DNA from: Wenzhouxiangella sp. AB-CW3
GTDB taxonomy: Bacteria > Pseudomonadota > Gammaproteobacteria > Xanthomonadales > Wenzhouxiangellaceae
DNA: 64,000 nucleotides
Direction of reading: 5' to 3'
Assembly (NCBI RefSeq): GCF_014725735.1
Contig: NZ_CP061368.1
Coordinates: 62,001-126,000 of the forward strand
The notes beneath the pieces were generated by a model, which had not been told where the DNA came from, did not search any database, and worked only from the letters and a program-made list of their open reading frames with translations. The translations under genes were made by a program, and so were the position numbers. Shown here in pieces: positions 1-64,000 of the stretch (positions are counted from its first letter, which is position 1; every line of letters starts with the position of its first letter).

Positions 1-137
1 AGCGCGAGACCCTCGGGCAGCGGCTTGACACTGTGCCAGGTCCCCGAGGCGATCCAGGCCAATGCCAGCGTCGCCAGCGCAATGCGGCGCCAGCGCAAAC
101 GAATACGGCCATGGGTGGCCTGATCGATCTCGGGCAT
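1..137 (-). CDS. Probable phospholipase D family protein, N-terminal fragment
   Basis: Only the first 45 codons are inside the window; the gene runs off the left edge. The peptide has a short basic N-terminus, a hydrophobic stretch (about residues 23-33, ALATLALAWIA) and then GTWHSVKPLPEGLA. A membrane anchor followed by a KPLPxGL motif is what I recall at the start of cardiolipin synthase-like PLD family proteins; the HKD motifs would lie outside the window. The ATG is 11 bp after the patatin stop, so it is probably the third gene of the PfpI-patatin operon. The family call rests on this short motif and on the lipid-related neighbour. Confidence 0.45.
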   Translation of the reverse strand, partial: MPEIDQATHGRIRLRWRRIALATLALAWIASGTWHSVKPLPEGLA

Positions 138-148
138 GTTTGCCTAAC

Positions 149-1054
149 CTACTGTTCCAGCGCTTCGGACAACTTCTGGCGCAACTCGTCGGCGCCCGAT
201 TCGGCCTTGTCAAGAATGTCGTCGACACGATCAAAATACAGCAGGCGGATACCCGACAGTTCCGGCTTGATATAGATATCCGGTGGATCGGCCCGCCGGG
301 CCTGGGCAATCAGCGACTGCTGCATGATCTCGAAGGTCTTGAACAACAGGTCGGCCAGGTCGGGCGACTCGTCCTGTTCGGGGTTGCGTGAGCCGGTCAC
401 GTCGATGGCCACGACGATGTCGTGGTCGGCAACCTGGTCCCAGGGCAGCGGGTTGGAAGTGCCGCCATCGATCAGCAGCTTGTCGTCGCGCTTGACCGGC
501 GCGAACAGGCCGGGCACCGCCATGCTCGCCTTGAGCGCCTCGAACAGATCGCCCTCCTCCAGCACCACGGTTTCGCCATCCCAGTAATTGGTGACGACGA
601 CCTTAAGCGGAATGTCGAGATCGTCGAACTCGCGTGCATCGATACGTTCGGCCACCAGCTCGAAGAACTCGTCCGGGTCCAGCAGGCTGCCGTCATCGAA
701 GTCGATTTCGAGTAGATCGGTCAGGCCGATATCCAGACCGTCGTCGTTGGAAAACGGGTCCAGCGCCGAGCCACCAAACTCTTTGAACAACTCGCGCATG
801 CCCTCGGCATCCATGCCGGCGGCGTACAGCGCACCAATAATCGCGCCAATGCTGGTGCCGGCGATAGCCGCGGGCCGGACTTCCAGTTCCTCGAACACCT
901 CGATCATGCGGATATGCGCCAACCCAGCCGCCCCGCCCGAGCCCAGCGCCAGGCCGATGGTTTTTGACGATTCCTCGTCACCGGCCATGGCCGGCGTTGC
1001 GATCGTGCCCGCCAGCCACAAAGCCAGAAGGCCGGTCAGGAGGCTTCTCATCAT
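149..1054 (-). CDS. Patatin-like phospholipase, secreted
   Basis: A 301-residue protein of the bacterial patatin/RssA-like family, serine lipid acyl hydrolases with a Ser-Asp dyad. A signal peptide is visible (MMRSLLTGLLALWLAG to AMA, cleavage before GDEES). It is followed by the oxyanion-hole loop GSGGAAG, the nucleophile elbow GTSIG and the DGG motif carrying the catalytic Asp. All core motifs are present, so it should be active, probably in the periplasm. The ATG at 1054 overlaps the upstream PfpI stop as ATGA, which fixes the start; an earlier in-frame start would run deep into that gene. The substrate is not predictable from sequence. Confidence 0.85.
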   Translation of the reverse strand: MMRSLLTGLLALWLAGTIATPAMAGDEESSKTIGLALGSGGAAGLAHIRMIEVFEELEVRPAAIAGTSIGAIIGALYAAGMDAEGMRELFKEFGGSALDPFSNDDGLDIGLTDLLEIDFDDGSLLDPDEFFELVAERIDAREFDDLDIPLKVVVTNYWDGETVVLEEGDLFEALKASMAVPGLFAPVKRDDKLLIDGGTSNPLPWDQVADHDIVVAIDVTGSRNPEQDESPDLADLLFKTFEIMQQSLIAQARRADPPDIYIKPELSGIRLLYFDRVDDILDKAESGADELRQKLSEALEQ

Positions 1055-1566
1055 GACAAGGCCTGGATGATGGCGCGGCAGAAGGCGGGCAGATCGTCGG
1101 GCACGCGACTGGAAATCAGGTGGCCGTCGACCACCACCTCCTCGTCCACCCAGTCGCCGCCGGCATTGACCATGTCGTCGCGAATCGAGGCAAACGAGGT
1201 CACGCGCCGGCCCCGAATGATGTCGGCCGACACCGCCATCCAGCCGGCATGGCAGATCCACGCCACCGGCTTTTCCGCCTCGCTCAAAGCGCGCACGAAA
1301 TCCACCATGTGGCGGTGGCGGCGCATCCGGTCCGGCGCCATGCCGCCGGGAATGACCACGGCATCGAAGTCCCCGGGATCGACCTCGGAAATATCGTCAT
1401 CGACACCGACCGCGTAACCCTTGCCGCTGTGATAAGTGTGCTTCCCGGCCCCGAGCACGCTGACCCTCGCACCGGCCTCGATCAGCCGCAGGCGCGGGTA
1501 GTGCAGTTCCAGCTCCTGGTAATTGTCCTCGGCCAGAATGGCGACATGCTTGTCGGGCAGGCTCAT
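1051..1566 (-). CDS. DJ-1/PfpI family protein
   Basis: A 171-residue single-domain protein of the PfpI/YhbO class. The nucleophile elbow WICHAGW carries the conserved Cys, and an N-terminal acidic segment EDNYQELE supplies the usual glutamate. VVIPGGMAPDRM is the typical loop before the elbow. The family includes proteases, glyoxalase/deglycase-type enzymes and stress proteins, so the exact reaction is open. It is translationally coupled to the patatin gene through an ATGA overlap. A GAAG-type ribosome site lies just before the ATG. Confidence 0.85.
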   Translation of the reverse strand: MSLPDKHVAILAEDNYQELELHYPRLRLIEAGARVSVLGAGKHTYHSGKGYAVGVDDDISEVDPGDFDAVVIPGGMAPDRMRRHRHMVDFVRALSEAEKPVAWICHAGWMAVSADIIRGRRVTSFASIRDDMVNAGGDWVDEEVVVDGHLISSRVPDDLPAFCRAIIQALS

Positions 1567-2238
1567 TCACTTCTCCTTTGAAGGTGTGCACTGCCCATTA
1601 TGCATTCCTGCAGTCAGTCTGGGGTGTGGGGCAGGGTGGGGAGCGGCCTGATGCGGAGGCGGCATTGAGGTGAATCGGCCGGTGTGCCATTGGGGGTTGT
1701 GGTGGCGTCCTGGTGCTGGTTGAATATCGCCCTGAGCGCTCCGCTGCCGTGCTGATGATCTGGCCTTGCAGGAGCTCAGGTTGCGGAAAGTACGTGCCAC
1801 CTTCCGTCACATCAAAACCACCCCCGCACCAGACCACTCCCCACCTGAGGTGTGAGAGTAGGTTGAAAGTTAGTCCAGATCGAAGCCACCGCCAGACTTT
1901 CAGCCTGCTCACACCCTTCAAAGCGGGTGGTATTCGATTGAGCACGACCGGGGCGGGTGGCGGAATCAACCAGTCGGTTCTTCCCAAACCAACCGATCCA
2001 GCACTTGCACCAACGAAGACAATCAATCACCAGGTGGCATCACGACAATCTTGCCGACTCAAGGCCTCGTGCACTTGAAATTGCCGACTCGGTCGATCAC
2101 CCGGCCCGGTCGTGCTCAATCGGATGCCGCCCGCGACACCACCTTCCCTGTGAGCGGGCCCTGGCCTACGAGGCTGCCGGTCGCAGATCAGATCCAGGGC
2201 CTGCAGCGCAATGGAGATATCTACGCCAAGACCCCCGA
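1567..2238. other. 672-bp region without a convincing gene
   Basis: Short open frames exist on both strands, but none has codon bias, a ribosome site or a recognisable product. The stretch is less GC-rich than its neighbours and contains runs such as CAAAACCACCCCCGCACC. The only clear structure is the inverted repeat listed separately, plus two copies of TTGCCGACTC around 2051-2090. It may be a decayed insertion. Confidence 0.6.
1935..2122. repeat. 25-bp imperfect inverted repeat
   Basis: The left arm at 1935-1959 starts CGATTGAGCACGACCGGG. The reverse complement of the right arm at 2098-2122 starts with the same 18 bases, then one mismatch and six further matches (24 of 25). The arms are separated by 138 bp that carry no gene. 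This could be the two ends of a small non-autonomous element or an inverted duplication; no flanking target duplication is obvious. Confidence 0.7.
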
Positions 2239-3252
2239 TTACGAGGATGTCGTTGAAAGGCTGGGGCTGTTCTCATCGGTGGTATCCGGTGCTTCTTCGG
2301 CAAAAGCCGCCAGCCACTCGTCGTCGGAGCCTTCGGCGATGTCCTCGAACATGAAGGTGGAAAGGTAGCGCTCGCCAGTGTCGGGCAGCATGGCCAGAAT
2401 GCTGCTGCCGGGTTCGGCGCGTTCTGCCACGTCCAGTGCCGCGGCCACCGTGGCCCCGGCCGAAATGCCGGCGAAGATACCCTCGCGGCTGGCCAGCGCC
2501 AGCGCGGTGTCGCGCGCGGTGTCGTCGTCCACCGGCACGATCTCGTCGGCCACGGAGCGATCGAGCACCTTGGGCAGGAAGTCCGGGGTCCAGCCCTGGA
2601 TCTTGTGCGGTTGCCATTCCTTTCCGGCCATCAGCGAGGCGCCGGCCGGTTCGGTGGCGATGACTTTCAGTTCCGGGCGTGCCAGCTTGAGCATCTGGCC
2701 GGCGCCGGTGATGGTGCCGCCGGTGCCCCAGCCGCTGACGAAGTAGTCCAGTCGCCGACCGGCAAAATCGCGCAGGATCTCAGGGCCGGTGGTGTTGCGG
2801 TGATAGGCCGGGTTGGCCTCGTTCTCGAACTGGCGCGCCAGGAACCAGCCGTGACGTTCGGCCAGCTCGGCGGCTTTCTTCACCATGCCCGTGCCGCGCT
2901 CGGCGGCCGGGGTGAGCATCACCTTCGCCCCCAGCGCACGCATCAGCTTGCGTCGTTCCACCGAGAAGGTCTCGACCATGACGGCAACGAACGGATAACC
3001 CTTGGCCGCGCACACCATGGCCAGGGCGATGCCGGTGTTGCCGGAGGTGGCCTCGACCACGGTCTGACCTTTCCTGAGCTCGCCGCGGCGCTCGGCATCC
3101 TCGATAATGGCAACGGCCAGCCGGTCCTTGACCGAGGCCAGTGGGTTGAAGAACTCGGCCTTGACGTAGAAGTCCACGTGCGGCGGGGCCAGGCGGTTCA
3201 GGCGGACGACCGGTGTGCGGCCGATGGTCTGGAGGATGTTGTCGTAAATCAT
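2239..3252 (-). CDS. cysK: Cysteine synthase (O-acetylserine sulfhydrylase)
   Basis: A PLP enzyme of 337 residues that makes cysteine from O-acetylserine and sulfide, the last step of the sulfate assimilation encoded next door. Visible motifs are TIGRTPVVRL at the N-terminus, NPLASVKDR with the PLP lysine, the substrate loop TSGNTG, and GTGGTITGAG for phosphate binding. The C-terminal LPDTGERYLS is typical. The sequence is closer to CysK/plant-type enzymes (KIQGWTPDFLPKVLD) than to E. coli CysM. It extends about 20 residues past the usual end with an acidic, Ser/Thr-rich tail. It lies 45 bp downstream of cysG on the same strand. Confidence 0.9.
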   Translation of the reverse strand: MIYDNILQTIGRTPVVRLNRLAPPHVDFYVKAEFFNPLASVKDRLAVAIIEDAERRGELRKGQTVVEATSGNTGIALAMVCAAKGYPFVAVMVETFSVERRKLMRALGAKVMLTPAAERGTGMVKKAAELAERHGWFLARQFENEANPAYHRNTTGPEILRDFAGRRLDYFVSGWGTGGTITGAGQMLKLARPELKVIATEPAGASLMAGKEWQPHKIQGWTPDFLPKVLDRSVADEIVPVDDDTARDTALALASREGIFAGISAGATVAAALDVAERAEPGSSILAMLPDTGERYLSTFMFEDIAEGSDDEWLAAFAEEAPDTTDENSPSLSTTSS

Positions 3253-3297
3253 GTCTGGATCCGTCAGTGAGAATTACCGGATGGAAGGAACGCTTGT

Positions 3298-4755
3298 TCA
3301 GCCAGTCGCCGCGAGGACGCGGGCCGATGGCTCGCCCCGTGTCAGTACGGCATCGCCGTACCAGCCCAGTTCCCTGGCCAGGGTAGCGACCTCGCCGACA
3401 AACAGCATGGCTGGCGAGCTGATCGAGTGAGTACGGGCCAGGTCGGCCAGTTCGTGCAGCTCACCCACCGCGACGCGTTGATCCGGCCGGGTGCCGTTCT
3501 CGACCAGGGCAACCGGCGTCTGCGCTGCGCGGCCATGCGCGATTAACTGCTGCTCGATGTGTTCGAGCTGACCGACCGACATATAGAAAGCCAGGGTCTG
3601 GTAGTCGGCGGCCAGGGCTGCCCAGTCCAGGCGGTCGATGGAGCGTTCGCAGTGGGCGGTGACCAGGCGTACCGACTGGGCCATGCCGCGCTGGGTCAGG
3701 GGCAATCCGGCGTAGGCCGCGCAGGCCGAGGCCGCGGTTACGCCCGGCACCACTTCGTAGTCGATGCCGTGGGCGCACAGAAAAGCCAGCTCCTCGCCGC
3801 CACGGCCAAACACCATGGGATCGCCGCCTTTAAGGCGCACGACCCGCGCACCGGAACGGGCATGTTCGATCAGGATCTCGTGAATGCCATCCTGGCCGAC
3901 ACCATTTTCGCCGGGGCGCTTGGCCACGTCGATGAGCTCGGCATCGCGCCGGGCATAGTCGAGAATGCGCGCATCGACCAGGCCGTCATGCACGATCACG
4001 TCGGCGGACTGGATGCGCGAAAGCGCGCGCAGGGTCAGAAGCTCGGGCTCGCCCGGCCCGGCACCGACCAGGCTGACATGCCCTGGCCCGGACCATTCAT
4101 CCTTCTCCAGTGCCCGGGTGATCAGGGCGCGCGATTGTTGCTCGCGCCCGGCGGCCACTTCATCGGCCGGCAGTCCGTTGAAGACCCAGTCGAGAAATCG
4201 CCGCCGCCGTGCCAGCTCCGGGAAGCGGGCGCGAATCTGTCCGGCCAGGCTGCCGGCCATGGCCGCCAGGCGTCCGATGCTGGGCGGAAGCAGGCGCTCG
4301 ATGCGGCTGCGGATCATGCGCGCAAGTTCCGGGGCCTGGCCTCCCGAGCCAATGGCGATCATCAGCGGTGAACGATCGACCACGGCTGGAACAATGGCCG
4401 AGCTTTCCTGCAGGCGGTCGACGACGTTGACCGGAACCCCATGGTCCCGGCCCCAGCGAACAATGCGCTCACGCGTAAAGGCGTCGGCCGCGGCCACCAC
4501 CACCAGGGCATGACCGGGCAGATGGTGGTCGGCCAGCTCGCGGGCGAGCCAGTTGACCCGCTCGCTGTCGGCCATGGCCTCGGTATCCGGGTGCAATGAG
4601 TCGGCCACCAGGTCGACCAGCGCACCGGCCTCGAGCAGCCGCTTCATCTTGCGCTTCGCGACCTCGTCGCCGCCGACCATCAGAACGCGACGATCGTGAA
4701 GGTCGAGGAACACGGGATACCAACGTGACGGTGATGTGAGAGTTTTCGTAGACAT
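3298..4755 (-). CDS. cysG: Siroheme synthase (trifunctional CysG)
   Basis: A 485-residue fusion of precorrin-2 dehydrogenase/ferrochelatase (about residues 1-205) with uroporphyrinogen-III C-methyltransferase (about 222-470). It makes siroheme, the cofactor of the sulfite reductase encoded divergently. The N-terminal module has VNVVD with the conserved Asp and GSGGQAPELARMIR with the conserved Ser. The methyltransferase has LVGAGPGEPELLTLRA, RLKGGDPMVFGRGGEE and VVPGVTAASACAAYAGLP. One oddity is that the Rossmann motif reads VGGDEVAKRK, where most members have GGGxVA, so the third Gly is Asp. It diverges from cysJ. Confidence 0.93.
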   Translation of the reverse strand: MSTKTLTSPSRWYPVFLDLHDRRVLMVGGDEVAKRKMKRLLEAGALVDLVADSLHPDTEAMADSERVNWLARELADHHLPGHALVVVAAADAFTRERIVRWGRDHGVPVNVVDRLQESSAIVPAVVDRSPLMIAIGSGGQAPELARMIRSRIERLLPPSIGRLAAMAGSLAGQIRARFPELARRRRFLDWVFNGLPADEVAAGREQQSRALITRALEKDEWSGPGHVSLVGAGPGEPELLTLRALSRIQSADVIVHDGLVDARILDYARRDAELIDVAKRPGENGVGQDGIHEILIEHARSGARVVRLKGGDPMVFGRGGEELAFLCAHGIDYEVVPGVTAASACAAYAGLPLTQRGMAQSVRLVTAHCERSIDRLDWAALAADYQTLAFYMSVGQLEHIEQQLIAHGRAAQTPVALVENGTRPDQRVAVGELHELADLARTHSISSPAMLFVGEVATLARELGWYGDAVLTRGEPSARVLAATG

Positions 4756-5019
4756 GCAGACAGGCTATCCGGCCACCGCTAGCTGCGGAAATACTTAGCT
4801 GCTAACCCGTCATGCGCTCTGGTTATATCCGCCCGTGTCTGCCCACCCGGGTTTGATCGAGTCCCGTTGCCTGATGACAGGCCGACCTTGCTGCTGTCGG
4901 GAAAGTCCCGGCGGTCCGGATGCAGGGGAATATGCGTATAACCAGCAAATCGTTCCCAGCGAAAGGGCCACTGTTTAGGCTGCAACCTCCGATTCGATTC
5001 GACATGTCAGGACACGAAC
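4756..5019. promoter_or_regulatory. Divergent cysG/cysJ control region with candidate CysB half-sites
   Basis: Between the divergent cysG and cysJIH genes lie two inverted copies of one 9-mer: CTGGTTATA at 4819-4827 and TATAACCAG at 4937-4945. CysB sites in enterics are AT-rich and contain ATAAC-like half sites, and cysB is encoded 4.3 kb away. I infer that these are CysB operators for the two transcription units. No promoter is assigned with confidence. Confidence 0.45.
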
Positions 5020-6840
5020 ATGGCTCTGGTTCCAGCCCAGCAACAGGAAATCGAGCGACAGCTCGACCGCCTGCGCGACAATCTGACCTCCGAGCAGTTG
5101 CTCTGGGCGTCTGGCTACATGGCCGGCCTGGCCGCCGCCGGATCGTCGGTGGCCCATGGTGCGGTCGACCAGATGGCGCAGCCGGCCGCCGAGCCCGGCG
5201 CGGCCGAAACCCTGACGATCTGGTACGGCACCGAAACCGGCAATGCCCGCGGCGTGGCCCGGCGCCTCGCCGACACCGCCCGCGAACGCGGCTGGGAGGT
5301 CAGCCTGGCCGGCCTGGACGAGGTGCAGCCCCGCCGGATTGGCAAGGCTTCGCTGCTGATCCTGGTCGTTGCCACGCATGGCGAAGGCGATCCGCCGGAA
5401 ACCGCCGAAGCCTTCTGCCGCTTTATCCATTCCGACCGCGCGCCATCGCTGGACAAACTCCGCTACGCCGTCTTCGCGCTGGGTGATTCTTCCTATCCGG
5501 ACTTCTGCCAGACCGGCCGAGAACTCGACGAGCGCCTGGCCGAACTCGGCGGCGAACGCCTGCTCGACCGGGTCGATTGCGATGTGGACTTTGAAACCCA
5601 GGAAGACCCCTGGCGCGACCGGGTCGTCGAGCGTGTCGAGCCGCTGATGCAACAGGGCTCTGCCGCGGCCGAGCCACACCTGCAAGTCGTTGGACGCCCG
5701 GCCCCGCAGGCGGCCTCGGCCACGGCGGCCCATGATCGGCGAAATCCCTTTGAAGCCGAGCTGCTGGAAGTCTCGCCGCTGACCGTTACTCCCTCCAACA
5801 AGCGCGTGGCGCATGTTGAGTTGTCGCTGGAAGACAGCGGTATTGTCTGGCAGCCGGGCGATTCGCTGGGCATGTGGCCGGAGAATGATCCGGCACTGGT
5901 CGAACGGATTGTCGAGGCCTGCGGTGTCGACGCCAGTGCCGAGATCGAGCATGACGGGCGGCGCATCAGCCTAGGCCGTTGGCTGGGCCGGCATGCAGAG
6001 CTAACCCAGGTTGTTCGCCCGTTTCTGGTGCGCTGGGCCGAGCTGACCGAAGCCGGTGAACTGCAGGCCCTGCTTGACGATCGCGATGCCCTCACCCGCT
6101 GGGTCGCCGAACGTCAAGTCATCGACGTGCTCGAGGACTATCCCTTGCGGGTCGATGCCGAAACCCTGGCCGGCAGCCTGCGCCGGCTGGCGCCGAGACT
6201 GTACTCCATTGCCTCCAGCCCGCTGACCGTCGAAGACGAGATCGGCCTGACCGTCAAGCTGGAACAGCATGGTGCCGATCTCGCCCGGCGCCTGGGTGTG
6301 GCCTCCGGGCAGTTGCTGGAGCGGGCCGCACCCGGCGATGTCGTGCCGATCTATATCGAACCCAACGAACGCTTCCGACTGCCGTCCGACGGCGATCGGC
6401 CCATCATCATGATCGGCCCGGGCACCGGCGTGGCGCCGTTCCGCGCCTTTGTCGAGCATCGTCAAGCCCAGGCGGCTGCCGGTTCAAGCTGGCTGTTCTT
6501 CGGCGAGCAGCATCGGCGCACCGATTTTCTCTACCAGCTTGAATGGCAGCGTTTCCTTCGCGACGGCGCACTCAGCCGCCTGTCGGTGGCCTTCTCGCGC
6601 GATCAGGCCGAGAAGGTCTATGTGCAGCACCGTCTGCGCGAACAGGCCCGCGAGGTGTACGCCTGGCTGGAAGAGGGCGCGCATGTCTACGTCTGCGGCA
6701 GCGGCCAGGGCATGGCCGCCGACGTGCACCAGGCCCTGGTCGACGTGATTGTCGAGCAGGCCGGCCGGTCTGCAGAGCAGGCCGAGGAATACCTGGCGGC
6801 CATGAAGGCCGACCACCGCTACCAGAAGGATGTCTATTGA
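5020..6840 (+). CDS. cysJ: Sulfite reductase (NADPH) flavoprotein alpha subunit
   Basis: A 606-residue diflavin reductase that passes electrons from NADPH through FAD and FMN to the CysI hemoprotein. The FMN/flavodoxin domain starts near residue 64 (TIWYGTETGNARGVARRL, with FALGDSSYPDFC further on). The FAD motif RLYSIASSP is near residue 392, the NADPH motif GPGTGVAPFRAF near 466, and the C-terminus ends in the typical KDVY. Length matches E. coli CysJ (599). The stop codon overlaps the cysI start by one base, so translation is coupled. Confidence 0.95.
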   Translation: MALVPAQQQEIERQLDRLRDNLTSEQLLWASGYMAGLAAAGSSVAHGAVDQMAQPAAEPGAAETLTIWYGTETGNARGVARRLADTARERGWEVSLAGLDEVQPRRIGKASLLILVVATHGEGDPPETAEAFCRFIHSDRAPSLDKLRYAVFALGDSSYPDFCQTGRELDERLAELGGERLLDRVDCDVDFETQEDPWRDRVVERVEPLMQQGSAAAEPHLQVVGRPAPQAASATAAHDRRNPFEAELLEVSPLTVTPSNKRVAHVELSLEDSGIVWQPGDSLGMWPENDPALVERIVEACGVDASAEIEHDGRRISLGRWLGRHAELTQVVRPFLVRWAELTEAGELQALLDDRDALTRWVAERQVIDVLEDYPLRVDAETLAGSLRRLAPRLYSIASSPLTVEDEIGLTVKLEQHGADLARRLGVASGQLLERAAPGDVVPIYIEPNERFRLPSDGDRPIIMIGPGTGVAPFRAFVEHRQAQAAAGSSWLFFGEQHRRTDFLYQLEWQRFLRDGALSRLSVAFSRDQAEKVYVQHRLREQAREVYAWLEEGAHVYVCGSGQGMAADVHQALVDVIVEQAGRSAEQAEEYLAAMKADHRYQKDVY

Positions 6841-8537
6841 TGGCTGATCTCGACGTCGAGAAAATCAAGCTGGAAAGCCGCGGTTTGCGCGGCACGCTGC
6901 ACGAGTCGCTCAACGACCCGCTGACCGGCGGCATCGCCGAGTCCGACACCATCCTGACCAAGTTCCATGGTTTGTATCAGCAGGACGACCGCGACCTGCG
7001 TCAGGAACGCCGTGAAGCGCGCCTGGAGCCGCTTTACCAGTTCATGCTGCGCGTTCGCATTCCGGGCGGTCATATCACCCCCGAACAGTGGGCGGCCATG
7101 GACGGGCTGGCCGACAGCGTGGCCAACGGCACGATCCGGCTTACCACCCGCCAGGCCGTGCAGTTTCATGGCGTGGCCAAGGAGGACCTGCGCACCCTGA
7201 TCCGGCGGCTCGACGATGCACTGCTCGATTCGATCGCCGCTTGCGGCGACGTGAACCGCAACGTCATGTGCCATGTTCAGCCCGAAGCCGGGCCGGTGCA
7301 TGCCCAGGCGCTGGCCTGGGCGCGCCGGCTCAGCGAGCACCTGCTGCCGCGCAGCCGGGCCTGGCGCGAGATCTGGGTCGATGGCGAAAAGGTCGATATC
7401 GACCGGCCGCCCGAGGAGGAACCGATTTACGGGCGCAGCTTCCTGCCGCGCAAGTTCAAGGCCGCCATTGCCGTGCCGCCGGTCAATGATGTCGACATCT
7501 ACTCCCAGGACCTGGGCTTTATTGCCGTGGCCGAGGACGATCGTCTGGTCGGTTTCAACGTCAGCGTCGGCGGCGGACTGGGCTGCTCGCATGGCGAGCC
7601 CGAAACCTTCCCGCGCCTGGCCGATGTCATCGGTTTCATCAGGCCGCGTGATCTGCTCGCCGTGGCCGAGGCGGTCGTGACCATTCAGCGTGATCACGGC
7701 GAACGCGAAAATCGCAAGCGGGCACGTTTCAAGTACACCATCGAAAGCCATGGCCTGGACTGGTTCAGACGCGAGCTGGAATGGCGCGCACGGGTGCGCC
7801 TGGAACCGGCCCGTGAGCTGCACTTCGAGCACAACGGCGACCGTTACGGCTGGATCGAGCAGCGTGACGGACGCTGGCAGCGCACGGTCTTTGTCGAGAA
7901 CGGCAGACTGCTGCCGGCCCACCGCTCCGGTCTGCGCGAAGTCATCTCTCGCCATGCCAGCGATGTCCGGCTGACGCCCAACCAGAATCTGGTCGTGGCC
8001 GGCGTGCCGGCCAATGCCCGCGACACCGTCGACCTGCTGCTTGACTCGGCCGGGTTGGGCGAGTCCGGCACGTCGGCGGTTCGCCGGCATGCCATGGCCT
8101 GCGTGGCCATGCCCACCTGCGGCCTGGCCATGGCCGAGGCCGAGCGCTACCTGCCCGACCTGCTCACGCGCATCGAGGAACTGGCCGCGCGCCATGGCAT
8201 CGAGGGCGAGCCCATCACCGTGCGCATGTCCGGCTGCCCCAACGGCTGCTCCCGCCCCTACCTGGCCGAGATCGGCTTCGTCGGCCGGGCACCGGGCCGA
8301 TACAACATGTACCTGGGAGCGGCGTTCGATGGCTCACGTCTCAGTCGCCTGTACCTGGACAACGCCGATGAAGCCGAGATTCTCGACACCATCGACACAC
8401 TGTTCGAGCGCTATGCCGCCGATCGTGAAGACGGCGAGCGGTTTGGCGATTTCCTGGTCCGCAGTGGACAGGTCGCGGCCGTCGAGCACGGATCGGAAGT
8501 CAATCAGGAAGAAGTTAATCGGGAGCAGGCATCATGA
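6840..8537 (+). CDS. cysI: Sulfite reductase (NADPH) hemoprotein beta subunit
   Basis: A 565-residue siroheme/[4Fe-4S] enzyme reducing sulfite to sulfide. The four cluster ligands are present in the family pattern: Cys421 and Cys427 (ACVAMPTCGLA), and Cys466 and Cys470 (SGCPNGCSRP). The nitrite/sulfite reductase half-domain motif TTRQAVQFHG is at the expected place. The ATG at 6840 is chosen because MADLDVEK begins exactly at the cysJ stop (one-base overlap). It is the middle gene of cysJIH. Confidence 0.96.
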   Translation: MADLDVEKIKLESRGLRGTLHESLNDPLTGGIAESDTILTKFHGLYQQDDRDLRQERREARLEPLYQFMLRVRIPGGHITPEQWAAMDGLADSVANGTIRLTTRQAVQFHGVAKEDLRTLIRRLDDALLDSIAACGDVNRNVMCHVQPEAGPVHAQALAWARRLSEHLLPRSRAWREIWVDGEKVDIDRPPEEEPIYGRSFLPRKFKAAIAVPPVNDVDIYSQDLGFIAVAEDDRLVGFNVSVGGGLGCSHGEPETFPRLADVIGFIRPRDLLAVAEAVVTIQRDHGERENRKRARFKYTIESHGLDWFRRELEWRARVRLEPARELHFEHNGDRYGWIEQRDGRWQRTVFVENGRLLPAHRSGLREVISRHASDVRLTPNQNLVVAGVPANARDTVDLLLDSAGLGESGTSAVRRHAMACVAMPTCGLAMAEAERYLPDLLTRIEELAARHGIEGEPITVRMSGCPNGCSRPYLAEIGFVGRAPGRYNMYLGAAFDGSRLSRLYLDNADEAEILDTIDTLFERYAADREDGERFGDFLVRSGQVAAVEHGSEVNQEEVNREQAS

Positions 8538-9274
8538 AGTCCACCGCACAGTCCATTGCCACAATATCGATCGACCTGGCAGATGCCGAGCACCGGCTGG
8601 CCGGTCTCGAAGCGCGTGATCGCATTGCCTGGAGCTTCGAGCATCTGCCCGGCAGTCATGTGTTGTCGTCGAGTTTCGGCATTCAGGCCGCGCTGATGCT
8701 CCACATGGTGAGCGAAGTGGCCCCGGGTACACCGGTGGTGTTCATCGACACCGGCTATCACTTTCCCGAAACCTACCGTTTTGTCGACGAGCTGTGTCAG
8801 CGCCTTCCGGTCAACCTCAAGGTCTACCGGCCCCGTCTCTCGGCGGCCTGGCAGGAGGCTCGCCACGGCCGTCGCTGGGAACAGGGACGCGATGCACTGG
8901 CCGCCTACAACCGCGACAACAAGGTCGAACCGATGCGGCGTGCGCTCAATGACCTGCGCGTGGGCAGCTGGTTCTCGGGGCTGCGCCGGGTGCAGTCGGT
9001 CAGCCGCAACGATCTGCCCCTGATCGACCAGCAGTGGGGACGCTGCAAGGTGCATCCGGTGGCTGACTGGACCGATCGCCAGGTCCATGACTACCTTCGG
9101 CGCCACGACCTGCCCTATCACCCGCTGCGCGAGCGCGGCTATGTCAGCATCGGCGACTGGCACACCACCCGTTCGCTCGATCAGGTCGAGTCGCGCGAAG
9201 AAGCCCGCTTCTTCGGGCTGATGCGCGAATGCGGCCTGCATGAGCTGCCCGAAGGCCAGGCCAGCAATCGCTGA
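8534..9274 (+). CDS. cysH: Phosphoadenylyl-sulfate (PAPS) reductase
   Basis: A 246-residue thioredoxin-dependent reductase of adenylylated sulfate. The N-type PP-loop appears as LSSSFGIQAALML near residues 43-56. The C-terminal ECGLH motif carries catalytic Cys233. The CC...CC cluster-binding cysteines of APS reductases are absent, so it should use PAPS rather than APS. The start overlaps the cysI stop as ATGA. It completes cysJIH and converges on cysB. cysD/cysN/cysC are not in the window. Confidence 0.93.
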   Translation: MKSTAQSIATISIDLADAEHRLAGLEARDRIAWSFEHLPGSHVLSSSFGIQAALMLHMVSEVAPGTPVVFIDTGYHFPETYRFVDELCQRLPVNLKVYRPRLSAAWQEARHGRRWEQGRDALAAYNRDNKVEPMRRALNDLRVGSWFSGLRRVQSVSRNDLPLIDQQWGRCKVHPVADWTDRQVHDYLRRHDLPYHPLRERGYVSIGDWHTTRSLDQVESREEARFFGLMRECGLHELPEGQASNR

Positions 9275-9292
9275 GCGCCCGCGCAGGGTTGC

Positions 9293-10306
9293 TTAGCAGC
9301 CGCGAAGCTCCGGGCGACGCCCCGGCCCGGCCCGCAGGGGCAGCTCGATGTCTTGCAGCTGATCATCCAGATCGGCATCCGGTCCTTCGCGGGTCAGCGC
9401 GGTAAACAGGCGCTCGGGCAGATGTGGTGCCAGCTGTCGAATGAAATTGATGTGCAGGTCGGTCAGCAGCAAGTCTTCACGGAAGCCCAGCCAGGTGGTC
9501 AACCGGGGAAACAGTCCGGCGGCATCAAGGGCGATCAGGTCGTCGTCGGTGCCGGCCTCGACCGCCATCGAAGCCAGTACACCCACGCCCAGACCGAGCC
9601 GCACGTATGTCTTGATGATGTCGGCATCGCGTGCGGTGAAAGCCACCCGCGGGGTCAGTCCTTCCCGGGAAAAGCTGCTCATCATCGATGACTCCGGCTG
9701 GTCGCTATAGACGTAGGTCACCAGGGGGTAATCGGCCAGCGTGGCCAGGTCCAGTGGCGCTTCGCGCTCGGCAAGCGGATGATCCTGCGGCACCAGGATC
9801 GTGCGATCCCACTGGTAGACAGGCAGGGAGACCAGCGATCCGAACTCGCGGGCGCGCCCGGAAAGCAGTGCGAAATCGACCTTGCGCTCGTCCATCATGC
9901 GAAGGATCTGCTCGGAAGTGCCCTGGTGCAGATGAAAGTCGACATCGGGAAAATCGCGCCGGAAGCGATCAATGACCGATGGCAACACGTAGCGGGCCTG
10001 GGTATGCGTGGTGGCCAGGCGAATCGTACCCCGGTCTTCGCCACGCAGTTCCTTCGACAGTGCCTTGATGCCGTCGACTTCCTTGAGCACCCGCGCGGCA
10101 TGATCGGCCACGCGTTCGCCCGCCGGTGTGAGCGACTCGAGACGCTTGCCCTGACGAACGAACAAGCGCATGCCCAGTTCGCTTTCAAGCAGCCTGATCT
10201 GCTTGCTCACGCCGGGTTGCGAGGTGTAGAGCGCCTCGGCGGCCTGGGTGATGTTGAGGCCGTTGTCGATGACGGCCATGAAGAATCGAAGTTGCTGAAG
10301 TTTCAT
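9293..10306 (-). CDS. cysB: LysR-type regulator CysB
   Basis: A 337-residue LysR-family regulator. The winged helix-turn-helix is at residues 1-60 (MKLQQLRFF, NITQAAEALYTSQPGVSKQI), which is the CysB/Cbl signature. The effector domain has TTHTQARYVLP and HLHQGTSEQI, regions that bind N-acetylserine or sulfate in CysB proteins. It should activate the sulfate-reduction genes beside it. It lies tail to tail with cysH (18 bp apart). The C-terminus is slightly longer than in E. coli (324) and rich in Arg/Pro. Confidence 0.93.
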   Translation of the reverse strand: MKLQQLRFFMAVIDNGLNITQAAEALYTSQPGVSKQIRLLESELGMRLFVRQGKRLESLTPAGERVADHAARVLKEVDGIKALSKELRGEDRGTIRLATTHTQARYVLPSVIDRFRRDFPDVDFHLHQGTSEQILRMMDERKVDFALLSGRAREFGSLVSLPVYQWDRTILVPQDHPLAEREAPLDLATLADYPLVTYVYSDQPESSMMSSFSREGLTPRVAFTARDADIIKTYVRLGLGVGVLASMAVEAGTDDDLIALDAAGLFPRLTTWLGFREDLLLTDLHINFIRQLAPHLPERLFTALTREGPDADLDDQLQDIELPLRAGPGRRPELRGC

Positions 10307-10562
10307 CTGGATTCCCGCAAAGCTTTAAATTTCGGGCCGGTGGGCCGCTTGCGGGAAGATCAGGATAAAGAGGAAGGCGGACTGCAGGCCGACCGCTTTA
10401 GCTGAACTTGTTAAGCGCCCGCAAGCTGGCTCAAATCGGCGCTGTCCATCAATATGCCCCGGCTTCGCCAGGATGTCAACGGCTCAATCGGGCGGAGGAA
10501 GTTTGATGAGCGGCGAAACGGTCTGCCGGTCGTCTCGAGCAGCCCATATAACTATTTCTTCT
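10307..10562. other. cysB upstream region, no gene seen
   Basis: About 250 bp between cysB (leftward) and the metX leader (rightward). It should carry the cysB promoter. I see no open frame with coding character and no confident promoter for cysB. Confidence 0.5.
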
Positions 10563-10591
10563 TTGACCACTCACCGAAGTTTGGGTACTGT
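10563..10591 (+). promoter_or_regulatory. Sigma-70 promoter for the riboswitch-metX-metB transcript
   Basis: TTGACC at 10563-10568 and TACTGT at 10586-10591 are 17 bp apart. The predicted start near 10598 is a few bases before the riboswitch P1 stem, the position expected for a riboswitch leader. Confidence 0.6.
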
Positions 10592-10603
10592 CGTGCCCAA
10601 CAA

Positions 10604-10714
10604 GCTCATCAAGACCGGCTGAGGGACAGGCCCTTTGACGCCGGGGCAACCAGCGATTTTCGCCAGGTGCCAATTCCTGCGGACGCCCGAAAACGGGCAT
10701 GCCGAGAGATGAGT
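10604..10714 (+). promoter_or_regulatory. SAM-I (S-box) riboswitch aptamer
   Basis: The conserved S-box core is readable in order. P1 5' strand CTCATC (10605-10610) pairs with GATGAG (10708-10713). Between them are CAAGA, the kink-turn and P2 region TGAGGGACAGGCCC, GGGGCAACCAGCGA, a P3 hairpin closed by GCGA/TCGC, the invariant AGGTGCCAATTCC, and a P4 hairpin GCCCGAAAACGGGC. Gene context fits: metX and metB follow. S-adenosylmethionine binding should lower expression of homocysteine/methionine synthesis. No U-tract terminator follows, so control is probably at translation. Confidence 0.92.
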
Positions 10715-10773
10715 GTTTCGCCACCGATGCTGATTCATTTCCCTTCAAGTCGGCCTGGCGCAACACCTCACCC

Positions 10774-10844
10774 ACTCCCGGCATCTTCCGCAAGAACTCC
10801 TTGATCGAGCTTGCAACGTTGAATCGTGCAGTCAATCGGGAGTT
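10774..10844 (+). promoter_or_regulatory. Possible expression platform sequestering the metX ribosome site
   Basis: The metX ribosome site CGGGAGTT (10837-10844) is 7-9 bases before the ATG. It can pair with ACTCCCG at 10774-10780 (seven perfect pairs) or with AACTCC at 10795-10800. Two alternative partners upstream of one ribosome site is what a translational riboswitch platform would need. This is a by-eye folding inference. Confidence 0.4.
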
Positions 10845-10850
10845 ACGGAA

Positions 10851-11831
10851 ATGAGCCAGACCGCCACCCTTGCCGAAGCCGCCTGCGGGCCGACTTCCGC
10901 ACCCGCCAGCCGCCAGTTCGTCTCCGGTGGGCTGTGGCACGACATGTCCTGGGCGCCGGGACGGCACAAGCCGGTACGCATCATGTATCGCCTGGAAGGC
11001 CCGGCCGGTGCACCCGTGGTGCTGACCATGGGTGGAATCAGTGCCAGTCGGCATGTCGACCGCTGGTGGAAGGAACACTATGGTGCCGAGGGTGCGCTCA
11101 ACCCCGAACGCTGCCGGATTCTGTCCATCGACTGGCTGGGGCATCGCTGGCCTGACGGCTCGCCGGTCACGACCGCACAGCAGGCCGAGGCCCTGATCGC
11201 GGTCATGGACAGTCTCGGCATCCGCCGGCTGGCCACCTGTATCGGCGCCTCCTACGGGGCCATGGTCGGGCTGGCACTGGCCGCCCGTTATCCTGAACGA
11301 CTGGAGTCGTTGCTGGCCATCAGTGGTGCACACAGCTCCCATCCGATGGCCACGGCACGACGCATGATTCAGCGCGAGATCATCCAGATGGGCGTTGATG
11401 CCGGCGATGAGCGGCGTGCTCTCAAACTGGCTCGTTCACTGGCATTGACCACTTATCGTCCGGGCAGCCTGTTTGCCGAGCGTTTCGACCACCCGCGTCC
11501 GCAGCGGGTACTGGAGCGCCTGGACCGCTATTTCGAACACCAGGGCCGGCGCCTGATCGGCCAGTTCGATGCCGAGCGCTACCTGTGCCTGTCGGAATCG
11601 CTGGACCTGCACCAGGTCGACCCGGGCGCCATCCGCTGTCCGGTCACCCTGGTGGCGGTGCATTCCGATGAACTGGTGCCGGTCTCTCAGCTCGAAGAGC
11701 TTGATCGTGCCCTGTGTGACAGCAGCCTGCGTGTCATCCAGTCGGACTTCGGACACGATGCGTTTCTTAAGGAAACCCCCTTCTTCGATACCTTGATTCG
11801 CCAGCTCGTGGCGAAGGGAGCCAGCCAATGA
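10851..11831 (+). CDS. metX: Homoserine O-acyltransferase, MetX family
   Basis: A 326-residue alpha/beta-hydrolase acyltransferase that activates homoserine for methionine synthesis. The nucleophile elbow is GASYGAMVG with Ser134. The catalytic Asp is in HSDELVP (Asp273) and His in FGHDAFL (His302), completing the triad. The usual MetX elbow is GGSMGG, so this is a divergent branch. MetX-type enzymes in Xanthomonadales are often succinyltransferases, so the acyl donor cannot be read here. The gene is translationally coupled to metB and sits under the SAM-I riboswitch. Confidence 0.85.
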   Translation: MSQTATLAEAACGPTSAPASRQFVSGGLWHDMSWAPGRHKPVRIMYRLEGPAGAPVVLTMGGISASRHVDRWWKEHYGAEGALNPERCRILSIDWLGHRWPDGSPVTTAQQAEALIAVMDSLGIRRLATCIGASYGAMVGLALAARYPERLESLLAISGAHSSHPMATARRMIQREIIQMGVDAGDERRALKLARSLALTTYRPGSLFAERFDHPRPQRVLERLDRYFEHQGRRLIGQFDAERYLCLSESLDLHQVDPGAIRCPVTLVAVHSDELVPVSQLEELDRALCDSSLRVIQSDFGHDAFLKETPFFDTLIRQLVAKGASQ

Positions 11832-13054
11832 CCCGCGAGGCTTATCAGCCCGAAACCGTGGCCGTGCGCACCGGTATTGAAAGTGACACGCAGCACGGCG
11901 CCGTCGTGCCCCCCATTCACCTGTCGAGCACCTACAGCTTTGCCGATTACGGCCAGCCGCGCCGTTATGACTACAGCCGCTCGGGCAACCCCACCCGAGA
12001 CCAGCTCGGCCACGCACTGCGGGATCTGGAAGGCGGTACGGCGGCAACCGTGACCGCCACCGGCATGGGTGCCATCAGTACGGTGCTGCAATTGCTGAAG
12101 CCGGGGCAGCGCCTGATTGCGCCGGTTGACTGCTACGGCGGCACGTTTCGCCTGTTCGATGCCTGGCATCGCAAGGGGCTGTTCGAACTGGAGTGGGTCG
12201 ATTACAACGACACTGATGCCTTCGAGCAGGCCCTGGCCGCCGGTGCCGCCCTGGTCTGGGTGGAAACGCCATCCAATCCCCTGCTGCGTATCTACGACAT
12301 TCGGGCCATTGCCCGGGCCGCGCACGCCGTCGGCGCCCTGGTCGTGGCTGACAACACGTTTCTCTCTCCGGTTTTGCAGCAGCCACTGGCCCTGGGCGCC
12401 GACCTGGTAGTGCATTCAACCACCAAGTACATCAACGGCCATTCCGACGTGGTTGGCGGCGCCATCATTGCCGCCGACGAATCCGTGGGCGAGGAGATTG
12501 CCTGGTGGTCGAATACCATGGGGATCAGTGCCGGCCCGTTTGACAGCTGGCTGACCCTGCGGGGCCTGCGGACCCTTGGCCCACGACTGCGCCAGCATCA
12601 GGAAAACACGGCGGCGGTGGTCGAGGTCCTGATGATGCACGATGCCATCAGCCAGGTGTACTACCCCGGTCTGACCAGTCACCCGGGTCACGCGCTGGCC
12701 AGCCGCCAGCAACGGGGATTCGGTGCCATGGTCAGCTTCGAGCTGGACGGTGGCGAAGTCGCGGTACGGCGATTCCTGAAGGCGCTGCAACTGCCCTCAC
12801 TGGCCGAATCGCTCGGTGGCGTGGAAACCCTGATTGCCCACCCGGCCACCATGACGCATGCCGCCATGTCGCTGGAGGCGCGGCAGCGCGCGGGCATTAC
12901 CGACGGGCTGTTGCGTCTTTCGGTCGGGCTGGAAGCGGCTGAAGACCTGTGCGCCGACCTGCACCAGGCCCTGGCCCAACTGACACCCGGCCAATCCAGC
13001 CCGAAGCCGCAACTCAAGGGAGTGCCGGGCGGAGCTACAGTGCGTACTGGATGA
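11828..13054 (+). CDS. metB: Cystathionine gamma-synthase / O-acylhomoserine sulfhydrylase
   Basis: A 408-residue Cys/Met-metabolism PLP enzyme using the acylhomoserine made by the preceding gene. Motifs: YDYSRSGNPTRDQL near residue 47, WVETPSNPLLRIYDI, VVADNTFLSP, and the PLP lysine Lys200 in HSTTKYINGHSD. Sequence alone does not cleanly separate cystathionine gamma-synthase (cysteine donor) from direct sulfhydrylation (sulfide donor); the nearby cysJIH makes either plausible. The start overlaps the metX stop as ATGA. The 3' end overlaps the opposing EF-hand gene by 20 bp. Confidence 0.88.
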   Translation: MTREAYQPETVAVRTGIESDTQHGAVVPPIHLSSTYSFADYGQPRRYDYSRSGNPTRDQLGHALRDLEGGTAATVTATGMGAISTVLQLLKPGQRLIAPVDCYGGTFRLFDAWHRKGLFELEWVDYNDTDAFEQALAAGAALVWVETPSNPLLRIYDIRAIARAAHAVGALVVADNTFLSPVLQQPLALGADLVVHSTTKYINGHSDVVGGAIIAADESVGEEIAWWSNTMGISAGPFDSWLTLRGLRTLGPRLRQHQENTAAVVEVLMMHDAISQVYYPGLTSHPGHALASRQQRGFGAMVSFELDGGEVAVRRFLKALQLPSLAESLGGVETLIAHPATMTHAAMSLEARQRAGITDGLLRLSVGLEAAEDLCADLHQALAQLTPGQSSPKPQLKGVPGGATVRTG

Positions 13055-13253
13055 CGAGCTCGCGCAGCTCGTCCCGCGAGATCCTGCCGTCATGGTTGGC
13101 GTCGAACTCGTCGAAGATCTTCGCGCTCACGCCAATGCCGTGTTCGCCGATCAGGTACTTGACCAGGTCGACAAACTCGCCGCGTGACAGCACACCGTCG
13201 CGATTGGTGTCGAATTCAGCGAACAGTTCGTCGATCAGTTCTTCGCGATCCAT
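13035..13253 (-). CDS. Small EF-hand calcium-binding protein
   Basis: A 72-residue protein with two canonical EF-hand loops and little else. Loop 1 is residues 15-26 (DTNRDGVLSRGE) and loop 2 residues 51-62 (DANHDGRISRDE). Both have Asp/Asn/Asp at positions 1, 3 and 5, Gly at 6 and Glu at 12, so both should bind Ca2+. The ATG at 13253 is preferred because AGGA lies 10 bases upstream and the EF-hand helix starts at once; an upstream start would add about 49 residues of unconvincing sequence. No signal peptide is seen with this start. Role unknown. Confidence 0.75.
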   Translation of the reverse strand: MDREELIDELFAEFDTNRDGVLSRGEFVDLVKYLIGEHGIGVSAKIFDEFDANHDGRISRDELRELVIQYAL

Positions 13254-13442
13254 CGGGCCGGCTTCCTGCAGGTAGTGGGGGTCTGTAAACGATACCATCG
13301 CCTGCTGCCCGGTTGCTGACTGATTCTGAGCCGGTCGGGCACTCATGCAACATGCTGCCGGTGCCACGACGGGCCCCGGCTGGTTTATTCTTTGTGGCAT
13401 CTGCCACCGGCTGACCCAATTGATTCAATCCGTCGCGGCCCG

Positions 13443-14348
13443 ATGATCAAGCGTATTCCAGCAGACGAGCGGCCCCTGTCGCTCGCCACGGCCCTTGCAC
13501 TGCTCTCGCTGCTCGCCGGCATTGTCTACCTGAGTGGTCTGGCCTGGCCGCGGATGAGTACCTGGCTGGCCGGGCTGAGCAGTTTTCAGCTCGGCTTTCT
13601 GGCCAGTTTCGTGGCCGGCATGTTCACCGCCGTGGGCGCCCTGCCGATCTTCATGCTCAGGCGCATCAGCCAGGCAACCGAGGATGCCCTGATGGGTTTT
13701 GGTGCCGGGGTGATGCTGGCCGCGACGGCCTTCGAGCTGGTGCTGCCAGCCGTGGAACTGGCCGAGACCCAGTACGGCTCGGTCAGCATGGCGCTGGCCG
13801 TGCTTATCCTCGGGGTCGGCATCGGTGGCGGAATGTTCCTGGTGCTTCAACGCCTGGTGCCCCAGGAACGCTTTCGCATCGGACTCGACGACGGTGCCGA
13901 TGCCACCCGGGCACGCGGCATCTACCTGTTCATTTTCGCCATTGCCCTGCACAACCTGCCCGAAGGACTGGCCGTGGGCGTGGGTTTCGGCGGCGATGTG
14001 CGCGATGGCATTACCCTGGCCATCGCCATCGGCCTGCAGAACATGCCCGAGGGCCTGATCGTGGCCGTGGCCATGATGTCGCTGGGCTATGGAAAGTGGC
14101 CGGCATTCGGCATGGCGTTGCTCACCGGCCTGGTTCAGCCGGTCGGCGGGCTCATCGGGGCGGCCGCGGTGAGTCTTTCGCAGGCCATGCTGCCCTGGGG
14201 CATGGCCTTTGCCGGTGGTGCGATGCTGTTTGTCATCAGCCACGAAATCATTCCGGGCTCACACAAGCACGGCTACCAGACCCGCGCCACCGCCGGTGTG
14301 CTTATCGGCTTCATCACATTGCTGGCCATCGATCTGTCGATTGGCTGA
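13443..14348 (+). CDS. ZIP family metal transporter
   Basis: A 301-residue membrane protein of the ZIP/ZupT family importing Zn2+ or related divalent metals. About eight hydrophobic segments are visible. The paired binding-site motifs HNLPEG and QNMPEG, in adjacent helices, are diagnostic. A hydrophilic loop with [14 protein letters not shown] precedes the first motif. The ATG at 13443 (MIKRIPADERP) is chosen over an upstream TTG. Metal specificity is not deducible. Confidence 0.88.
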   Translation: MIKRIPADERPLSLATALALLSLLAGIVYLSGLAWPRMSTWLAGLSSFQLGFLASFVAGMFTAVGALPIFMLRRISQATEDALMGFGAGVMLAATAFELVLPAVELAETQYGSVSMALAVLILGVGIGGGMFLVLQRLVPQERFRIGLDDGADATRARGIYLFIFAIALHNLPEGLAVGVGFGGDVRDGITLAIAIGLQNMPEGLIVAVAMMSLGYGKWPAFGMALLTGLVQPVGGLIGAAAVSLSQAMLPWGMAFAGGAMLFVISHEIIPGSHKHGYQTRATAGVLIGFITLLAIDLSIG

Positions 14349-14362
14349 GGTTCCCCGAGTAT

Positions 14363-16159
14363 TCAGTCGCCGGTGCCGCGCTTGAGGGCCTCCGGGTCCG
14401 GTCTGGCCAGGCCGTCGAGCAGGGCGCGCAGCGCCGGCCGGGCCTTGGCCCGTTGATTGCCGTCGACTTCGAACAGGGCGAAGGATTCCCATCCGGCGGT
14501 CACCAGGTCGGGCGCCCACAGGCGAATGCCGGCCAGCTCGTGCGCGCCGGCCCAGCGGACCAGGTCGCGTAGCAGGCGTGCCTGACCCTCGGGGCTGATC
14601 GGGTAGCCTTCGATATGGTGATGCCATGCCTGGAACGGGCCGTCGGTCGGTGCCGTGGCCGGATAGGCATACTCTGCGATGAACACCGGCTGCTCGAATT
14701 CACTCTGAAGCCGCTCCACGGTTGCAGTGAAGGTATCAAAGCGATCGTCGGACTGTTCGTGCGCCGAAGGATACAGCGACAGGCCGAGCTCATCGGGCCG
14801 AAATCCATGCTCGTCGAGAGATTGATAAAAGGCCACGGCAAACTGCTCGGAGTGGGAGGTCGAGATATGGGTGGCAAAGCGCGCGTATGGATCAACGCGG
14901 CGCACGCCGGTGGCCGCGGCGGCAAGCAGCCGGGCGGTATGCGGCCAGACGTGATTCTCCAGCCAACCGATTCGCTCCGTCTCGCTCATCCCCGCCATGA
15001 GCTCGCCCACGCTCTGGCGACCGATCTCCGGGTCCACCCCGTCGGGCGCCCGGTACCAGCCGGACTCGCCTTCATCACCGTCGCAGGCACCGGGTGCCGG
15101 CTGCGGCGCCACGCCGGCGGTGCCGAAATCGACCTCGTTGCCAAGATTCCAGATCGAGACCTCCGCGCCGGTGGCCAGAATGTCCTCTGCCGCCAGTTCC
15201 GCGTAGCGCCCCAGCTTGTCGGTCATGCTGTCGATATCGAGCTCATGCCAGGGGGTGTCCGACTCGATCTCCGGATAGTCGGAGAAGTCCGGCGGCGTCT
15301 GGCACAGCACGTCGCCGTAGCTGCGGTACAGACCAAGCTCGACGTTGAGCGGCAGGTTCAGTGCCTCGGCGACTTGTGCGCGTTGCTTTACGGCCTGCTT
15401 GGAACGGTCAACGCCGTCCTCCGAGGACTGGCGTCGGGTCGCGGCGCGCGCGAACACCTCGTTGGCGCCGTGCTCGACAAACAGTGCCTGCAGCTCTTCC
15501 AGGGTTTCAGCAAGCTGGCCCTGCTCGTCTTCGAAAACGATGCCGGCGTCCAGCATCATGGGCGCGAAGGGGCTGACCGAGAGTGCGCGCCGGAAGGTCG
15601 CATCCACCTCGGTCTCGGCACACAGTGCATCGGGCGAGAGCCGCTCGAGTGGAATGACCCCCTCGCTGATCTCGTCGTCGCCATCGAGCTGCAGCGCGTA
15701 GTGCAAGGTCGCGTGATGGCAATCGTGAAACTGCAACACCGCATCTCCGATCTGGTGCTGATCGGGTTCGGGGGCGTGGTGGTCGAAGCGTCCGCCCGAA
15801 TGCTTGTAGACGTCGAGCAACACCGCCGGACTGCCCCGGGTATAGCGCCCATCGGCCAGGAACCAGCGCTGCTCTCCCGAATCCCGGGAGTAGGTAAACC
15901 AGTAACCGACCAGGGCCGGGGGCTGGAACGCCGGAACCACGTCGATCAGAAACCCCTGGCCGGGTGTTTCGGGATAGAACCAGGAGCCGCTCATCCCGAG
16001 CGAGATGGGCTGGCCGGCCTCGGCCAGCAGCCGGCTCGAGGCCTCTTCGGTTCCGCCTGCAGTCGTGTTGCATGCGATCGAAAGGCCGCCCAGTGCAAGC
16101 AGCAGGCCGAGTGCGGTTGCAATTCGTACCAAGGGTGCCTCCGGTCGATACAGACTCAT
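14363..16159 (-). CDS. GH53-like glycoside hydrolase lipoprotein with an extra N-terminal domain
   Basis: A 598-residue protein. The N-terminus is a lipoprotein signal ending LSIAC (Cys30), so it should be membrane-anchored outside the cytoplasm. Residues about 50-165 form a domain rich in Trp/Tyr/Gly (GSWFYPETPGQGFLIDV, YWFTYSRDSGEQRWFL) that I have seen as a stand-alone repeat in related bacteria but cannot name. From about 200 on it resembles the GH53 TIM barrel: Glu342 in WNLGNEVDFG fits the acid/base and Glu496 in VFIAEYAYP the nucleophile. GH53 enzymes cleave beta-1,4-galactan. A long insert between the two glutamates makes the substrate uncertain. Confidence 0.65.
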   Translation of the reverse strand: MSLYRPEAPLVRIATALGLLLALGGLSIACNTTAGGTEEASSRLLAEAGQPISLGMSGSWFYPETPGQGFLIDVVPAFQPPALVGYWFTYSRDSGEQRWFLADGRYTRGSPAVLLDVYKHSGGRFDHHAPEPDQHQIGDAVLQFHDCHHATLHYALQLDGDDEISEGVIPLERLSPDALCAETEVDATFRRALSVSPFAPMMLDAGIVFEDEQGQLAETLEELQALFVEHGANEVFARAATRRQSSEDGVDRSKQAVKQRAQVAEALNLPLNVELGLYRSYGDVLCQTPPDFSDYPEIESDTPWHELDIDSMTDKLGRYAELAAEDILATGAEVSIWNLGNEVDFGTAGVAPQPAPGACDGDEGESGWYRAPDGVDPEIGRQSVGELMAGMSETERIGWLENHVWPHTARLLAAAATGVRRVDPYARFATHISTSHSEQFAVAFYQSLDEHGFRPDELGLSLYPSAHEQSDDRFDTFTATVERLQSEFEQPVFIAEYAYPATAPTDGPFQAWHHHIEGYPISPEGQARLLRDLVRWAGAHELAGIRLWAPDLVTAGWESFALFEVDGNQRAKARPALRALLDGLARPDPEALKRGTGD

Positions 16160-16193
16160 ACACTGGGTAACACCCGATGCCCGCGAATTCAAA

Positions 16194-17135
16194 TCACTTC
16201 ACGTTATGCTGACATTCGTTGTCGAGTTGGCGGATTCTGCGGGTGACCCGCTGGCCGAGCGTGGCATCGGCCCGAAGGGCTTTGAGTTCGGACCGTGCCT
16301 GGCAGGGGCGACCGTTGCGCTGCAACGCCACGGCCAGGTTGTAACGCCCGCTGGCATGATCCGGGTGGATCTCGAGCAGCCGCTGGTAGGCATCGACCGC
16401 GGCCTCGAGCCGGCCGCGACGAAACTGCACGTTGCCCAGCCCCAGCCAGGCCAGGGCCGCGTCGGGCCAGCGCTCCAGGGTCTGCTCCCAGACGGCCAGT
16501 GCAGCATCGTCCTCGGCGACTGCCTCAAAGTCCACTGCCGCATTCAGCCATCGCTCACGGTCGGCATCGGCGGGCCATTGACCCGGCTCGACCAGCACCA
16601 CCGCCCAGCGCCCGGCCCGATCCCACTGACGGAACCAGGCACCTGCGCGAATGCTGAGTTCACGTTCGTTGCCTGAACGCAGCAACAAGCGGTTGCTGGT
16701 CTGGTCGTAGCCGATGACCACGGCATAGTGCCAGTACGGATAACGACTCAGACCGTGGTTTTCCAGCACTAGCACGGGCCGCCCTGCGGCCAGCTCGGCC
16801 AGGACCGCTCCGATATTGGCTTCGAGGCGGTAGGGGATTCGCCCCAGCGATCGGGCCGTGGCGGTCAGTTCCGCCTGCAGGCTGCCCTGGCGCTCGGGCA
16901 GATAAACCCGCTCGACCAGTTCCTCGTAGTCCACGGCAACCCCTTGGTGCGCCAGCATGGTGGCCAGTGCGGCCGGCCCGCAGTGGAACTCGGTCTGGGG
17001 ATAAAAGGGTACGTCGGCCAGGTGAGTGGAAGGCGGTAGCGCTCCGGTTTCCTCGGCCAGGTTCAGGTGGGCACAGCCGATCAGAATGGCCGGAAGCAGC
17101 AGCGCGAACACGAGCCGCCCGCGGCGGCCCGCCAC
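16194..17135 (-). CDS. PA2778-like lipoprotein: C39-type cysteine peptidase domain plus TPR
   Basis: The first half is a C39-like papain fold: FHCGPAALATML carries the candidate catalytic Cys and YPYWHYAVVIGYD the His. The second half (about 205-305) has tetratricopeptide-type helices (AALAWLGLGNVQFRRGRLEA, AVDAYQRLLEIHPDHASGRY). The GTG start at 17135 gives a clean lipoprotein signal (LVFALLLPAILIGC) just after the PA2779-like gene; a TTG at 17195 would overlap that gene. PA2778 and PA2779 are neighbours in Pseudomonas too. Function is not established; processing or secretion of a partner is a guess. Confidence 0.75.
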   Translation of the reverse strand: MAGRRGRLVFALLLPAILIGCAHLNLAEETGALPPSTHLADVPFYPQTEFHCGPAALATMLAHQGVAVDYEELVERVYLPERQGSLQAELTATARSLGRIPYRLEANIGAVLAELAAGRPVLVLENHGLSRYPYWHYAVVIGYDQTSNRLLLRSGNERELSIRAGAWFRQWDRAGRWAVVLVEPGQWPADADRERWLNAAVDFEAVAEDDAALAVWEQTLERWPDAALAWLGLGNVQFRRGRLEAAVDAYQRLLEIHPDHASGRYNLAVALQRNGRPCQARSELKALRADATLGQRVTRRIRQLDNECQHNVK

Positions 17136-17157
17136 CTGGCCCGCGAACAGCCGAATC

Positions 17158-17532
17158 TCAGCGATTGAAGATATTGATGACGCCAACCAGTTCAAGCACG
17201 ATCAGCACCAGGAAAGTAATTCCCAGCACCTCGATGGCACCGGCACCGGCCGGGAGCTCATCAATGCGACCGGCAAGTTCCTCAAGTTCTTCCGGGCTCA
17301 GTGCTTCGGCGCGTAGCCGGGCAAGCTCCGGATCCACACCCAGGGAAGCCAGTTCGGACTGTACGTCATCGCGTGCCAGCCATGCCTCGACACTGGCCAG
17401 AGACTGCCCGGACTCGATGGCCGCAGCCTCCTGGGTGGAGATGATTTCGGCGTGGGCGCTGAATGACAGCAATGGCAGCAGGGCCGTGCCCAGCAGGGCG
17501 GCCAGTGCGAGCTTCGCGAGCTTGCGATTCAT
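17158..17532 (-). CDS. PA2779-like small membrane protein
   Basis: A 124-residue protein with a signal peptide (MNRKLAKLALAALLGTALLP to SAHA), an acidic helical middle (EAWLARDDVQSELASLGVDP) and a C-terminal membrane helix (IEVLGITFLVLIVLELVGVINIF). This arrangement and the IISTQEA start of the mature part match the PA2779 family. GGAGG lies 9 bases before the ATG at 17532. It is co-transcribed with the peptidase-like gene downstream, 22 bp away. Confidence 0.78.
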   Translation of the reverse strand: MNRKLAKLALAALLGTALLPLLSFSAHAEIISTQEAAAIESGQSLASVEAWLARDDVQSELASLGVDPELARLRAEALSPEELEELAGRIDELPAGAGAIEVLGITFLVLIVLELVGVINIFNR

Positions 17533-17623
17533 CGTGACGTTCCTCCGAAATAGAAGATTCTGCGCAAGTCCGCGAATATAGCACAGCATATCCGCTTTCT
17601 GTATCCGGGAAACAAGCCGAAAC

Positions 17624-17652
17624 TTGCACTTTCCGGCGCTTTGGGGTATAAA
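17624..17652 (+). promoter_or_regulatory. Sigma-70 promoter of rpmB-rpmG
   Basis: TTGCAC at 17624-17629 and TATAAA at 17647-17652 with a 17-bp spacer. It lies 35 bp before the rpmB ATG, giving a short leader. Confidence 0.75.
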
Positions 17653-17687
17653 GGCGCGCTCGATTCGATTTATCCAGGAAAGCAGTC

Positions 17688-17924
17688 ATGTCCCGAGTCT
17701 GTCAGGTGACCGGCAAACGCCCGCTGGTCGGAAATAACGTGTCCCACGCCAACAACAAGACCAAGAAGCGCTCGCTGCCCAATCTGCACAGCCACCGCTT
17801 CTGGGTTGAGAGCGAGAATCGCTGGGTGAAGCTGCGCGTGTCCACCAAGGGACTGCGCATCATCGACAAGAATGGCATTGATCAGGTGCTCACCGACCTG
17901 CGTGCCCGTGGCGAACGGATTTAA
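17688..17924 (+). CDS. rpmB: 50S ribosomal protein L28
   Basis: A 78-residue basic protein, the usual L28 length. It begins [20 protein letters not shown], with the TGKRP and HANNKTKKR signatures, and ends with the family [20 protein letters not shown] region. An AGGAAAG ribosome site precedes the ATG. First gene of a two-gene unit with rpmG, a common bacterial pairing. Confidence 0.97.
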
Positions 17925-17935
17925 GGAGAAGCATC

Positions 17936-18103
17936 ATGTCCAACAGCGCTCGTGACAAGATTCGCATGGTGTCCAGTGCCGGCACCGGCCACTTCTACAC
18001 CACCGACAAGAACAAGAAGAATACCCCGCACAAGCTGGAAATGAAGAAGTACGACCCGGTGGTGCGCAAGCATGTGATGTACAAGGAAGCGAAGATCAAG
18101 TAG
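17936..18103 (+). CDS. rpmG: 50S ribosomal protein L33
   Basis: A 55-residue protein starting [20 protein letters not shown], with [21 protein letters not shown] and a basic C-terminus VMYKEAKIK, matching L33. The four-cysteine zinc ribbon of C+ L33 forms is absent, so this is the zinc-independent form. AAGGAG is placed 8 bases before the ATG. The gap from rpmB is 11 bp. Confidence 0.96.
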
Positions 18104-18138
18104 GGGTGGCCTCGGTCGCTACTGCTGGATTGTGAGAG

Positions 18139-18162
18139 CGCCGGGGGTTCCCCGGCGTTTTT
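18139..18162 (+). terminator. Intrinsic terminator of rpmB-rpmG
   Basis: A perfect 8-bp GC stem, CGCCGGGG and CCCCGGCG with loop GTT, is followed by five T. It sits 35 bp after the rpmG stop. Confidence 0.88.
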
Positions 18163-18163
18163 G

Positions 18164-18184
18164 TAAGAGGTGAAAGGTTAAAGG
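18164..18184. repeat. Family A heptamer array, purine arm (left of four-helix gene)
   Basis: Three 7-bp units TAAGAGG, TGAAAGG, TTAAAGG, starting right after the rpmG terminator. The array overlaps the last codon and stop of the four-helix-bundle gene. The same units in inverse orientation lie at 18581-18624 on its other side. Confidence 0.8.
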
Positions 18185-18555
18185 AGTTTTGCTTTCTGGG
18201 TCTGGATCAGTGCGTTTAGCTTGGCGTTCTGAACTCGGATTCGCTCCAACAGTGTTTCTGGCTGGTCGAACAGTTCAATCTCACTGGCGATTCTGATCTG
18301 AGTGTCAAGCTCCATCAGCGATCCTCTCGAGATCTTCAGAAACCGGAGAAGCTCTTTTTCGGACCCCCGGGCAGCGCCCTCGGCAATATTGCTCGGTACG
18401 CTGATAGCCGATCGCTGCATTTGCAGACCCAGACCAAACTGCACCTGGCGAGGAAAGTGTCGTGTCAGCCTACAGATGTCAGCCGCGAGGCTCACGCCTT
18501 CTTTCCAAACCGTCAGCCTTAGATGATTCGGTTGCCGCCGATGCTCGCTCCTCAT
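18178..18555 (-). CDS. Four-helix-bundle protein (S23 / 23S rRNA intervening-sequence type)
   Basis: A 125-residue all-helical protein. Hallmarks are LTVWKEGVSLAADICRLTRHFP at the start, then LQMQRSAISVPSNIAEGAARG, ELLRFLKISRGSLMELDTQI, and a C-terminal helix. These are the S23/IVP family motifs, structurally related to the Avd accessory proteins of diversity-generating retroelements. No rRNA or reverse transcriptase is adjacent. The ATG at 18555 has GGAGGAGG about 10 bases upstream. Its role is unknown; free-standing members are widespread. It is bracketed by inverted heptamer arrays, unlike every other gene here. Confidence 0.88.
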   Translation of the reverse strand: MRSEHRRQPNHLRLTVWKEGVSLAADICRLTRHFPRQVQFGLGLQMQRSAISVPSNIAEGAARGSEKELLRFLKISRGSLMELDTQIRIASEIELFDQPETLLERIRVQNAKLNALIQTQKAKLL

Positions 18556-18580
18556 AAGTCCCAAGCCTCCTCCCCCTATC

Positions 18581-18624
18581 CCTTTTTCCTTTCACCTTTA
18601 ACCTCTTACCTTTTTCCTTTCACC
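18581..18624. repeat. Family A heptamer array, pyrimidine arm (right of four-helix gene)
   Basis: Six exact 7-bp units plus CC: CCTTTTT, CCTTTCA, CCTTTAA, CCTCTTA, CCTTTTT, CCTTTCA. The units CCTTTAA and CCTCTTA are the complements of units in the left arm at 18164-18184. It ends in TTTCACCG and is followed at once by the small palindrome GGCGCCGCAGGCGCC (18625-18639) at the radC stop. Confidence 0.9.
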
Positions 18625-18639
18625 GGCGCCGCAGGCGCC

Positions 18640-19314
18640 TCACACCAGCCCCCTCTCCGCAAGACTCACCACCTCCGCATCCCCCACAATAAAATGATCC
18701 AACAGCCGAATGTCGACCAGCGCCAGGGCGTCGCGCAGGCGGCGGGTGATGGCGAGGTCGGCCTGGCTGGGCTCGGCCACGCCCGAGGGATGGTTGTGCG
18801 CGACGATCAGTGCCGCGGCGCGTCGGGTCAGGGCTTTTTCGACCACCACGCGCGGGTGCACATGGGCCGAATCGATGGTGCCGGTGAACAGTTCGTCGAA
18901 GGCGATGACCCGGTGGCGGGTGTCGAGGTGCAGGGCGCAGAAGACTTCGTGCGGGCGGTCGCGAAGCGCCGCGCGAAGGTAGGTTCGGGTCGCCTGCGGG
19001 CTGGTCAGCGGCTGGCCGCGGCAGATCGATTCTCGCAGGTGCCGGCGAGCCAGCTCAAGTGCGGCCTGCACCTGGGCATATTTCGCCGGGCCCAGGCCCG
19101 GCATTCGGCAGAAGCTGTCATGGTCGGCATCGAGCAACTCGCGCAGTCCGCCGTGCCGGTTGATCAGCAGTCGGGCCAGGTCCAGCGCCGAACGCCCACG
19201 CGCCCCCGTGCGCAGGAGAATGGCGAGTAACTCGGCGTCGCTGAGCTGGCCTGGCCCTCTTGCCAGCAACCGTTCCCTGGGGCGTTCGGCCTGCGGCCAG
19301 TCGGCAATTCTCAT
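18640..19314 (-). CDS. radC: RadC family (JAB/MPN) protein
   Basis: A 224-residue RadC-type protein. It has an N-terminal helix-hairpin-helix-like part ([30 protein letters not shown]) and a C-terminal JAMM metal site: the HxH of VHPR and the HNHPSG motif with downstream Asp in PSQADLAIT. The DNA-repair role once attributed to RadC is disputed, and its biochemical activity is not settled. The ATG at 19314 has AGGTG 9 bases upstream and is preferred to an in-frame GTG at 19326. It diverges from coaBC, as in many gammaproteobacteria. Confidence 0.92.
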
Positions 19315-19431
19315 CGAAAGATTCACCTGGTGGGGATCGAGGCGTTATTCTGTGATGCGCAGGGATGCGGGGGCATTGGAGAGTTTCCCCGTCCGGGTGT
19401 AGGAAATCGACTTGATCGGAGCAATGCGGCC

Positions 19432-20634
19432 ATGACACTGACGGGTAGAAGGATTCTGCTGGGAATCAGCGGCGGTATCGCCGCCTACAAGTCGCCGGAA
19501 CTGGTTCGCCGCCTGCGCGATGCCGGCGCCGAGGTGCGTGTGGTCATGACCGCCGGTGCGGAGGCTTTTATCACTCCGTTGACCCTGCAGGCGGTCAGCG
19601 GTCATCGGGTACGCACCCACTTGCTGGATCCGGAAGCCGAGGCCGGCATGGGCCATATCGAACTAGCGCGCTGGGCCGAGGATATCGTCATCGCCCCGGC
19701 CACCGCGCAGGTTGTAGCGAAGCTCGCCCATGGCTTCGCTGACGACCTGCTGAGCACGCTCGTGCTGGCCAGTCAGGCGCGGCTCTGGGTGGCCCCGGCA
19801 ATGAATCGCCTGATGTGGGATGCCGAACCGGTGCGCGCCAATGTGGACCAACTGGTGCGCGGCGGCGCCCGCCTGCTCGGACCGGACCGTGGCGAGCAGG
19901 CCTGTGGTGAGCACGGAGCCGGCCGGATGCAGGAGCCCGATGTGATCGTTTCTGCAATGGCGGGCGCCAGCGAGCGCTCCCGGCCGCTTGTCGGCAAACG
20001 CTTCGTGGTGACCGCCGGTCCCACCCATGAGCCGCTGGATCCGGTTCGTTTTCTGGGCAACCGCTCGTCGGGACGCATGGGTTTTGCCGTGGCCCGGATG
20101 CTGGTCGAAGCCGGAGCCACCGTGGACCTGGTAGCCGGCCCGGTGAATCTGCCCACGCCGCCCGGGGTGCAGCGTGTGGATGTGGTCACTGCCCGCGAGA
20201 TGCTCGAAGCGGTGAATCGATGCATCGATGCTGCCGATGGTTTCGTGGCCGTGGCCGCGGTGGCCGACTACCGGCCCGAACACGAGGCAACCGACAAGCT
20301 CAAGAAATCCGGTGAGCCGGTCACCATGCATCTGGTCGAGAATCCGGATATCCTCGCCACTGTGGGACATCGACAGACACGACCGTTCGTGGTCGGATTT
20401 GCCGCCGAAACGCGTGACCTGGAAACATCGGCCCGCTCGAAGCTCAGTGCCAAGGGTGCCGATCTGATTGCGGCCAACCGGGTAGGGCACGAGCTGGGCT
20501 TTGATCGCGAGGACAATGCTCTGGAGGTGTTCTCGGCCCACCGTCACTGGTCGCTGGGTCCGCGCTCGAAGTGTCAACTGGCGCGCGAGCTGGTCGATAT
20601 CATTGCCGGCGAAATGAAAGCAAGGGAAAGATAG
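19432..20634 (+). CDS. coaBC: Bifunctional phosphopantothenoylcysteine decarboxylase / phosphopantothenate-cysteine ligase
   Basis: A 400-residue fusion for two steps of coenzyme A synthesis. The CoaC half has ISGGIAAYKSPEL, the active-site His in MGHIELARWAEDI, the PAMNRLMW motif and the ACGEHGAGRM flap Cys. The CoaB half starts near residue 187 (FVVTAGPTHEPLDPVRFLGN), with NRSSGRMG and the KLKKSGEP lysines. The ATG at 19432 matches the family N-terminus (MTLTGRRILLGISGG). It is the first gene of coaBC-dut-algC, an order shared with Pseudomonas. Confidence 0.95.
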   Translation: MTLTGRRILLGISGGIAAYKSPELVRRLRDAGAEVRVVMTAGAEAFITPLTLQAVSGHRVRTHLLDPEAEAGMGHIELARWAEDIVIAPATAQVVAKLAHGFADDLLSTLVLASQARLWVAPAMNRLMWDAEPVRANVDQLVRGGARLLGPDRGEQACGEHGAGRMQEPDVIVSAMAGASERSRPLVGKRFVVTAGPTHEPLDPVRFLGNRSSGRMGFAVARMLVEAGATVDLVAGPVNLPTPPGVQRVDVVTAREMLEAVNRCIDAADGFVAVAAVADYRPEHEATDKLKKSGEPVTMHLVENPDILATVGHRQTRPFVVGFAAETRDLETSARSKLSAKGADLIAANRVGHELGFDREDNALEVFSAHRHWSLGPRSKCQLARELVDIIAGEMKARER

Positions 20635-20640
20635 CGAGAC

Positions 20641-21096
20641 ATGAGGGACCTCAAAGTCAGAATTCTCGATCCCCGCATGGGCCGCGACTGGCCGCTGCCG
20701 GAGTACGCGACCAGCGGGTCGGCCGGGATGGACCTCCGTGCCTGCCTGGATGAACCGCTGGAGCTGAAGCCGGGGGAGACCCACCTGCTGCCTTCTGGCC
20801 TGGCCATCCATCTTGACGATCCGACATTGGCCGCCGTATTGCTGCCTCGCTCGGGGCTGGGCCACAAGCAGGGGCTGGTGCTCGGCAACCTGGTCGGGCT
20901 GATCGACAGCGACTACCAGGGCGAGGTCAAAATCTCCTGCTGGAACCGATCGAACACGACCATCACCATCGAACCGGGCCAGCGCATCTGCCAGCTCGTG
21001 GTGGTGCCCGTAGTCCAGGTCCAGCTAAACCTGGTCGATTCCTTCGACAGAAGCGAGCGGGCCGAAGGCGGCATTGGACATACGGGGACGCAATGA
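20641..21096 (+). CDS. dut: dUTP diphosphatase (dUTPase)
   Basis: A 151-residue trimeric-type dUTPase that hydrolyses dUTP to dUMP. The five motifs are visible: [35 protein letters not shown] and the C-terminal [11 protein letters not shown]. The last motif is GGIGHTG where many enzymes have GGFGSTG, so the stacking Phe is Ile. It is 6 bp after coaBC and overlaps the algC start (ATGA). Confidence 0.95.
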
Positions 21097-24053
21097 GCCA
21101 GTCAACCGGAGCAAGGAAGGGCCAGAACCAGGCCAGTGACGCCAACAGCCAACCTGCCATTGGAAGGATCCTGCTCGTCATCGGGGTGCTGGTCGTGCTG
21201 GCGGGTGCAGGCGCCATTCTGCAGCCGATGCTGGTCTCCGAGGACGGCGGTCCGGCCCGAGTGGCCGCGCAGGCCAGCGCCGAGTCGGTGGCCGCAACGT
21301 TGGCCGATTTCAAGGACAAATTGCGCGATGGATCGGTTCAGTCCGCCGCCCGGCAGGTGCCGGCCGATAACCCGCAGCAGACCGGCGATGTGACCGCGGC
21401 CCTGGAGGCCCTTGGCGTGATCGGCATTCTCGACCTTCGGGTCTATCCGCCCCGAGCCGAGGAGATTGAAGTCGGCACCTATCCCGAGCCAGATTTCACC
21501 GCCGTGCAGATGCTGGTGGAAGCGCGCCGGTCCGGTTCGGGCCGTGTGCGTCACCGGGATCCGGCCGAAGGCGTTGAGCATTTCGCCTTTACCGAGGCGG
21601 TTGTCGATGGCGATGACGAAGTCACCGGCGTGATGCTGTTGCGCCTGCATGCCGATCCGGTGCGGCGCCACTTGCAGGCACCTGAAGGCAATACCTGGGT
21701 CCGGCTGGTACAGGACTCGCGCGTGATTCGCGCCCTGCCCACCGCCAGTGGCTTGCCCGAAGCATTGGGCAGTGAGTCGGTTGCCGGCAGTGCGCTGGCA
21801 GTCGAATGGGGGGTGATCGGGCAGCCTGGGATTCTCTCGGCTGCGCAGTCAGCCGTGGTACTGGCGCTGGGCATTCTTGTGCTTGTCGGTGGCGCCCTGA
21901 TTCACCTGGGCAAGCTGGGCCGCCGTCCCGTAGCCGCGACGCCACAGGCCCCGGCGCGTGCCGAACAGTCCACTCCCGCGCGTGCCACAGCCGCCAAGGC
22001 CGCGCCCGAGAAAGCCGCTGACAAGCCACAGCCACCGCCAGCAGCCGATGAAAAGCCCGATCTGCCCGACTGGATGCTTGACCAAGGTGGCGACGACTCT
22101 TCCCTGCCGTTTGGAGAAACCCCTGGGCAGACTACTGAATCTGTTGAACCCGCCGAACCCGCCGAACCCGCGGAATCCGCTCCCACGGTTGACGAGGGCC
22201 TGGATCTGGATGTGCCCGATCTTGACGATATTCTGGCCAACATCGAGGAGGAAGGCAGCAAGCCGCCCGGCGCCTCGGCTGACGGCAAGGACGTTGACCC
22301 CGGCCTGGATTTCAATACTGACGATTCGTTATCGTCTACAACACCGCCGCCGGCCGCAGATGCACCTGCTACGCAACCGGATCCCGAAAGTCGGCGGCAG
22401 GAGGAAGTGCTGGGGTCCGAAGAGCTGTCCAACCTGGCTCGTGGCGGCAGTACCCCGGGCGATGACCGGATGCCCGCACCGGAGTCCAGGCCTGAAGCGG
22501 TGCCAGAACCTCCGGCCCGCCCGCGACCCGAACTAGAACCAGAACCAGAACCCGAGCCCGAGCCCGAGCCCAGGTCCGCTCCAGCGTCCCGACCCGAACC
22601 GACCCCCGATTCGGGTGCTGCTGTCGATGGCGTCTCCGATGTCGAGCCGGCCGATATCCCGTCGGCATTGCAGGGCCACGAGCGATTGCCGCCGGAAAGG
22701 TTCTGGCGCGACCGCATCATCGGCGTCGTGGATCGCGAACTGGACGCCGAGCTGGCCGCCTCCCTGGGCCAGGCCATAGGCACGTACGCCCGAGAGCAGG
22801 GATTTCAGACCGTGGCGGTGGGCCGCGACGGTCGCCTCAGCGGTCCGGTGATCATGTCCGCCCTGATCCGTGGTCTGCGCAATACCGGTGTTGACGTGAT
22901 CGAGGCCGGCGCGGTGCCCTCGCCGGCCTTGTGGTATACCGCCTGCGAAATGGCCAATGGCTGCGGGGTCATGGTCAGCGCATCCCATCATGCACCCGAG
23001 TACAACGGCTTTCAGGTGATGCTCGGCGGCCAGATGCTGCAACGTCAGAATCTGCTGGCCATCGGCGAGATTGCTGCGCAGCAGCGTTTTGCCGAGGGCA
23101 GCGGCGGTTACCTGCAGGAAAATGCCGCTCGTTCCTATGCAACCGCCCTGGCCGACACCGTGAACTTGAAGCGCAAGCTCAAGGTGGTGGTCGATTGCGG
23201 CAATGGCATTCCCGCCAGCATCGTGCCGGCCCTGTTCGATGCCCTGGAGCTCGATCTCATTCCGCTCTATTGCGATGTCGATGGTTCTTTCCCCAACCAC
23301 CGGCCCGACCCGTCCGATCCGGAATGCATCGAGGATCTGCGCCTGTGCGTGCGCAACTTCCAGGCGGATATCGGATTTGCCTTCGATGGCGATGGCGACC
23401 GCCTGGCCGTCATTTCCGATGCCGGCGAGCCTATTGCCCCGGACCGGTTAATGATGCTGTTCGCCGCTCACCTGCTCGAGCAAACCTCGGGTGCCAGCAT
23501 CGTCGTCGACGTTCGCAGCTGTGCTCAATTGCCGGAGCTGGTGAGTGACCGCGGTGGCAAGCCCGGTTTTGCACCGGCCGGTGGCGGGCCGGTGGCACGC
23601 AGCGTGGTTGAACATGATGCAGTTCTCGGCGGCGACATGGACGGGCAGTTCATCCTGGCGCGGCGCTGGTATCCCTTCGGGGATGCGATCTGTGCGGCCG
23701 TGAGGTTGCTGGAATTGCTGACCGCGCAATCCCGGGGGATGGCCGAGCTGGTCGAGGAGCTGCCGGAGTCGCGCACCACCGGCGCCCTGAAGCTGGGTGT
23801 CGATGCAGCTAAAGGCGATGAACTGATTGCGGCCCTGAAACAGCCCGGGCAGTTCGATGATGCGCAAATCACTACCATTGATGGTTTGCGGGTGGATTTC
23901 GCGGATCGCTGGGCCCTGCTGCGGGTCTGTCATGACGCCAATGAAACCATGCTGTATTTCGGCGCCGGCGAACCCGATGCACTCAATCGCATCAAGTCAG
24001 AGTTCCGCGACCGCCTGCTGGCGGTGGACTCAGAACTGAAGCTGCCCTACTGA
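21093..24053 (+). CDS. algC: Phosphomannomutase/phosphoglucomutase with membrane-anchored N-terminal extension
   Basis: A 986-residue protein, over twice the usual 450-460. Residues about 540-986 are a complete alpha-D-phosphohexomutase: catalytic Ser631 in [14 protein letters not shown] and Mg2+ site Asp765/767/769 in [11 protein letters not shown]. The N-terminus has a membrane helix (about 25-45), an extracytoplasmic-type domain of about 200 residues, a second helix (about 250-272), then a Pro/Glu/Ala-rich linker of about 260 residues including a run of EP dipeptides. Such extended AlgC forms occur in Xanthomonadales-type genomes. The catalytic part should face the cytoplasm and supply mannose-1-P or glucose-1-P for surface glycans. 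Confidence 0.88.
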
Positions 24054-24065
24054 GGCCAGTGAGGT

Positions 24066-24605
24066 TTGACCACGCTGCTGTTCAACAAGCCCTTCCGGGT
24101 CTTGTCGCAGTTCACCGACCCCGAAGGCCGTGCCACCCTGGCCGACTTTATCGACCGCCCCGGAGTGTACGCGGCCGGCCGCCTGGATTTTGACAGCGAA
24201 GGCCTGATGGTGCTGACCGACAACGGTCGTTTGAAGGCCGCGCTGACCGATCCGGTCAGTTGCACGCCCAAGACCTACCTGGTCCAGGTCGAAGGCCGCC
24301 CGGCCGTCAACGCCATCGACAGACTGAACCGCGGACTGAGTCTGAAGGACGGACCAACCCGCCCGGCCAAGGTCGAATTGCTGGCGCGTTCACCCGGCTG
24401 GCTGTGGCCACGCAAACCCCCGGTCAATCCCCGCAAGGGCCGCCCGACAGCCTGGCTGAGAATCACCATCACCGAAGGCCGCAACCGTCAGGTCCGCCGC
24501 ATGACCGCCGCCGTCGGCCTGCCCACGCTGCGCCTGGTGCGGACCCGCGTCGGCGACTACGAGCTGGGGAAGTTGCAGCCGGGGGAATGGGTAGAAGAAG
24601 TGTGA
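24066..24605 (+). CDS. rluE: 23S rRNA pseudouridine synthase, RluE type
   Basis: A 179-residue RsuA/RluB/E/F family enzyme without an N-terminal S4 domain, as in RluE. The catalytic Asp is in [27 protein letters not shown] and [25 protein letters not shown] are the other family motifs. E. coli RluE modifies U2457 of 23S rRNA. The start is a TTG with GTGAGG just upstream, since no ATG or GTG precedes the conserved LLFNKPF. The stop codon falls inside a heptamer-like repeat. Confidence 0.88.
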
Positions 24606-24613
24606 AGGGTGGA

Positions 24614-24716
24614 GTGTGAAGTGTGAAGTGTGAAGAGGGGGCTTGCGGTTTGTTGTGGGGGGAGGTTGGAGTTGGGGGGCTTTGGTGGTGGTGGGGTGTC
24701 AAGTGTTAAGTGTTAG
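24614..24716. repeat. Family B heptamer units, purine arm
   Basis: Three GTGTGAA units at 24614-24634 and three further units (GTGTCAA, GTGTTAA, GTGTTAG) at 24696-24716, separated by G/T-rich sequence. Together with the array at 24740-24858 they fill the rluE/gshA convergent gap. Confidence 0.75.
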
Positions 24717-24739
24717 GGGGGTGGTTCGTGGAGTCTGTT

Positions 24740-24858
24740 CCGTCTCCCGTCCTCCGTCCTCCGTCCTCCGTCTTCCGTCTTCCGTCTTACGTCTCCCGTC
24801 CTCCGTCTTCCGTCTTCCGTCTCCCGTCTTCCGTCTCCCGTCTCCCGTCTCCCGTCTC
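24740..24858. repeat. Family D heptamer array, 17 units of CCGTCYY
   Basis: Seventeen uninterrupted 7-bp units: CCGTCTC, CCGTCCT, CCGTCTT and one ACGTCTC. Variation is almost confined to the last two positions. This is the longest single array in the window. It has no complementary arm nearby; the purine arm before it is of family B. Confidence 0.95.
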
Positions 24859-24861
24859 CCC

Positions 24862-24883
24862 GCACGGCGCGCCAGCGCCGTGC
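24862..24883. repeat. Perfect 9-bp hairpin at the gshA stop
   Basis: GCACGGCGC and GCGCCGTGC with loop GCCA, touching the gshA stop codon. On the minus strand it is placed like a terminator stem, but the following bases are the GGGAGACGG repeats, not a T-run. Confidence 0.7.
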
Positions 24884-26235
24884 TAGTACGCATACTTCCG
24901 AAACAGGCCCGCCAGGTCTCCGTTCCATTCGTTTTCGAAGCGTTCCAGCTTGACTTCGGCGGGTGTGGTGCCTCGTTCCACGATGTCCTGCAGTGGTGTC
25001 AGGTATCCGCCTTCGTGGTCGCCTCCGGCATTGAAGCGGGCGCGTCTTGCCAGGCCCTGGCTGGCCAGTTCCAGTAACTCGGCGGCCAGTTCCCGGACCG
25101 TGCGGCCGTCGATGCGGGCGTTCAGGCCAACCCGTGCCACGTCATCTCGCAGGGCCTGGCGCTGCTCGTTCGACCAGTGCCGGGTCAGTTCCAGGCAGCC
25201 GGCCAGACTGGCATCGTCGTAGAGCAGTCCCACCCAGAATGCCGGCAGGGCGCATAGCCGGCGCCAGGGGCCGCCATCGGCGCCACGCATTTCCAGGAAG
25301 CGCTTTAGGCGCACTTCGGGAAAGGCCGTGGTCAGATGGTCTTCCCAGTCCGACAGGCGCGGTTGCTCGCCCGGCAGGGCCGGCAGCCGCCCGGCCAGAA
25401 AGTCGCGAAAGGACTGGCCGGCCGCGTCAATGTAGCGATCGCCGCGGCGCACGAAATACATCGGCACATCCAGCATCCAGTCGACATAGCGCTCGAATCC
25501 CATGCCCGAATCGAATACCCAGGGCAGCATGCCGGTGCGGTCCGGGTCGGTATCGGTCCAGACCTGGCTGCGATAACTCAGGAAGCCGCAGGGCTTTCCC
25601 TCGACGAATGGAGAGTTGGCGAACAGTGCAGTGGCCACTGGCTGCAGGGCCAGCGAGGCCCGGAACTTGTCGACCATGTCGGTTTCGCTGGAAAAATCGA
25701 GATTGACCTGTACCGTGCAGGTGCGCTTCATCATGTCGTGCCCCAGCGTGCCGACCCGGGGCATGTAATTGCGCATGATCACGTAGCGGGCCTTGGGCAT
25801 CCACTCGATGTCCTCCCGCCGCGCGCTGGGATGAAAACCCATGCCGAGAAAGCCGATACCGAGCGGTTCGGCCACGGAGCGAACCTCGGCCAGATGGGTA
25901 TTGACTTCGCTGCAGGTCTGATGGAGATTGTCGAGCAGACCGCCCGACAGCTCCAGTTGGCCACCCGGTTCAAGCGTGATGGAACAAGCGTCCTTTTTCA
26001 GCGCCACCGGCAGTCCGTCTTCCAGCACCGGCTGCCAGCCGAACTGTTCGGCCATGCCTTCGAGCATGGCGCGAATGCCGCGTCGGCCGGCATAGGGCAG
26101 AGGGGTCAGGTTCTCGGTGCAGAATCCGAACTTTTCGTGTTCGGTGCCGATACGCCATTCCTCTCGCGGGCGACATCCGGATTCCAGCCAGGCGGTCAGT
26201 TGCTGCTTGTCGGTCAGTATCGTGTCCGGGTTCAA
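24883..26235 (-). CDS. gshA: Glutamate-cysteine ligase, plant/alphaproteobacterial type
   Basis: The first enzyme of glutathione synthesis, of the GCS2 class also found in plants and alphaproteobacteria and unrelated in sequence to E. coli GshA. Motifs: WRIGTEHEKFGF, ITLEPGGQLELSGG, GMGFHPSA, MKRTCTVQVNLDF, and a C-terminal KYAY. The start is uncertain: the frame is open to 26376, with an ATG at 26325. The TTG at 26235 gives 450 residues, the normal family length, starting just before ILTDKQQL. It diverges from oppA. Confidence 0.87.
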   Translation of the reverse strand: MNPDTILTDKQQLTAWLESGCRPREEWRIGTEHEKFGFCTENLTPLPYAGRRGIRAMLEGMAEQFGWQPVLEDGLPVALKKDACSITLEPGGQLELSGGLLDNLHQTCSEVNTHLAEVRSVAEPLGIGFLGMGFHPSARREDIEWMPKARYVIMRNYMPRVGTLGHDMMKRTCTVQVNLDFSSETDMVDKFRASLALQPVATALFANSPFVEGKPCGFLSYRSQVWTDTDPDRTGMLPWVFDSGMGFERYVDWMLDVPMYFVRRGDRYIDAAGQSFRDFLAGRLPALPGEQPRLSDWEDHLTTAFPEVRLKRFLEMRGADGGPWRRLCALPAFWVGLLYDDASLAGCLELTRHWSNEQRQALRDDVARVGLNARIDGRTVRELAAELLELASQGLARRARFNAGGDHEGGYLTPLQDIVERGTTPAEVKLERFENEWNGDLAGLFRKYAY

Positions 26236-26420
26236 GGTCTTTGGCTCGATAAAGCGAATCGCGATTATCGCCGTTTTGCCAACCCGGCAGCAAACAAGCG
26301 CTGTGCCATGGCCATGTATTACCATGGAGTCCAGTCTCTGCCGTTCCGGACCCGGCCGGCCAGGTCCCTGACTCAAATGCCCATGACGAAGATGTGTTCA
26401 CTGCCGCGGTTTCTGCCACG

Positions 26421-28133
26421 ATGCGTACCGGCCTGACGGTTCTGATCTCAGTCCTGCTGATGGCCTGCGGCGCGCCGGGGTCTGACGAAGTCACGCCGGG
26501 CAGTGCGCGCCTGCCGGTTCCGGTCGAGGTGGCTCATGACGAGGATGGACGGCCGCTTCCCGAAATACTGGCCGATGAGCAGGTCCTTTACCGTGGCAAT
26601 GGCGAGGAGCCGCAGACGCTCGATCCTCACCTTGCCGAAGGCGTGCCCACGGCCAATATTCTCAGAGATCTGTTCGAGGGGCTCACGAGCACGGCACCGG
26701 ACGGCCGGATCGTTCCGGGTGCCGCCATGCACTGGGACATCAGCCGCGACGGCATGACCTATACCTTCTACCTCGACCCCGATGCCCACTGGTCGAATGG
26801 CGAACCGGTTACGGCCCACGATTTCGTCTGGTCGTGGCAGCGGGTGGTCAATCCCGAAACCGGCGCGGCCTACGGGCGCATGCTGGCACCGGTGGTCAAT
26901 GCCGAGGCCATCTTCGCCGGCGACCTGCCGCCAGAGGAACTCGGGGTCAGCGCCCTCAGCGAGACCGTGTTCCAGGTTCGTCTCGAAGATCCCACGCCGT
27001 ATTTTCTTGGCCTGCTGACTCACCCGACAACCTATCCGGTGCACCGCGAGACGGTCGAGCATCACGGTTCGGCCCATGTACGGCCCGGAAATCTCGTGTC
27101 CAACGGCGCCTACGAGCTCACCGACTGGCAGGTCCGCTCGCGTATCGTGCTGGAGCGCAATTCGTACTTTCGCCTCGCCGACGAGGTCATCATCGAGCGC
27201 GTGGTGTTCTATCCCTTCGAGGACGAGAACACCGAGTTCAACCGTTTTCGTGCCGGCGATCTGCACTGGACTTACCAGTTGCCCTCGGCCCAATTCCGCT
27301 GGCTGCGGCAGAACATGGACCAGGCGCTGATGGTCACTCCATGGTTCGGCACCTATTACTTTTCCTTCAACCTCACCCGCGAGCCGTTCGAAGACAATCT
27401 CGCCCTCAGGCAGGCGCTGAACCTGGCCATTGACCGCGAAATCATCACCGAACGGGTCACGCGCTTCGGCGAAGTGCCGACCTTCAACCTGGTGCCGTCC
27501 GGGCTGCCCGGCTACGAACCGCCCGAGCCGGATCATGCGACCTGGTCCCAGGCCGAGCGCGAGGAGGAAGCGCGCCGCCTCTACCGACAGGCCGGCTACT
27601 CCGAATCCAAGCCCCTGACCGTGGAGCTGCGCTACAACACCTCCGAAAACCACCGCAAGATCGCGGTGGCCATCGCCGCGATGTGGCGCCAGGTGCTGGG
27701 CGTGCAGACCCGCCTGGTCAACGAGGAATTCCGGGTCTTTCTCCAGAACCGGGCGCAGCGGCGAGTCACCCAAGCGTTTCGCGCCGGCTGGATCGGCGAC
27801 TACCAGGATGCCTTCACCTTCCTCGAGCTTTACCATTCCGGCCATGGGCGCAACGACGCCGGCTATGCCAATCCCCGTTACGATCGGCTGCTTGAGCGCA
27901 TTGCCTCCGAGCGCATCCCCGCGCGTCGCCGCAACCTCATGGTTGAGGCCGAGCGCATGCTGCTCGAAGACCAGGTAGTCATGCCGGTGTTCGTCTACAT
28001 GACACGCCGCCTGATCGACCCGCGCCTGAAAGGCTGGGAAGAAAACATCATGGACTACCACCTGACCCGCTACATGTACCTGGTAAAGAGTCAGGATGAG
28101 AGGGATTTACAAGACGGGGAGAACGAGGAATGA
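26421..28133 (+). CDS. oppA: Peptide ABC transporter substrate-binding lipoprotein
   Basis: A 570-residue periplasmic binding protein of the SBP_bac_5 family that captures oligopeptides. The lipoprotein signal MRTGLTVLISVLLMAC makes Cys16 the lipid anchor. Domain landmarks are the OppA-like EEPQTLDPHLAEGVPTANIL, the TYTFYLDPDAHWSNGEPVTA segment, and ALRQALNLAIDREII. The ATG at 26421 gives this signal peptide. It is the first gene of oppABCDF, separated from oppB by a 115-bp gap with a heptamer hairpin. The true substrate is not readable. Confidence 0.9.
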   Translation: MRTGLTVLISVLLMACGAPGSDEVTPGSARLPVPVEVAHDEDGRPLPEILADEQVLYRGNGEEPQTLDPHLAEGVPTANILRDLFEGLTSTAPDGRIVPGAAMHWDISRDGMTYTFYLDPDAHWSNGEPVTAHDFVWSWQRVVNPETGAAYGRMLAPVVNAEAIFAGDLPPEELGVSALSETVFQVRLEDPTPYFLGLLTHPTTYPVHRETVEHHGSAHVRPGNLVSNGAYELTDWQVRSRIVLERNSYFRLADEVIIERVVFYPFEDENTEFNRFRAGDLHWTYQLPSAQFRWLRQNMDQALMVTPWFGTYYFSFNLTREPFEDNLALRQALNLAIDREIITERVTRFGEVPTFNLVPSGLPGYEPPEPDHATWSQAEREEEARRLYRQAGYSESKPLTVELRYNTSENHRKIAVAIAAMWRQVLGVQTRLVNEEFRVFLQNRAQRRVTQAFRAGWIGDYQDAFTFLELYHSGHGRNDAGYANPRYDRLLERIASERIPARRRNLMVEAERMLLEDQVVMPVFVYMTRRLIDPRLKGWEENIMDYHLTRYMYLVKSQDERDLQDGENEE

Positions 28134-28147
28134 ATCGGGTGCTGGAC

Positions 28148-28226
28148 AGGGTAAAGGTAAAAGGTAAAAGGGAAAAGGAAGGTAGCTGGACATCGTCCTT
28201 TCACCTTTCACCTTTCACTTTTCACC
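28148..28226. repeat. Family A inverted heptamer array between oppA and oppB
   Basis: The purine arm at 28148-28182 is five units of the AGGTAAA type. The pyrimidine arm at 28197-28226 is three CCTTTCA, one CTTTTCA and CC. Only 14 bp separate the arms, so RNA or single-stranded DNA could fold into an imperfect hairpin of about 30 bp. It ends TTTTCACCG like the other family A loci. Confidence 0.9.
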
Positions 28227-28243
28227 GCGCTCCAACGGAGCGC
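28227..28243 (+). promoter_or_regulatory. Hairpin hiding the oppB ribosome site
   Basis: GCGCTCC and GGAGCGC with loop AAC form a perfect 7-bp stem directly after the heptamer array. The GGAG at 28237-28240 is the only plausible ribosome site of oppB, 8 bases before its ATG at 28249, so the stem would mask it. This suggests translational control or dependence on unfolding. Confidence 0.55.
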
Positions 28244-28248
28244 TCCCC

Positions 28249-29187
28249 ATGCTGAAATACTCCCTGCGCCGGCTCGCTTCCGCCATCCCCACGCTGTTTC
28301 TGCTCATCACCGTGGCGTTTTTCCTGATTCGTATCGCGCCGGGTGGCCCGTTTGACTCCGAGCGTGCCCTGCCGGCCGAGATCGAGGCCAACCTGGCCGC
28401 CAAGTATCACCTGGATGAACCGCTCATCTTCCAGTACGGTCGCTATCTGTGGCAGATTGCCCGGCTGGACTTCGGGCCGTCGTTTCACTACCGCGACTGG
28501 ACGGTCAATGATCTGATCATCCAAGGCGCCCCGGTTTCGTTCACGCTCGGCATTCTGGCACTTGCCATCGCACTGGTCGTCGGTGTGATGGTGGGAGCCT
28601 GGGCCGCCCTGAGACAGAATCGGCCGGCCGACTACACGGTCATGAGTCTGGCCATGATCGGCATTTCCATCCCCAATTTCGTGATGGCGCCACTGCTGAT
28701 TCTTCTGTTCGCCATCACCCTGGGCTGGTTGCCGGCCGGCGGGTGGGAGTACACACCAACACGCATGCTGTTGCCGGTACTGACCCTGGCCCTGCCCATG
28801 ATCGCCTACATCGCCCGCATTACCCGCGCCTCGATGATCGAGGTACTGCACTCCAGCTATATCCGCACGGTCCGTGCCAAGGGCATGCCGGAAAAGGAAG
28901 TCATCCTGCGCCATGCCCTCAAGCCGGCCCTGCTGCCGGTGATCTCCTACCTCGGTCCGGCGGCAGCGGCCATCATGACCGGGTCGGTGGTGGTCGAGCG
29001 CATCTTCACCATCCCCGGTATCGGCACCTATTTTGTCCAGGGTGCGCTCAATCGTGACTACACACTGGTCATGGGAGTGGTCATTCTTTACGGCATGCTG
29101 ATCATCCTGTTCAATTTCGTGGTCGACCTGCTCTATGCCTGGCTCGATCCGCGCATTCGCTACGATGATGGCGAGGTCGGCACATGA
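28249..29187 (+). CDS. oppB: Peptide ABC transporter permease, OppB type
   Basis: A 312-residue inner-membrane permease with six hydrophobic helices. The N-terminal MLKYSLRRLASAIPTLFLL and RIAPGGPFDSER are typical of OppB/DppB. The EAA loop appears as YIRTVRAKGMPEKEVILRHA. It pairs with OppC, whose start overlaps its stop (ATGA). Confidence 0.95.
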   Translation: MLKYSLRRLASAIPTLFLLITVAFFLIRIAPGGPFDSERALPAEIEANLAAKYHLDEPLIFQYGRYLWQIARLDFGPSFHYRDWTVNDLIIQGAPVSFTLGILALAIALVVGVMVGAWAALRQNRPADYTVMSLAMIGISIPNFVMAPLLILLFAITLGWLPAGGWEYTPTRMLLPVLTLALPMIAYIARITRASMIEVLHSSYIRTVRAKGMPEKEVILRHALKPALLPVISYLGPAAAAIMTGSVVVERIFTIPGIGTYFVQGALNRDYTLVMGVVILYGMLIILFNFVVDLLYAWLDPRIRYDDGEVGT

Positions 29188-30089
29188 ACGAAGCCACACG
29201 CGACGCCTTCGAGCAGGCGCTGGACCGGCGTGACATTCGCGGCCGGTCCCTCTACGTTGATGCCTGGCACCGGCTGCTGAAGAATCGCGCGGCGGTCGCC
29301 GGGCTGGTGGTTCTGGTTTTCATGATCGCACTGGTGCTCATCGGCCCCCTGCTCAGCCCCTGGGATCACGAAATTCCCGACTGGGACCACGGATCCATCC
29401 CGCCCTCGCTCGAGACCGGCCATCCCTTCGGCACCGACGCCATCGGTCGCGACCTCTTTGCACGCACCATGATTGGTGGCCGGATTTCGCTGCTGGTCGG
29501 TTTGCTGGCCACGCTGGTCTCGCTGGTCATTGGCGTGACCTACGGTGCCGTTGCCGGTTACCTGGGCGGGCGGGCCGACAATGTCATGATGCGTTTTGTC
29601 GACGCGGTCTACGCCATGCCGTTCATGTTCTTCGTCATCCTGCTGATGGTGATCTTCGGGCGCAACATCTTTCTGATCTTTCTGGCCATTGGTGCCATCA
29701 ACTGGCTGGATATGGCGCGCATCGTGCGCGGCCAGACGCTCAGCCTCAAGAACAAGGATTTCGTCGAGGCCGCCCGCGCCTGCGGTGCCACCGAGGCGCA
29801 GATCATCCGACGCCACATCATTCCCAACCTGCTCGGCGTGGTCATCGTCTATGTCACCCTGACCATTCCCCAGGTCATACTGATCGAGAGCTTCCTGAGT
29901 TTTCTCGGCCTGGGTGTGCAGGAGCCGCTGACGTCCTGGGGTGCGTTGGTCAACGAAGGCGCGCAGGAACTGGAAACGGCGCCGTGGTCGCTGATGTTCC
30001 CGGCCGGTTTCCTGGCATTGACGCTGTTTGCATTCAATTTCCTCGGCGACGGATTGCGTGATGCGCTGGATCCGAAGGACAGGTTGTAG
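29184..30089 (+). CDS. oppC: Peptide ABC transporter permease, OppC type
   Basis: A 301-residue permease with an N-terminal helix before the core domain, as in OppC/DppC. Motifs: HPFGTDAIGRDLFART, the EAA loop VEAARACGATEAQIIRRHIIPN, and SFLSFLGLGVQEPLTSWG near the C-terminus. It forms the membrane channel with OppB. Confidence 0.95.
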   Translation: MNEATRDAFEQALDRRDIRGRSLYVDAWHRLLKNRAAVAGLVVLVFMIALVLIGPLLSPWDHEIPDWDHGSIPPSLETGHPFGTDAIGRDLFARTMIGGRISLLVGLLATLVSLVIGVTYGAVAGYLGGRADNVMMRFVDAVYAMPFMFFVILLMVIFGRNIFLIFLAIGAINWLDMARIVRGQTLSLKNKDFVEAARACGATEAQIIRRHIIPNLLGVVIVYVTLTIPQVILIESFLSFLGLGVQEPLTSWGALVNEGAQELETAPWSLMFPAGFLALTLFAFNFLGDGLRDALDPKDRL

Positions 30090-30093
30090 AGGC

Positions 30094-30246
30094 GGTAAAA
30101 GGTGAAAGGAGGAAAGATGTCTGTTAGGTTGAGAAACGGGCGATTTTGCCATGGCTGGAGAATCGCCGCCGGATGGGAGAGCATCGAGTGCCATGCGCTG
30201 GCACTTGAGGCCTTTTCCTTTTACCTTTCACCTTTTACCTTTCACC
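30094..30246. repeat. Family A inverted heptamer array between oppC and oppD
   Basis: The purine arm (GGTAAAA, GGTGAAA, GGAGGAA) starts at 30094 after GGC. The pyrimidine arm at 30211-30246 is CCTTTT, then CCTTTTA and CCTTTCA alternating twice, then CC. The outer ends GGCGGT and ACCGCC are also complementary. The 95-bp spacer holds two further inverted repeats, GGCGATT/AATCGCC and AGTGCCA/TGGCACT. The oppD ATG is 8 bp beyond. Confidence 0.88.
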
Positions 30247-30253
30247 GCCCCTG

Positions 30254-31234
30254 ATGGCCCTGCTTGAAGTCCGTGATCTCACCGTCTCCTTCGATACCCC
30301 AGAAGGCGTGGTGCATGCCGTCAACGGCATCAGCTTCGACCTGGAACCCGGCGAGACGCTGGGGCTGGTGGGCGAGTCGGGTTCGGGCAAGACGCAGACG
30401 GCACTGGCGTTGATGGGGCTTTTGGCCGAGAACGGTCAGGCCTCCGGCTCGGTGAAGTTTCGCGGCCAGGAGTTGCTGGGCATGTCGCTGTCGGAGCTGA
30501 CCCGTGTGCGAGGCTCGAAGATCTCGATGATCTTCCAGGACCCGGTGACCTCGCTCAATCCCTACATGACCATTGGCGAGCAGCTTGTCGAGGTGCTGAC
30601 GCATCATCGCAACCTCAAACGGCGCGAGGCGAAACAGCGGGCCATCGAGATGCTGCGCCAGGTGCGGCTGAGCGACCCCGAACAGCGCATGAAACAGTAT
30701 CCGCATGAATTGTCCGGCGGCATGTGCCAGCGCGTGATGATCGCCATGGGCCTGCTGTGTCAGCCGGACCTGCTGATTGCCGACGAGCCCACCACCGCGC
30801 TCGATGTGACCGTGCAGTCGCAGATCAACTCATTGATGGGTGAGCTGTCGACCCAGTCGTCGACCGCGATTCTGCTTATCACCCACGACCTGGGCGTGGT
30901 GGCCGGTCTGTGCGACCGCATCCTGGTGATGTATGCAGGCCAGGAAATGGAAATGGCGGGGGTTGATGAACTGTTTGCCGATCCGCGCCATCCCTATACC
31001 GAGGGGCTGCTGGACTCCGTGCCGCGTCTGGATCGGGACGACTCCGGCATTCTTCATGCCATCCCCGGCAATCCGCCCAACCTGCTTGATGTGCCCGCCG
31101 GCTGTCCCTTCCGCGACCGCTGCCCGCACGCCTGGGACAAATGCCGGGAGTTGCCCGCGTTTGAAAAGATCGGCGAAGGCCGCTTCAAGCGCTGCCATCT
31201 GGATGAGCTGCCGGTTCAGCAGGAGGCCGGCTGA
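30254..31234 (+). CDS. oppD: Peptide ABC transporter ATP-binding protein, OppD type
   Basis: A 326-residue ATPase. Walker [10 protein letters not shown] is near residue 38, followed by the Q-loop [14 protein letters not shown], the signature [15 protein letters not shown] and Walker [15 protein letters not shown]. The C-terminal oligopeptide-transporter extension carries Cys residues in [17 protein letters not shown], the OppD/DppD Fe-S-type motif. It ends overlapping the oppF start by one base. Confidence 0.95.
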
Positions 31235-32277
31235 TGCGAAACCCGGTACTTCAGGTTCGCGACCTGCAGGTCCATTACCGAGTCGATGCCGGCAGCCTAT
31301 TCCGGCACGACTATCGCAGCATCCGCGCGGTCGACCGGGTCAGCTTCGACGTTCTGCCGGCCGAAACCCTGGGAATTGTCGGCGAATCAGGATGCGGCAA
31401 GTCAACGCTGGCGCGGGCTTTGCTGGGTCTGCAGCCGGCACGGGGCGGCTCCATCCGCTGGCTGGGCGAGGAGCTGGTCGGGGCCAGTGAAGAGCTTTTG
31501 CGCAAGAAGCGTCGCGAAATTCAGATCATTTTTCAGGATCCGGCCGGATCGCTGGATCCACGCATGACCATTGGCGAGATCATTGCCGAGCCGCTGCGCA
31601 CTTTTTATCCGTCGATGTCACGCCTGCAGGTGCGCGAGCGCGTCAGCGGCATCCTGCAGCTGGTCGGCCTTCGGAGCGACCAGATCAATCGCTATCCGCA
31701 CGAGTTTTCCGGGGGGCAGTGCCAGCGTGTCGGCATTGCCCGGGCGCTGGTGGTCAACCCGCGTCTGGTGGTCTGTGACGAACCGGTCAGCGCCCTGGAT
31801 GTGTCCATTCAGGCACAGATCGTCAACCTGCTCAAGGATCTGCAGAAAAAGCTGCAACTGTCGCTGATCTTCATCGCTCACGACTTGTCGGTGGTGCGCC
31901 ACGTCTCCGATCGTGTGCTGGTCATGTATCTGGGCCAGGTCATGGAAATGGCCGGCCGCGAGGCGATTTACCATGCGCCCCGGCACCCCTACACCCGGGC
32001 GCTGATAGAATCGGTGCCCATCCCCGACCCGGTGCGCGAGCGCGCCCGGGCGCGGCGTTCTCTGCAGGGCGACATGCCATCGCCGCTTGATCCGCCCTCC
32101 GGTTGCGTGTTCCGGACTCGCTGCCCCTTCGCCATCGACCGCTGCGCCGCCGAAACGCCCGTGCTTGAAGATATCGGCGATGGCCACCGGGTGGCCTGTC
32201 ATCGCCATGACGAGCTGCCACCGGGCCCGCTGCCCGACCACGACATCGAGCAAGAAGAAGGCGCCGCGCATGACTGA
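31234..32277 (+). CDS. oppF: Peptide ABC transporter ATP-binding protein, OppF type
   Basis: A 347-residue ATPase partner of OppD. Walker A GESGCGKSTLARALLGL, signature FSGGQCQRVGIARAL, Walker B LVVCDEPVSALDVS, and the C-terminal PSGCVFRTRCPFAIDRC cluster motif. Its 3' end overlaps the rsmG start by 8 bp, so opp transcription probably continues into the rsmG-par genes. Confidence 0.95.
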   Translation: MRNPVLQVRDLQVHYRVDAGSLFRHDYRSIRAVDRVSFDVLPAETLGIVGESGCGKSTLARALLGLQPARGGSIRWLGEELVGASEELLRKKRREIQIIFQDPAGSLDPRMTIGEIIAEPLRTFYPSMSRLQVRERVSGILQLVGLRSDQINRYPHEFSGGQCQRVGIARALVVNPRLVVCDEPVSALDVSIQAQIVNLLKDLQKKLQLSLIFIAHDLSVVRHVSDRVLVMYLGQVMEMAGREAIYHAPRHPYTRALIESVPIPDPVRERARARRSLQGDMPSPLDPPSGCVFRTRCPFAIDRCAAETPVLEDIGDGHRVACHRHDELPPGPLPDHDIEQEEGAAHD

Positions 32278-32902
32278 CATGCCGCGCCAGCGTCTGCTTG
32301 CCGGGGTCGCTGCTCTCGAACTGGATCTGGATGCCGACCGGCTGGAGGCCATGCTGGCCTTTGTGTCCCTGCTGGCGCGCTGGAACCAGGCCTACAACCT
32401 GACCGCCATTGATGACCCGAACGCCATGGTCGACCGTCACCTGCTCGACAGCCTGAGCATTCTTCCCTGGCTGCGCAGCGATCGGGTGCTGGACGCCGGC
32501 ACCGGCGCGGGTCTGCCGGGCATACCCCTGGCCATTGCCAGCCCGCAGCGCTATTTCGTGCTGGTCGATGCCAACGGCAAGAAGGTTCGCTTTCTGCGCC
32601 AGGTCAGGCGCGAGCTGGCGCTCGACAACATCGAACCGGTGCATGCCCGGCTCGAATCCCTTGACCCGGTTTCTCATCCGGCCGGGGACCTGGTCGCCCG
32701 TGCGCTGGCGCCGTTGCCGCGGCTCATAGAGCAGCTTCAACCCTACCTGGATCGGGGTGCGCGGTTACTGGCCATGAAGGGCCGCCTGGAACAAAGCGAG
32801 TGCGATGGGCTGCCGAGCGCGTACAATGTCGAGCGGATCGAACTGAGGGTGCCGGGTACCGCCGCTGAGCGTTGCCTGGCAATCGTGAACCGAAATGAAT
32901 GA
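32270..32902 (+). CDS. rsmG: 16S rRNA (guanine-527-N7)-methyltransferase
   Basis: A 210-residue GidB/RsmG SAM-dependent methyltransferase acting on 16S rRNA G527. Key motifs are RWNQAYNLTAIDDPNAMVDRH before the SAM site, and VLDAGTGAGLPGIPLAI as motif I. The ATG at 32270 (MTDMPRQRLL) fits the family length. In most gammaproteobacteria mnmG precedes this gene; here it is oppF. It overlaps parA by 8 bp. Confidence 0.94.
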   Translation: MTDMPRQRLLAGVAALELDLDADRLEAMLAFVSLLARWNQAYNLTAIDDPNAMVDRHLLDSLSILPWLRSDRVLDAGTGAGLPGIPLAIASPQRYFVLVDANGKKVRFLRQVRRELALDNIEPVHARLESLDPVSHPAGDLVARALAPLPRLIEQLQPYLDRGARLLAMKGRLEQSECDGLPSAYNVERIELRVPGTAAERCLAIVNRNE

Positions 32903-33683
32903 GAGACGGGCCAGGATTCTGGCCGTAACCAATCAGAAAGGCGGCGTGGGCAAGACCACCACGGCGCTCAACCTGGCCGCCGGCCTGGCCGAGCTGCGCC
33001 GCCGCGTTCTGCTGATCGATATCGATCCGCAGGGCAATGCCACCACGGGCTCCGGCGTCGACCTGGCCGACGACCAGCCGACTTTGTGCGAGGTGCTGAC
33101 CGGCGAGGTCGAACTGCCTGACGCAATAGTGGCCGCCGAGGCCATGGGCTTCGACCTGGTCCCGGCAAACGGCGACCTGACGGCCGCTGAAGTCGCGCTA
33201 ATGGATCTCGAGGACCGCTCCGGCGTACTCAAACAGGCCATGGAAACAGTGCGCGGCCGCTACCACCACATCATCATCGACTGCCCGCCGGCACTCAATG
33301 TGCTGACCCTCAATGCCCTGACCGCCGCCGACGGCGTACTGATCCCGATGCAGTGTGAATACTATGCACTGGAGGGGCTCACTGCCCTGCTCAACACCAT
33401 CGAACAGATCCAGGATTCGGTCAATCCCGCGCTGGAGATCGAGGGGCTGGTGCGCACCATGTTCGACGTGCGCAACAACCTGTCGGGGGCGGTTTCGCGC
33501 CAGCTTGGCGAGCACTTTGGCGACAAGCTGTATTCGACCGTGGTGCCGCGCAACGTGCGCGTGGCCGAAGCGCCCAGCTACGGCCAGTCCGTCATCCACT
33601 ACGATCGCGATTCACGGGGTGCCGTTGCCTACCTGGGGCTTGCCGGGGAATATTTGCGTCGACAGGGAGCCGAACCGAAATGA
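32895..33683 (+). CDS. parA: Chromosome partitioning ATPase ParA (Soj)
   Basis: A 262-residue deviant Walker ATPase for chromosome origin segregation. The P-loop is KGGVGKTTTALNLAAGL at residues 16-32, followed by DIDPQGNATTGSG and IIIDCPPALNVLTLNAL. The lack of an N-terminal helix-turn-helix marks the chromosomal type. Translation is coupled to rsmG and to parB by overlaps. Confidence 0.95.
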   Translation: MNERRARILAVTNQKGGVGKTTTALNLAAGLAELRRRVLLIDIDPQGNATTGSGVDLADDQPTLCEVLTGEVELPDAIVAAEAMGFDLVPANGDLTAAEVALMDLEDRSGVLKQAMETVRGRYHHIIIDCPPALNVLTLNALTAADGVLIPMQCEYYALEGLTALLNTIEQIQDSVNPALEIEGLVRTMFDVRNNLSGAVSRQLGEHFGDKLYSTVVPRNVRVAEAPSYGQSVIHYDRDSRGAVAYLGLAGEYLRRQGAEPK

Positions 33684-34573
33684 ATGCCTCGCGCAAGAAA
33701 AAGCCACTGGGGCGCAATCTCGATGCCCTGCTGGGAAAGACGCGTGCCGCGGCGGAAAAGGCCAGCCCTGAAGGGGAGCTGACCGGGCTCAAGGAGCTGC
33801 CGCTCGACGTGATCGAGCCGGGCCGCTACCAGCCACGCTCGGCCATGGATCCTGATCGGCTACAGGAACTCTCCGACTCGATTCGCGAACAGGGGCTGGT
33901 GCAGCCGGTGGTGGTACGCCCCCTGGCCAGGAAAGGCCGCTACGAGCTGATTGCCGGCGAACGCCGCTGGCGGGCCTGTCAGATGGCGGGCATGGAAACC
34001 ATTCCCGCACTGGTTCGCGAAGTGGCCGACGAGGCCACCCTGGCACTGGCCCTGATCGAGAACATCCAGCGCGAGAACCTGAACCCGCTGGAAGAAGCGG
34101 CCGCGCTGAAACGCCTGATCGAAGAGTTCGACCTGACGCATGAACAGGCCGCCACCAGCGTCGGCCGTTCACGCGCCGCGGTCACCAACCTGCTGCGTCT
34201 GCTCGATATGGCGCCGGAAGTGCGCGAACTGGTCGATCAGCGCGAACTCGACATGGGGCACGCCCGTGCCTTGCTCGGACTCGAACGCAACGACCAGGTT
34301 CGTGCTGCCCGCGAAGTGGTCGAAAAAGCCCTGTCCGTGCGCCAGACCGAAGCCCTCGTGCGCCGCATGCGCGAAGGCGGAAAAGACAACAAGAAGAAAC
34401 CGGCCGCAAAGAGTGCCGACATCCAGCGCCTCGAACAGGAACTGACCGAAACCCTGTGCGCCCCGGTCAGCCTCAGGCACCAGTCCTCCGGCAAGGGCCA
34501 ACTCAACATCCGCTACACCAGCCTGGACGAACTCGATGGCATCATCGAGCGGCTGCGTCGCCGCTCCGGCTGA
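33680..34573 (+). CDS. parB: Chromosome partitioning protein ParB (Spo0J)
   Basis: A 297-residue CTP-dependent parS-binding clamp. The N-terminal nuclease-like domain has IEPGRYQPRSAMD, then LVQPVVVRPL and the GERRWRACQMAGM arginine patch. The helix-turn-helix region reads LTHEQAATSVGRSRAAVTNLLRLL. A C-terminal dimer domain ends in LDELDGIIERLRRRSG. No 16-bp parS palindrome (TGTTTCACGTGAAACA-like) is seen in the neighbouring sequence. Confidence 0.95.
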   Translation: MNASRKKKPLGRNLDALLGKTRAAAEKASPEGELTGLKELPLDVIEPGRYQPRSAMDPDRLQELSDSIREQGLVQPVVVRPLARKGRYELIAGERRWRACQMAGMETIPALVREVADEATLALALIENIQRENLNPLEEAAALKRLIEEFDLTHEQAATSVGRSRAAVTNLLRLLDMAPEVRELVDQRELDMGHARALLGLERNDQVRAAREVVEKALSVRQTEALVRRMREGGKDNKKKPAAKSADIQRLEQELTETLCAPVSLRHQSSGKGQLNIRYTSLDELDGIIERLRRRSG

Positions 34574-34747
34574 ACGCCAGGCAGGTGTTCGATAACCTGG
34601 TAGATATTGTCCGAGCCCGGGTCAGCAGACTGGATGCACTGAACAGCCCCCTGTTGCTGCACCCCAGGTTTTGTCCATTGTTCCGGTTTCCCCGCTCCGG
34701 TCGACGAGAGTAGCACGATGCCCCCTTTCTCGCAGCGACCCAATCGC

Positions 34748-34777
34748 TTGCCGCTGCCCTTTCTGCCCTGTTATACT
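34748..34777 (+). promoter_or_regulatory. Candidate promoter of the atp operon
   Basis: TTGCCG at 34748-34753 and TATACT at 34772-34777, spacer 18 bp, in the 245-bp parB/atpI gap and about 40 bp before the atpI ATG. Confidence 0.55.
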
Positions 34778-34818
34778 TGCGCGGATTTACAGAGCGCGGG
34801 TCCCTTGCCCTCCCGAAA

Positions 34819-35268
34819 ATGGGGGAAACGGGTGTGCTGCGCCTGACCTTGAAGCCCGATTGCGCCCAGGCCGTGAACGAAGCCCAATTCGCCAAGACGA
34901 TTGCCTGGCTGCTGCGCACTCAGGCCGTGATGACCGCGCTTGCCGGAGTGGCGTTTGCCATGATCGGTGGGCTGGACTGGTCGATGGCTGCGCTGGTCGG
35001 AGGAGGGATGGGTCTGTTTCTGACCGCCGTCGTGGCACTCAGGGTCGGCCTGGCTTCATCCATGGAGCCCAAGGTCATGGTGCGTGCTTTCTATCGCGCC
35101 ATGGCGCTGAAATTCGTGCTGGCGGTGATCATGTTTGTCATCGTCGCGCTCTGGTTCGCCGGCTATTTCGTGCCGGTGGTGACGGGATATGCGGCCACCT
35201 CGACGGCCTACTGGCTGGCAATGCGCAAGATGGCGTTGTTGCCGAGTTCGACCACGGACAACGACTAA
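34819..35268 (+). CDS. atpI: ATP synthase subunit I
   Basis: A 149-residue AtpI-family membrane protein with four hydrophobic helices (MTALAGVAFAMIGGL, MAALVGGGMGLFLTAVVAL, FVLAVIMFVIVALWFAGYF, and a short last one). AtpI helps assemble the c-ring and is dispensable in several species. The ATG at 34819 follows a GAAAAT stretch; a TTG 42 bp upstream would overlap the promoter -10. It opens the complete atpIBEFHAGDC cluster. Confidence 0.85.
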   Translation: MGETGVLRLTLKPDCAQAVNEAQFAKTIAWLLRTQAVMTALAGVAFAMIGGLDWSMAALVGGGMGLFLTAVVALRVGLASSMEPKVMVRAFYRAMALKFVLAVIMFVIVALWFAGYFVPVVTGYAATSTAYWLAMRKMALLPSSTTDND

Positions 35269-36222
<954 letters not shown>

Positions 36223-36274
36223 TTACCGTACCGTCATTGACGATTTCGCTTTTGCATTCAATCACTATTGCTAG

Positions 36275-36586
<312 letters not shown>

Positions 36587-36644
36587 TCCAGTAGTCGAGT
36601 TCCGCAACTCGAGTTTTATCAATTAACGGACGCAAGGCGCCACT

Positions 36645-37118
36645 ATGCTACCGAGTATATGGACAATAGTCGGTCAGGCCGGCACGTTTCTGGTCTTTAT
36701 CTGGGCGGTGATGAAGTTTGTCTGGCCGCCCCTGACCCAGGCAATGGAAGAGCGTCGCCAGAAGATTGCCGAAGGGCTGGCGCATTCCGAAGAGGCTGAA
36801 CATGCCCTTGAGCGTGCCAATGCCGAGGCTGAGGAGCTGATTCGGGACGCCCGCCGCAAGGCCGGTGAGATTATTGAGCAGGCAAGTCAGCGCGGCAACC
36901 AGCTGGTCGAACAGGCCAGGGAAGAAGCCGTTGCCGAACGCGATCGCCAGGTTGCCGCCGCCGAGGCCGAGATTCGTCAGGCGACCAACCAGGCGCGGGA
37001 AGCACTGCGCGAACGCCTGGCCGAACTGGCCGTGGTGGGCGCCAACCGGGTCATCGAAAAGGAAATCGATCCCCAGGCTCACCGTGCCATGCTCGACAAA
37101 CTCGCCACGGAGCTCTAG
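36645..37118 (+). CDS. atpF: ATP synthase F0 subunit b
   Basis: A 157-residue peripheral-stalk subunit. It has one N-terminal membrane helix (IVGQAGTFLVFIWAVMKFVW) followed by the charged coiled coil (RRQKIAEGLAHSEEAEHALE). Length and layout match E. coli b (156). Only one b gene is present. Confidence 0.95.
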   Translation: MLPSIWTIVGQAGTFLVFIWAVMKFVWPPLTQAMEERRQKIAEGLAHSEEAEHALERANAEAEELIRDARRKAGEIIEQASQRGNQLVEQAREEAVAERDRQVAAAEAEIRQATNQAREALRERLAELAVVGANRVIEKEIDPQAHRAMLDKLATEL

Positions 37119-37122
37119 TGCC

Positions 37123-37659
37123 ATGAGCAATCGGATCACGCTTGCAAGGCCCTATGCACGTGCCGCATTCCAGGCGGCACGTGATGCCGGTGCCCTGACG
37201 GAATGGCGACAGTACCTGACGCAGGCGGCCGAAATCGCCGTGACACCGGAAATGCGTGACCTGATCGACAATCCGCGCATCAGTCGTCCGCAACTTGCCG
37301 AGCTGTTTGCCGAGATCGGTGGAGAGGCTTTTGACCAGCGCTTCAAGCGCTTCCTCCACACGCTTGCTCGCAACGACCGCTTCGAACTGTTGCCGGAGAT
37401 TGTTGCCCAGTTTGAGCGTTTGCGGCGGGAAGCGGAGCAGCGCGTCCACGTGCAGGTGACATCGGCCTACCCGCTGGAGACGGCCGAACAGCAAACTCTG
37501 ATTGACCGGCTGAAAATGCGATTCGGTCGCGAGGTGGATCTGGAGATCGAAGTGGACCAGTCGCTGATCGGCGGCGTGGTCATCCGTAGTGGCGACGAGG
37601 TGATCGACGGTAGTGTCCGTGGTCGTCTCGAACAACTGGGCAGGCAACTGGCGGTGTAA
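37123..37659 (+). CDS. atpH: ATP synthase F1 subunit delta
   Basis: A 178-residue stalk subunit. The N-terminus reads [19 protein letters not shown], the helical-bundle signature, and the C-terminus has [25 protein letters not shown]. The ATG at 37123 is 4 bp after the atpF stop and gives the usual length. Confidence 0.95.
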
Positions 37660-37727
37660 CCGCCGGTGCCGAAAGCGACCCATCGGTCGGGCCCAACCAA
37701 GGAACCCAATTCTCAAGGATTGCGAAA

Positions 37728-39275
37728 ATGCAGCAGACCCTCAACCCTTCTGAAATATCCGAGCTGATCCGCAAGCGGGTCGAGGAATTCGAAGTCACTT
37801 CGGATGCCCGAACCGAAGGCACGGTGCTCAGCGTGTCCGACGGCATTTGTCGCCTGCACGGCCTGGCCGACGTGATGCAGGGCGAGATGATCGAATTCCC
37901 GGGCGACACCTTCGGCCTGGCGCTGAACCTTGAGCGTGACTCGGTCGGTGCCGTGGTCATGGGTGAGTACAAGCACATCAAGGAAGGCGATACGGTGCGT
38001 TGTACCGGTCGCATTCTGCAGGTGCCGGTGGGCGAGGGACTGCTCGGTCGAGTTGTCGACGCGCTGGGCAACCCGATTGACGGTGCCGGCCCCATCGATG
38101 CAGCCGGTTCGGAGCCGATCGAGAAAATCGCCCCGGGCGTCATTACCCGTCAGGGAGTGGACCAGCCGGTACAGACCGGGCTGAAGTCCATCGACGCCAT
38201 GGTGCCCATCGGGCGCGGGCAGCGAGAGCTGATCATCGGTGACCGCCAGACCGGCAAGACCGCAGTCGCCATCGACGCGATCATCAACCAGAAGGGCGCC
38301 GGCATCAAGTGCATTTATGTTGCCGTTGGCCAGAAGGCATCCTCTGTTGCCGGCGTAGTGAGCAAGCTCGAAGAACACGGTGCCATGGACCACACCATCG
38401 TCGTGGCTGCCAACGCTTCCGAGTCAGCCGCCATGCAGTACATCGCACCGTATGCCGGTTGCGCCATGGGCGAGTATTTCCGTGATCGCGGTGAAGATGC
38501 ACTGATCATTTACGACGACCTGACCAAGCAGGCCTGGGCCTACCGCCAGGTATCGCTGCTGCTCAGGCGTCCACCGGGCCGCGAAGCCTACCCGGGTGAC
38601 GTGTTCTATCTCCATTCGCGTCTGCTCGAGCGTGCCGCACGAGTCAACGCCGACTACGTGGAAAAGCAGACCAACGGCGAGGTCAAGGGCAAGACCGGCT
38701 CACTGACTGCCCTGCCGATCATCGAAACCCAGGCCGGTGACGTGTCGGCGTTTGTCCCGACCAACGTCATCTCCATTACCGATGGTCAGATCTTCCTGGA
38801 AACCGACCTGTTCAATGCCGGTATTCGCCCGGCCATCAACGCCGGTCTTTCCGTTTCGCGTGTCGGTGGGTCGGCGCAGACCAAGGTCATCAAGAAGCTG
38901 GGTGGCGGGGTTCGAATCGCGCTGGCCCAGTACCGTGAACTGGCTGCCTTCTCGCAGTTTGCTTCCGATCTTGACGAAACCACCCGCAAGCAGCTCGAGC
39001 GTGGCCAGCGCATCACCGAACTGATGAAGCAGGCCCAGTACTCGCCGATGTCGGTGGCCGAGATGGCGGTCAGCCTGTTTTCCGGCAACGAAGGCTACCT
39101 CGATGACCTCGAGCTCAGCCAGGTGGTGCCGTTTGAAAGAGCGTTGATCGACTACATGAACAACACCCACGGGGAGTTGATGGACAAGATCAACCAGACC
39201 GGCGACTGGAACGACGAACTGGCCGGCGAGATGAAGAAAGCGCTGGACGAGTTCAAGTCCACCGGCAGCTGGTAA
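37728..39275 (+). CDS. atpA: ATP synthase F1 subunit alpha
   Basis: A 515-residue non-catalytic nucleotide-binding subunit. Walker [16 protein letters not shown] is near residues 170-185, [16 protein letters not shown] is the Walker B area, and the conserved signature [17 protein letters not shown] includes the arginine finger. Length equals the usual 513-515. A heptamer array separates it from atpG. Confidence 0.97.
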
Positions 39276-39325
39276 TCGTAACAACGACTCGCAGACCCGG
39301 GAATCTCGCCGTCAGGTACGTCGCC

Positions 39326-39356
39326 GAGTCCCGAGTCCCGAGTCCCGAGTCCCGAG
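39326..39356. repeat. Family C heptamer array before atpG
   Basis: Four GAGTCCC units plus GAG, pyrimidine orientation, with no clear complementary arm upstream. The last GAG runs directly into AGGAAAC, the atpG ribosome site, and the ATG is 7 bp further. Confidence 0.92.
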
Positions 39357-39363
39357 AGGAAAC

Positions 39364-40227
39364 ATGAGCGGCTCCAAGGAAATCGTAGGCAAGATCAAGA
39401 GCGTCCAGAATACGCGCAAGGTGACCAGTGCGCTGGAGATGGTCTCGGCCAGCAAGATCCGCAAGGCCCAGGACCAGATGCAGGCAACCCGACCCTATGC
39501 CCGCATGATGCGGCAGGTGATCGGGCATCTCGCCCACGCCAACCTGGAAGAGGAGCACCCGTTTACCACCGAACGCGAAACAATCAAGCGGGTGGGTTTC
39601 ATCATCATTGCCACCGACCGTGGCTTGTGTGGCGGACTGAACAACAACATGTTCCGCAAGCTGCTCGCGGAATTCCGCAAGTGGCAGGACCAGGGTGTCG
39701 AGGTCACGACCGTGGTGGTCGGCCGCAAGGCCGCCCAGTTTTTCCGTCGCCTGAACGTGGAGATTTCCGCCGCAACCCAGGACTTGGGCGAGCAACCGCG
39801 CCTGGAAGACCTGATCGGTACTGTCAAGGTTTGCCTGGATGACTACCGCGAAGGTCGACTCGACCGCCTGTTCCTGTGCTACAACCACTTCGTAAACACC
39901 ATGACGCAGAAGGCGACTTTCGACCAGCTTCTGCCACTGCCGCCGGGCGATGACGAGCCCATGCTGCAGTACTGGGACTACATCTACGAACCCGATGCGA
40001 TGGAGCTGCTCGACGAGTTCCTCACTCGCTACCTGGAAACCCTGGTCTACCAGGCATCGCTGGAGAACCTGGCCAGCGAGCACGCCGCGCGCATGGTGGC
40101 GATGAAGAACGCCTCGGACAACGCCAACAACCTGATCGACGAGCTCAAGCTGGTCTACAACAAGGCCCGCCAGGCCGCGATTACGCAGGAGATCTCCGAG
40201 ATTGTTGGTGGTGCAGCGGCTGTGTGA
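39364..40227 (+). CDS. atpG: ATP synthase F1 subunit gamma
   Basis: A 287-residue central rotor shaft. It starts [31 protein letters not shown]-like sequence in the normal family pattern and ends in the conserved helix [22 protein letters not shown]. The middle has [18 protein letters not shown]. Both neighbouring gaps carry heptamer arrays, unusual for an atp operon. Confidence 0.96.
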
Positions 40228-40235
40228 TGGAACGA

Positions 40236-40307
40236 GGTGAAAGGTAAAAGGTAAGAGGTGAAAGGACTGACTGGGCTCCTTTTACTTTTCACCTTTTGCC
40301 TTTCACC
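40236..40307. repeat. Family A inverted heptamer array between atpG and atpD
   Basis: The purine arm at 40236-40265 is GGTGAAA, GGTAAAA, GGTAAGA, GGTGAAA, GG. The pyrimidine arm at 40278-40307 is CCTTTTA, CTTTTCA, CCTTTTG, CCTTTCA, CC. Only 12 bp separate them. Laid against each other in RNA, the two 30-nt arms make about 25 Watson-Crick pairs, four G-U pairs and one A-C mismatch, so the atp mRNA should carry a strong hairpin here. Confidence 0.93.
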
Positions 40308-40371
40308 GCAATCGAAAAACCCGGCTTCAGCGATGTGCATGCACGGAAGCCACCCAAATTTTGAGGACTGA

Positions 40372-41766
<1,395 letters not shown>

Positions 41767-41833
41767 ACCCGGGGCCGGTCAAGCCTGACCGGCCAGGGTT
41801 TTCGCTCAGCGCACGAACAGAGTGAGTGCATAA

Positions 41834-42262
41834 ATGGCATCAACGATACATTGCGACATTGTCAGTGCCGAGGCCGAGATTTACTCGGGCGAGGCCACCA
41901 TGGTGGTGGTCCCCGGCGAAGAGGGCGAGCTCGGTATCACGCCGCGTCACGCCCCGCTGCTCACGCGCCTGGTTCCCGGCCAGGTGCGAGTCATCGTGCC
42001 CGACAGCGATGAAGAGCTGTTCTATTACATTTCCGGCGGCCTGCTGGAGATTCAGCCTCATGTGGTCACCGTGCTGTCCGATACAGCCCAGCGCGCCTCG
42101 GATCTTGACGAGGCCGCTGCGGTCAAGGCCAAGGAAGAAGCCGAACGTGCCATCCATGACCGCACCGCCGGCATGGAGGTGGCTCAGGCCCAGGCTCAAC
42201 TGGCCGAAGCCATGGCCCAGCTTGCCGCCCTGGACCGGCTGCGCAAGCAACTCAAGCGCTAA
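41834..42262 (+). CDS. atpC: ATP synthase F1 subunit epsilon
   Basis: A 142-residue regulator of F1 rotation. The N-terminal beta-sandwich reads [24 protein letters not shown] and [14 protein letters not shown]. The two C-terminal helices are Ala/Glu-rich. It closes the operon, which ends in a clear terminator. Confidence 0.95.
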
Positions 42263-42286
42263 GCAAGGCTTTGCCCCCCGTACATC

Positions 42287-42319
42287 AGCCCTCTCCAGGC
42301 CCTCCTGGCGAGGGCTTTT
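42287..42319 (+). terminator. Terminator of the atp operon
   Basis: AGCCCTC and GAGGGCT form a 7-bp stem, with an inner CCAGG/CCTGG pairing that extends it, followed by TTTT. It begins 25 bp after the atpC stop. Confidence 0.8.
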
Positions 42320-42425
42320 CGCCCCATCCCGGCGCCCTCCTGCCTGAACCATTCCGCCCGGTCGTTTTCCAAACCCCTCGAAAACTGCCATACTGAATCG
42401 GCACACAGTGCGAAGGAGGAAGACC

Positions 42426-42845
42426 ATGGCAGGACGATGCTTTACAGTCGTTCTAGTTGGGCTTCTCGTTGCCCTGGGGGGGACGGGTTGTGGTGGCGAG
42501 GATCTGCCCGATAACGCCCGACTGGTTGCGGCATTCGACGAGGGTCGGACCGGTATCTGGGTCAGCGGCCACGGGACCGTGACGCAGGTCCTGGCCGATG
42601 AGAGTCTCGCCATTGGTCTGCCGAGACAACGCTTCAATGTCCAGATTGCCGACAGTCTATCGGTGATTGTCTACCACTCCAGCAGCGAGGGCCGACGCGT
42701 GCCGGCCCAGCGCGGAGATATGGTTGCCTTTCAGGGCCGCTACGAGTGGAATGCCCGGGGCGGTGAAGTGACGCGGACCCATGCTGACCACGCCCAGGCG
42801 GGTGGTGGCGGCTGGATTCGTCACGAAGGTCAGACCTACAAGTAG
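42426..42845 (+). CDS. DUF3465 family lipoprotein
   Basis: A 139-residue protein with a signal sequence ending in a lipobox-like GGTGC. The rest matches what I know of DUF3465: AFDEGRTGIWVSGHGTVTQVLADE, then QRFNVQIADSLSVIVYH, GDMVAFQGRYEWNARGGEVTRTHAD and GGWIRHEGQTYK. Members look like small OB-fold-type proteins and have no known function. GGAGG precedes the ATG by 8 bases. It is a single gene behind the atp terminator. Confidence 0.78.
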   Translation: MAGRCFTVVLVGLLVALGGTGCGGEDLPDNARLVAAFDEGRTGIWVSGHGTVTQVLADESLAIGLPRQRFNVQIADSLSVIVYHSSSEGRRVPAQRGDMVAFQGRYEWNARGGEVTRTHADHAQAGGGGWIRHEGQTYK

Positions 42846-42888
42846 CCGCTACCCCTGGCCTGGATTCCGGAAAGCGAACTGCCCCGGA

Positions 42889-43632
42889 TCAGGGCCGTTC
42901 GCCGCTGAAGGAGGTGGGCTCGGCGCCGGTAATCTCCCCGGTGCGGGCTGTTTCGTGGACATAGAGCCGCACCTCGCGTTCGATGCGTACCGGCCCCTCG
43001 ACGACCACATCGGCACCGATCACCACCCGGGGCGGCTCGGAGCGAATCTGCGTGCCACGCGTCTCACGCATGTGAAGTTCACCCTCGACGTGCGTACCGT
43101 CAAGCAACTCCACATGACCATTGGCGCCGACCACACTACCGACCTGGCTTGCGCGAATCTCGATAGCGCCGTTGGTCGTGGCCACCCGTTCCGTCACATG
43201 TCCGCCTTCGCCGATACGAATGCGACCATTGGTCGCTTCCACCGTGCCGGCGACGCTCACTGATTCGGCCAATTCGATGGCGCCATTGGTCGTCTTGATA
43301 TCCCCGTTGACTCGGACCTGCGCGCCGACACGCACGCGACCATTGGTATTACTCACACCTTCGATACGCGCTTCCGAACCGATCTCGATGGCGCCATTGT
43401 TGTTGCGGACCTCACCGGCACGGGTTCCCGCGCCGACGGAAATGGCGCCGTTGACGTTACGTACATCACCATCGATGGTGCAGTCCCGACCGATGCGAAT
43501 CGCCCCGTTGACATTGCGCACATCGCCGTCGACATGCTCCCCGTCCCCGATCTGAATGCCCCGGTTGACCGCCCCGCAGCCCGATGCCAGCAGCACGCAG
43601 AGCATGACCAGCAGAACTCTGTAGGATTGCAT
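42889..43632 (-). CDS. Lipoprotein with eight NG-[AR]-I type repeats
   Basis: A 247-residue protein with a lipoprotein signal ending LASGC (Cys19). Then come eight repeats of about 17-18 residues centred on NGAIRIG, NGAISVG, NGAIEIG, NGRVRVG, NGAIELA, NGRIRIG, NGAIEIR and NGHVELL, often with GDV or GEV between. This pattern predicts a right-handed beta-helix or bactofilin-like solenoid of about eight rungs. I do not recognise a named family. Predicted location is anchored to the outer or inner membrane, facing the periplasm. Confidence 0.75.
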   Translation of the reverse strand: MQSYRVLLVMLCVLLASGCGAVNRGIQIGDGEHVDGDVRNVNGAIRIGRDCTIDGDVRNVNGAISVGAGTRAGEVRNNNGAIEIGSEARIEGVSNTNGRVRVGAQVRVNGDIKTTNGAIELAESVSVAGTVEATNGRIRIGEGGHVTERVATTNGAIEIRASQVGSVVGANGHVELLDGTHVEGELHMRETRGTQIRSEPPRVVIGADVVVEGPVRIEREVRLYVHETARTGEITGAEPTSFSGERP

Positions 43633-43733
43633 ATCAGTTCTCCACTTGAATGACGGCGATCATTGTGCGCCCAAATTGTTGCTGCTGCCAGTGCTGAAAG
43701 TCACTGCGGCAGAACCCGGCCATTCCGAAGGGC

Positions 43734-44588
43734 TCAGGGGGTTGAGATGTTCTTGCTCAGGGCTGAAAAATCAAACAGCTCGCGATCGCATAGCTGCGAT
43801 GGCGCCACATTGCCGAGTGCCCGGAAGATCGACATCGTCCGGCCAGGCTGAATCCGCTCCCATTCATTGAGCATCTGCTTGATCTGCTGCCGTTGAAGAT
43901 TGGGCTGGCTGCCGCACAGATTACAGGGGATGATCGGGTACTCGCGCAATTCGGCCAGTCGCGCCAGGTCATCCTCGCGGCAATAGGCCAATGGACGGAT
44001 GACGATGTTGTCACCGTCGTCGCTGAGCAGCTTGGGGGGCATCGCCTTCAGGGCCGCGCCGTGAAACAGATTAAGAAAGAAGGTTTCCACGATATCGTTG
44101 AGGTGGTGACCGAGCGCAACCCGGGTCATGCCGTGACGGCGCGCAAACTCGTAGAGCGTGCCCCGTCGCAGCCGCGAACACAGGCCGCAGGTTGTCTTTC
44201 CCTCCGGCAGCACCCGCTGGACGATCGAGTAGGTGTCCTTCTCGATCACGTGCCACTCGACGCCCAGCGATTCCAGGTACTCCGGCAGCACATGCTCGGG
44301 GAAGCCGGGTTGCTTCTGGTCGAGATTGACCGCCACCAGATCGAACTCGATCGGGGCGGCCTGCTTCAGCCCAAGTAGCAGGTCCAGCATGGCGTAGGAG
44401 TCTTTGCCACCGGACAGGCACACCATGACGCGATCGCCGTCGGCGATCATGGCGTAGTCGGTCACGGCCTTGCCGACCTGGCGGCGCAGGCGCTTGATCA
44501 GCTTGTTGGCATCGTAGCGGCTCTTGCGCGTATCCCCGGCGGTCGGCTCGGTCGACTTGATGGTCAGGGGCAGGCTGGGCATACTCAC
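43734..44588 (-). CDS. ttcA: tRNA 2-thiocytidine biosynthesis protein TtcA
   Basis: A 284-residue enzyme that thiolates C32 of certain tRNAs. The PP-loop [15 protein letters not shown] (SGGKDS at 59-64) binds ATP. The CGLC motif (Cys134, Cys137) and a later PCNLCGSQ hold the Fe-S cluster and sulfur. The GTG at 44588 sits 7 bases after GGAGGAG; an ATG two codons in (44582) is the alternative. Confidence 0.93.
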
Positions 44589-44651
44589 GGGCTGGCTCCT
44601 CCAGAACAGTGGCGGGGGCATTGTAATCCAGACAGGGAACCGGCACCGCTC

Positions 44652-44855
44652 ATGACGACCAGTCTCAGTGAGATCAACGCCCGCCTGGCCGAGCTGCGCG
44701 AAGAGCATCGTGACCTTGATGAGGCCATTGGCCAGATGTCGGACAATCGCGCCACCGATCAGCTGCAGCTTATCCGAATGAAGAAGCGTAAACTGCGCTT
44801 ACGCGACCAGATCGCCTACTGGGAGAGCAAGCTCATTCCCGACCTGGATGCATGA
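44652..44855 (+). CDS. DUF465 (YdcH-like) small protein
   Basis: A 67-residue helical protein. The features [16 protein letters not shown] followed by [20 protein letters not shown] are typical of DUF465/YdcH, a coiled-coil family of unknown function. It diverges from ttcA and converges on plsB. Confidence 0.8.
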
Positions 44856-44874
44856 GGAGCCTCTGAGTCGCAAC

Positions 44875-47382
44875 TCAGGCGGCTTCCTGGTCGAGCTCGG
44901 GCAGCTGCGGGGTTACCTGGATGATGGTGTGCCGGATCTCCTTGGCCAGCACCAGCTTGGCATCTCGTGCGAAGTCTTCGAGCTGACGATCAAAGGTCAG
45001 GTGACCATCGTCGTCACGGCCCAGGATGCCGCTTTCGAACAGCGACTCGATAAACTGCCGGAACAGCGTGCGATCGTAGAACTCCGGCGCTTCGAATTCG
45101 TGCAGCAGGGAAATTCGCTGGGCGCTTAGAATGCACAGTCGTTCCAGTTGCTTGCGCGTCATGCGACCCGAGCCGTTCTTGACCAGTACCGCTACGGTGA
45201 TGAAGTAGCGTTCGAAAGTCTGAAGCAGCGAGCCGCCGAGCAGCCGCAGATAGTAGCTCTCGTCGCTGCCGCCCGCGGCGCGCTGTAGAAACTCACCCGA
45301 AGAGCGCAACAGCCCCATGTCGATCAGTGCCTGCATGCAGCGCTCGATCACTCCAGAGAGTTCCTCGGGCTCCCACGGTAGAAAGAGTTCGCGCCGGATG
45401 AACGGGTAGACAAAGTGACTGAGCTGCTCGACGCGACCCTTTCGAACCCGTTGCACGTTCAAAAAGCAGCACGCGATCCAGGCGCTCATGGCCACCAGGT
45501 GGGCGATGTTGTTGCGGAAGTAGGTCAGCAGCACCGCGTTGGTGGCATCAGTGCGGATAATGTTGCCCAGCGGGTGTTCCTGTCGCTCGATAATGCCCAG
45601 TTCCAGGCCGTATTCGATCACCTGTCCGGGTGTGAGCGTGGTCAGGGTAATGCGATCGGAGTATGCGGTCAGCGCAATGATGTCTTTCAGCAGCCCGATG
45701 GTTCTTTCCAGATCGTCTTCGTCCAGCGCCTGCTTGCGACTGGCCAGCAGCGCGGTGGCGAGGAGGTTGATCGGGTTGACGTCCGCGCTGCGATTGATGT
45801 TGACCATGATCTGGCGGGCCAGGTCATCGACCATCCCGGAGAGCCAGCGGGGCTTGCTGTTCTCGTCCAGCGGCTCGCCGCTCCATTCCGGGTGATGCGC
45901 TTCGAGCAGGCGATTGAGCAGAATCGGCTCGCCAAAGCTCACCGCCACCTCGCCGTAGTTCTTGCGCAGGATATTGATGACGTTTCTGAAGTCCGACAGC
46001 GACTCCGGCTTTTTCTGGCGCCCGGACAGCTCCGAGATATACGAACTGCCTTCTGCCAGGCGCTCGTAGCCGATATACACCGGCTGGAACATCACCGGCT
46101 TGCCGGGATTTCGGAGAAAGGCGCGAATGGTGATGGACAGCATGCCGGCGCGCGGTGGCAGCAGCCGTCCGGTGCGCGAGCGCGTGCCCTCGATGAAATA
46201 CTCCAGCGACACACCGCGGTCGAGAATCAACGTGACGTACTGGTTGAACACGGCAGCATACAGCGGCTGGGAGCGAAAGGTACGACGCAGGAAGAAAGCC
46301 CCGCCGCGCCTGAGCAACGGGCCCACCAGCGGCATGTTGAGATTGACCCCGGCGGCGATGTGCGGTGGCACGAAGCCCCGATGGTAGAGCAGCCAGGACA
46401 ACAGCATGTAGTCCATGTGACTGCGATGACAGGGCACGTAGACGATTTCGTGACCGGGTGCCTGCTCGCGGAACTCGCTGAAATGGTGCACCGTGACCCC
46501 GCGGTAAATCCGGCTCCAGAACCAGCTCAACAGCAGGTCGGCAATGCGCACGAAGGTGTAGGAATAGTCGGCGGCGATTTCGTGGGCGTACTTGCGCGCC
46601 TCGGCCTCGGCCCGTTCACGGCTCATGTCGTCACGCCGCATCTTGGCCGCAATCGCCTCCTGCACCGCGGGGCTGCGCACCACGCGTTCGACCAGGGTGC
46701 GCCGGTGTGATCGATCGGGGCCGATGGCCGCGGTTCGCACGCGCTTGAAGTGAACCCGCAACACCCGGCTGACCCGTCTGAGCGCCTGCTCGCGGTCTTC
46801 GGTTTCCTCAAAGACGCGCTCAAGGGTAACCGGTTTGCCGAACTGCACCATGGTGGCCCGGCCGTTGATAAGGGTGCTGAACAAACGGCGAAGACGGCCC
46901 CCCACGCTCCAGTTTTCGGAAAACAGGATCTTGAAGAAACTCACTTCCTTATCGGGTGCGCGCCCGACCAGCACGGTGACTGGAACGATTTGCACCTGGG
47001 CCAGGCCATTATCGGCCGCAGCTTCAATCAGCTCACCCAGGATCCAGGAGTGCCGACGCTTTTTCGGGCGCCTGAGAATGAAGCCGCCGTAGCGCCGGCT
47101 GGCCCCGAAGCTGCGCGAAAACGAGGCCTTGCCGTGCTGGAATGGCACCAGCGGGCGTGGCAGGCGAAGACGCATGCAGACCTGTTCCAGGATCAGCACC
47201 GAGCTCAGCGCATAGGTGTCGATCATGTAGAACACCGGCCGGTCCCGGTCCAGTGCCAGGTCGTCGAAGTCCTCCGGCAGCACGGTGGAACGGACCCACC
47301 AGTGAAGAATGCGCCGCAGCAGCGCCAGCCAGGCCCCGTAGAGCGTGGTCAGGAATCGTTTGAATGGATGCGGATCAGCCAT
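44875..47382 (-). CDS. plsB: Glycerol-3-phosphate 1-O-acyltransferase
   Basis: An 835-residue inner-membrane enzyme for the first acylation in phospholipid synthesis. The acyltransferase blocks are in order: CHRSHMDYML near residue 317 (HX4D catalytic pair), a GGAFFLRRTFR block, and FIEGTRSRTGRLLPPRAGML near residue 395. Length is close to E. coli PlsB (807). An extended -10 (TGGTAGAAT on the minus strand) lies about 50 bp before the ATG. A small-RNA-like unit ends 75 bp upstream. Confidence 0.95.
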   Translation of the reverse strand: MADPHPFKRFLTTLYGAWLALLRRILHWWVRSTVLPEDFDDLALDRDRPVFYMIDTYALSSVLILEQVCMRLRLPRPLVPFQHGKASFSRSFGASRRYGGFILRRPKKRRHSWILGELIEAAADNGLAQVQIVPVTVLVGRAPDKEVSFFKILFSENWSVGGRLRRLFSTLINGRATMVQFGKPVTLERVFEETEDREQALRRVSRVLRVHFKRVRTAAIGPDRSHRRTLVERVVRSPAVQEAIAAKMRRDDMSRERAEAEARKYAHEIAADYSYTFVRIADLLLSWFWSRIYRGVTVHHFSEFREQAPGHEIVYVPCHRSHMDYMLLSWLLYHRGFVPPHIAAGVNLNMPLVGPLLRRGGAFFLRRTFRSQPLYAAVFNQYVTLILDRGVSLEYFIEGTRSRTGRLLPPRAGMLSITIRAFLRNPGKPVMFQPVYIGYERLAEGSSYISELSGRQKKPESLSDFRNVINILRKNYGEVAVSFGEPILLNRLLEAHHPEWSGEPLDENSKPRWLSGMVDDLARQIMVNINRSADVNPINLLATALLASRKQALDEDDLERTIGLLKDIIALTAYSDRITLTTLTPGQVIEYGLELGIIERQEHPLGNIIRTDATNAVLLTYFRNNIAHLVAMSAWIACCFLNVQRVRKGRVEQLSHFVYPFIRRELFLPWEPEELSGVIERCMQALIDMGLLRSSGEFLQRAAGGSDESYYLRLLGGSLLQTFERYFITVAVLVKNGSGRMTRKQLERLCILSAQRISLLHEFEAPEFYDRTLFRQFIESLFESGILGRDDDGHLTFDRQLEDFARDAKLVLAKEIRHTIIQVTPQLPELDQEAA

Positions 47383-47456
47383 GCAGAGAGGCGTGCTTGG
47401 AAGCCGGAAAGAGGGCGAAACATTCTACCATTGACGATGCGCTTGCCCCTTGGAGC

Positions 47457-47490
47457 AAAAAAAACCGGGCTTGCGCAGAGGCTTGCCCGG
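47457..47490 (-). terminator. Terminator of the candidate small RNA
   Basis: On the minus strand CCGGGC and GCCCGG enclose a 14-base loop and are followed by eight T. It lies between the small-RNA candidate and plsB. Confidence 0.7.
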
Positions 47491-47579
47491 CAATGGCACG
47501 GTCCGGAGAGGACTGTCCCGGTGGCGTCACGGACGCCGTTGTTGATCGTTCTGGCGACGGGTCGAGACCCGTACCGTGC
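47457..47579 (-). ncRNA. Candidate structured small RNA upstream of plsB
   Basis: About 123 nt between a promoter and an intrinsic terminator, without a convincing reading frame (only a 19-codon one). The predicted 5' end GCACGGT pairs with ACCGTGC near the 3' side (47573-47579 with 47496-47502). Enclosed are a hairpin ACGGGTC/GACCCGT with a two-base loop and a hairpin GGCGT/ACGCC. The strong fold plus flanking signals suggest a real transcript, either an independent sRNA or a long plsB leader. I do not recognise a known family. Confidence 0.5.
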
Positions 47580-47584
47580 AGCGC

Positions 47585-47613
47585 ATGTTACGCAATTAAC
47601 AGAACTTTATCAA
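47585..47613 (-). promoter_or_regulatory. Promoter of the candidate small RNA
   Basis: On the minus strand TTGATA, a 17-bp spacer and TAACAT sit in a notably AT-rich stretch. The expected start is near 47578, at the first base pairs of the folded RNA. Confidence 0.6.
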
Positions 47614-47713
47614 GAGCCTGAGAAAATCTACACAAACCATTGAAATTATGTTGATTTCGCGGGTTACCCTGATTTGCGTCAGGCCGCCGACGGGCTCTTG
47701 ATCGGCGATTCTC

Positions 47714-48424
47714 TCAGGTGTCGAAGTGCGCCGCGATCTGTTGCTGGATCTCAGCCGCGGCCGCGGCCGGGTCGCTGGCATCGCGGATGGGGCGGCCAAC
47801 GACGATGTGATCGGCGCCGGCCTCGAAGGCCTCGGGCACCGACAGGGTGCGTTTTTGCTCGTCGATGTTGGCGACCGGGCGGATACCGGGGCAGACCACC
47901 ACCAGCCGATGATCCACGTCGCGGCGCAGTGCCGGAACCTCAAGACCGGAGGAAATGACGCCCGTGCACCCAAGCTCGAAGGCGCGTCGGGCCCGCGACC
48001 GCACCAGTTGTTCGATGTCGCACTGAAAACCCAGGTCGTTCAGGTCGCCTTGATCCAGGCTGGTCAGGGCGGTCACTGCCAGAATGCCCATGTCACCGCG
48101 ATGGGCCACGGCCGCTTCGAGCATGGCGTCGTTGCCGTGCACGGTCAGAAAGTCCACTTCGCGCCGCGCCAGCTGCGCGGTGGCACGACCCACGGTGGGC
48201 GGGATATCGAACAGCTTCAGGTCGGCGAACACCCGCTTGCCGGCGGCCTTCAGTTCGTCGGCCAGCGCGAAGTAATGTCCGCTGAGAAAGAACTCCAGAC
48301 CCAGCTTGTAGAACTGTACGTGCTCGCCCAGGGTGCGGATCAGGCCGCGTGCCTGGTCGATATCCGGGACGTCGAGGGCAAAGATCAGGCGCTGATCAGT
48401 CGGAATCGGGGTGCGCTGGTTCAT
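47714..48424 (-). CDS. pyrF: Orotidine-5'-phosphate decarboxylase
   Basis: A 236-residue enzyme catalysing the last step of UMP synthesis. The catalytic segment VFADLKLFDIPPTV contains the Asp-Lys pair, and the phosphate loops are VCPGIRP and HIVVGRPI. The ATG at 48424 (MNQRTPIPTDQRL) is preferred to a TTG at 48433 which sits too close to AAGGAG. The 5' end overlaps the upstream hydrolase gene. Confidence 0.94.
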   Translation of the reverse strand: MNQRTPIPTDQRLIFALDVPDIDQARGLIRTLGEHVQFYKLGLEFFLSGHYFALADELKAAGKRVFADLKLFDIPPTVGRATAQLARREVDFLTVHGNDAMLEAAVAHRGDMGILAVTALTSLDQGDLNDLGFQCDIEQLVRSRARRAFELGCTGVISSGLEVPALRRDVDHRLVVVCPGIRPVANIDEQKRTLSVPEAFEAGADHIVVGRPIRDASDPAAAAAEIQQQIAAHFDT

Positions 48425-49247
48425 GATTCTCAAAGTGCTCCTTGATGGCCGGCCCGATCCGGGCCGGGTGATGCATGTGAAGATGATGGCCTCCGGGGCA
48501 ATCCAGACTGGTTGCCTGCCGCAGCGCCGCCCGGCGTCGTCGGGCCATTTCTCGCGGCAATTTACTGCCGGGCGGGTCAGACTGGATCGTGAGTACCGGG
48601 CATTCTATCGCTCCGAGCAGTTCAAGCACCTGTGGCTCGGAGTAGCGATGCGACGAGGGCCAGCGCAAACGGGGATCGTGATGCCAGTAAACACCCTCCT
48701 GGCTGGTTCGGGTACCCCGCTCGGCAAGCATCCGGCTCGCCTCGAACCCCAGGTCGCCATTCTTTGCCCTGGCTTGCGCCGCAGCATCGAGATCGGCATG
48801 TCGCCGGGGCGTGTGGGGCCTGGAGCGCTCCACTGCTCGGCGCCAGCCGGCTACCGTGTCAGTGGCCGGCGCGCTCAAGGGGCCCGTTCCTTCGATGAGC
48901 ACCAGTGAGCTGATCCGCTCTGGTGCGGCTGCGGCAGTGATGGCAGCCACCGCGCCGCCCAGGGAGTGACCGATGATTCCGGCCTTGTCCCAGCCCAGAT
49001 GATCCATCGCGCCGAGCACATCGAAGACATAATCGTCGAAATGATAGCGCGCCTGATCCGGCCGTCGGGCCGACTCGCCATGGCCGGCAAAATCCAGCGC
49101 GATCAGATCGATACCGTCCAGCTCGTCGGCCAGTGGCAGAAACGAATGCGCGTTGTCGAGCCACCCATGCAGCGCCAGGACGCGATGTGGCCCCCGCCGC
49201 CAGCGCAGGCCGGCCAGATCGCCTACCTGCACTGATTCGGCACTCAA
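48396..49247 (-). CDS. Alpha/beta-fold hydrolase
   Basis: A 283-residue hydrolase. HGWLDNAHSFLPLADEL holds the oxyanion region, the nucleophile is Ser in GHSLGGAVA, and the likely catalytic His is in CPGGHHLHMHHP. The TTG at 49247 overlaps the uvrD stop as TTGA with GGAG about 9 bases upstream; a longer form would reach into uvrD. The sequence resembles serine hydrolase-like/esterase proteins, and the substrate is unknown. Confidence 0.82.
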   Translation of the reverse strand: MSAESVQVGDLAGLRWRRGPHRVLALHGWLDNAHSFLPLADELDGIDLIALDFAGHGESARRPDQARYHFDDYVFDVLGAMDHLGWDKAGIIGHSLGGAVAAITAAAAPERISSLVLIEGTGPLSAPATDTVAGWRRAVERSRPHTPRRHADLDAAAQARAKNGDLGFEASRMLAERGTRTSQEGVYWHHDPRLRWPSSHRYSEPQVLELLGAIECPVLTIQSDPPGSKLPREMARRRRAALRQATSLDCPGGHHLHMHHPARIGPAIKEHFENHEPAHPDSD

Positions 49248-51421
49248 TCCAGCCGCTCCAGCGATGCGTAGGCCAGCACCAGCCACTTGCTGCCGGCCGT
49301 TTCGAAATTGACCTGCACGCGTGCATTGTCGCCCTGGCCTTCCAGGCTGACCACGGTGCCGATCCCGAAACGTCCATGCTCCACCGTGCCTCCCAGCCTG
49401 AGGCCATGATCAGGCGCCGTGTCCGGCGCAGCGCTCATTCGGCCCATGCCCGCTCCGGCTTCGCCTGCGGAGGAGCGCGGTCGTACGGACTCGACCAGGT
49501 GCGTGGGCAACTCATCGACAAAACGCGAGGGCCTCGACATTACCCGCTGTCCATGCAGGTGCCGCGATTCGGCATAGCTGATGTAGAGCTGCTTCATTGC
49601 CCGGGTCATGCCGACATAGCACAGCCGCCGTTCCTCCGACAGCCGGCCGGGCTCCTCGACTGATTTCTGATGTGGAAACAGCCCTTCTTCCACCCCGGCC
49701 ATGAAGACCAGAGGAAACTCCAGCCCCTTGGCCGAGTGCAGGGTCATCAGTTGCACACAGTCCTGCCAGCGTTCTCCCTGGTGTTCGCCGGCTTCCAGTG
49801 CGGCCTGGGCGAGAAAGGACGCCAGCGGCGACAGGCCGGCCTGACTGTCTTCTTCGGGTTGCTGAAAGCTTTCAGCCGCACGCACCAGCTCCTGCAGGTT
49901 TTCCTCCCGGGTTTCGGCGCGGTCGGGCGCTTCCCGCCCCCGGTACCATTCGCCCAGTTGTGCGCTGCCGACCACGGCGGCCATGGTATCGCCCAGCGAT
50001 GCGCTCGCCGTCTGTTCATCGAGCTGCTCGATCTTGTCGATGAACGCCGATACCGACCGCGCCGCGCGCGCCGGCAGGCCCTGCCCGGATACCAGCGCCC
50101 GGGCCGAGGTAAACAGCGAGCACTGATTCGAGCGCGCATGCTCGCGAATCCTCTCCACGCTGCGCTCGCCAATGCCGCGGGCCGGTACATTGATGACGCG
50201 TTCGAATGCCGGGTCATCGTTGCGATTGTGCAGAAGCCGGAGGTAGGCCATGGCATCCTTGATCTCGGCGCGCTCGAAGAAGCGCTGTCCGCCGTAGACG
50301 CGATAGTCAATACCTTCACGCAACAGGGCCTGTTCGAACAGCCGCGACTGAGCGTTGGAGCGATACAGGATCGCGGTTTCCGACGGGTTGCCGCCCGCCT
50401 CGATCCAGTCCTGGATGCGGGCAATGACGAAATCGGCTTCTTCCTCTGCGTTCCAGGCAGAAAAAAGCCGGATCGGGTCCCCTGTTTCGCCTTCGGTCCA
50501 GAGGTTCTTGCCCATGCGATCGTCGTTGTGATCGATGACGCGGTTGGCCGCCTCCAGGATGGTCTGCGTCGAGCGGTAGTTCTGCTCCAGGCGCACCACC
50601 GTGGGTTCGAAATCACGCACGAAGTCGGACACGTTTTCGACCCGCGCACCGCGCCAGCCATAAATCGACTGGTCGTCGTCGCCGACCACGAACATGCGGC
50701 CCTGCTCGCCCGAGAGCAGTCGAACCAACGCGTATTGCAGCCGGTTGGTGTCCTGGAACTCATCGATCAGGGTGTGGCCGAAGCGGCCCTGGTATTGCGC
50801 CCGGCGGTTCGGGTTGTCGCGCAGCAGCTCCACGGTCCGGAGCAACAGCTCGGCAAAGTCGACCAGTCCCGACCGCTCACAATAGTCCTGGTAATGCCGA
50901 TAGATGGCGACCTGGCTGACTGAATGCGGGTTGTCGAAATGATCGATGTCTTGTGGTCGACGGCCCTCATCCTTGTGATGATTGATCAGCCCCTGCATGG
51001 CACGCGGCGGAAACTGCCCCTCATCGTGTTCCATATCGCGGATCACACGCCGGACCAGCCGGTACTGGTCGTCGGAATCGAGGATCTGGAAGGTGTCGGG
51101 CAGGCCGACTTCATCGGCATGCATGCGCAGCATGCGATGACAGATGCCGTGAAACGTGCCGATCCACAACCCCTCAGGCCGAATACCCAGCAACTCCCCC
51201 ACCCGGGCGCGCATCTCGCCGGCAGCCTTGTTGGTAAAGGTGACGGCCAAAAGCCCCATCGGGCTGACATGATGGACCTGGATCAGCCAGGCAATGCGAT
51301 GGACCAGTACCCGCGTCTTGCCCGAACCGGCCCCGGCCAGCACCAGCAAATGACCCTCATCGGCCGTGACCGCCTCGCGCTGAGCGTCGTTGAGTTCGTC
51401 GAGAAGGTGACTGACGTCCAT
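49244..51421 (-). CDS. uvrD: DNA helicase II (UvrD)
   Basis: A 725-residue superfamily 1A helicase for mismatch and excision repair. Q-motif LNDAQREAV, Walker A LAGAGSGKTRVL, motif Ia VTFTNKAAGEMRARV, motif II LIDEFQDTNRLQY, motif III GDDDQSIYGWRGA, motif V TLHSAKGLEFPLVFMAG, motif VI EERRLCYVGMTRA. The C-terminal segment GTVEHGRFGIGTVVSLEG is the UvrD Tudor-like part. The heptamer locus C lies directly upstream. Confidence 0.96.
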   Translation of the reverse strand: MDVSHLLDELNDAQREAVTADEGHLLVLAGAGSGKTRVLVHRIAWLIQVHHVSPMGLLAVTFTNKAAGEMRARVGELLGIRPEGLWIGTFHGICHRMLRMHADEVGLPDTFQILDSDDQYRLVRRVIRDMEHDEGQFPPRAMQGLINHHKDEGRRPQDIDHFDNPHSVSQVAIYRHYQDYCERSGLVDFAELLLRTVELLRDNPNRRAQYQGRFGHTLIDEFQDTNRLQYALVRLLSGEQGRMFVVGDDDQSIYGWRGARVENVSDFVRDFEPTVVRLEQNYRSTQTILEAANRVIDHNDDRMGKNLWTEGETGDPIRLFSAWNAEEEADFVIARIQDWIEAGGNPSETAILYRSNAQSRLFEQALLREGIDYRVYGGQRFFERAEIKDAMAYLRLLHNRNDDPAFERVINVPARGIGERSVERIREHARSNQCSLFTSARALVSGQGLPARAARSVSAFIDKIEQLDEQTASASLGDTMAAVVGSAQLGEWYRGREAPDRAETREENLQELVRAAESFQQPEEDSQAGLSPLASFLAQAALEAGEHQGERWQDCVQLMTLHSAKGLEFPLVFMAGVEEGLFPHQKSVEEPGRLSEERRLCYVGMTRAMKQLYISYAESRHLHGQRVMSRPSRFVDELPTHLVESVRPRSSAGEAGAGMGRMSAAPDTAPDHGLRLGGTVEHGRFGIGTVVSLEGQGDNARVQVNFETAGSKWLVLAYASLERLD

Positions 51422-51431
51422 GGGGTTCTAT

Positions 51432-51610
51432 CGGGACTCGGGACTCGGGACTGGAAGGATTGGTCGGGACTCGGGACCCGGGACTCGGGACTCGCTACTG
51501 TTGGCTACGTGGCATTTTCGAGGGTGGGGGCTCCGACTAGCGTTAGATTTCTCCCTCGCTTGAACGGCCGGGGTTTTTCCGAGTCCCGAGTCCCGAGTCC
51601 CGAGTCCCGA
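51432..51610. repeat. Family C inverted heptamer array between uvrD and purD
   Basis: The purine arm is three CGGGACT units (51432-51452), a 12-bp break, then CGGGACT, CGGGACC, CGGGACT, CGGGACT (51465-51492). The pyrimidine arm is four GAGTCCC units plus GA (51581-51610). The second purine block and the pyrimidine arm are complementary over about 30 bp with one mismatch; about 86 bp lie between them. Confidence 0.93.
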
Positions 51611-51640
51611 CACCCCATTAGCTGATCGAAGCCGCACCAC

Positions 51641-52933
51641 TTAGCCGCCCTCCGAGTCTCGATCCACGGCACGGTACCCAATATCCGTCCGATAAAACGC
51701 GTCTTCGAAGCCAACCTGAGCCAGCCACTGGTAGGCGCGGGCCTGGGCCTTGGCCACGCTTTCGCCCAGTGCCACCAGGCAAAGCACGCGGCCGCCGCTG
51801 GTCGCCACCTGGCCATCGTCGGCCAGGCGCGTGCCGGCATGAAAGACCTTGACGTCTTCGGGCAGTTCGGCATCCAGCCCGTGAATCGGACGCCCTTTTT
51901 CGTAGCTTCCCGGATAGCCGCCTGCGGCCATGACCACGCCCAGGGCGTAGCGTTTGTCCCACTCCAGCTCGATCTGGTCGAGTTCGCCCGCCAGGGTGCG
52001 ATTGATGACTTCGATCAGGTCGGATTTCAGTCGCATCAGCACCGGCTGGGCTTCCGGGTCGCCAAAGCGCACGTTGAATTCCAGCACCCTGGGGCCGTCG
52101 GCCGTCAGCATCACGCCGGCGTAGAGAAAGCCGGTGAAGGGACAGCCATCGGACTTCAGTCCGACCAGGGTCGGTTCGACGATGTCGTGCATGATCTGCT
52201 CATGCACCGCATCGGTGACCACGGGTGCGGGCGAATAGGCGCCCATGCCGCCGGTGTTCGGCCCTTGGTCCTGGTTGTCGCGGCGCTTGTGATCCTGGCT
52301 GGAGGCCAGCGGAAGCACCTTGTCGCCATCGGCGATGACAATGAAGCTGGCTTCCTCGCCAACCAGGAACTCCTCGATCACCACCCGGCTGCCGGCCTGG
52401 CCAAAAGCATTGCCCGAGAGCATGTCTTCAAGCGTCGATTCGACCGTGTCCATGTCTTCGGCGATGATCACACCCTTGCCGGCAGCCAGCCCGTCGGCCT
52501 TGAGCACCACCGGCAGGCCCAGCTCTTGAACAAAGGCCTTGCCGGTCTCGACATCCTCGACCACCTTGTAGCCGGCGGTGGGAATCTCGTGTCGCGCCAT
52601 GAAATCCTTGGCAAACGCCTTGGATGACTCCAGCCGCGCCGCCGCCGCATTCGGGCCGAAACAGGCCAGCCCGGCCTCGGCAAAACGATCAACAATGCCG
52701 GCCGCCAACGGCGCTTCCGGCCCGACGATGGTCAGGTCGATGCCTTCGCTCTTGGCCAGATTCAGCAGGCCATCGATGTCCTCGGCACCGATGTCGACAT
52801 TCTCCACTCCTTCCTCGGTGGCCGTGCCGGCATTCCCGGGCGCTACCAGCACACGCGTGACACCTTTCGACCGCGCGGCCTTCCAGGCCAGCGCATGCTC
52901 GCGGCCACCGCCGCCGACGATGAGGGTTTTCAT
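51641..52933 (-). CDS. purD: Phosphoribosylamine-glycine ligase
   Basis: A 430-residue ATP-grasp enzyme, step two of purine synthesis. It starts MKTLIVGGGGREHALAWKAA. ATP-grasp elements are PVVLKADGLAAGKGVIIAED, QDHKRRDNQDQGPNTGGMGA and LEFNVRFGDPEAQ. It follows purH in the fis-purH-purD order, separated from purH by a 359-bp gap filled with a heptamer inverted array. Confidence 0.96.
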   Translation of the reverse strand: MKTLIVGGGGREHALAWKAARSKGVTRVLVAPGNAGTATEEGVENVDIGAEDIDGLLNLAKSEGIDLTIVGPEAPLAAGIVDRFAEAGLACFGPNAAAARLESSKAFAKDFMARHEIPTAGYKVVEDVETGKAFVQELGLPVVLKADGLAAGKGVIIAEDMDTVESTLEDMLSGNAFGQAGSRVVIEEFLVGEEASFIVIADGDKVLPLASSQDHKRRDNQDQGPNTGGMGAYSPAPVVTDAVHEQIMHDIVEPTLVGLKSDGCPFTGFLYAGVMLTADGPRVLEFNVRFGDPEAQPVLMRLKSDLIEVINRTLAGELDQIELEWDKRYALGVVMAAGGYPGSYEKGRPIHGLDAELPEDVKVFHAGTRLADDGQVATSGGRVLCLVALGESVAKAQARAYQWLAQVGFEDAFYRTDIGYRAVDRDSEGG

Positions 52934-52996
52934 GGGGGAGGCTTCGGATTGCTTGGGTGGAAGCGTATTGTAACGTGGCTTCGTTGGGGGTCGGGG

Positions 52997-53269
52997 GTGT
53001 GAAGTGTTAAGTGTTAAGTGTGAAGTGTGAAGTGTTAAGTGTTAAGTGTTAAGTGTTAAGTAGGGCTCCGGTGGCGGTGGGGGTGTTTCGGGTTTGGTGG
53101 TCTCGGTTGAGGCAGGTGGCTGGGGGTTCGGTGCCAGGGATTGTCTTAACGCTCAGCATCTCGAAGACTACGACCGCCTGATCCCCCCAAGCAACCAAAT
53201 GCCCCCACTTCACACTTCACACTTCACACTTCACACTTCACACTTCACACCTCACACCTCACACCTCAC
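52997..53269. repeat. Family B inverted heptamer array between purH and purD
   Basis: The purine arm is nine 7-bp units of GTGTGAA or GTGTTAA (52997-53059). The pyrimidine arm is nine units, six ACTTCAC then three ACCTCAC (53207-53269). The 147-bp spacer has no gene. The equal unit number on both sides is striking. Confidence 0.93.
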
Positions 53270-53292
53270 CTCACACCCCCGCCCGTGGCGCC

Positions 53293-54840
53293 TCAATGCC
53301 GAAAATGCCGCCTCCCGGTCAACACCATCGCCATGTCGTTTGCGTCGCAGGCGTCGATGACTTCCTGGTCGCGCATGGAGCCGCCGGGCTGGATGACGGC
53401 GCGGATGCCGCGCTCGGCTGCGGTTTCTATGCTGTCGGCAAACGGGAAGAAGGCATCCGAGGCCATTACGGCGCCGGTGAGTGTGAGGCCGGCGTCCCCG
53501 GCCTTGAGGGCGGCGAAGCGGGCCGAGTCGATGCGGCTCATCTGGCCGGCGCCGATGCCGATGGTGGCGCGGTCCTTGGCGTAGACGATGGCATTGGAGC
53601 GCACCAACCCCACAGCGGCCCAGGCGAAACGCAGGTCGGCCATTTCCTCGTCGCTGGGGCTGCGCCGGGTGACGATCTTGTACTCGCTTTCATCGGCCGC
53701 GATCCGGTCGGCCTGCTGGACCAGCCAGCCGCCGTCTATGGCGCGCAGTTCCGTGGCCGACGGAACATGCTCGTCCGGGGTGAGAATGCGTACGTTGGGC
53801 TTGGTGGAGAAGACTTCGCGGGCCTCGTCGGTCAGGGCCGGTGCGATCAGGACTTCCATGAACCGCTCCAGCATGGACCGGGCCAGCGCGCCGTCGACCT
53901 CCTGGTTGACAGCGATAATGCCGCCGAATGCCGAGGTCGGGTCGCAGGCCAGCGCACGATCATAGGCCTGGGCCACCGATTCGCCTTGGGCGGCGCCACA
54001 GGGGTTGGTGTGCTTGACGATGATGCAGGCCGGCGCATTCCGGCCCAGTGCCTGAACGCCACTCCAGGCGGCATCGGCATCGAGCAGGTTGTTGTACGAC
54101 AGCGGCTTGCCCTGGACCGGCTGTGATCCGGCCAGTCCGCTGGTCGGCCGGCCCCGTTCGCGATACAGTCCGGCGGCCTGGTGTGGGTTTTCGCCGTAGC
54201 GCAGTGTGCGCTCCAGGTCCAGTGACAGGTTGAATACCGGTGGCAGTTCATCGGCGCTGTCGTGCTGAGCCAGCCATTGACTGATCTGGCCGTCGTATGC
54301 GGCGGTATGGGCGAAGGCCTTGACGGCGAGGCTACGACGGGTGGCCTCGTCGGGAGAATCCGGCAGCCTCTCGATCAGGGCGGGGTAGTCGTCCGGGTCG
54401 CAGACAATGGTGACGTGGTCGTGGTTCTTGGCCGCGGCCCGCACCATGGCCGGACCGCCAATGTCGATCTTCTCGATGGCCTCGGCCAGGCTGCAGTCTT
54501 CCCGCGACACGGTTTCCGAAAACGGATAAAGATTTACTACCACGATATCGATGCGCTCGATGCCGTGTTCGGCCATGACCGCATCGTCGGTCCCGCGCCG
54601 ACCCAGGATGCCGCCATGAATCTTCGGCTGCAGCGTCTTGACTCGCCCGCCCATGATTTCTGGAAACCCGGTCAGGGTCGATACTTCGGTGACGTCCAGG
54701 CCGGCCTCGCGCAGCACGCGGGCACTGCCCCCGGTCGACAGCAGGCCGAATCCGGCTTCGGCCAGGGATTGACCCAGTTCGGTCAGTCCGGACTTGTCGG
54801 ACACGCTCAATAGTGCCCAACGTCGGTCATTGGTATTCAT
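53293..54840 (-). CDS. purH: Bifunctional AICAR formyltransferase / IMP cyclohydrolase
   Basis: A 515-residue enzyme performing the last two steps to IMP. The cyclohydrolase half starts [20 protein letters not shown] and has [16 protein letters not shown]. The transformylase half has the catalytic [13 protein letters not shown] and ends RHFRH. It is 6 bp downstream of fis. Confidence 0.97.
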
Positions 54841-54846
54841 GGTCGG

Positions 54847-55101
54847 TTACTGGTCCAGCTGGTAGCGCTTGATGCGGTTTCTCAGGGTTGTTCGGGTGAT
54901 CCCCAGAATCGCGGCGGCCCGTGACTGGTTGCCGTCGGCAAATTCCAGCACGGTCTTGATCAGGGGCTTTTCGACTGTGTTCATGATCAGCCCATGCAGG
55001 TGATCGGGGTCGATTCCTCCCATGTCGTCCAGGTACTGGCGGACGACCTGACGGGTGAATTCCTCGAGTGATGGCTCGTGGCGGCCGGAACTGGAGGGCA
55101 A
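54847..55101 (-). CDS. fis: DNA-binding protein Fis
   Basis: An 84-residue nucleoid protein and transcription factor. The dimer part is LEEFTRQVVRQYLDDMGG and the C-terminal helix-turn-helix reads GNQSRAAAILGITRTTLRNRIKRY. No ATG lies near the expected start; a TTG at 55101 with GAGGA 7 bases upstream gives a family-length protein, so translation probably starts at TTG. In related genomes dusB precedes fis; here a DUF3426 gene does. Confidence 0.9.
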   Translation of the reverse strand: MPSSSGRHEPSLEEFTRQVVRQYLDDMGGIDPDHLHGLIMNTVEKPLIKTVLEFADGNQSRAAAILGITRTTLRNRIKRYQLDQ

Positions 55102-55258
55102 GGTGTATTCCTCGATGCTTCGATATCCAACGGGGCAGATGAACCGGAAGCCGGCAGCGACACGTCCCTGAGTGTGCCGTTCCGACCTTGCCGATATGCG
55201 AGATGCATAATCTAGCACACCCTCTGCCGGGATGCCGCCCCCGGGGTCGCCGACAGGC

Positions 55259-56011
55259 TCAGAAAAATCGTATGCCGAACCCGGCCGGCTCGGTCGGACC
55301 GACCACGAACTCCATGACCACCGGCACGATGGTGCCAGGCATCATGCCCTCACCGAGCCGATGATTCGCCTGCAGGTAATCTTCCGGTTCAAGTCGTCGA
55401 ATGCCCAGCAGTTGCTGGCTGCCATCGTAGAAGCGCACCTCCACCACCGGCCAGGCTATGGTGTGATCGCCGGTGTTGCGCAGGCTGGTACTGACCACCA
55501 TGGCATCATCGAGGCTGGGGTGGTGGTGCATGTCGCGCGACATGACCTGGATCAGCTCATTCGGGTCGATCTGTTCGGCCGCAGGGCTCCCGCCCCACCG
55601 TTGCAGAAACGAGCCCGGTGTCTGCCAAAGCATCCAGCCCTGCGCCAGCAGGATGATCAGCAGCAGTGCGCTGATGCCCGGCCACAACGGCTGTGGCCAT
55701 GGTCGCCCGCTCGCTGCGGGCAGCTTGAGCTCCGGCACCGGATCGGATGGCGACGCGTCTTCCTCCGCCTGCGCGGGCTCGTCGACACTGACAGGAAGTT
55801 CGGCCTGTATGAGTTCGGCGTGTTCCAGCAGCGGCGGCATGCCACTGCCACGCAGCGGCTCGGTGCTATCCCCCGGGGAGTGCGTGAACAGCTGAGACAG
55901 GGCATTGAAGGTCTTGCCGCAGTTGCCGCAACGAACGACACCGGCGGCCTCGGCCATCAGGGGGGCGGTCAGCTCGTAACCGGCCTGGCAGCCGGGGCAG
56001 CGGGTATACAT
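55259..56011 (-). CDS. Zinc-ribbon and DUF3426 domain membrane protein
   Basis: A 250-residue protein. The N-terminal MJ0042-type zinc ribbon has Cys5, Cys8, Cys28 and Cys31 (TRCPGCQ, RCGNCGK). A Pro/Glu-rich linker leads to one membrane helix (ISALLLIILLAQGWMLW), then the DUF3426 beta-rich domain (LRNTGDHTIAWPVVEVRFYD) outside the cytoplasm. This gene commonly lies between prmA and fis in gammaproteobacteria; its function is unknown. Confidence 0.85.
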   Translation of the reverse strand: MYTRCPGCQAGYELTAPLMAEAAGVVRCGNCGKTFNALSQLFTHSPGDSTEPLRGSGMPPLLEHAELIQAELPVSVDEPAQAEEDASPSDPVPELKLPAASGRPWPQPLWPGISALLLIILLAQGWMLWQTPGSFLQRWGGSPAAEQIDPNELIQVMSRDMHHHPSLDDAMVVSTSLRNTGDHTIAWPVVEVRFYDGSQQLLGIRRLEPEDYLQANHRLGEGMMPGTIVPVVMEFVVGPTEPAGFGIRFF

Positions 56012-56024
56012 CGCCGCCGGGCCG

Positions 56025-56651
56025 TCAGGAACCTGCGTCCCGGCCGGTCAACTCGCGAAAACGCTCCAGATCGTTACGGTAGCGCTCGCGAATCTCCGCT
56101 TCGCGCTCGTCTACCCAGTCCAGGTCGCCGCGCAATCGACGCAAATCGTCACGGGCCTGATTGATCTCTTCTTCCAGGTGCGGTGGCACGCTTCTTCCGG
56201 CATCGCTGTGCTCTGCGGCCCGCGCCATGAGGCGTTCAAAGCGATGTTCGATCTGGTCCACCGCCACGCGGATTGAAGCCCGTTGACTGTTGATTGTGAC
56301 CAGCTCCACTTCCTTGGCCGAGAGAATGGATTCCTCGTCGCTGTGTGTGGCCAGCAGGCGCCGATCACGGGCTTCCTGGCTGCGCTGTTCGCGGGCCAGA
56401 TCTCGCGCCCGTCGGCGTTCGGCGCGACGCTCTGCCAGCTCCTCGGTCGTGGGGGCCGGCTCGACCCGTTCACGTACGATGCCGTCCCGGCCCAGAATCT
56501 CGTAGCCGCGTCGGGCGTGCTCGGGCGGCACCGAGTGGCCGTAGTGCACTTCGCCTTCTTCATCGACCCAGCGATAGACCGTCTGTGCCAGTGCGCTTCC
56601 GAGCACCGACATCAACGCAAGAGTCAGTAACAGGCGAGAGATGGTTGACAT
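56025..56651 (-). CDS. DUF4124 domain-containing exported protein
   Basis: A 208-residue protein. The signal peptide is MSTISRLLLTLALMSVLG to ALAQ. The DUF4124 domain follows at once: TVYRWVDEEGEVHYGHSVPPEHA. The rest is a highly charged coiled coil (about residues 65-200, Arg/Glu-rich). It is exported to the periplasm; function unknown. It overlaps nothing and sits 7 bp after pyrE. Confidence 0.82.
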   Translation of the reverse strand: MSTISRLLLTLALMSVLGSALAQTVYRWVDEEGEVHYGHSVPPEHARRGYEILGRDGIVRERVEPAPTTEELAERRAERRRARDLAREQRSQEARDRRLLATHSDEESILSAKEVELVTINSQRASIRVAVDQIEHRFERLMARAAEHSDAGRSVPPHLEEEINQARDDLRRLRGDLDWVDEREAEIRERYRNDLERFRELTGRDAGS

Positions 56652-56658
56652 GCTGTCT

Positions 56659-57300
56659 TCAGGCCCCGAATCGAGACTGGTATTCTGCCATTGAATCACG
56701 ATGTTCGGCCAAATCCCGGCGATCGTCAAGCCAGGTGATCAGATCGCTCAGCGTGGCGATGGCGATGACCTCCAGGCCCGATGCGCGCACCATCGAGACA
56801 GCCGAACGGCTGTCCTGGCCCCGTTCCTGGCGATCGAGCGCAATGGCCACGCCTCCGGCTTGCGCCCCGGCCTGGCTGATCAGTTGCACCGATTCTGTCA
56901 CCGAAGTGCCGGCCGAAATCACGTCATCCACGATCAGTACGCGCCCTTGTAGCGGGGCGCCGACGATCTGCCCGCCCTCACCGTGCGCCTTGGCTTCCTT
57001 GCGGTTGAAGGCAAACGGCAGGTTGATGTCATGGTCGCGAAACAGGCTTATGGCAATGGCCGAGACCAGCGGGATGCCCTTGTAGGCCGGCCCGAACAGC
57101 ATGTCGAATTCATGGTCTGAAGCAGCAATGGCTTCGGCATAACAACGGGCCAGGCCGTCGATGGCGGCACCGTCATTGAATGCACCGGCATTGAAGAAAT
57201 ACGGGCTTTGCCGGCCCGACTTGAGCGTGAACTGACCGAACCGCAGCGCCTGTTGGGCGTGAGCGAGGTCCAGAAAGCGTTGGGTCCAGGGAGAAATCAT
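56659..57300 (-). CDS. pyrE: Orotate phosphoribosyltransferase
   Basis: A 213-residue type I PRTase making OMP. The PRPP-binding loop is VLIVDDVISAGTSVTESV and the orotate site includes TLKSGRQSPYFFNAG. FNRKEAKAHGEGG is the flexible catalytic loop. It shares UMP synthesis with pyrF 9 kb away. It diverges from the ABC transporter genes. Confidence 0.95.
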   Translation of the reverse strand: MISPWTQRFLDLAHAQQALRFGQFTLKSGRQSPYFFNAGAFNDGAAIDGLARCYAEAIAASDHEFDMLFGPAYKGIPLVSAIAISLFRDHDINLPFAFNRKEAKAHGEGGQIVGAPLQGRVLIVDDVISAGTSVTESVQLISQAGAQAGGVAIALDRQERGQDSRSAVSMVRASGLEVIAIATLSDLITWLDDRRDLAEHRDSMAEYQSRFGA

Positions 57301-57390
57301 CCCGTCATTTTAGCCGCAATTGCTCAAGGTCAAGTTCCGGCGTTGGAACAGGGGTAGGATGAGGCCCTTCGGATCAGTCAGAACCAGACC

Positions 57391-58116
57391 ATGATGGAAG
57401 CGCCCGCCAGCGACCGTTGCGTGTTCCAGGCCCGCGGCCTGACCAAGGTTTATCAGATGGGCGAGGTCGCAATCCACGCGCTGCGCGGCGTCGATCTTTC
57501 GCTGTATGCCGGTGAGCTGGTGGTCCTGCTCGGGGCCTCGGGTTCGGGCAAGTCCACCCTGCTCAACATCATGGGCGGGCTGGACGCGGCCACCGATGGC
57601 GAGCTGCGCTATCTCGACCAGGATCTCAGTCGCGCCAGTGACCGTGATCTAACCCGGTTCCGACGCGACCATGTCGGCTTCGTGTTCCAGTTCTACAACA
57701 TGATCCCGTCGCTGACCGCGCGCGAGAACGTGGCCATCGTCACCGAGATCGCCAGAAATCCCATGCGCCCGGAAGAGGCGCTGGAGCTGGTTGGCCTGGC
57801 CGATCGCATGGACCATTTTCCGTCCCAGCTCTCTGGCGGCGAGCAACAGCGCGTGGCCATCGCCCGCGCCGTGGCCAAGCGCCCGGCGGTGCTGATGTGC
57901 GACGAGCCCACCGGCGCGCTGGATTCGAAGACCGGGGTGCGGGTGCTGCAGGTCATCGAGCACATCAACGAGGAACTGGGCACGACTACGGCGGTGATCA
58001 CCCACAACGAGGTCATCGGCGAGATGGCCGACCGCGTCATCCGCCTCAAGGACGGCCGCGTCGACGAGGAGCATCGCAACCAGCGCCGGGCCGACCCGGC
58101 CGACCTGAAATGGTAG
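57391..58116 (+). CDS. ABC transporter ATP-binding protein, MacB/LolD class
   Basis: A 241-residue ATPase. Walker [22 protein letters not shown]-loop [18 protein letters not shown], signature [15 protein letters not shown], Walker [17 protein letters not shown]. The [11 protein letters not shown] form is typical of the MacB/LolD group that drives FtsX-type permeases. It is followed 7 bp later by such a permease and then an HlyD-type protein. Confidence 0.92.
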
Positions 58117-58123
58117 CGCCGGC

Positions 58124-60490
58124 GTGATTCCCACCCTGCACCGCAAGCTGATTCGCGATCTGGGCGAGATGAAGGGCCAGATCGCGGCCATTGCGGTGGT
58201 CATGGCCGCCGGGGTGATGACCCTGGTGCTGGCGGTCAGCTCGCTCGACAGCATTCGCCTGTCGAAAGACCGCTTCTACACTGACTACCAGTTCGCCGAC
58301 CTGTTCGCCAGCCTGACCCGGGCGCCCGACACCCTGGTCGGGCGTCTTGGCGAGATCGAGGGCATCAACCTGGTCGAAACCCGGGTGGTCGCGCCGGTGC
58401 GGCTGGAAGTGCCCGAGTTTGTCGACCCGGTGCGCGGTCACGTGCTGTCCATTCCCGACGGCCGCCAGCCCCTGCTCAACCGCCTCTACCTGGCCGCCGG
58501 CAGCCTGCCCGAATCCGGGCGTTCCGACCAGGTCGTGATCAGCCAGCCCTTTGCCGAGGCGCACGATCTCAATGTCGGCGACGAGCTGCGCATCATCATC
58601 CGCGGTCGCTACGAACGCTTGCGCGTGAGCGGCGTGGCCCTGTCGCCGGAATTCGTCTACCAGGTTGCGCCCACCGACCTTCTGCCCGATTACGAACGCT
58701 ACGCGGTGATGTGGATGAACCGGCGCGCGCTGGCCAACGCCTTCGGCATGGACGGGGCCTTCAACAGCGTTGTGGCCAGCGTGCAGGCCGGCGCCGACCA
58801 GCGCGACGTGATCGATCGCATGGACCGCCTGCTCGCGCCCTACGGCGGCATCGGTGCGCATGATCGCGAGGACGTCATGTCGCACCGCATCCTGATCGAG
58901 GAAATCGCGCAGCTGGAGGTCATGACCATCGTCCTGCCCGGTGTGTTCATGGGCGTGTCGGCTTTTCTGCTCAGCGTGCTGATGGGCCGGATCGTCACCA
59001 CCCAGCGCCAGCAGATCGCCGTGATCAAGGCGTTTGGCTATTCCGATGGCGATCTGGCCGTACACTACGCGCTGCTGACCGGCATGATTGTAGCCGTGGG
59101 CGTGGCCCTGGGGCTGGTCCTTGGTGCCTGGGCCGGCGAAGGCATGGCGGCACTCTATGCCGAGTATTTCCGTTTCCCGGAGACCATCACCCGCATGCAG
59201 GGCCGCGTGGTGGCGCTGGCCATTCTGGTGTCCGCCGCCGCGGCCGGCCTGGGCACGTTCCGGGCCGTGCACCAGGCCGTGCGCCTGCCGCCGGCCGAAG
59301 CCATGCGCCCGCCCGCCCCGGCCGAGTTTCACCAAAGCTGGTTCGATCGCTCGGCGGCCGGCCGCTGGCTGGCCCAGACCACGCGCATGGTGCTGCGCAA
59401 TGTCTCGCGCCATCCGGTCAAGGCCTCGCTGACCGTGGCCGGTATCGCCCTGTCCGGGGCACTGCTGCTGCTCGGCCATTACCAGTTCGGCTCGGTCAAG
59501 CACCTCGTCGAGCTGCAGTACCGCGACGTGATGAAGATGGATGTTCACGTCACTTTCGTCGAACCGACCTCCTTGGGCGTGTTGAACGAGATCCGCGCCC
59601 TGCCCGGCGTGCATTACGTCGAAGGCTACCGCAACGTGCCGGTGCGCCTGGCCAACGGACACATGAGCGAACGCACCGCGATTTCCGGCTTGCCGGCCCA
59701 ACCGCAACTGCGCGGCCTGATCGACAGCCAGTACCGGTCCATCCGCCTGCCGCCCGATGGCCTGTTCCTGACCCGCTACCTGGCCGAGGAGCTGGGTCTG
59801 GCGCTGGGCGACCGGGTCGAAGTGGAGGTCCTTGAAGGCCAGCGCCAGGTGATCGATCTGCCGCTGGCCGGCGTCATCGATGAGCCGCTGGGCTTGAGTG
59901 GCTATATGCACATCGAGGCGCTCAATACATTGATGCGCGAGAGCCCGGCCGTCAGCGGCGCCTGGCTGCTGATCGACCGCGACCAGCGCCAGGCCTTGTT
60001 CGACCGGCTGTGGGACGCCTCGCGCGTGGCCGGCATCAGCCAGATCAGCGAGGCCGAAGACGGGCTGCGCGAGTACATGGAAGACACCGTGCTGGCGATG
60101 ATGGCCATCCTGCTGCTGCTGGCCGGCTCGATCACCTTCGCGCTGGTCTACAACAATGCCCGCATCGCCTTTGCCGAACGCTCGCGCGAGCTGGCCACGC
60201 TGCGCGTGCTCGGTTTCAGTCGCGGCCAGGTCGGCTGGGTGCTCATCGGCGAGATTGCCCTGCTGACCCTGGCGGCCATTCCGCTGGCCTGGCTGTTGGG
60301 CACCGGTTTTGCCTGGCTGCTCAGCCTGGCCTTCCAGATGGACATGATGCGTGTCCCGTTCCATATCACCCATCAGTCCTACGCCTTCGCCGCCGCGGGC
60401 GTCGTCGTGGCCTCGGCCCTGTCGGTGGTCCTGATCGTCCGGCGTCTGGCCACGCTGGACATGGTTTCTGCTCTCAAAAGCATCGAGTAG
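58124..60490 (+). CDS. FtsX-type ABC transporter permease, two-domain
   Basis: A 788-residue permease beginning at a GTG. It has two copies of the FtsX membrane domain (about 265-385 and 640-788), each preceded by a large soluble loop, plus a helix at 18-40: about eight helices. The long first soluble region (41-265) and second (445-640) should be extracytoplasmic. The duplicated layout is typical of MacB-superfamily exporters acting on lipoproteins, lipids or hydrophobic compounds. Confidence 0.9.
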
Positions 60491-60498
60491 GTTTGTCA

Positions 60499-61698
60499 AT
60501 GAACACGAAAAAGCGCTGGATTCTCATTCTCGTCGCCCTGGCCGCCCTGGTACTGCTGGTGCTGGCGCTCAGGCCCTCTCCCACGGTGGTCAACACCGCC
60601 GACGTTGTCGCCGATCGCTTTGTCGAGTCGGTCGATGAAGAAGGGCGTACCCGACTGCGCGACACCTACACGATCTCGGCGCCCATTGCCGGCTACCTGC
60701 AACGCGTGCAGCCCGAGCCCGGCGATGATGTCGAGCTCGGAGCGGTGATGTTTCGCATGGAGCCGCACCCGGCGCCGGCGCTGGATGCGCGCAGCCTGGA
60801 ACAGGCACGTGAGAACCTGGCCGCGGCCCGCGCCCGCCGCCAGAGTGCCGAGGCCAACCTGGAAACCGCCGTGGCCGACGCCGAATTCGCCGCCAGCGAG
60901 TACGAGCGCTACCGCGAGTTGCACGAGCGGGGCCTGGTGTCCACTGCCGAGATGGAGCGGGCACGTTCGACGCGGGATCGTCAGCGTGCCGCGGCGCGGG
61001 CCGCCGAGCATGCCGTCGAGGTGGCCGGTTTCGAGGTCGAGAGTGCGCGCACCCTGATCGATATCGCCAGTGGCGAGCGCCCGCCCGAAGACCAGCCGCA
61101 GTTGGAAGTGCGGTCCCCGGTCGGCGGCGTGGTACTCCGGCGCCACCGCTGCTGCGAAGGCGCGATCGCGGCCGGCGAGCCGGTGCTGGATGTCGGCAGC
61201 CTGGAAGACCTGGAAGTACAGGTCGATCTGCTGTCCATGGCAGCCGTGCGGGTCCGGCCCGACATGCGCGTGGAGATGACCGGCTGGGGCGGCGACGAGC
61301 CGCTGATGGGCACGGTCCGGCGCGTCGAGCCGGCCGGCTTCACGCGTGTCTCGGCGCTGGGCGTGGACGAGCAGCGCGTGCCGGTGATCATCGATTTCGA
61401 CGAGCCTGAACAGGCATTCGAGAAGCTGGGGGTTGGTTACCGGGTCGAGGCCGAGTTCATCCTCTGGGAAGGTGAGGATGTTGTCCAGGTGCCGACCAGT
61501 GCCCTGTTCCGCCGCGATGGCGAATGGCACGTGTTCGTGATCGATAACGCCCGTGCGCGCCTGCGCCGGATCGAGACCGGCCGCCGCAGTGGCCTGACGG
61601 TGCAGGTCATCGAAGGACTGGAGCCAGGCGAGGAGGTCATTACCCATCCCGGCGACCAGATCACGGACGGCGCCCGCGTCAGCGCCATGCGCAGGTGA
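60499..61698 (+). CDS. HlyD/RND-type periplasmic adaptor protein
   Basis: A 399-residue membrane fusion protein. An N-terminal membrane helix (WILILVALAALVLLVLAL) is followed by a lipoyl half-motif (YTISAPIAGYLQRVQPEPGDDV), a long coiled-coil hairpin (about 95-190, RRQSAEANLETAVADAEF) and the second half (LEVRSPVGGVVLRRH), then beta-barrel and membrane-proximal domains. An odd pair of cysteines (RHRCCEGAI) sits after the second lipoyl half. With the two preceding genes it forms a MacAB-like system; an outer-membrane partner is not in the window. Confidence 0.9.
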   Translation: MNTKKRWILILVALAALVLLVLALRPSPTVVNTADVVADRFVESVDEEGRTRLRDTYTISAPIAGYLQRVQPEPGDDVELGAVMFRMEPHPAPALDARSLEQARENLAAARARRQSAEANLETAVADAEFAASEYERYRELHERGLVSTAEMERARSTRDRQRAAARAAEHAVEVAGFEVESARTLIDIASGERPPEDQPQLEVRSPVGGVVLRRHRCCEGAIAAGEPVLDVGSLEDLEVQVDLLSMAAVRVRPDMRVEMTGWGGDEPLMGTVRRVEPAGFTRVSALGVDEQRVPVIIDFDEPEQAFEKLGVGYRVEAEFILWEGEDVVQVPTSALFRRDGEWHVFVIDNARARLRRIETGRRSGLTVQVIEGLEPGEEVITHPGDQITDGARVSAMRR

Positions 61699-61796
61699 TG
61701 ATCACGGCAGTGGGCTGATTCGTCCGTCCGATACTGTGTGGACCGCGACACTCGCGTTACCATTGGCAGTTGCTCTTACCGGACCGTTCTTGATCC

Positions 61797-62564
61797 ATGC
61801 GAGTGATCAGTCTCAATGCCAACGGCATCCGCGCGGCCGCGCGCAAGGGGTTTTTCGACTGGCTCAAAGGCCAGAAGGCCGATTTTGTCTGCATCCAGGA
61901 AACCAAGGCCCAGCACTGGCAGCTGGCCGACCGCGACTTCTTTCCGGTCGGCTATCACAGCTACTACCACGATGCCGAGAAAAAGGGCTATTCCGGCGTT
62001 GCGCTGTATGCCCGACACCAGCCCGACCAGGTCAGCTACGGGCTGGGCTGGGACGAGTTCGACAGCGAGGGGCGCTGGCTGCAGGCCGATTTCGGCGAGT
62101 TGTCGGTGATCTCGCTGTATCTCCCCTCGGGCACCTCCAAGGACGAGCGCCAGCAATTCAAGTACCGCTGCATGGACCGTCTCAAGCCGCGCCTGGAGGA
62201 AATGGCCGGCAACGGTCGCGACTACATCATCTGTGGTGACTGGAACATCGCCCACAAGGAAATCGACCTGAAGAACTGGAAGGCCAACCAGAAGAATTCC
62301 GGTTTCCTGCCCGAGGAGCGCGCCTGGATGGACGAGGTGTTCGGTCCCGTCGGGCTGCATGACGGCTTCCGGCTGGTCGATCCGAATCCGGATCGCTATA
62401 CCTGGTGGTCCAACCGCGGCCGGGCCTGGGACAACAACGTGGGATGGCGTATCGACTACCAGGTCATCAGCTCCGGTCTGGCCGACCGCGTGCGCGGCGC
62501 CGACATCTACACCGACGAGCGCTTCTCCGACCATGCCCCGCTGATTCTCGACTATGCCGATTGA
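61797..62564 (+). CDS. Exonuclease III family AP endonuclease
   Basis: A 255-residue protein of the ExoIII/Crc family. All catalytic elements are there: NANGIRAAARKG, the metal-binding Glu in CIQETKAQ, Tyr in YSGVALYAR, ICGDWNIAH, and the final Asp-His pair SDHAPLILDY. It should be an active DNA repair nuclease, unlike the catalytically inactive Pseudomonas Crc, although crc also lies beside pyrE there. The next gene overlaps it by 11 bp. Confidence 0.9.
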   Translation: MRVISLNANGIRAAARKGFFDWLKGQKADFVCIQETKAQHWQLADRDFFPVGYHSYYHDAEKKGYSGVALYARHQPDQVSYGLGWDEFDSEGRWLQADFGELSVISLYLPSGTSKDERQQFKYRCMDRLKPRLEEMAGNGRDYIICGDWNIAHKEIDLKNWKANQKNSGFLPEERAWMDEVFGPVGLHDGFRLVDPNPDRYTWWSNRGRAWDNNVGWRIDYQVISSGLADRVRGADIYTDERFSDHAPLILDYAD

Positions 62565-63972
62565 TTCCGCGAAGGTCGAAGATGCGAACGGCAAACTGCG
62601 CGAGCCGTTCTGGAAACTGTTTGCCGACCGGCGCCTGATCTACATCTTCATCCTCGGTTTCGCCAGCGGCTTTCCCTGGGCGGTGATCGGCAATGCCTTC
62701 TCGGTCTGGCTGAGCGATGCCGGCCTGACCCGCACCAGCATCGGCGTGCTCGGTTCGGTGACCATGATCTTCGCGCTGAATTTCACCTGGGCGCCGTTGC
62801 TTGATCGGGTCAAGCTGCCCTGGCTGTGCGCCCGTTTCGGTCAGCGCCGCGGCTGGATCCTGCTGGCCCAGGCCGGTGTGTTCCTGGGCACGCTGGCGAT
62901 GGCGGCCATTGATCCCACGGTTGGCGTGACCGCCGTGGCCCTGGTTGCGGCCTTCGTGGTATTCGGTGCAGCCACCCAGGACGTGGGCATCGATGCCTAT
63001 CGCATCGAGACCATCCCGGCCTCCGAGCCGCGCGGCATGGCCGCGGCTGCCGCGGTGACCGCGGCCGGCTGGTGGACGGGGGCGGGCCTGCCGGGCGCCG
63101 GCGCCTTCTGGCTTGCGGGCACGGCGCCTGGTGGATGGTCCACCGCGTTCCACTTTCTCGCCCTGGTCATGGCGCTGCTGGTCATCGTCACGCTGCTGTT
63201 CTTGCCCGAACCGGAATCCGACCGCGAGGCCCAGCAGGCCGCCGACGAGGCGCGGGTGCGCGAGGCGCTGAGCAAGCGCCGCAGGCCCGGACGGATCAGC
63301 ACGGTCGTGGCCTGGTTCACCGTTACCGCCATTCTGCCTTTCGCCGAGTTCGTGCGCCGCAACGGCATCAAGCTCACCATTTCGATACTCGGCTTTATTG
63401 TGCTGTTCAAGATCGGCGAGGCCTTCATGGGCCGCATGGCCGCGGTGTTCTACCGCGAGCTGGGATTCAGCCACCAGGAAATCGCCCTGGTCAGCGGGGT
63501 CATGGGCTGGTTCACGATGACACTGTTCATGCTGCTCTCCGGCGTAATCAACGTGCGCATGGGTATTTTCAAAGGGTTGTTGATCAGTGGTGTGGCCATG
63601 GCCCTGGCCAACCTGGTCTACTCGGTCATGGCGCTGGTCGGGCCGAACATGGCGCTGTTTGCCTTTGCCGTGGTCGCCGACAACTTCACCACGGCCTTTT
63701 CCACCGTGGCGTTCGTCGCCTTCATTTCCTTTTTGACCAGCCAGGTCTACACCGCCAGTCAGTACGCCGTGATGGCCTCGATGGGCAACCTCAGCCGCAC
63801 CTCCCTGGCCGCGGCCAGTGGCTGGATGGTCGACATGCTGGCCGGCAGCTGGGCGATGTTCTTCTTCATCACCACCATCATGGTCACCCCCAGCCTGGTC
63901 TTGCTGTGGTGGATTCGTCACCAGCTCTATGATCGGTTGGGCGAGGTCTTTTACGCGCGGCAGCCAGGTTGA
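62554..63972 (+). CDS. AmpG-like major facilitator permease
   Basis: A 472-residue membrane protein with 12 or more hydrophobic helices. The start FILGFASGFPWAVIGNAFSVWL, TWAPLLDRVKLP, FGQRRGWILLAQAG and GAATQDVGIDAYRIE are hallmarks of AmpG, which imports anhydromuropeptides for peptidoglycan recycling. The signature Asp-rich DAYRIE loop is intact. The assignment of this substrate is by family similarity only. Confidence 0.85.
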   Translation: MPIDSAKVEDANGKLREPFWKLFADRRLIYIFILGFASGFPWAVIGNAFSVWLSDAGLTRTSIGVLGSVTMIFALNFTWAPLLDRVKLPWLCARFGQRRGWILLAQAGVFLGTLAMAAIDPTVGVTAVALVAAFVVFGAATQDVGIDAYRIETIPASEPRGMAAAAAVTAAGWWTGAGLPGAGAFWLAGTAPGGWSTAFHFLALVMALLVIVTLLFLPEPESDREAQQAADEARVREALSKRRRPGRISTVVAWFTVTAILPFAEFVRRNGIKLTISILGFIVLFKIGEAFMGRMAAVFYRELGFSHQEIALVSGVMGWFTMTLFMLLSGVINVRMGIFKGLLISGVAMALANLVYSVMALVGPNMALFAFAVVADNFTTAFSTVAFVAFISFLTSQVYTASQYAVMASMGNLSRTSLAAASGWMVDMLAGSWAMFFFITTIMVTPSLVLLWWIRHQLYDRLGEVFYARQPG

Positions 63973-63975
63973 CTG

Positions 63976-64000
63976 ATGATCGACCGGGCGCGGCGACTGC
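63976..64000 (+). CDS. Possible start of a further gene, cut by the window edge
   Basis: An ATG 3 bp after the ampG-like stop begins MIDRARRL and continues off the window. The tight spacing suggests a co-transcribed gene. Eight codons are too few to identify it. Confidence 0.3.

Follow-up and report, generated by a model that had tools for sequence, protein, structure and literature searches.

Two-armed heptamer arrays as probable ends of stem-loop elements related to rRNA intervening sequences

Results

Heptamer arrays in the window

The DNA analyzed here (the window) is a stretch of 64,000 nucleotides from Wenzhouxiangella sp. AB-CW3, which contains eight loci with tandem arrays of 7-bp units (Table 1). 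At the first of these, two heptamer arms enclose a gene of family PF05635, the protein of 23S rRNA intervening sequences (IVS), referred to below as IVP. This protein was overlooked in an earlier note based on the sequence alone. It matches PF05635 with an E-value of 3.5e-29 (101.6 bits; cut-off, 33.8) and has a solved homologue, XCC0516 (2gsc; E = 1.3e-24), and excerpts of PMC4990558 describe the solved IVP homologue as a pentamer ring.

Tandem Repeats Finder and direct reading recovered all eight intergenic loci that the earlier note had reported. Six of the eight are pairs of a single unit family, the array at 39324 is single and the locus 24597–24860 is a mosaic, its left side made of GTGTKAA arrays and its right side of a CCGTCYY array that is not complementary to them. 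The unit families, however, exceed the four that it had counted.

Table 1 Array loci of the window and genes adjoining the first locus
Locus	Feature	Position	Strand	Remark
18164–18624	rpmG	17936–18103	+	Neighbour on the G-rich arm side
18164–18624	G-rich arm of full IVP element, TAAGAGG TGAAAGG TTAAAGG	18164–18184	.	Direct reading; pairs with other arm in RNA fold
18164–18624	IVP gene (PF05635, 23S_rRNA_IVP), four-helix-bundle protein, 128 aa, TTG start	18178–18564	-	Profile match
18164–18624	C-rich arm of full IVP element, CCTTTYA family	18581–18624	.	Tandem Repeats Finder; adjoins radC
18164–18624	radC	18640–19326	-	Neighbour on the C-rich arm side
24597–24860	G-rich GTGTKAA-family array	24597–24635	.	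Tandem Repeats Finder
24597–24860	G-rich GTGTTAA array, ~3 units	24696–24715	.	Tandem Repeats Finder
24597–24860	C-rich CCGTCYY array, ~17 units, without matching G-rich arm	24740–24860	.	Tandem Repeats Finder; mosaic locus
28153–28226	G-rich arm, oppA–oppB junction	28153–28178	.	Tandem Repeats Finder; hairpin z = -4.38
28153–28226	C-rich arm, oppA–oppB junction	28197–28226	.	Tandem Repeats Finder
30094–30246	Short G-rich arm, oppC–oppD junction	30094–30109	.	Direct reading
30094–30246	C-rich arm, oppC–oppD junction	30211–30246	.	Tandem Repeats Finder; 7 nt before oppD start
39324–39356	Lone C-rich CCGAGTC array, atpA–atpG junction	39324–39356	.	Tandem Repeats Finder; 7 nt before atpG start
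40235–40307	G-rich arm, atpG–atpD junction	40235–40265	.	Tandem Repeats Finder; hairpin z = -8.86; empty sites in relatives
40235–40307	C-rich arm, atpG–atpD junction	40278–40307	.	Tandem Repeats Finder
51431–51610	G-rich CGGGACT arm, two blocks (51431–51452, 51464–51494)	51431–51494	.	Tandem Repeats Finder
51431–51610	C-rich CCGAGTC arm	51579–51610	.	Tandem Repeats Finder
52997–53269	G-rich GTGTKAA arm, ~9 units	52997–53061	.	Tandem Repeats Finder
52997–53269	C-rich CACTTCA arm, ~9 units	53206–53269	.	Tandem Repeats Finder

Abundance, period and polarity

Arrays were surveyed in a genome sample of 864 kb (22% of the genome), made up of the window and 40 stretches of 20 kb at even spacing. With periods 4–12 tested, each of the 36 intergenic arrays that scored at least 18 had period 7, and at a score of at least 14 there were 53 arrays of period 7 and 7 with a different period. 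No array at the latter threshold came from three rounds of dinucleotide shuffling of the intergenic DNA, so the real arrays far exceed the shuffled expectation, and paired arms were present elsewhere in the sample. Neither of the two outcomes by which the earlier note would have been refuted therefore occurred. Genome-wide, the CCTTTYA pattern had 284 matches (≤2 mismatches, overlapping matches included) versus 0 for a reversed control.

In the sample's inverted pairs, the arm with more G than C came first in 19 of 19 cases (17 loci); an inverted pair reads alike on either strand, and this polarity is therefore independent of strand. The earlier rule of a purine arm followed by a pyrimidine arm fits 44 of 50 compared to 49 of 50 for G-over-C skew, by which we replaced it. 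Of 74 arrays, 70 could be placed relative to gene edges from our own gene caller: 35 G-rich and 6 C-rich arrays follow stop codons, and 29 C-rich and 0 G-rich arrays precede start codons.

IVP genes between the arms

All three inverted pairs in the sample with spacers of 386–388 bp enclose an IVP gene. The IVP loci compared were 106 distinct ones, taken from Pseudomonadota, Cyanobacteria and a single Gemmatimonadota plasmid. Inverted tandem arrays enclose 80 of them, compared to 2 of 675 control genes. The period at these 80 loci was 7 in 68, 14 in 4, 8 in 7 and 13 in 1, the G-rich arm came first at 79, and 57 distinct units were found after merging rotations and complements. The other 26 of the 106 loci failed the strict two-arm test, with one arm detected at 19 and none at that threshold at 7; these include an rRNA copy (L390) and cyanobacterial loci (L302, L303 and L309). 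Both sides of L242 and L247 appear C-rich or direct, and L303 has direct repeats.

Plasmid-borne IVP loci passed the strict test in 8 of 11 cases (Nostoc, Calothrix, Anabaena, Geminocystis and Gemmatirosa), including 7 of the 10 in cyanobacteria. Genome G241 carries two two-armed IVP elements inside LSU (23S) rRNA genes and two elsewhere, while at L421 an IVP gene with flanking GGGATTC-type arms lies between accB and accC. A literature search found no work joining IVP genes with two-armed arrays.

Sites and units across genomes

Within the genus, pairs that lack an IVP gene are present at, or absent from, the same operon junctions in different species, and a check suggested by the earlier note thus found its empty sites in relatives. 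Many species have empty junctions and several have the same junctions filled; the empty sites include atpG–atpD, where inspection by eye revealed no target-site duplication.

Of 26 cases of arrays located outside IVP elements, 19 matched an IVP arm unit of the genome in which they lie, whereas permutation gave a mean of 4.9 and no value as high in 2,000 rounds. Units were shared between sites in 34 of 109 comparisons within a genome, 32 of 208 at the same site in another genome and 130 of 1,453 at another site in another genome, and none of 500 permutations reached the within-genome value. G000 by itself shows 50 matches to its own IVP arms among 60 arrays, which we do not use as support because 36.6 matches (5–95%: 22–50) are expected from the arms of other genomes. 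Junction arrays were seen without a detected IVP in G024, G030, G033 and G034 (80–90% complete), and IVP without junction arrays in G018, G037 and G039; G014 (99% complete, no IVP found) has two period-7 arrays in 80 kb.

At the radC site, the IVP tree rejects the host grouping (p-AU = 0.0012, in an AU test chosen after the trees had been seen), and arm units follow the IVP subclade. This conflict indicates, but does not prove, exchange between hosts, as hidden paralogy could give the same pattern. An initial reading, in which an IVP at radC was passed down vertically while the arms around it were rewritten on the spot, was withdrawn, since the IVP lineages at this site depart from those of the hosts.

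Folding of the arms and alternative explanations

Plain replication slippage might make the heptamers and template switching in hairpins the inverted pairs, with IVP genes merely nearby. Arms within one locus agree with each other while array length and unit vary, as slippage would allow, and a polymerase-footprint idea is mentioned in passages of Rehm et al. (PMC4692102). We nevertheless judge this account unlikely, as it leaves unexplained the excess of two-armed loci among IVP genes over controls, their near-constant polarity and the agreement in unit between other arrays and the IVP arms found in their genome. Nor does it explain why arrays around GxxExxY genes have a different period: 8–10 around 15 of 23 tested genes, with none at period 7 and no clear polarity (9 of 15).

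In RNA folds the terminal inverted repeats are able to close a stem; the hairpins are strong at the junctions of opp and atp genes (Table 1), and the full IVP element has z = -2.55; a single-arm fold at 52990–53075 was uninformative (z = -1.37). These hairpins, and the filling of the same junctions in several species, would suit intercistronic RNA structures (terminators or RNase III sites) selected to serve the host, with the unit freely chosen. Differences between arms, however, were A.C or C.A in 13 cases and G.U in 10, and this similar frequency gives no sign of selection for fine RNA pairing, which is therefore not supported. With junctions empty in many species, and with neither the IVP gene nor the sharing of units predicted, host-serving hairpins appear distinctly unlikely.

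G-quadruplex formation, as put forward for GGGAATC repeats, fits the GG or GGG of many units, the common number of about four units and, following passages of Rehm et al., the placement at gene edges. In G017, however, the same junctions hold single-G units, for instance AGAAAAT/TTTCTAT, in an unchanged architecture, which speaks against quadruplexes as a general cause and makes the model very improbable.

Elements of the REP/BIME type moved by a RAYT (Y1) transposase are the least probable source: although the inverted pairs are intergenic and G000 has six PF01797 matches, no PF01797 match at E ≤ 0.001 was found in array-bearing G016, G021, G026, G027, G029 and G036 (G026 and G027 incomplete), and 57 distinct units at 80 loci leave no constant palindrome. 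A MITE model, with IVP-less pairs as deletion derivatives, is not supported, because spacers of different loci share no common sequence and IVP-less pairs hold no IVP remnant and so are not visibly deleted copies. A retroelement with a PF00078 reverse transcriptase was rejected, none being found at E ≤ 0.001 in six IVP-bearing genomes (G016, G017, G018, G021, G029 and G032).

Discussion

Interpretation

We consider it probable (roughly 0.7) that selfish stem-loop elements of the IVS kind, mostly intergenic rather than in rRNA, have the two-armed heptamer arrays as their ends, and that IVP-less pairs and single arrays are satellites of them. What we observed directly is that the arrays go with IVP genes, show a characteristic period and polarity, have filled and empty sites, recur at the same sites and are present inside 23S rRNA as well. 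In the full form, an IVP (S23/PF05635) gene of ~125 codons would lie between two heptamer arms, the first G-rich and the second C-rich; the copy between rpmG and radC is the window's example. The satellites would be of the same kind, their unit tracking the resident IVP elements. In RNA the arms may close a long stem, with the insert folded away or, by analogy with rRNA, cut by RNase III, which would allow an element to be maintained between atp or opp genes of one operon. Slippage and copying between arms and between loci could keep the arms alike, and the IVP protein is a likely arm-binding partner.

The suggestion in the earlier note that one mechanism underlies different units is borne out to the extent that IVP genes of several phyla are accompanied by period 7 and that other arrays tend to share the IVP arm units of their own genome. 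A more speculative and rather doubtful extension is that the protein between the arms sets the period (7 for IVP, 8–10 for the nuclease-like GxxExxY) and acts in trans across the genome, writing or re-homogenizing arrays at stem-loop ends, such that a new element would convert old sites to its own unit. If true, bacteria would possess a system for writing arrays that loosely resembles the addition of telomere repeats.

With selfish elements of the IVS kind, two things that have lacked an explanation, heptamer repeats like those of Xanthomonas and cyanobacteria and the S23/IVP proteins associated with intervening sequences in rRNA, would fall into a single widespread class, members of which also occur within operons of essential genes. 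This offers a testable answer to what heptamer repeats are and raises the question of how the unit can differ freely while period, polarity and position stay fixed.

Comparison with known systems

MITEs and insertion sequences likewise have inverted ends, empty sites and few coding alongside more numerous short forms, but the elements described here have no common interior and no fixed terminal sequence; a match is seen in the arm units (19 of 26) and not in the interiors. The STRR heptamers of filamentous cyanobacteria have period 7 and are intergenic, as are the arrays here, the comparison being made through the arms of cyanobacterial plasmid IVP genes, most of which are heptamer arrays. The earlier note named cyanobacterial repeats and REP as analogies only, and no RAYT was found in many array-bearing genomes.

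Intervening sequences of 23S rRNA are excised by RNase III without ligation. They share with the present elements stem-forming terminal inverted repeats, an internal PF05635-type ORF and sporadic distribution. According to PMC4990558, the 5′ part of the Coxiella IVS contains tandem heptamers, which precede the S23p ORF, and there is a 28-bp stem; IVS are named there also for Leptospira, Brucella and Xanthomonas. In contrast to these, most copies here lie outside rRNA, the unit changes with genome and locus, and the ORF is missing from many two-armed copies. The window's full element carries the ORF, of which other pairs show no trace, and is inserted between rpmG and radC rather than in an rRNA helix; in G241, elements of the same kind lie inside LSU rRNA.

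Heptamers in the Coxiella IVS and heptamer pairs in Xanthomonas are thus already published, and the two-armed form, which the earlier note did not recognize, had been recorded by Rehm et al. in 2015 as convergent GGGAATC pairs (70 and 75 cases in two Xanthomonas genomes; PMC4692102). The GGGAATC and GGGGAYT repeats of Xanthomonas and Nostoc share with the present arrays intergenic heptamers of about four units, G-rich after stop codons or C-rich before start codons, whose junctions are for the most part shared between related species; those of Xanthomonas also have convergent inverted pairs in common with them. The passages of that study cited here treat G-rich quadruplex units without a link to IVP, whereas in our data units without G runs (the AGAAAAT, AGTAAAT and TTTCTAT families in G017) behave alike.

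Heptamer arrays in the window and its genome

The eight intergenic heptamer loci that an earlier note had described in the window were borne out by Tandem Repeats Finder and direct reading, and more unit families were found than the four it had claimed. We sampled 864 kb of the 3.84-Mb, single-contig genome (the window and 40 evenly spaced 20-kb stretches) for arrays with periods of 4–12. All 36 intergenic arrays scoring ≥18 had period 7, and shuffled sequence gave no arrays of this score. At a score of ≥9 there were 74 intergenic period-7 arrays, 36 of which belonged to an inverted pair, and neighboring arrays of one family formed 19 inverted pairs (17 loci, with two counted twice) versus 2 direct pairs. 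The arm richer in G than C (G-rich arm) came first in 19/19 inverted pairs. Several arrays are located within the opp and atp operons; the closest named relatives of OppD are mostly from Wenzhouxiangella. The density of period-7 arrays scoring ≥14 was 64 per Mb in this genome and 20, 10 and 0 per Mb in 200 kb each of the comparison genomes G037, G036 and G015, and G015 had no detected IVP gene.

Features of the window (positions in nucleotides)
Position	Strand	Feature	Detail
10603-10715	+	SAM riboswitch	Rfam RF00162, 80.4 bits
18164-18624		Heptamer locus	IVP element between rpmG and radC
24597-24860		Heptamer locus, mosaic	GTGTKAA arrays at left, about 17 CCGTCYY units at right; no matching partner arms
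28153-28226		Heptamer locus
30094-30246		Heptamer locus
39324-39356		Heptamer locus
40235-40307		Heptamer locus
51431-51610		Heptamer locus
52997-53269		Heptamer locus

Inverted arrays bracket IVP genes

At the first of these loci, the arms surround a PF05635 protein (23S_rRNA_IVP; here IVP), of which XCC0516 (2gsc) is a homologue with a solved structure. Three inverted pairs in the 864-kb sample have spacers of 386–388 bp, and all three contain an IVP gene. Based on matches above the curated cut-off, PF05635 genes were present in 21/43 family, 112/299 order and 48/299 phylum genomes and in 0/14 control genomes.

We examined 109 IVP loci, two from the window's genome and the remainder, as a rule, the best match per genome rather than all matches; removal of identical stretches and short flanks left 106. 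Under a strict rule (one period in both arms, with reverse-complementary units), 80 of the 106 were two-armed, compared to 2 (periods 10 and 6) among 675 ordinary sample genes tested with equal geometry after IVP-like genes were excluded by motif. A looser, earlier tally gave 50/72 versus 16/638. Periods at the 80 loci were 7 (68), 8 (7), 14 (4) and 13 (1), with 57 distinct units, and the G-rich arm led at 79. A single arm was visible at 19 of the 26 loci outside the rule. On plasmids, where 11 of 20 matches were examined, 8 loci were two-armed (Nostoc, Calothrix, Anabaena, Geminocystis and Gemmatirosa) and those of Stanieria (L302), Pseudanabaena (L303) and Nostoc HK-01 (L309) were not. The heptamers of L303 are direct rather than inverted, and at L303 and L307, both on cyanobacterial plasmids, cas6 and cas4 flank the IVP gene. 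At L249, the IVP gene is bordered not by heptamers but by longer repeated units that contain palindromes (roughly 20 bp, judged by eye).

Inverted tandem arrays also bracket GxxExxY genes (PF13366; PDDEXK_3), at 15 of 23 testable loci among 30 (L311–L340), with periods of 8 (5 loci), 9 (4) and 10 (6) and no clear arm polarity (9/15). In several relatives, a GxxExxY element occupies the oppA–oppB junction that holds heptamer arms in the window.

Turnover and apparent exchange of elements

Across four junctions between neighboring operon genes (up to 30 loci each, out of 37–39 genomes with a match), arrays are gained or lost as whole blocks behind the stop codon; atpG–atpD is empty in G018, G022, G024, G025, G028 and G033. 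The unit at a given junction differs between species, and an 8-mer is among the units seen. Both sites shared a unit in 34/109 within-genome pairs, a number reached in 0/500 permutations; between genomes, sharing was 32/208 at one site and 130/1,453 at different sites. Of 26 arrays outside IVP elements, two of them GxxExxY arms, 19 matched an IVP arm unit of their own genome (permutation mean 4.9, maximum 16/26 in 2,000). Among genus genomes, junction arrays occurred in 11/14 with and 4/13 without an IVP gene (Fisher P = 0.021, uncorrected for kinship).

Eight IVP loci share the radC site, and the seven from the genus form one clade (support 96/86 and 86/81 in two trees). Within it, the G027 IVP separates from that of its host sister G026, with 52% identity compared to 94% for three housekeeping proteins, and a tree holding G000 (the window's genome), G026 and G027 together was rejected (p-AU = 0.0012; test chosen after the trees were seen). 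Arm units follow the IVP subclade. From this pattern and the junction comparisons, we conclude that the same sites are filled repeatedly by such elements, which seem to be exchanged between hosts; at radC, hidden paralogy is the alternative to such exchange.

No interior sequence is common to the loci, so it is the arm sequence that spreads or stays alike. Arm differences show no G.U preference, which argues against selection for exact pairing; copying between arms is the more likely source of their likeness. Carriers can lack detectable Y1 transposase or PF00078 reverse transcriptase. The window's genome has nine PF00078 matches within about 29 kb (about 3.79–3.82 Mb), several of equal score and some fragmentary.

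Relation to rRNA intervening sequences and published heptamers

At the RNA level, strong hairpins are predicted between the arms of the atp insert (z = −8.86) and between those of the opp insert (z = −4.38), and the predicted fold of the full IVP element is likewise closed by its arms (z = −2.55; 2/100 shuffles equally good). RNase III cuts rRNA intervening sequences, according to part of PMC4990558, and by analogy may cut two-armed inserts. IVP genes and two-armed heptamer arrays were joined nowhere in open-licence literature considered by title and abstract, which is not proof of absence.

The single contig of G241 has four IVP loci. Two (L390 and L391) are near-identical elements within LSU rRNA matches, representing two 23S rRNA copies. 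They have a 33-nt inverted match scoring 25, and on the 3′ side they carry a period-7 array, but at lag 7 the 5′ arm reaches a score of just 5.5, which puts them outside the strict rule. A third, adjoining ruvC, has clear GAGTGAG arms, and the fourth is weak. Passages of PMC4990558 describe a Coxiella intervening sequence that has a 28-bp stem and, ahead of its S23p ORF, tandem heptamers, and IVP ORFs are placed in rRNA inserts and close to cas genes in parts of PMC11270868 and PMC3936711. Rehm et al. 2015 (PMC4692102) reported heptamers in Xanthomonas, along with inverted pairs and positional conservation, their role being given as unknown in the part consulted. In order genomes, one IVP element lies between carA and carB with CGGGACT arms (L410) and another between accB and accC (L421), where the GGGATTC-type arms resemble the published Xanthomonas heptamer.
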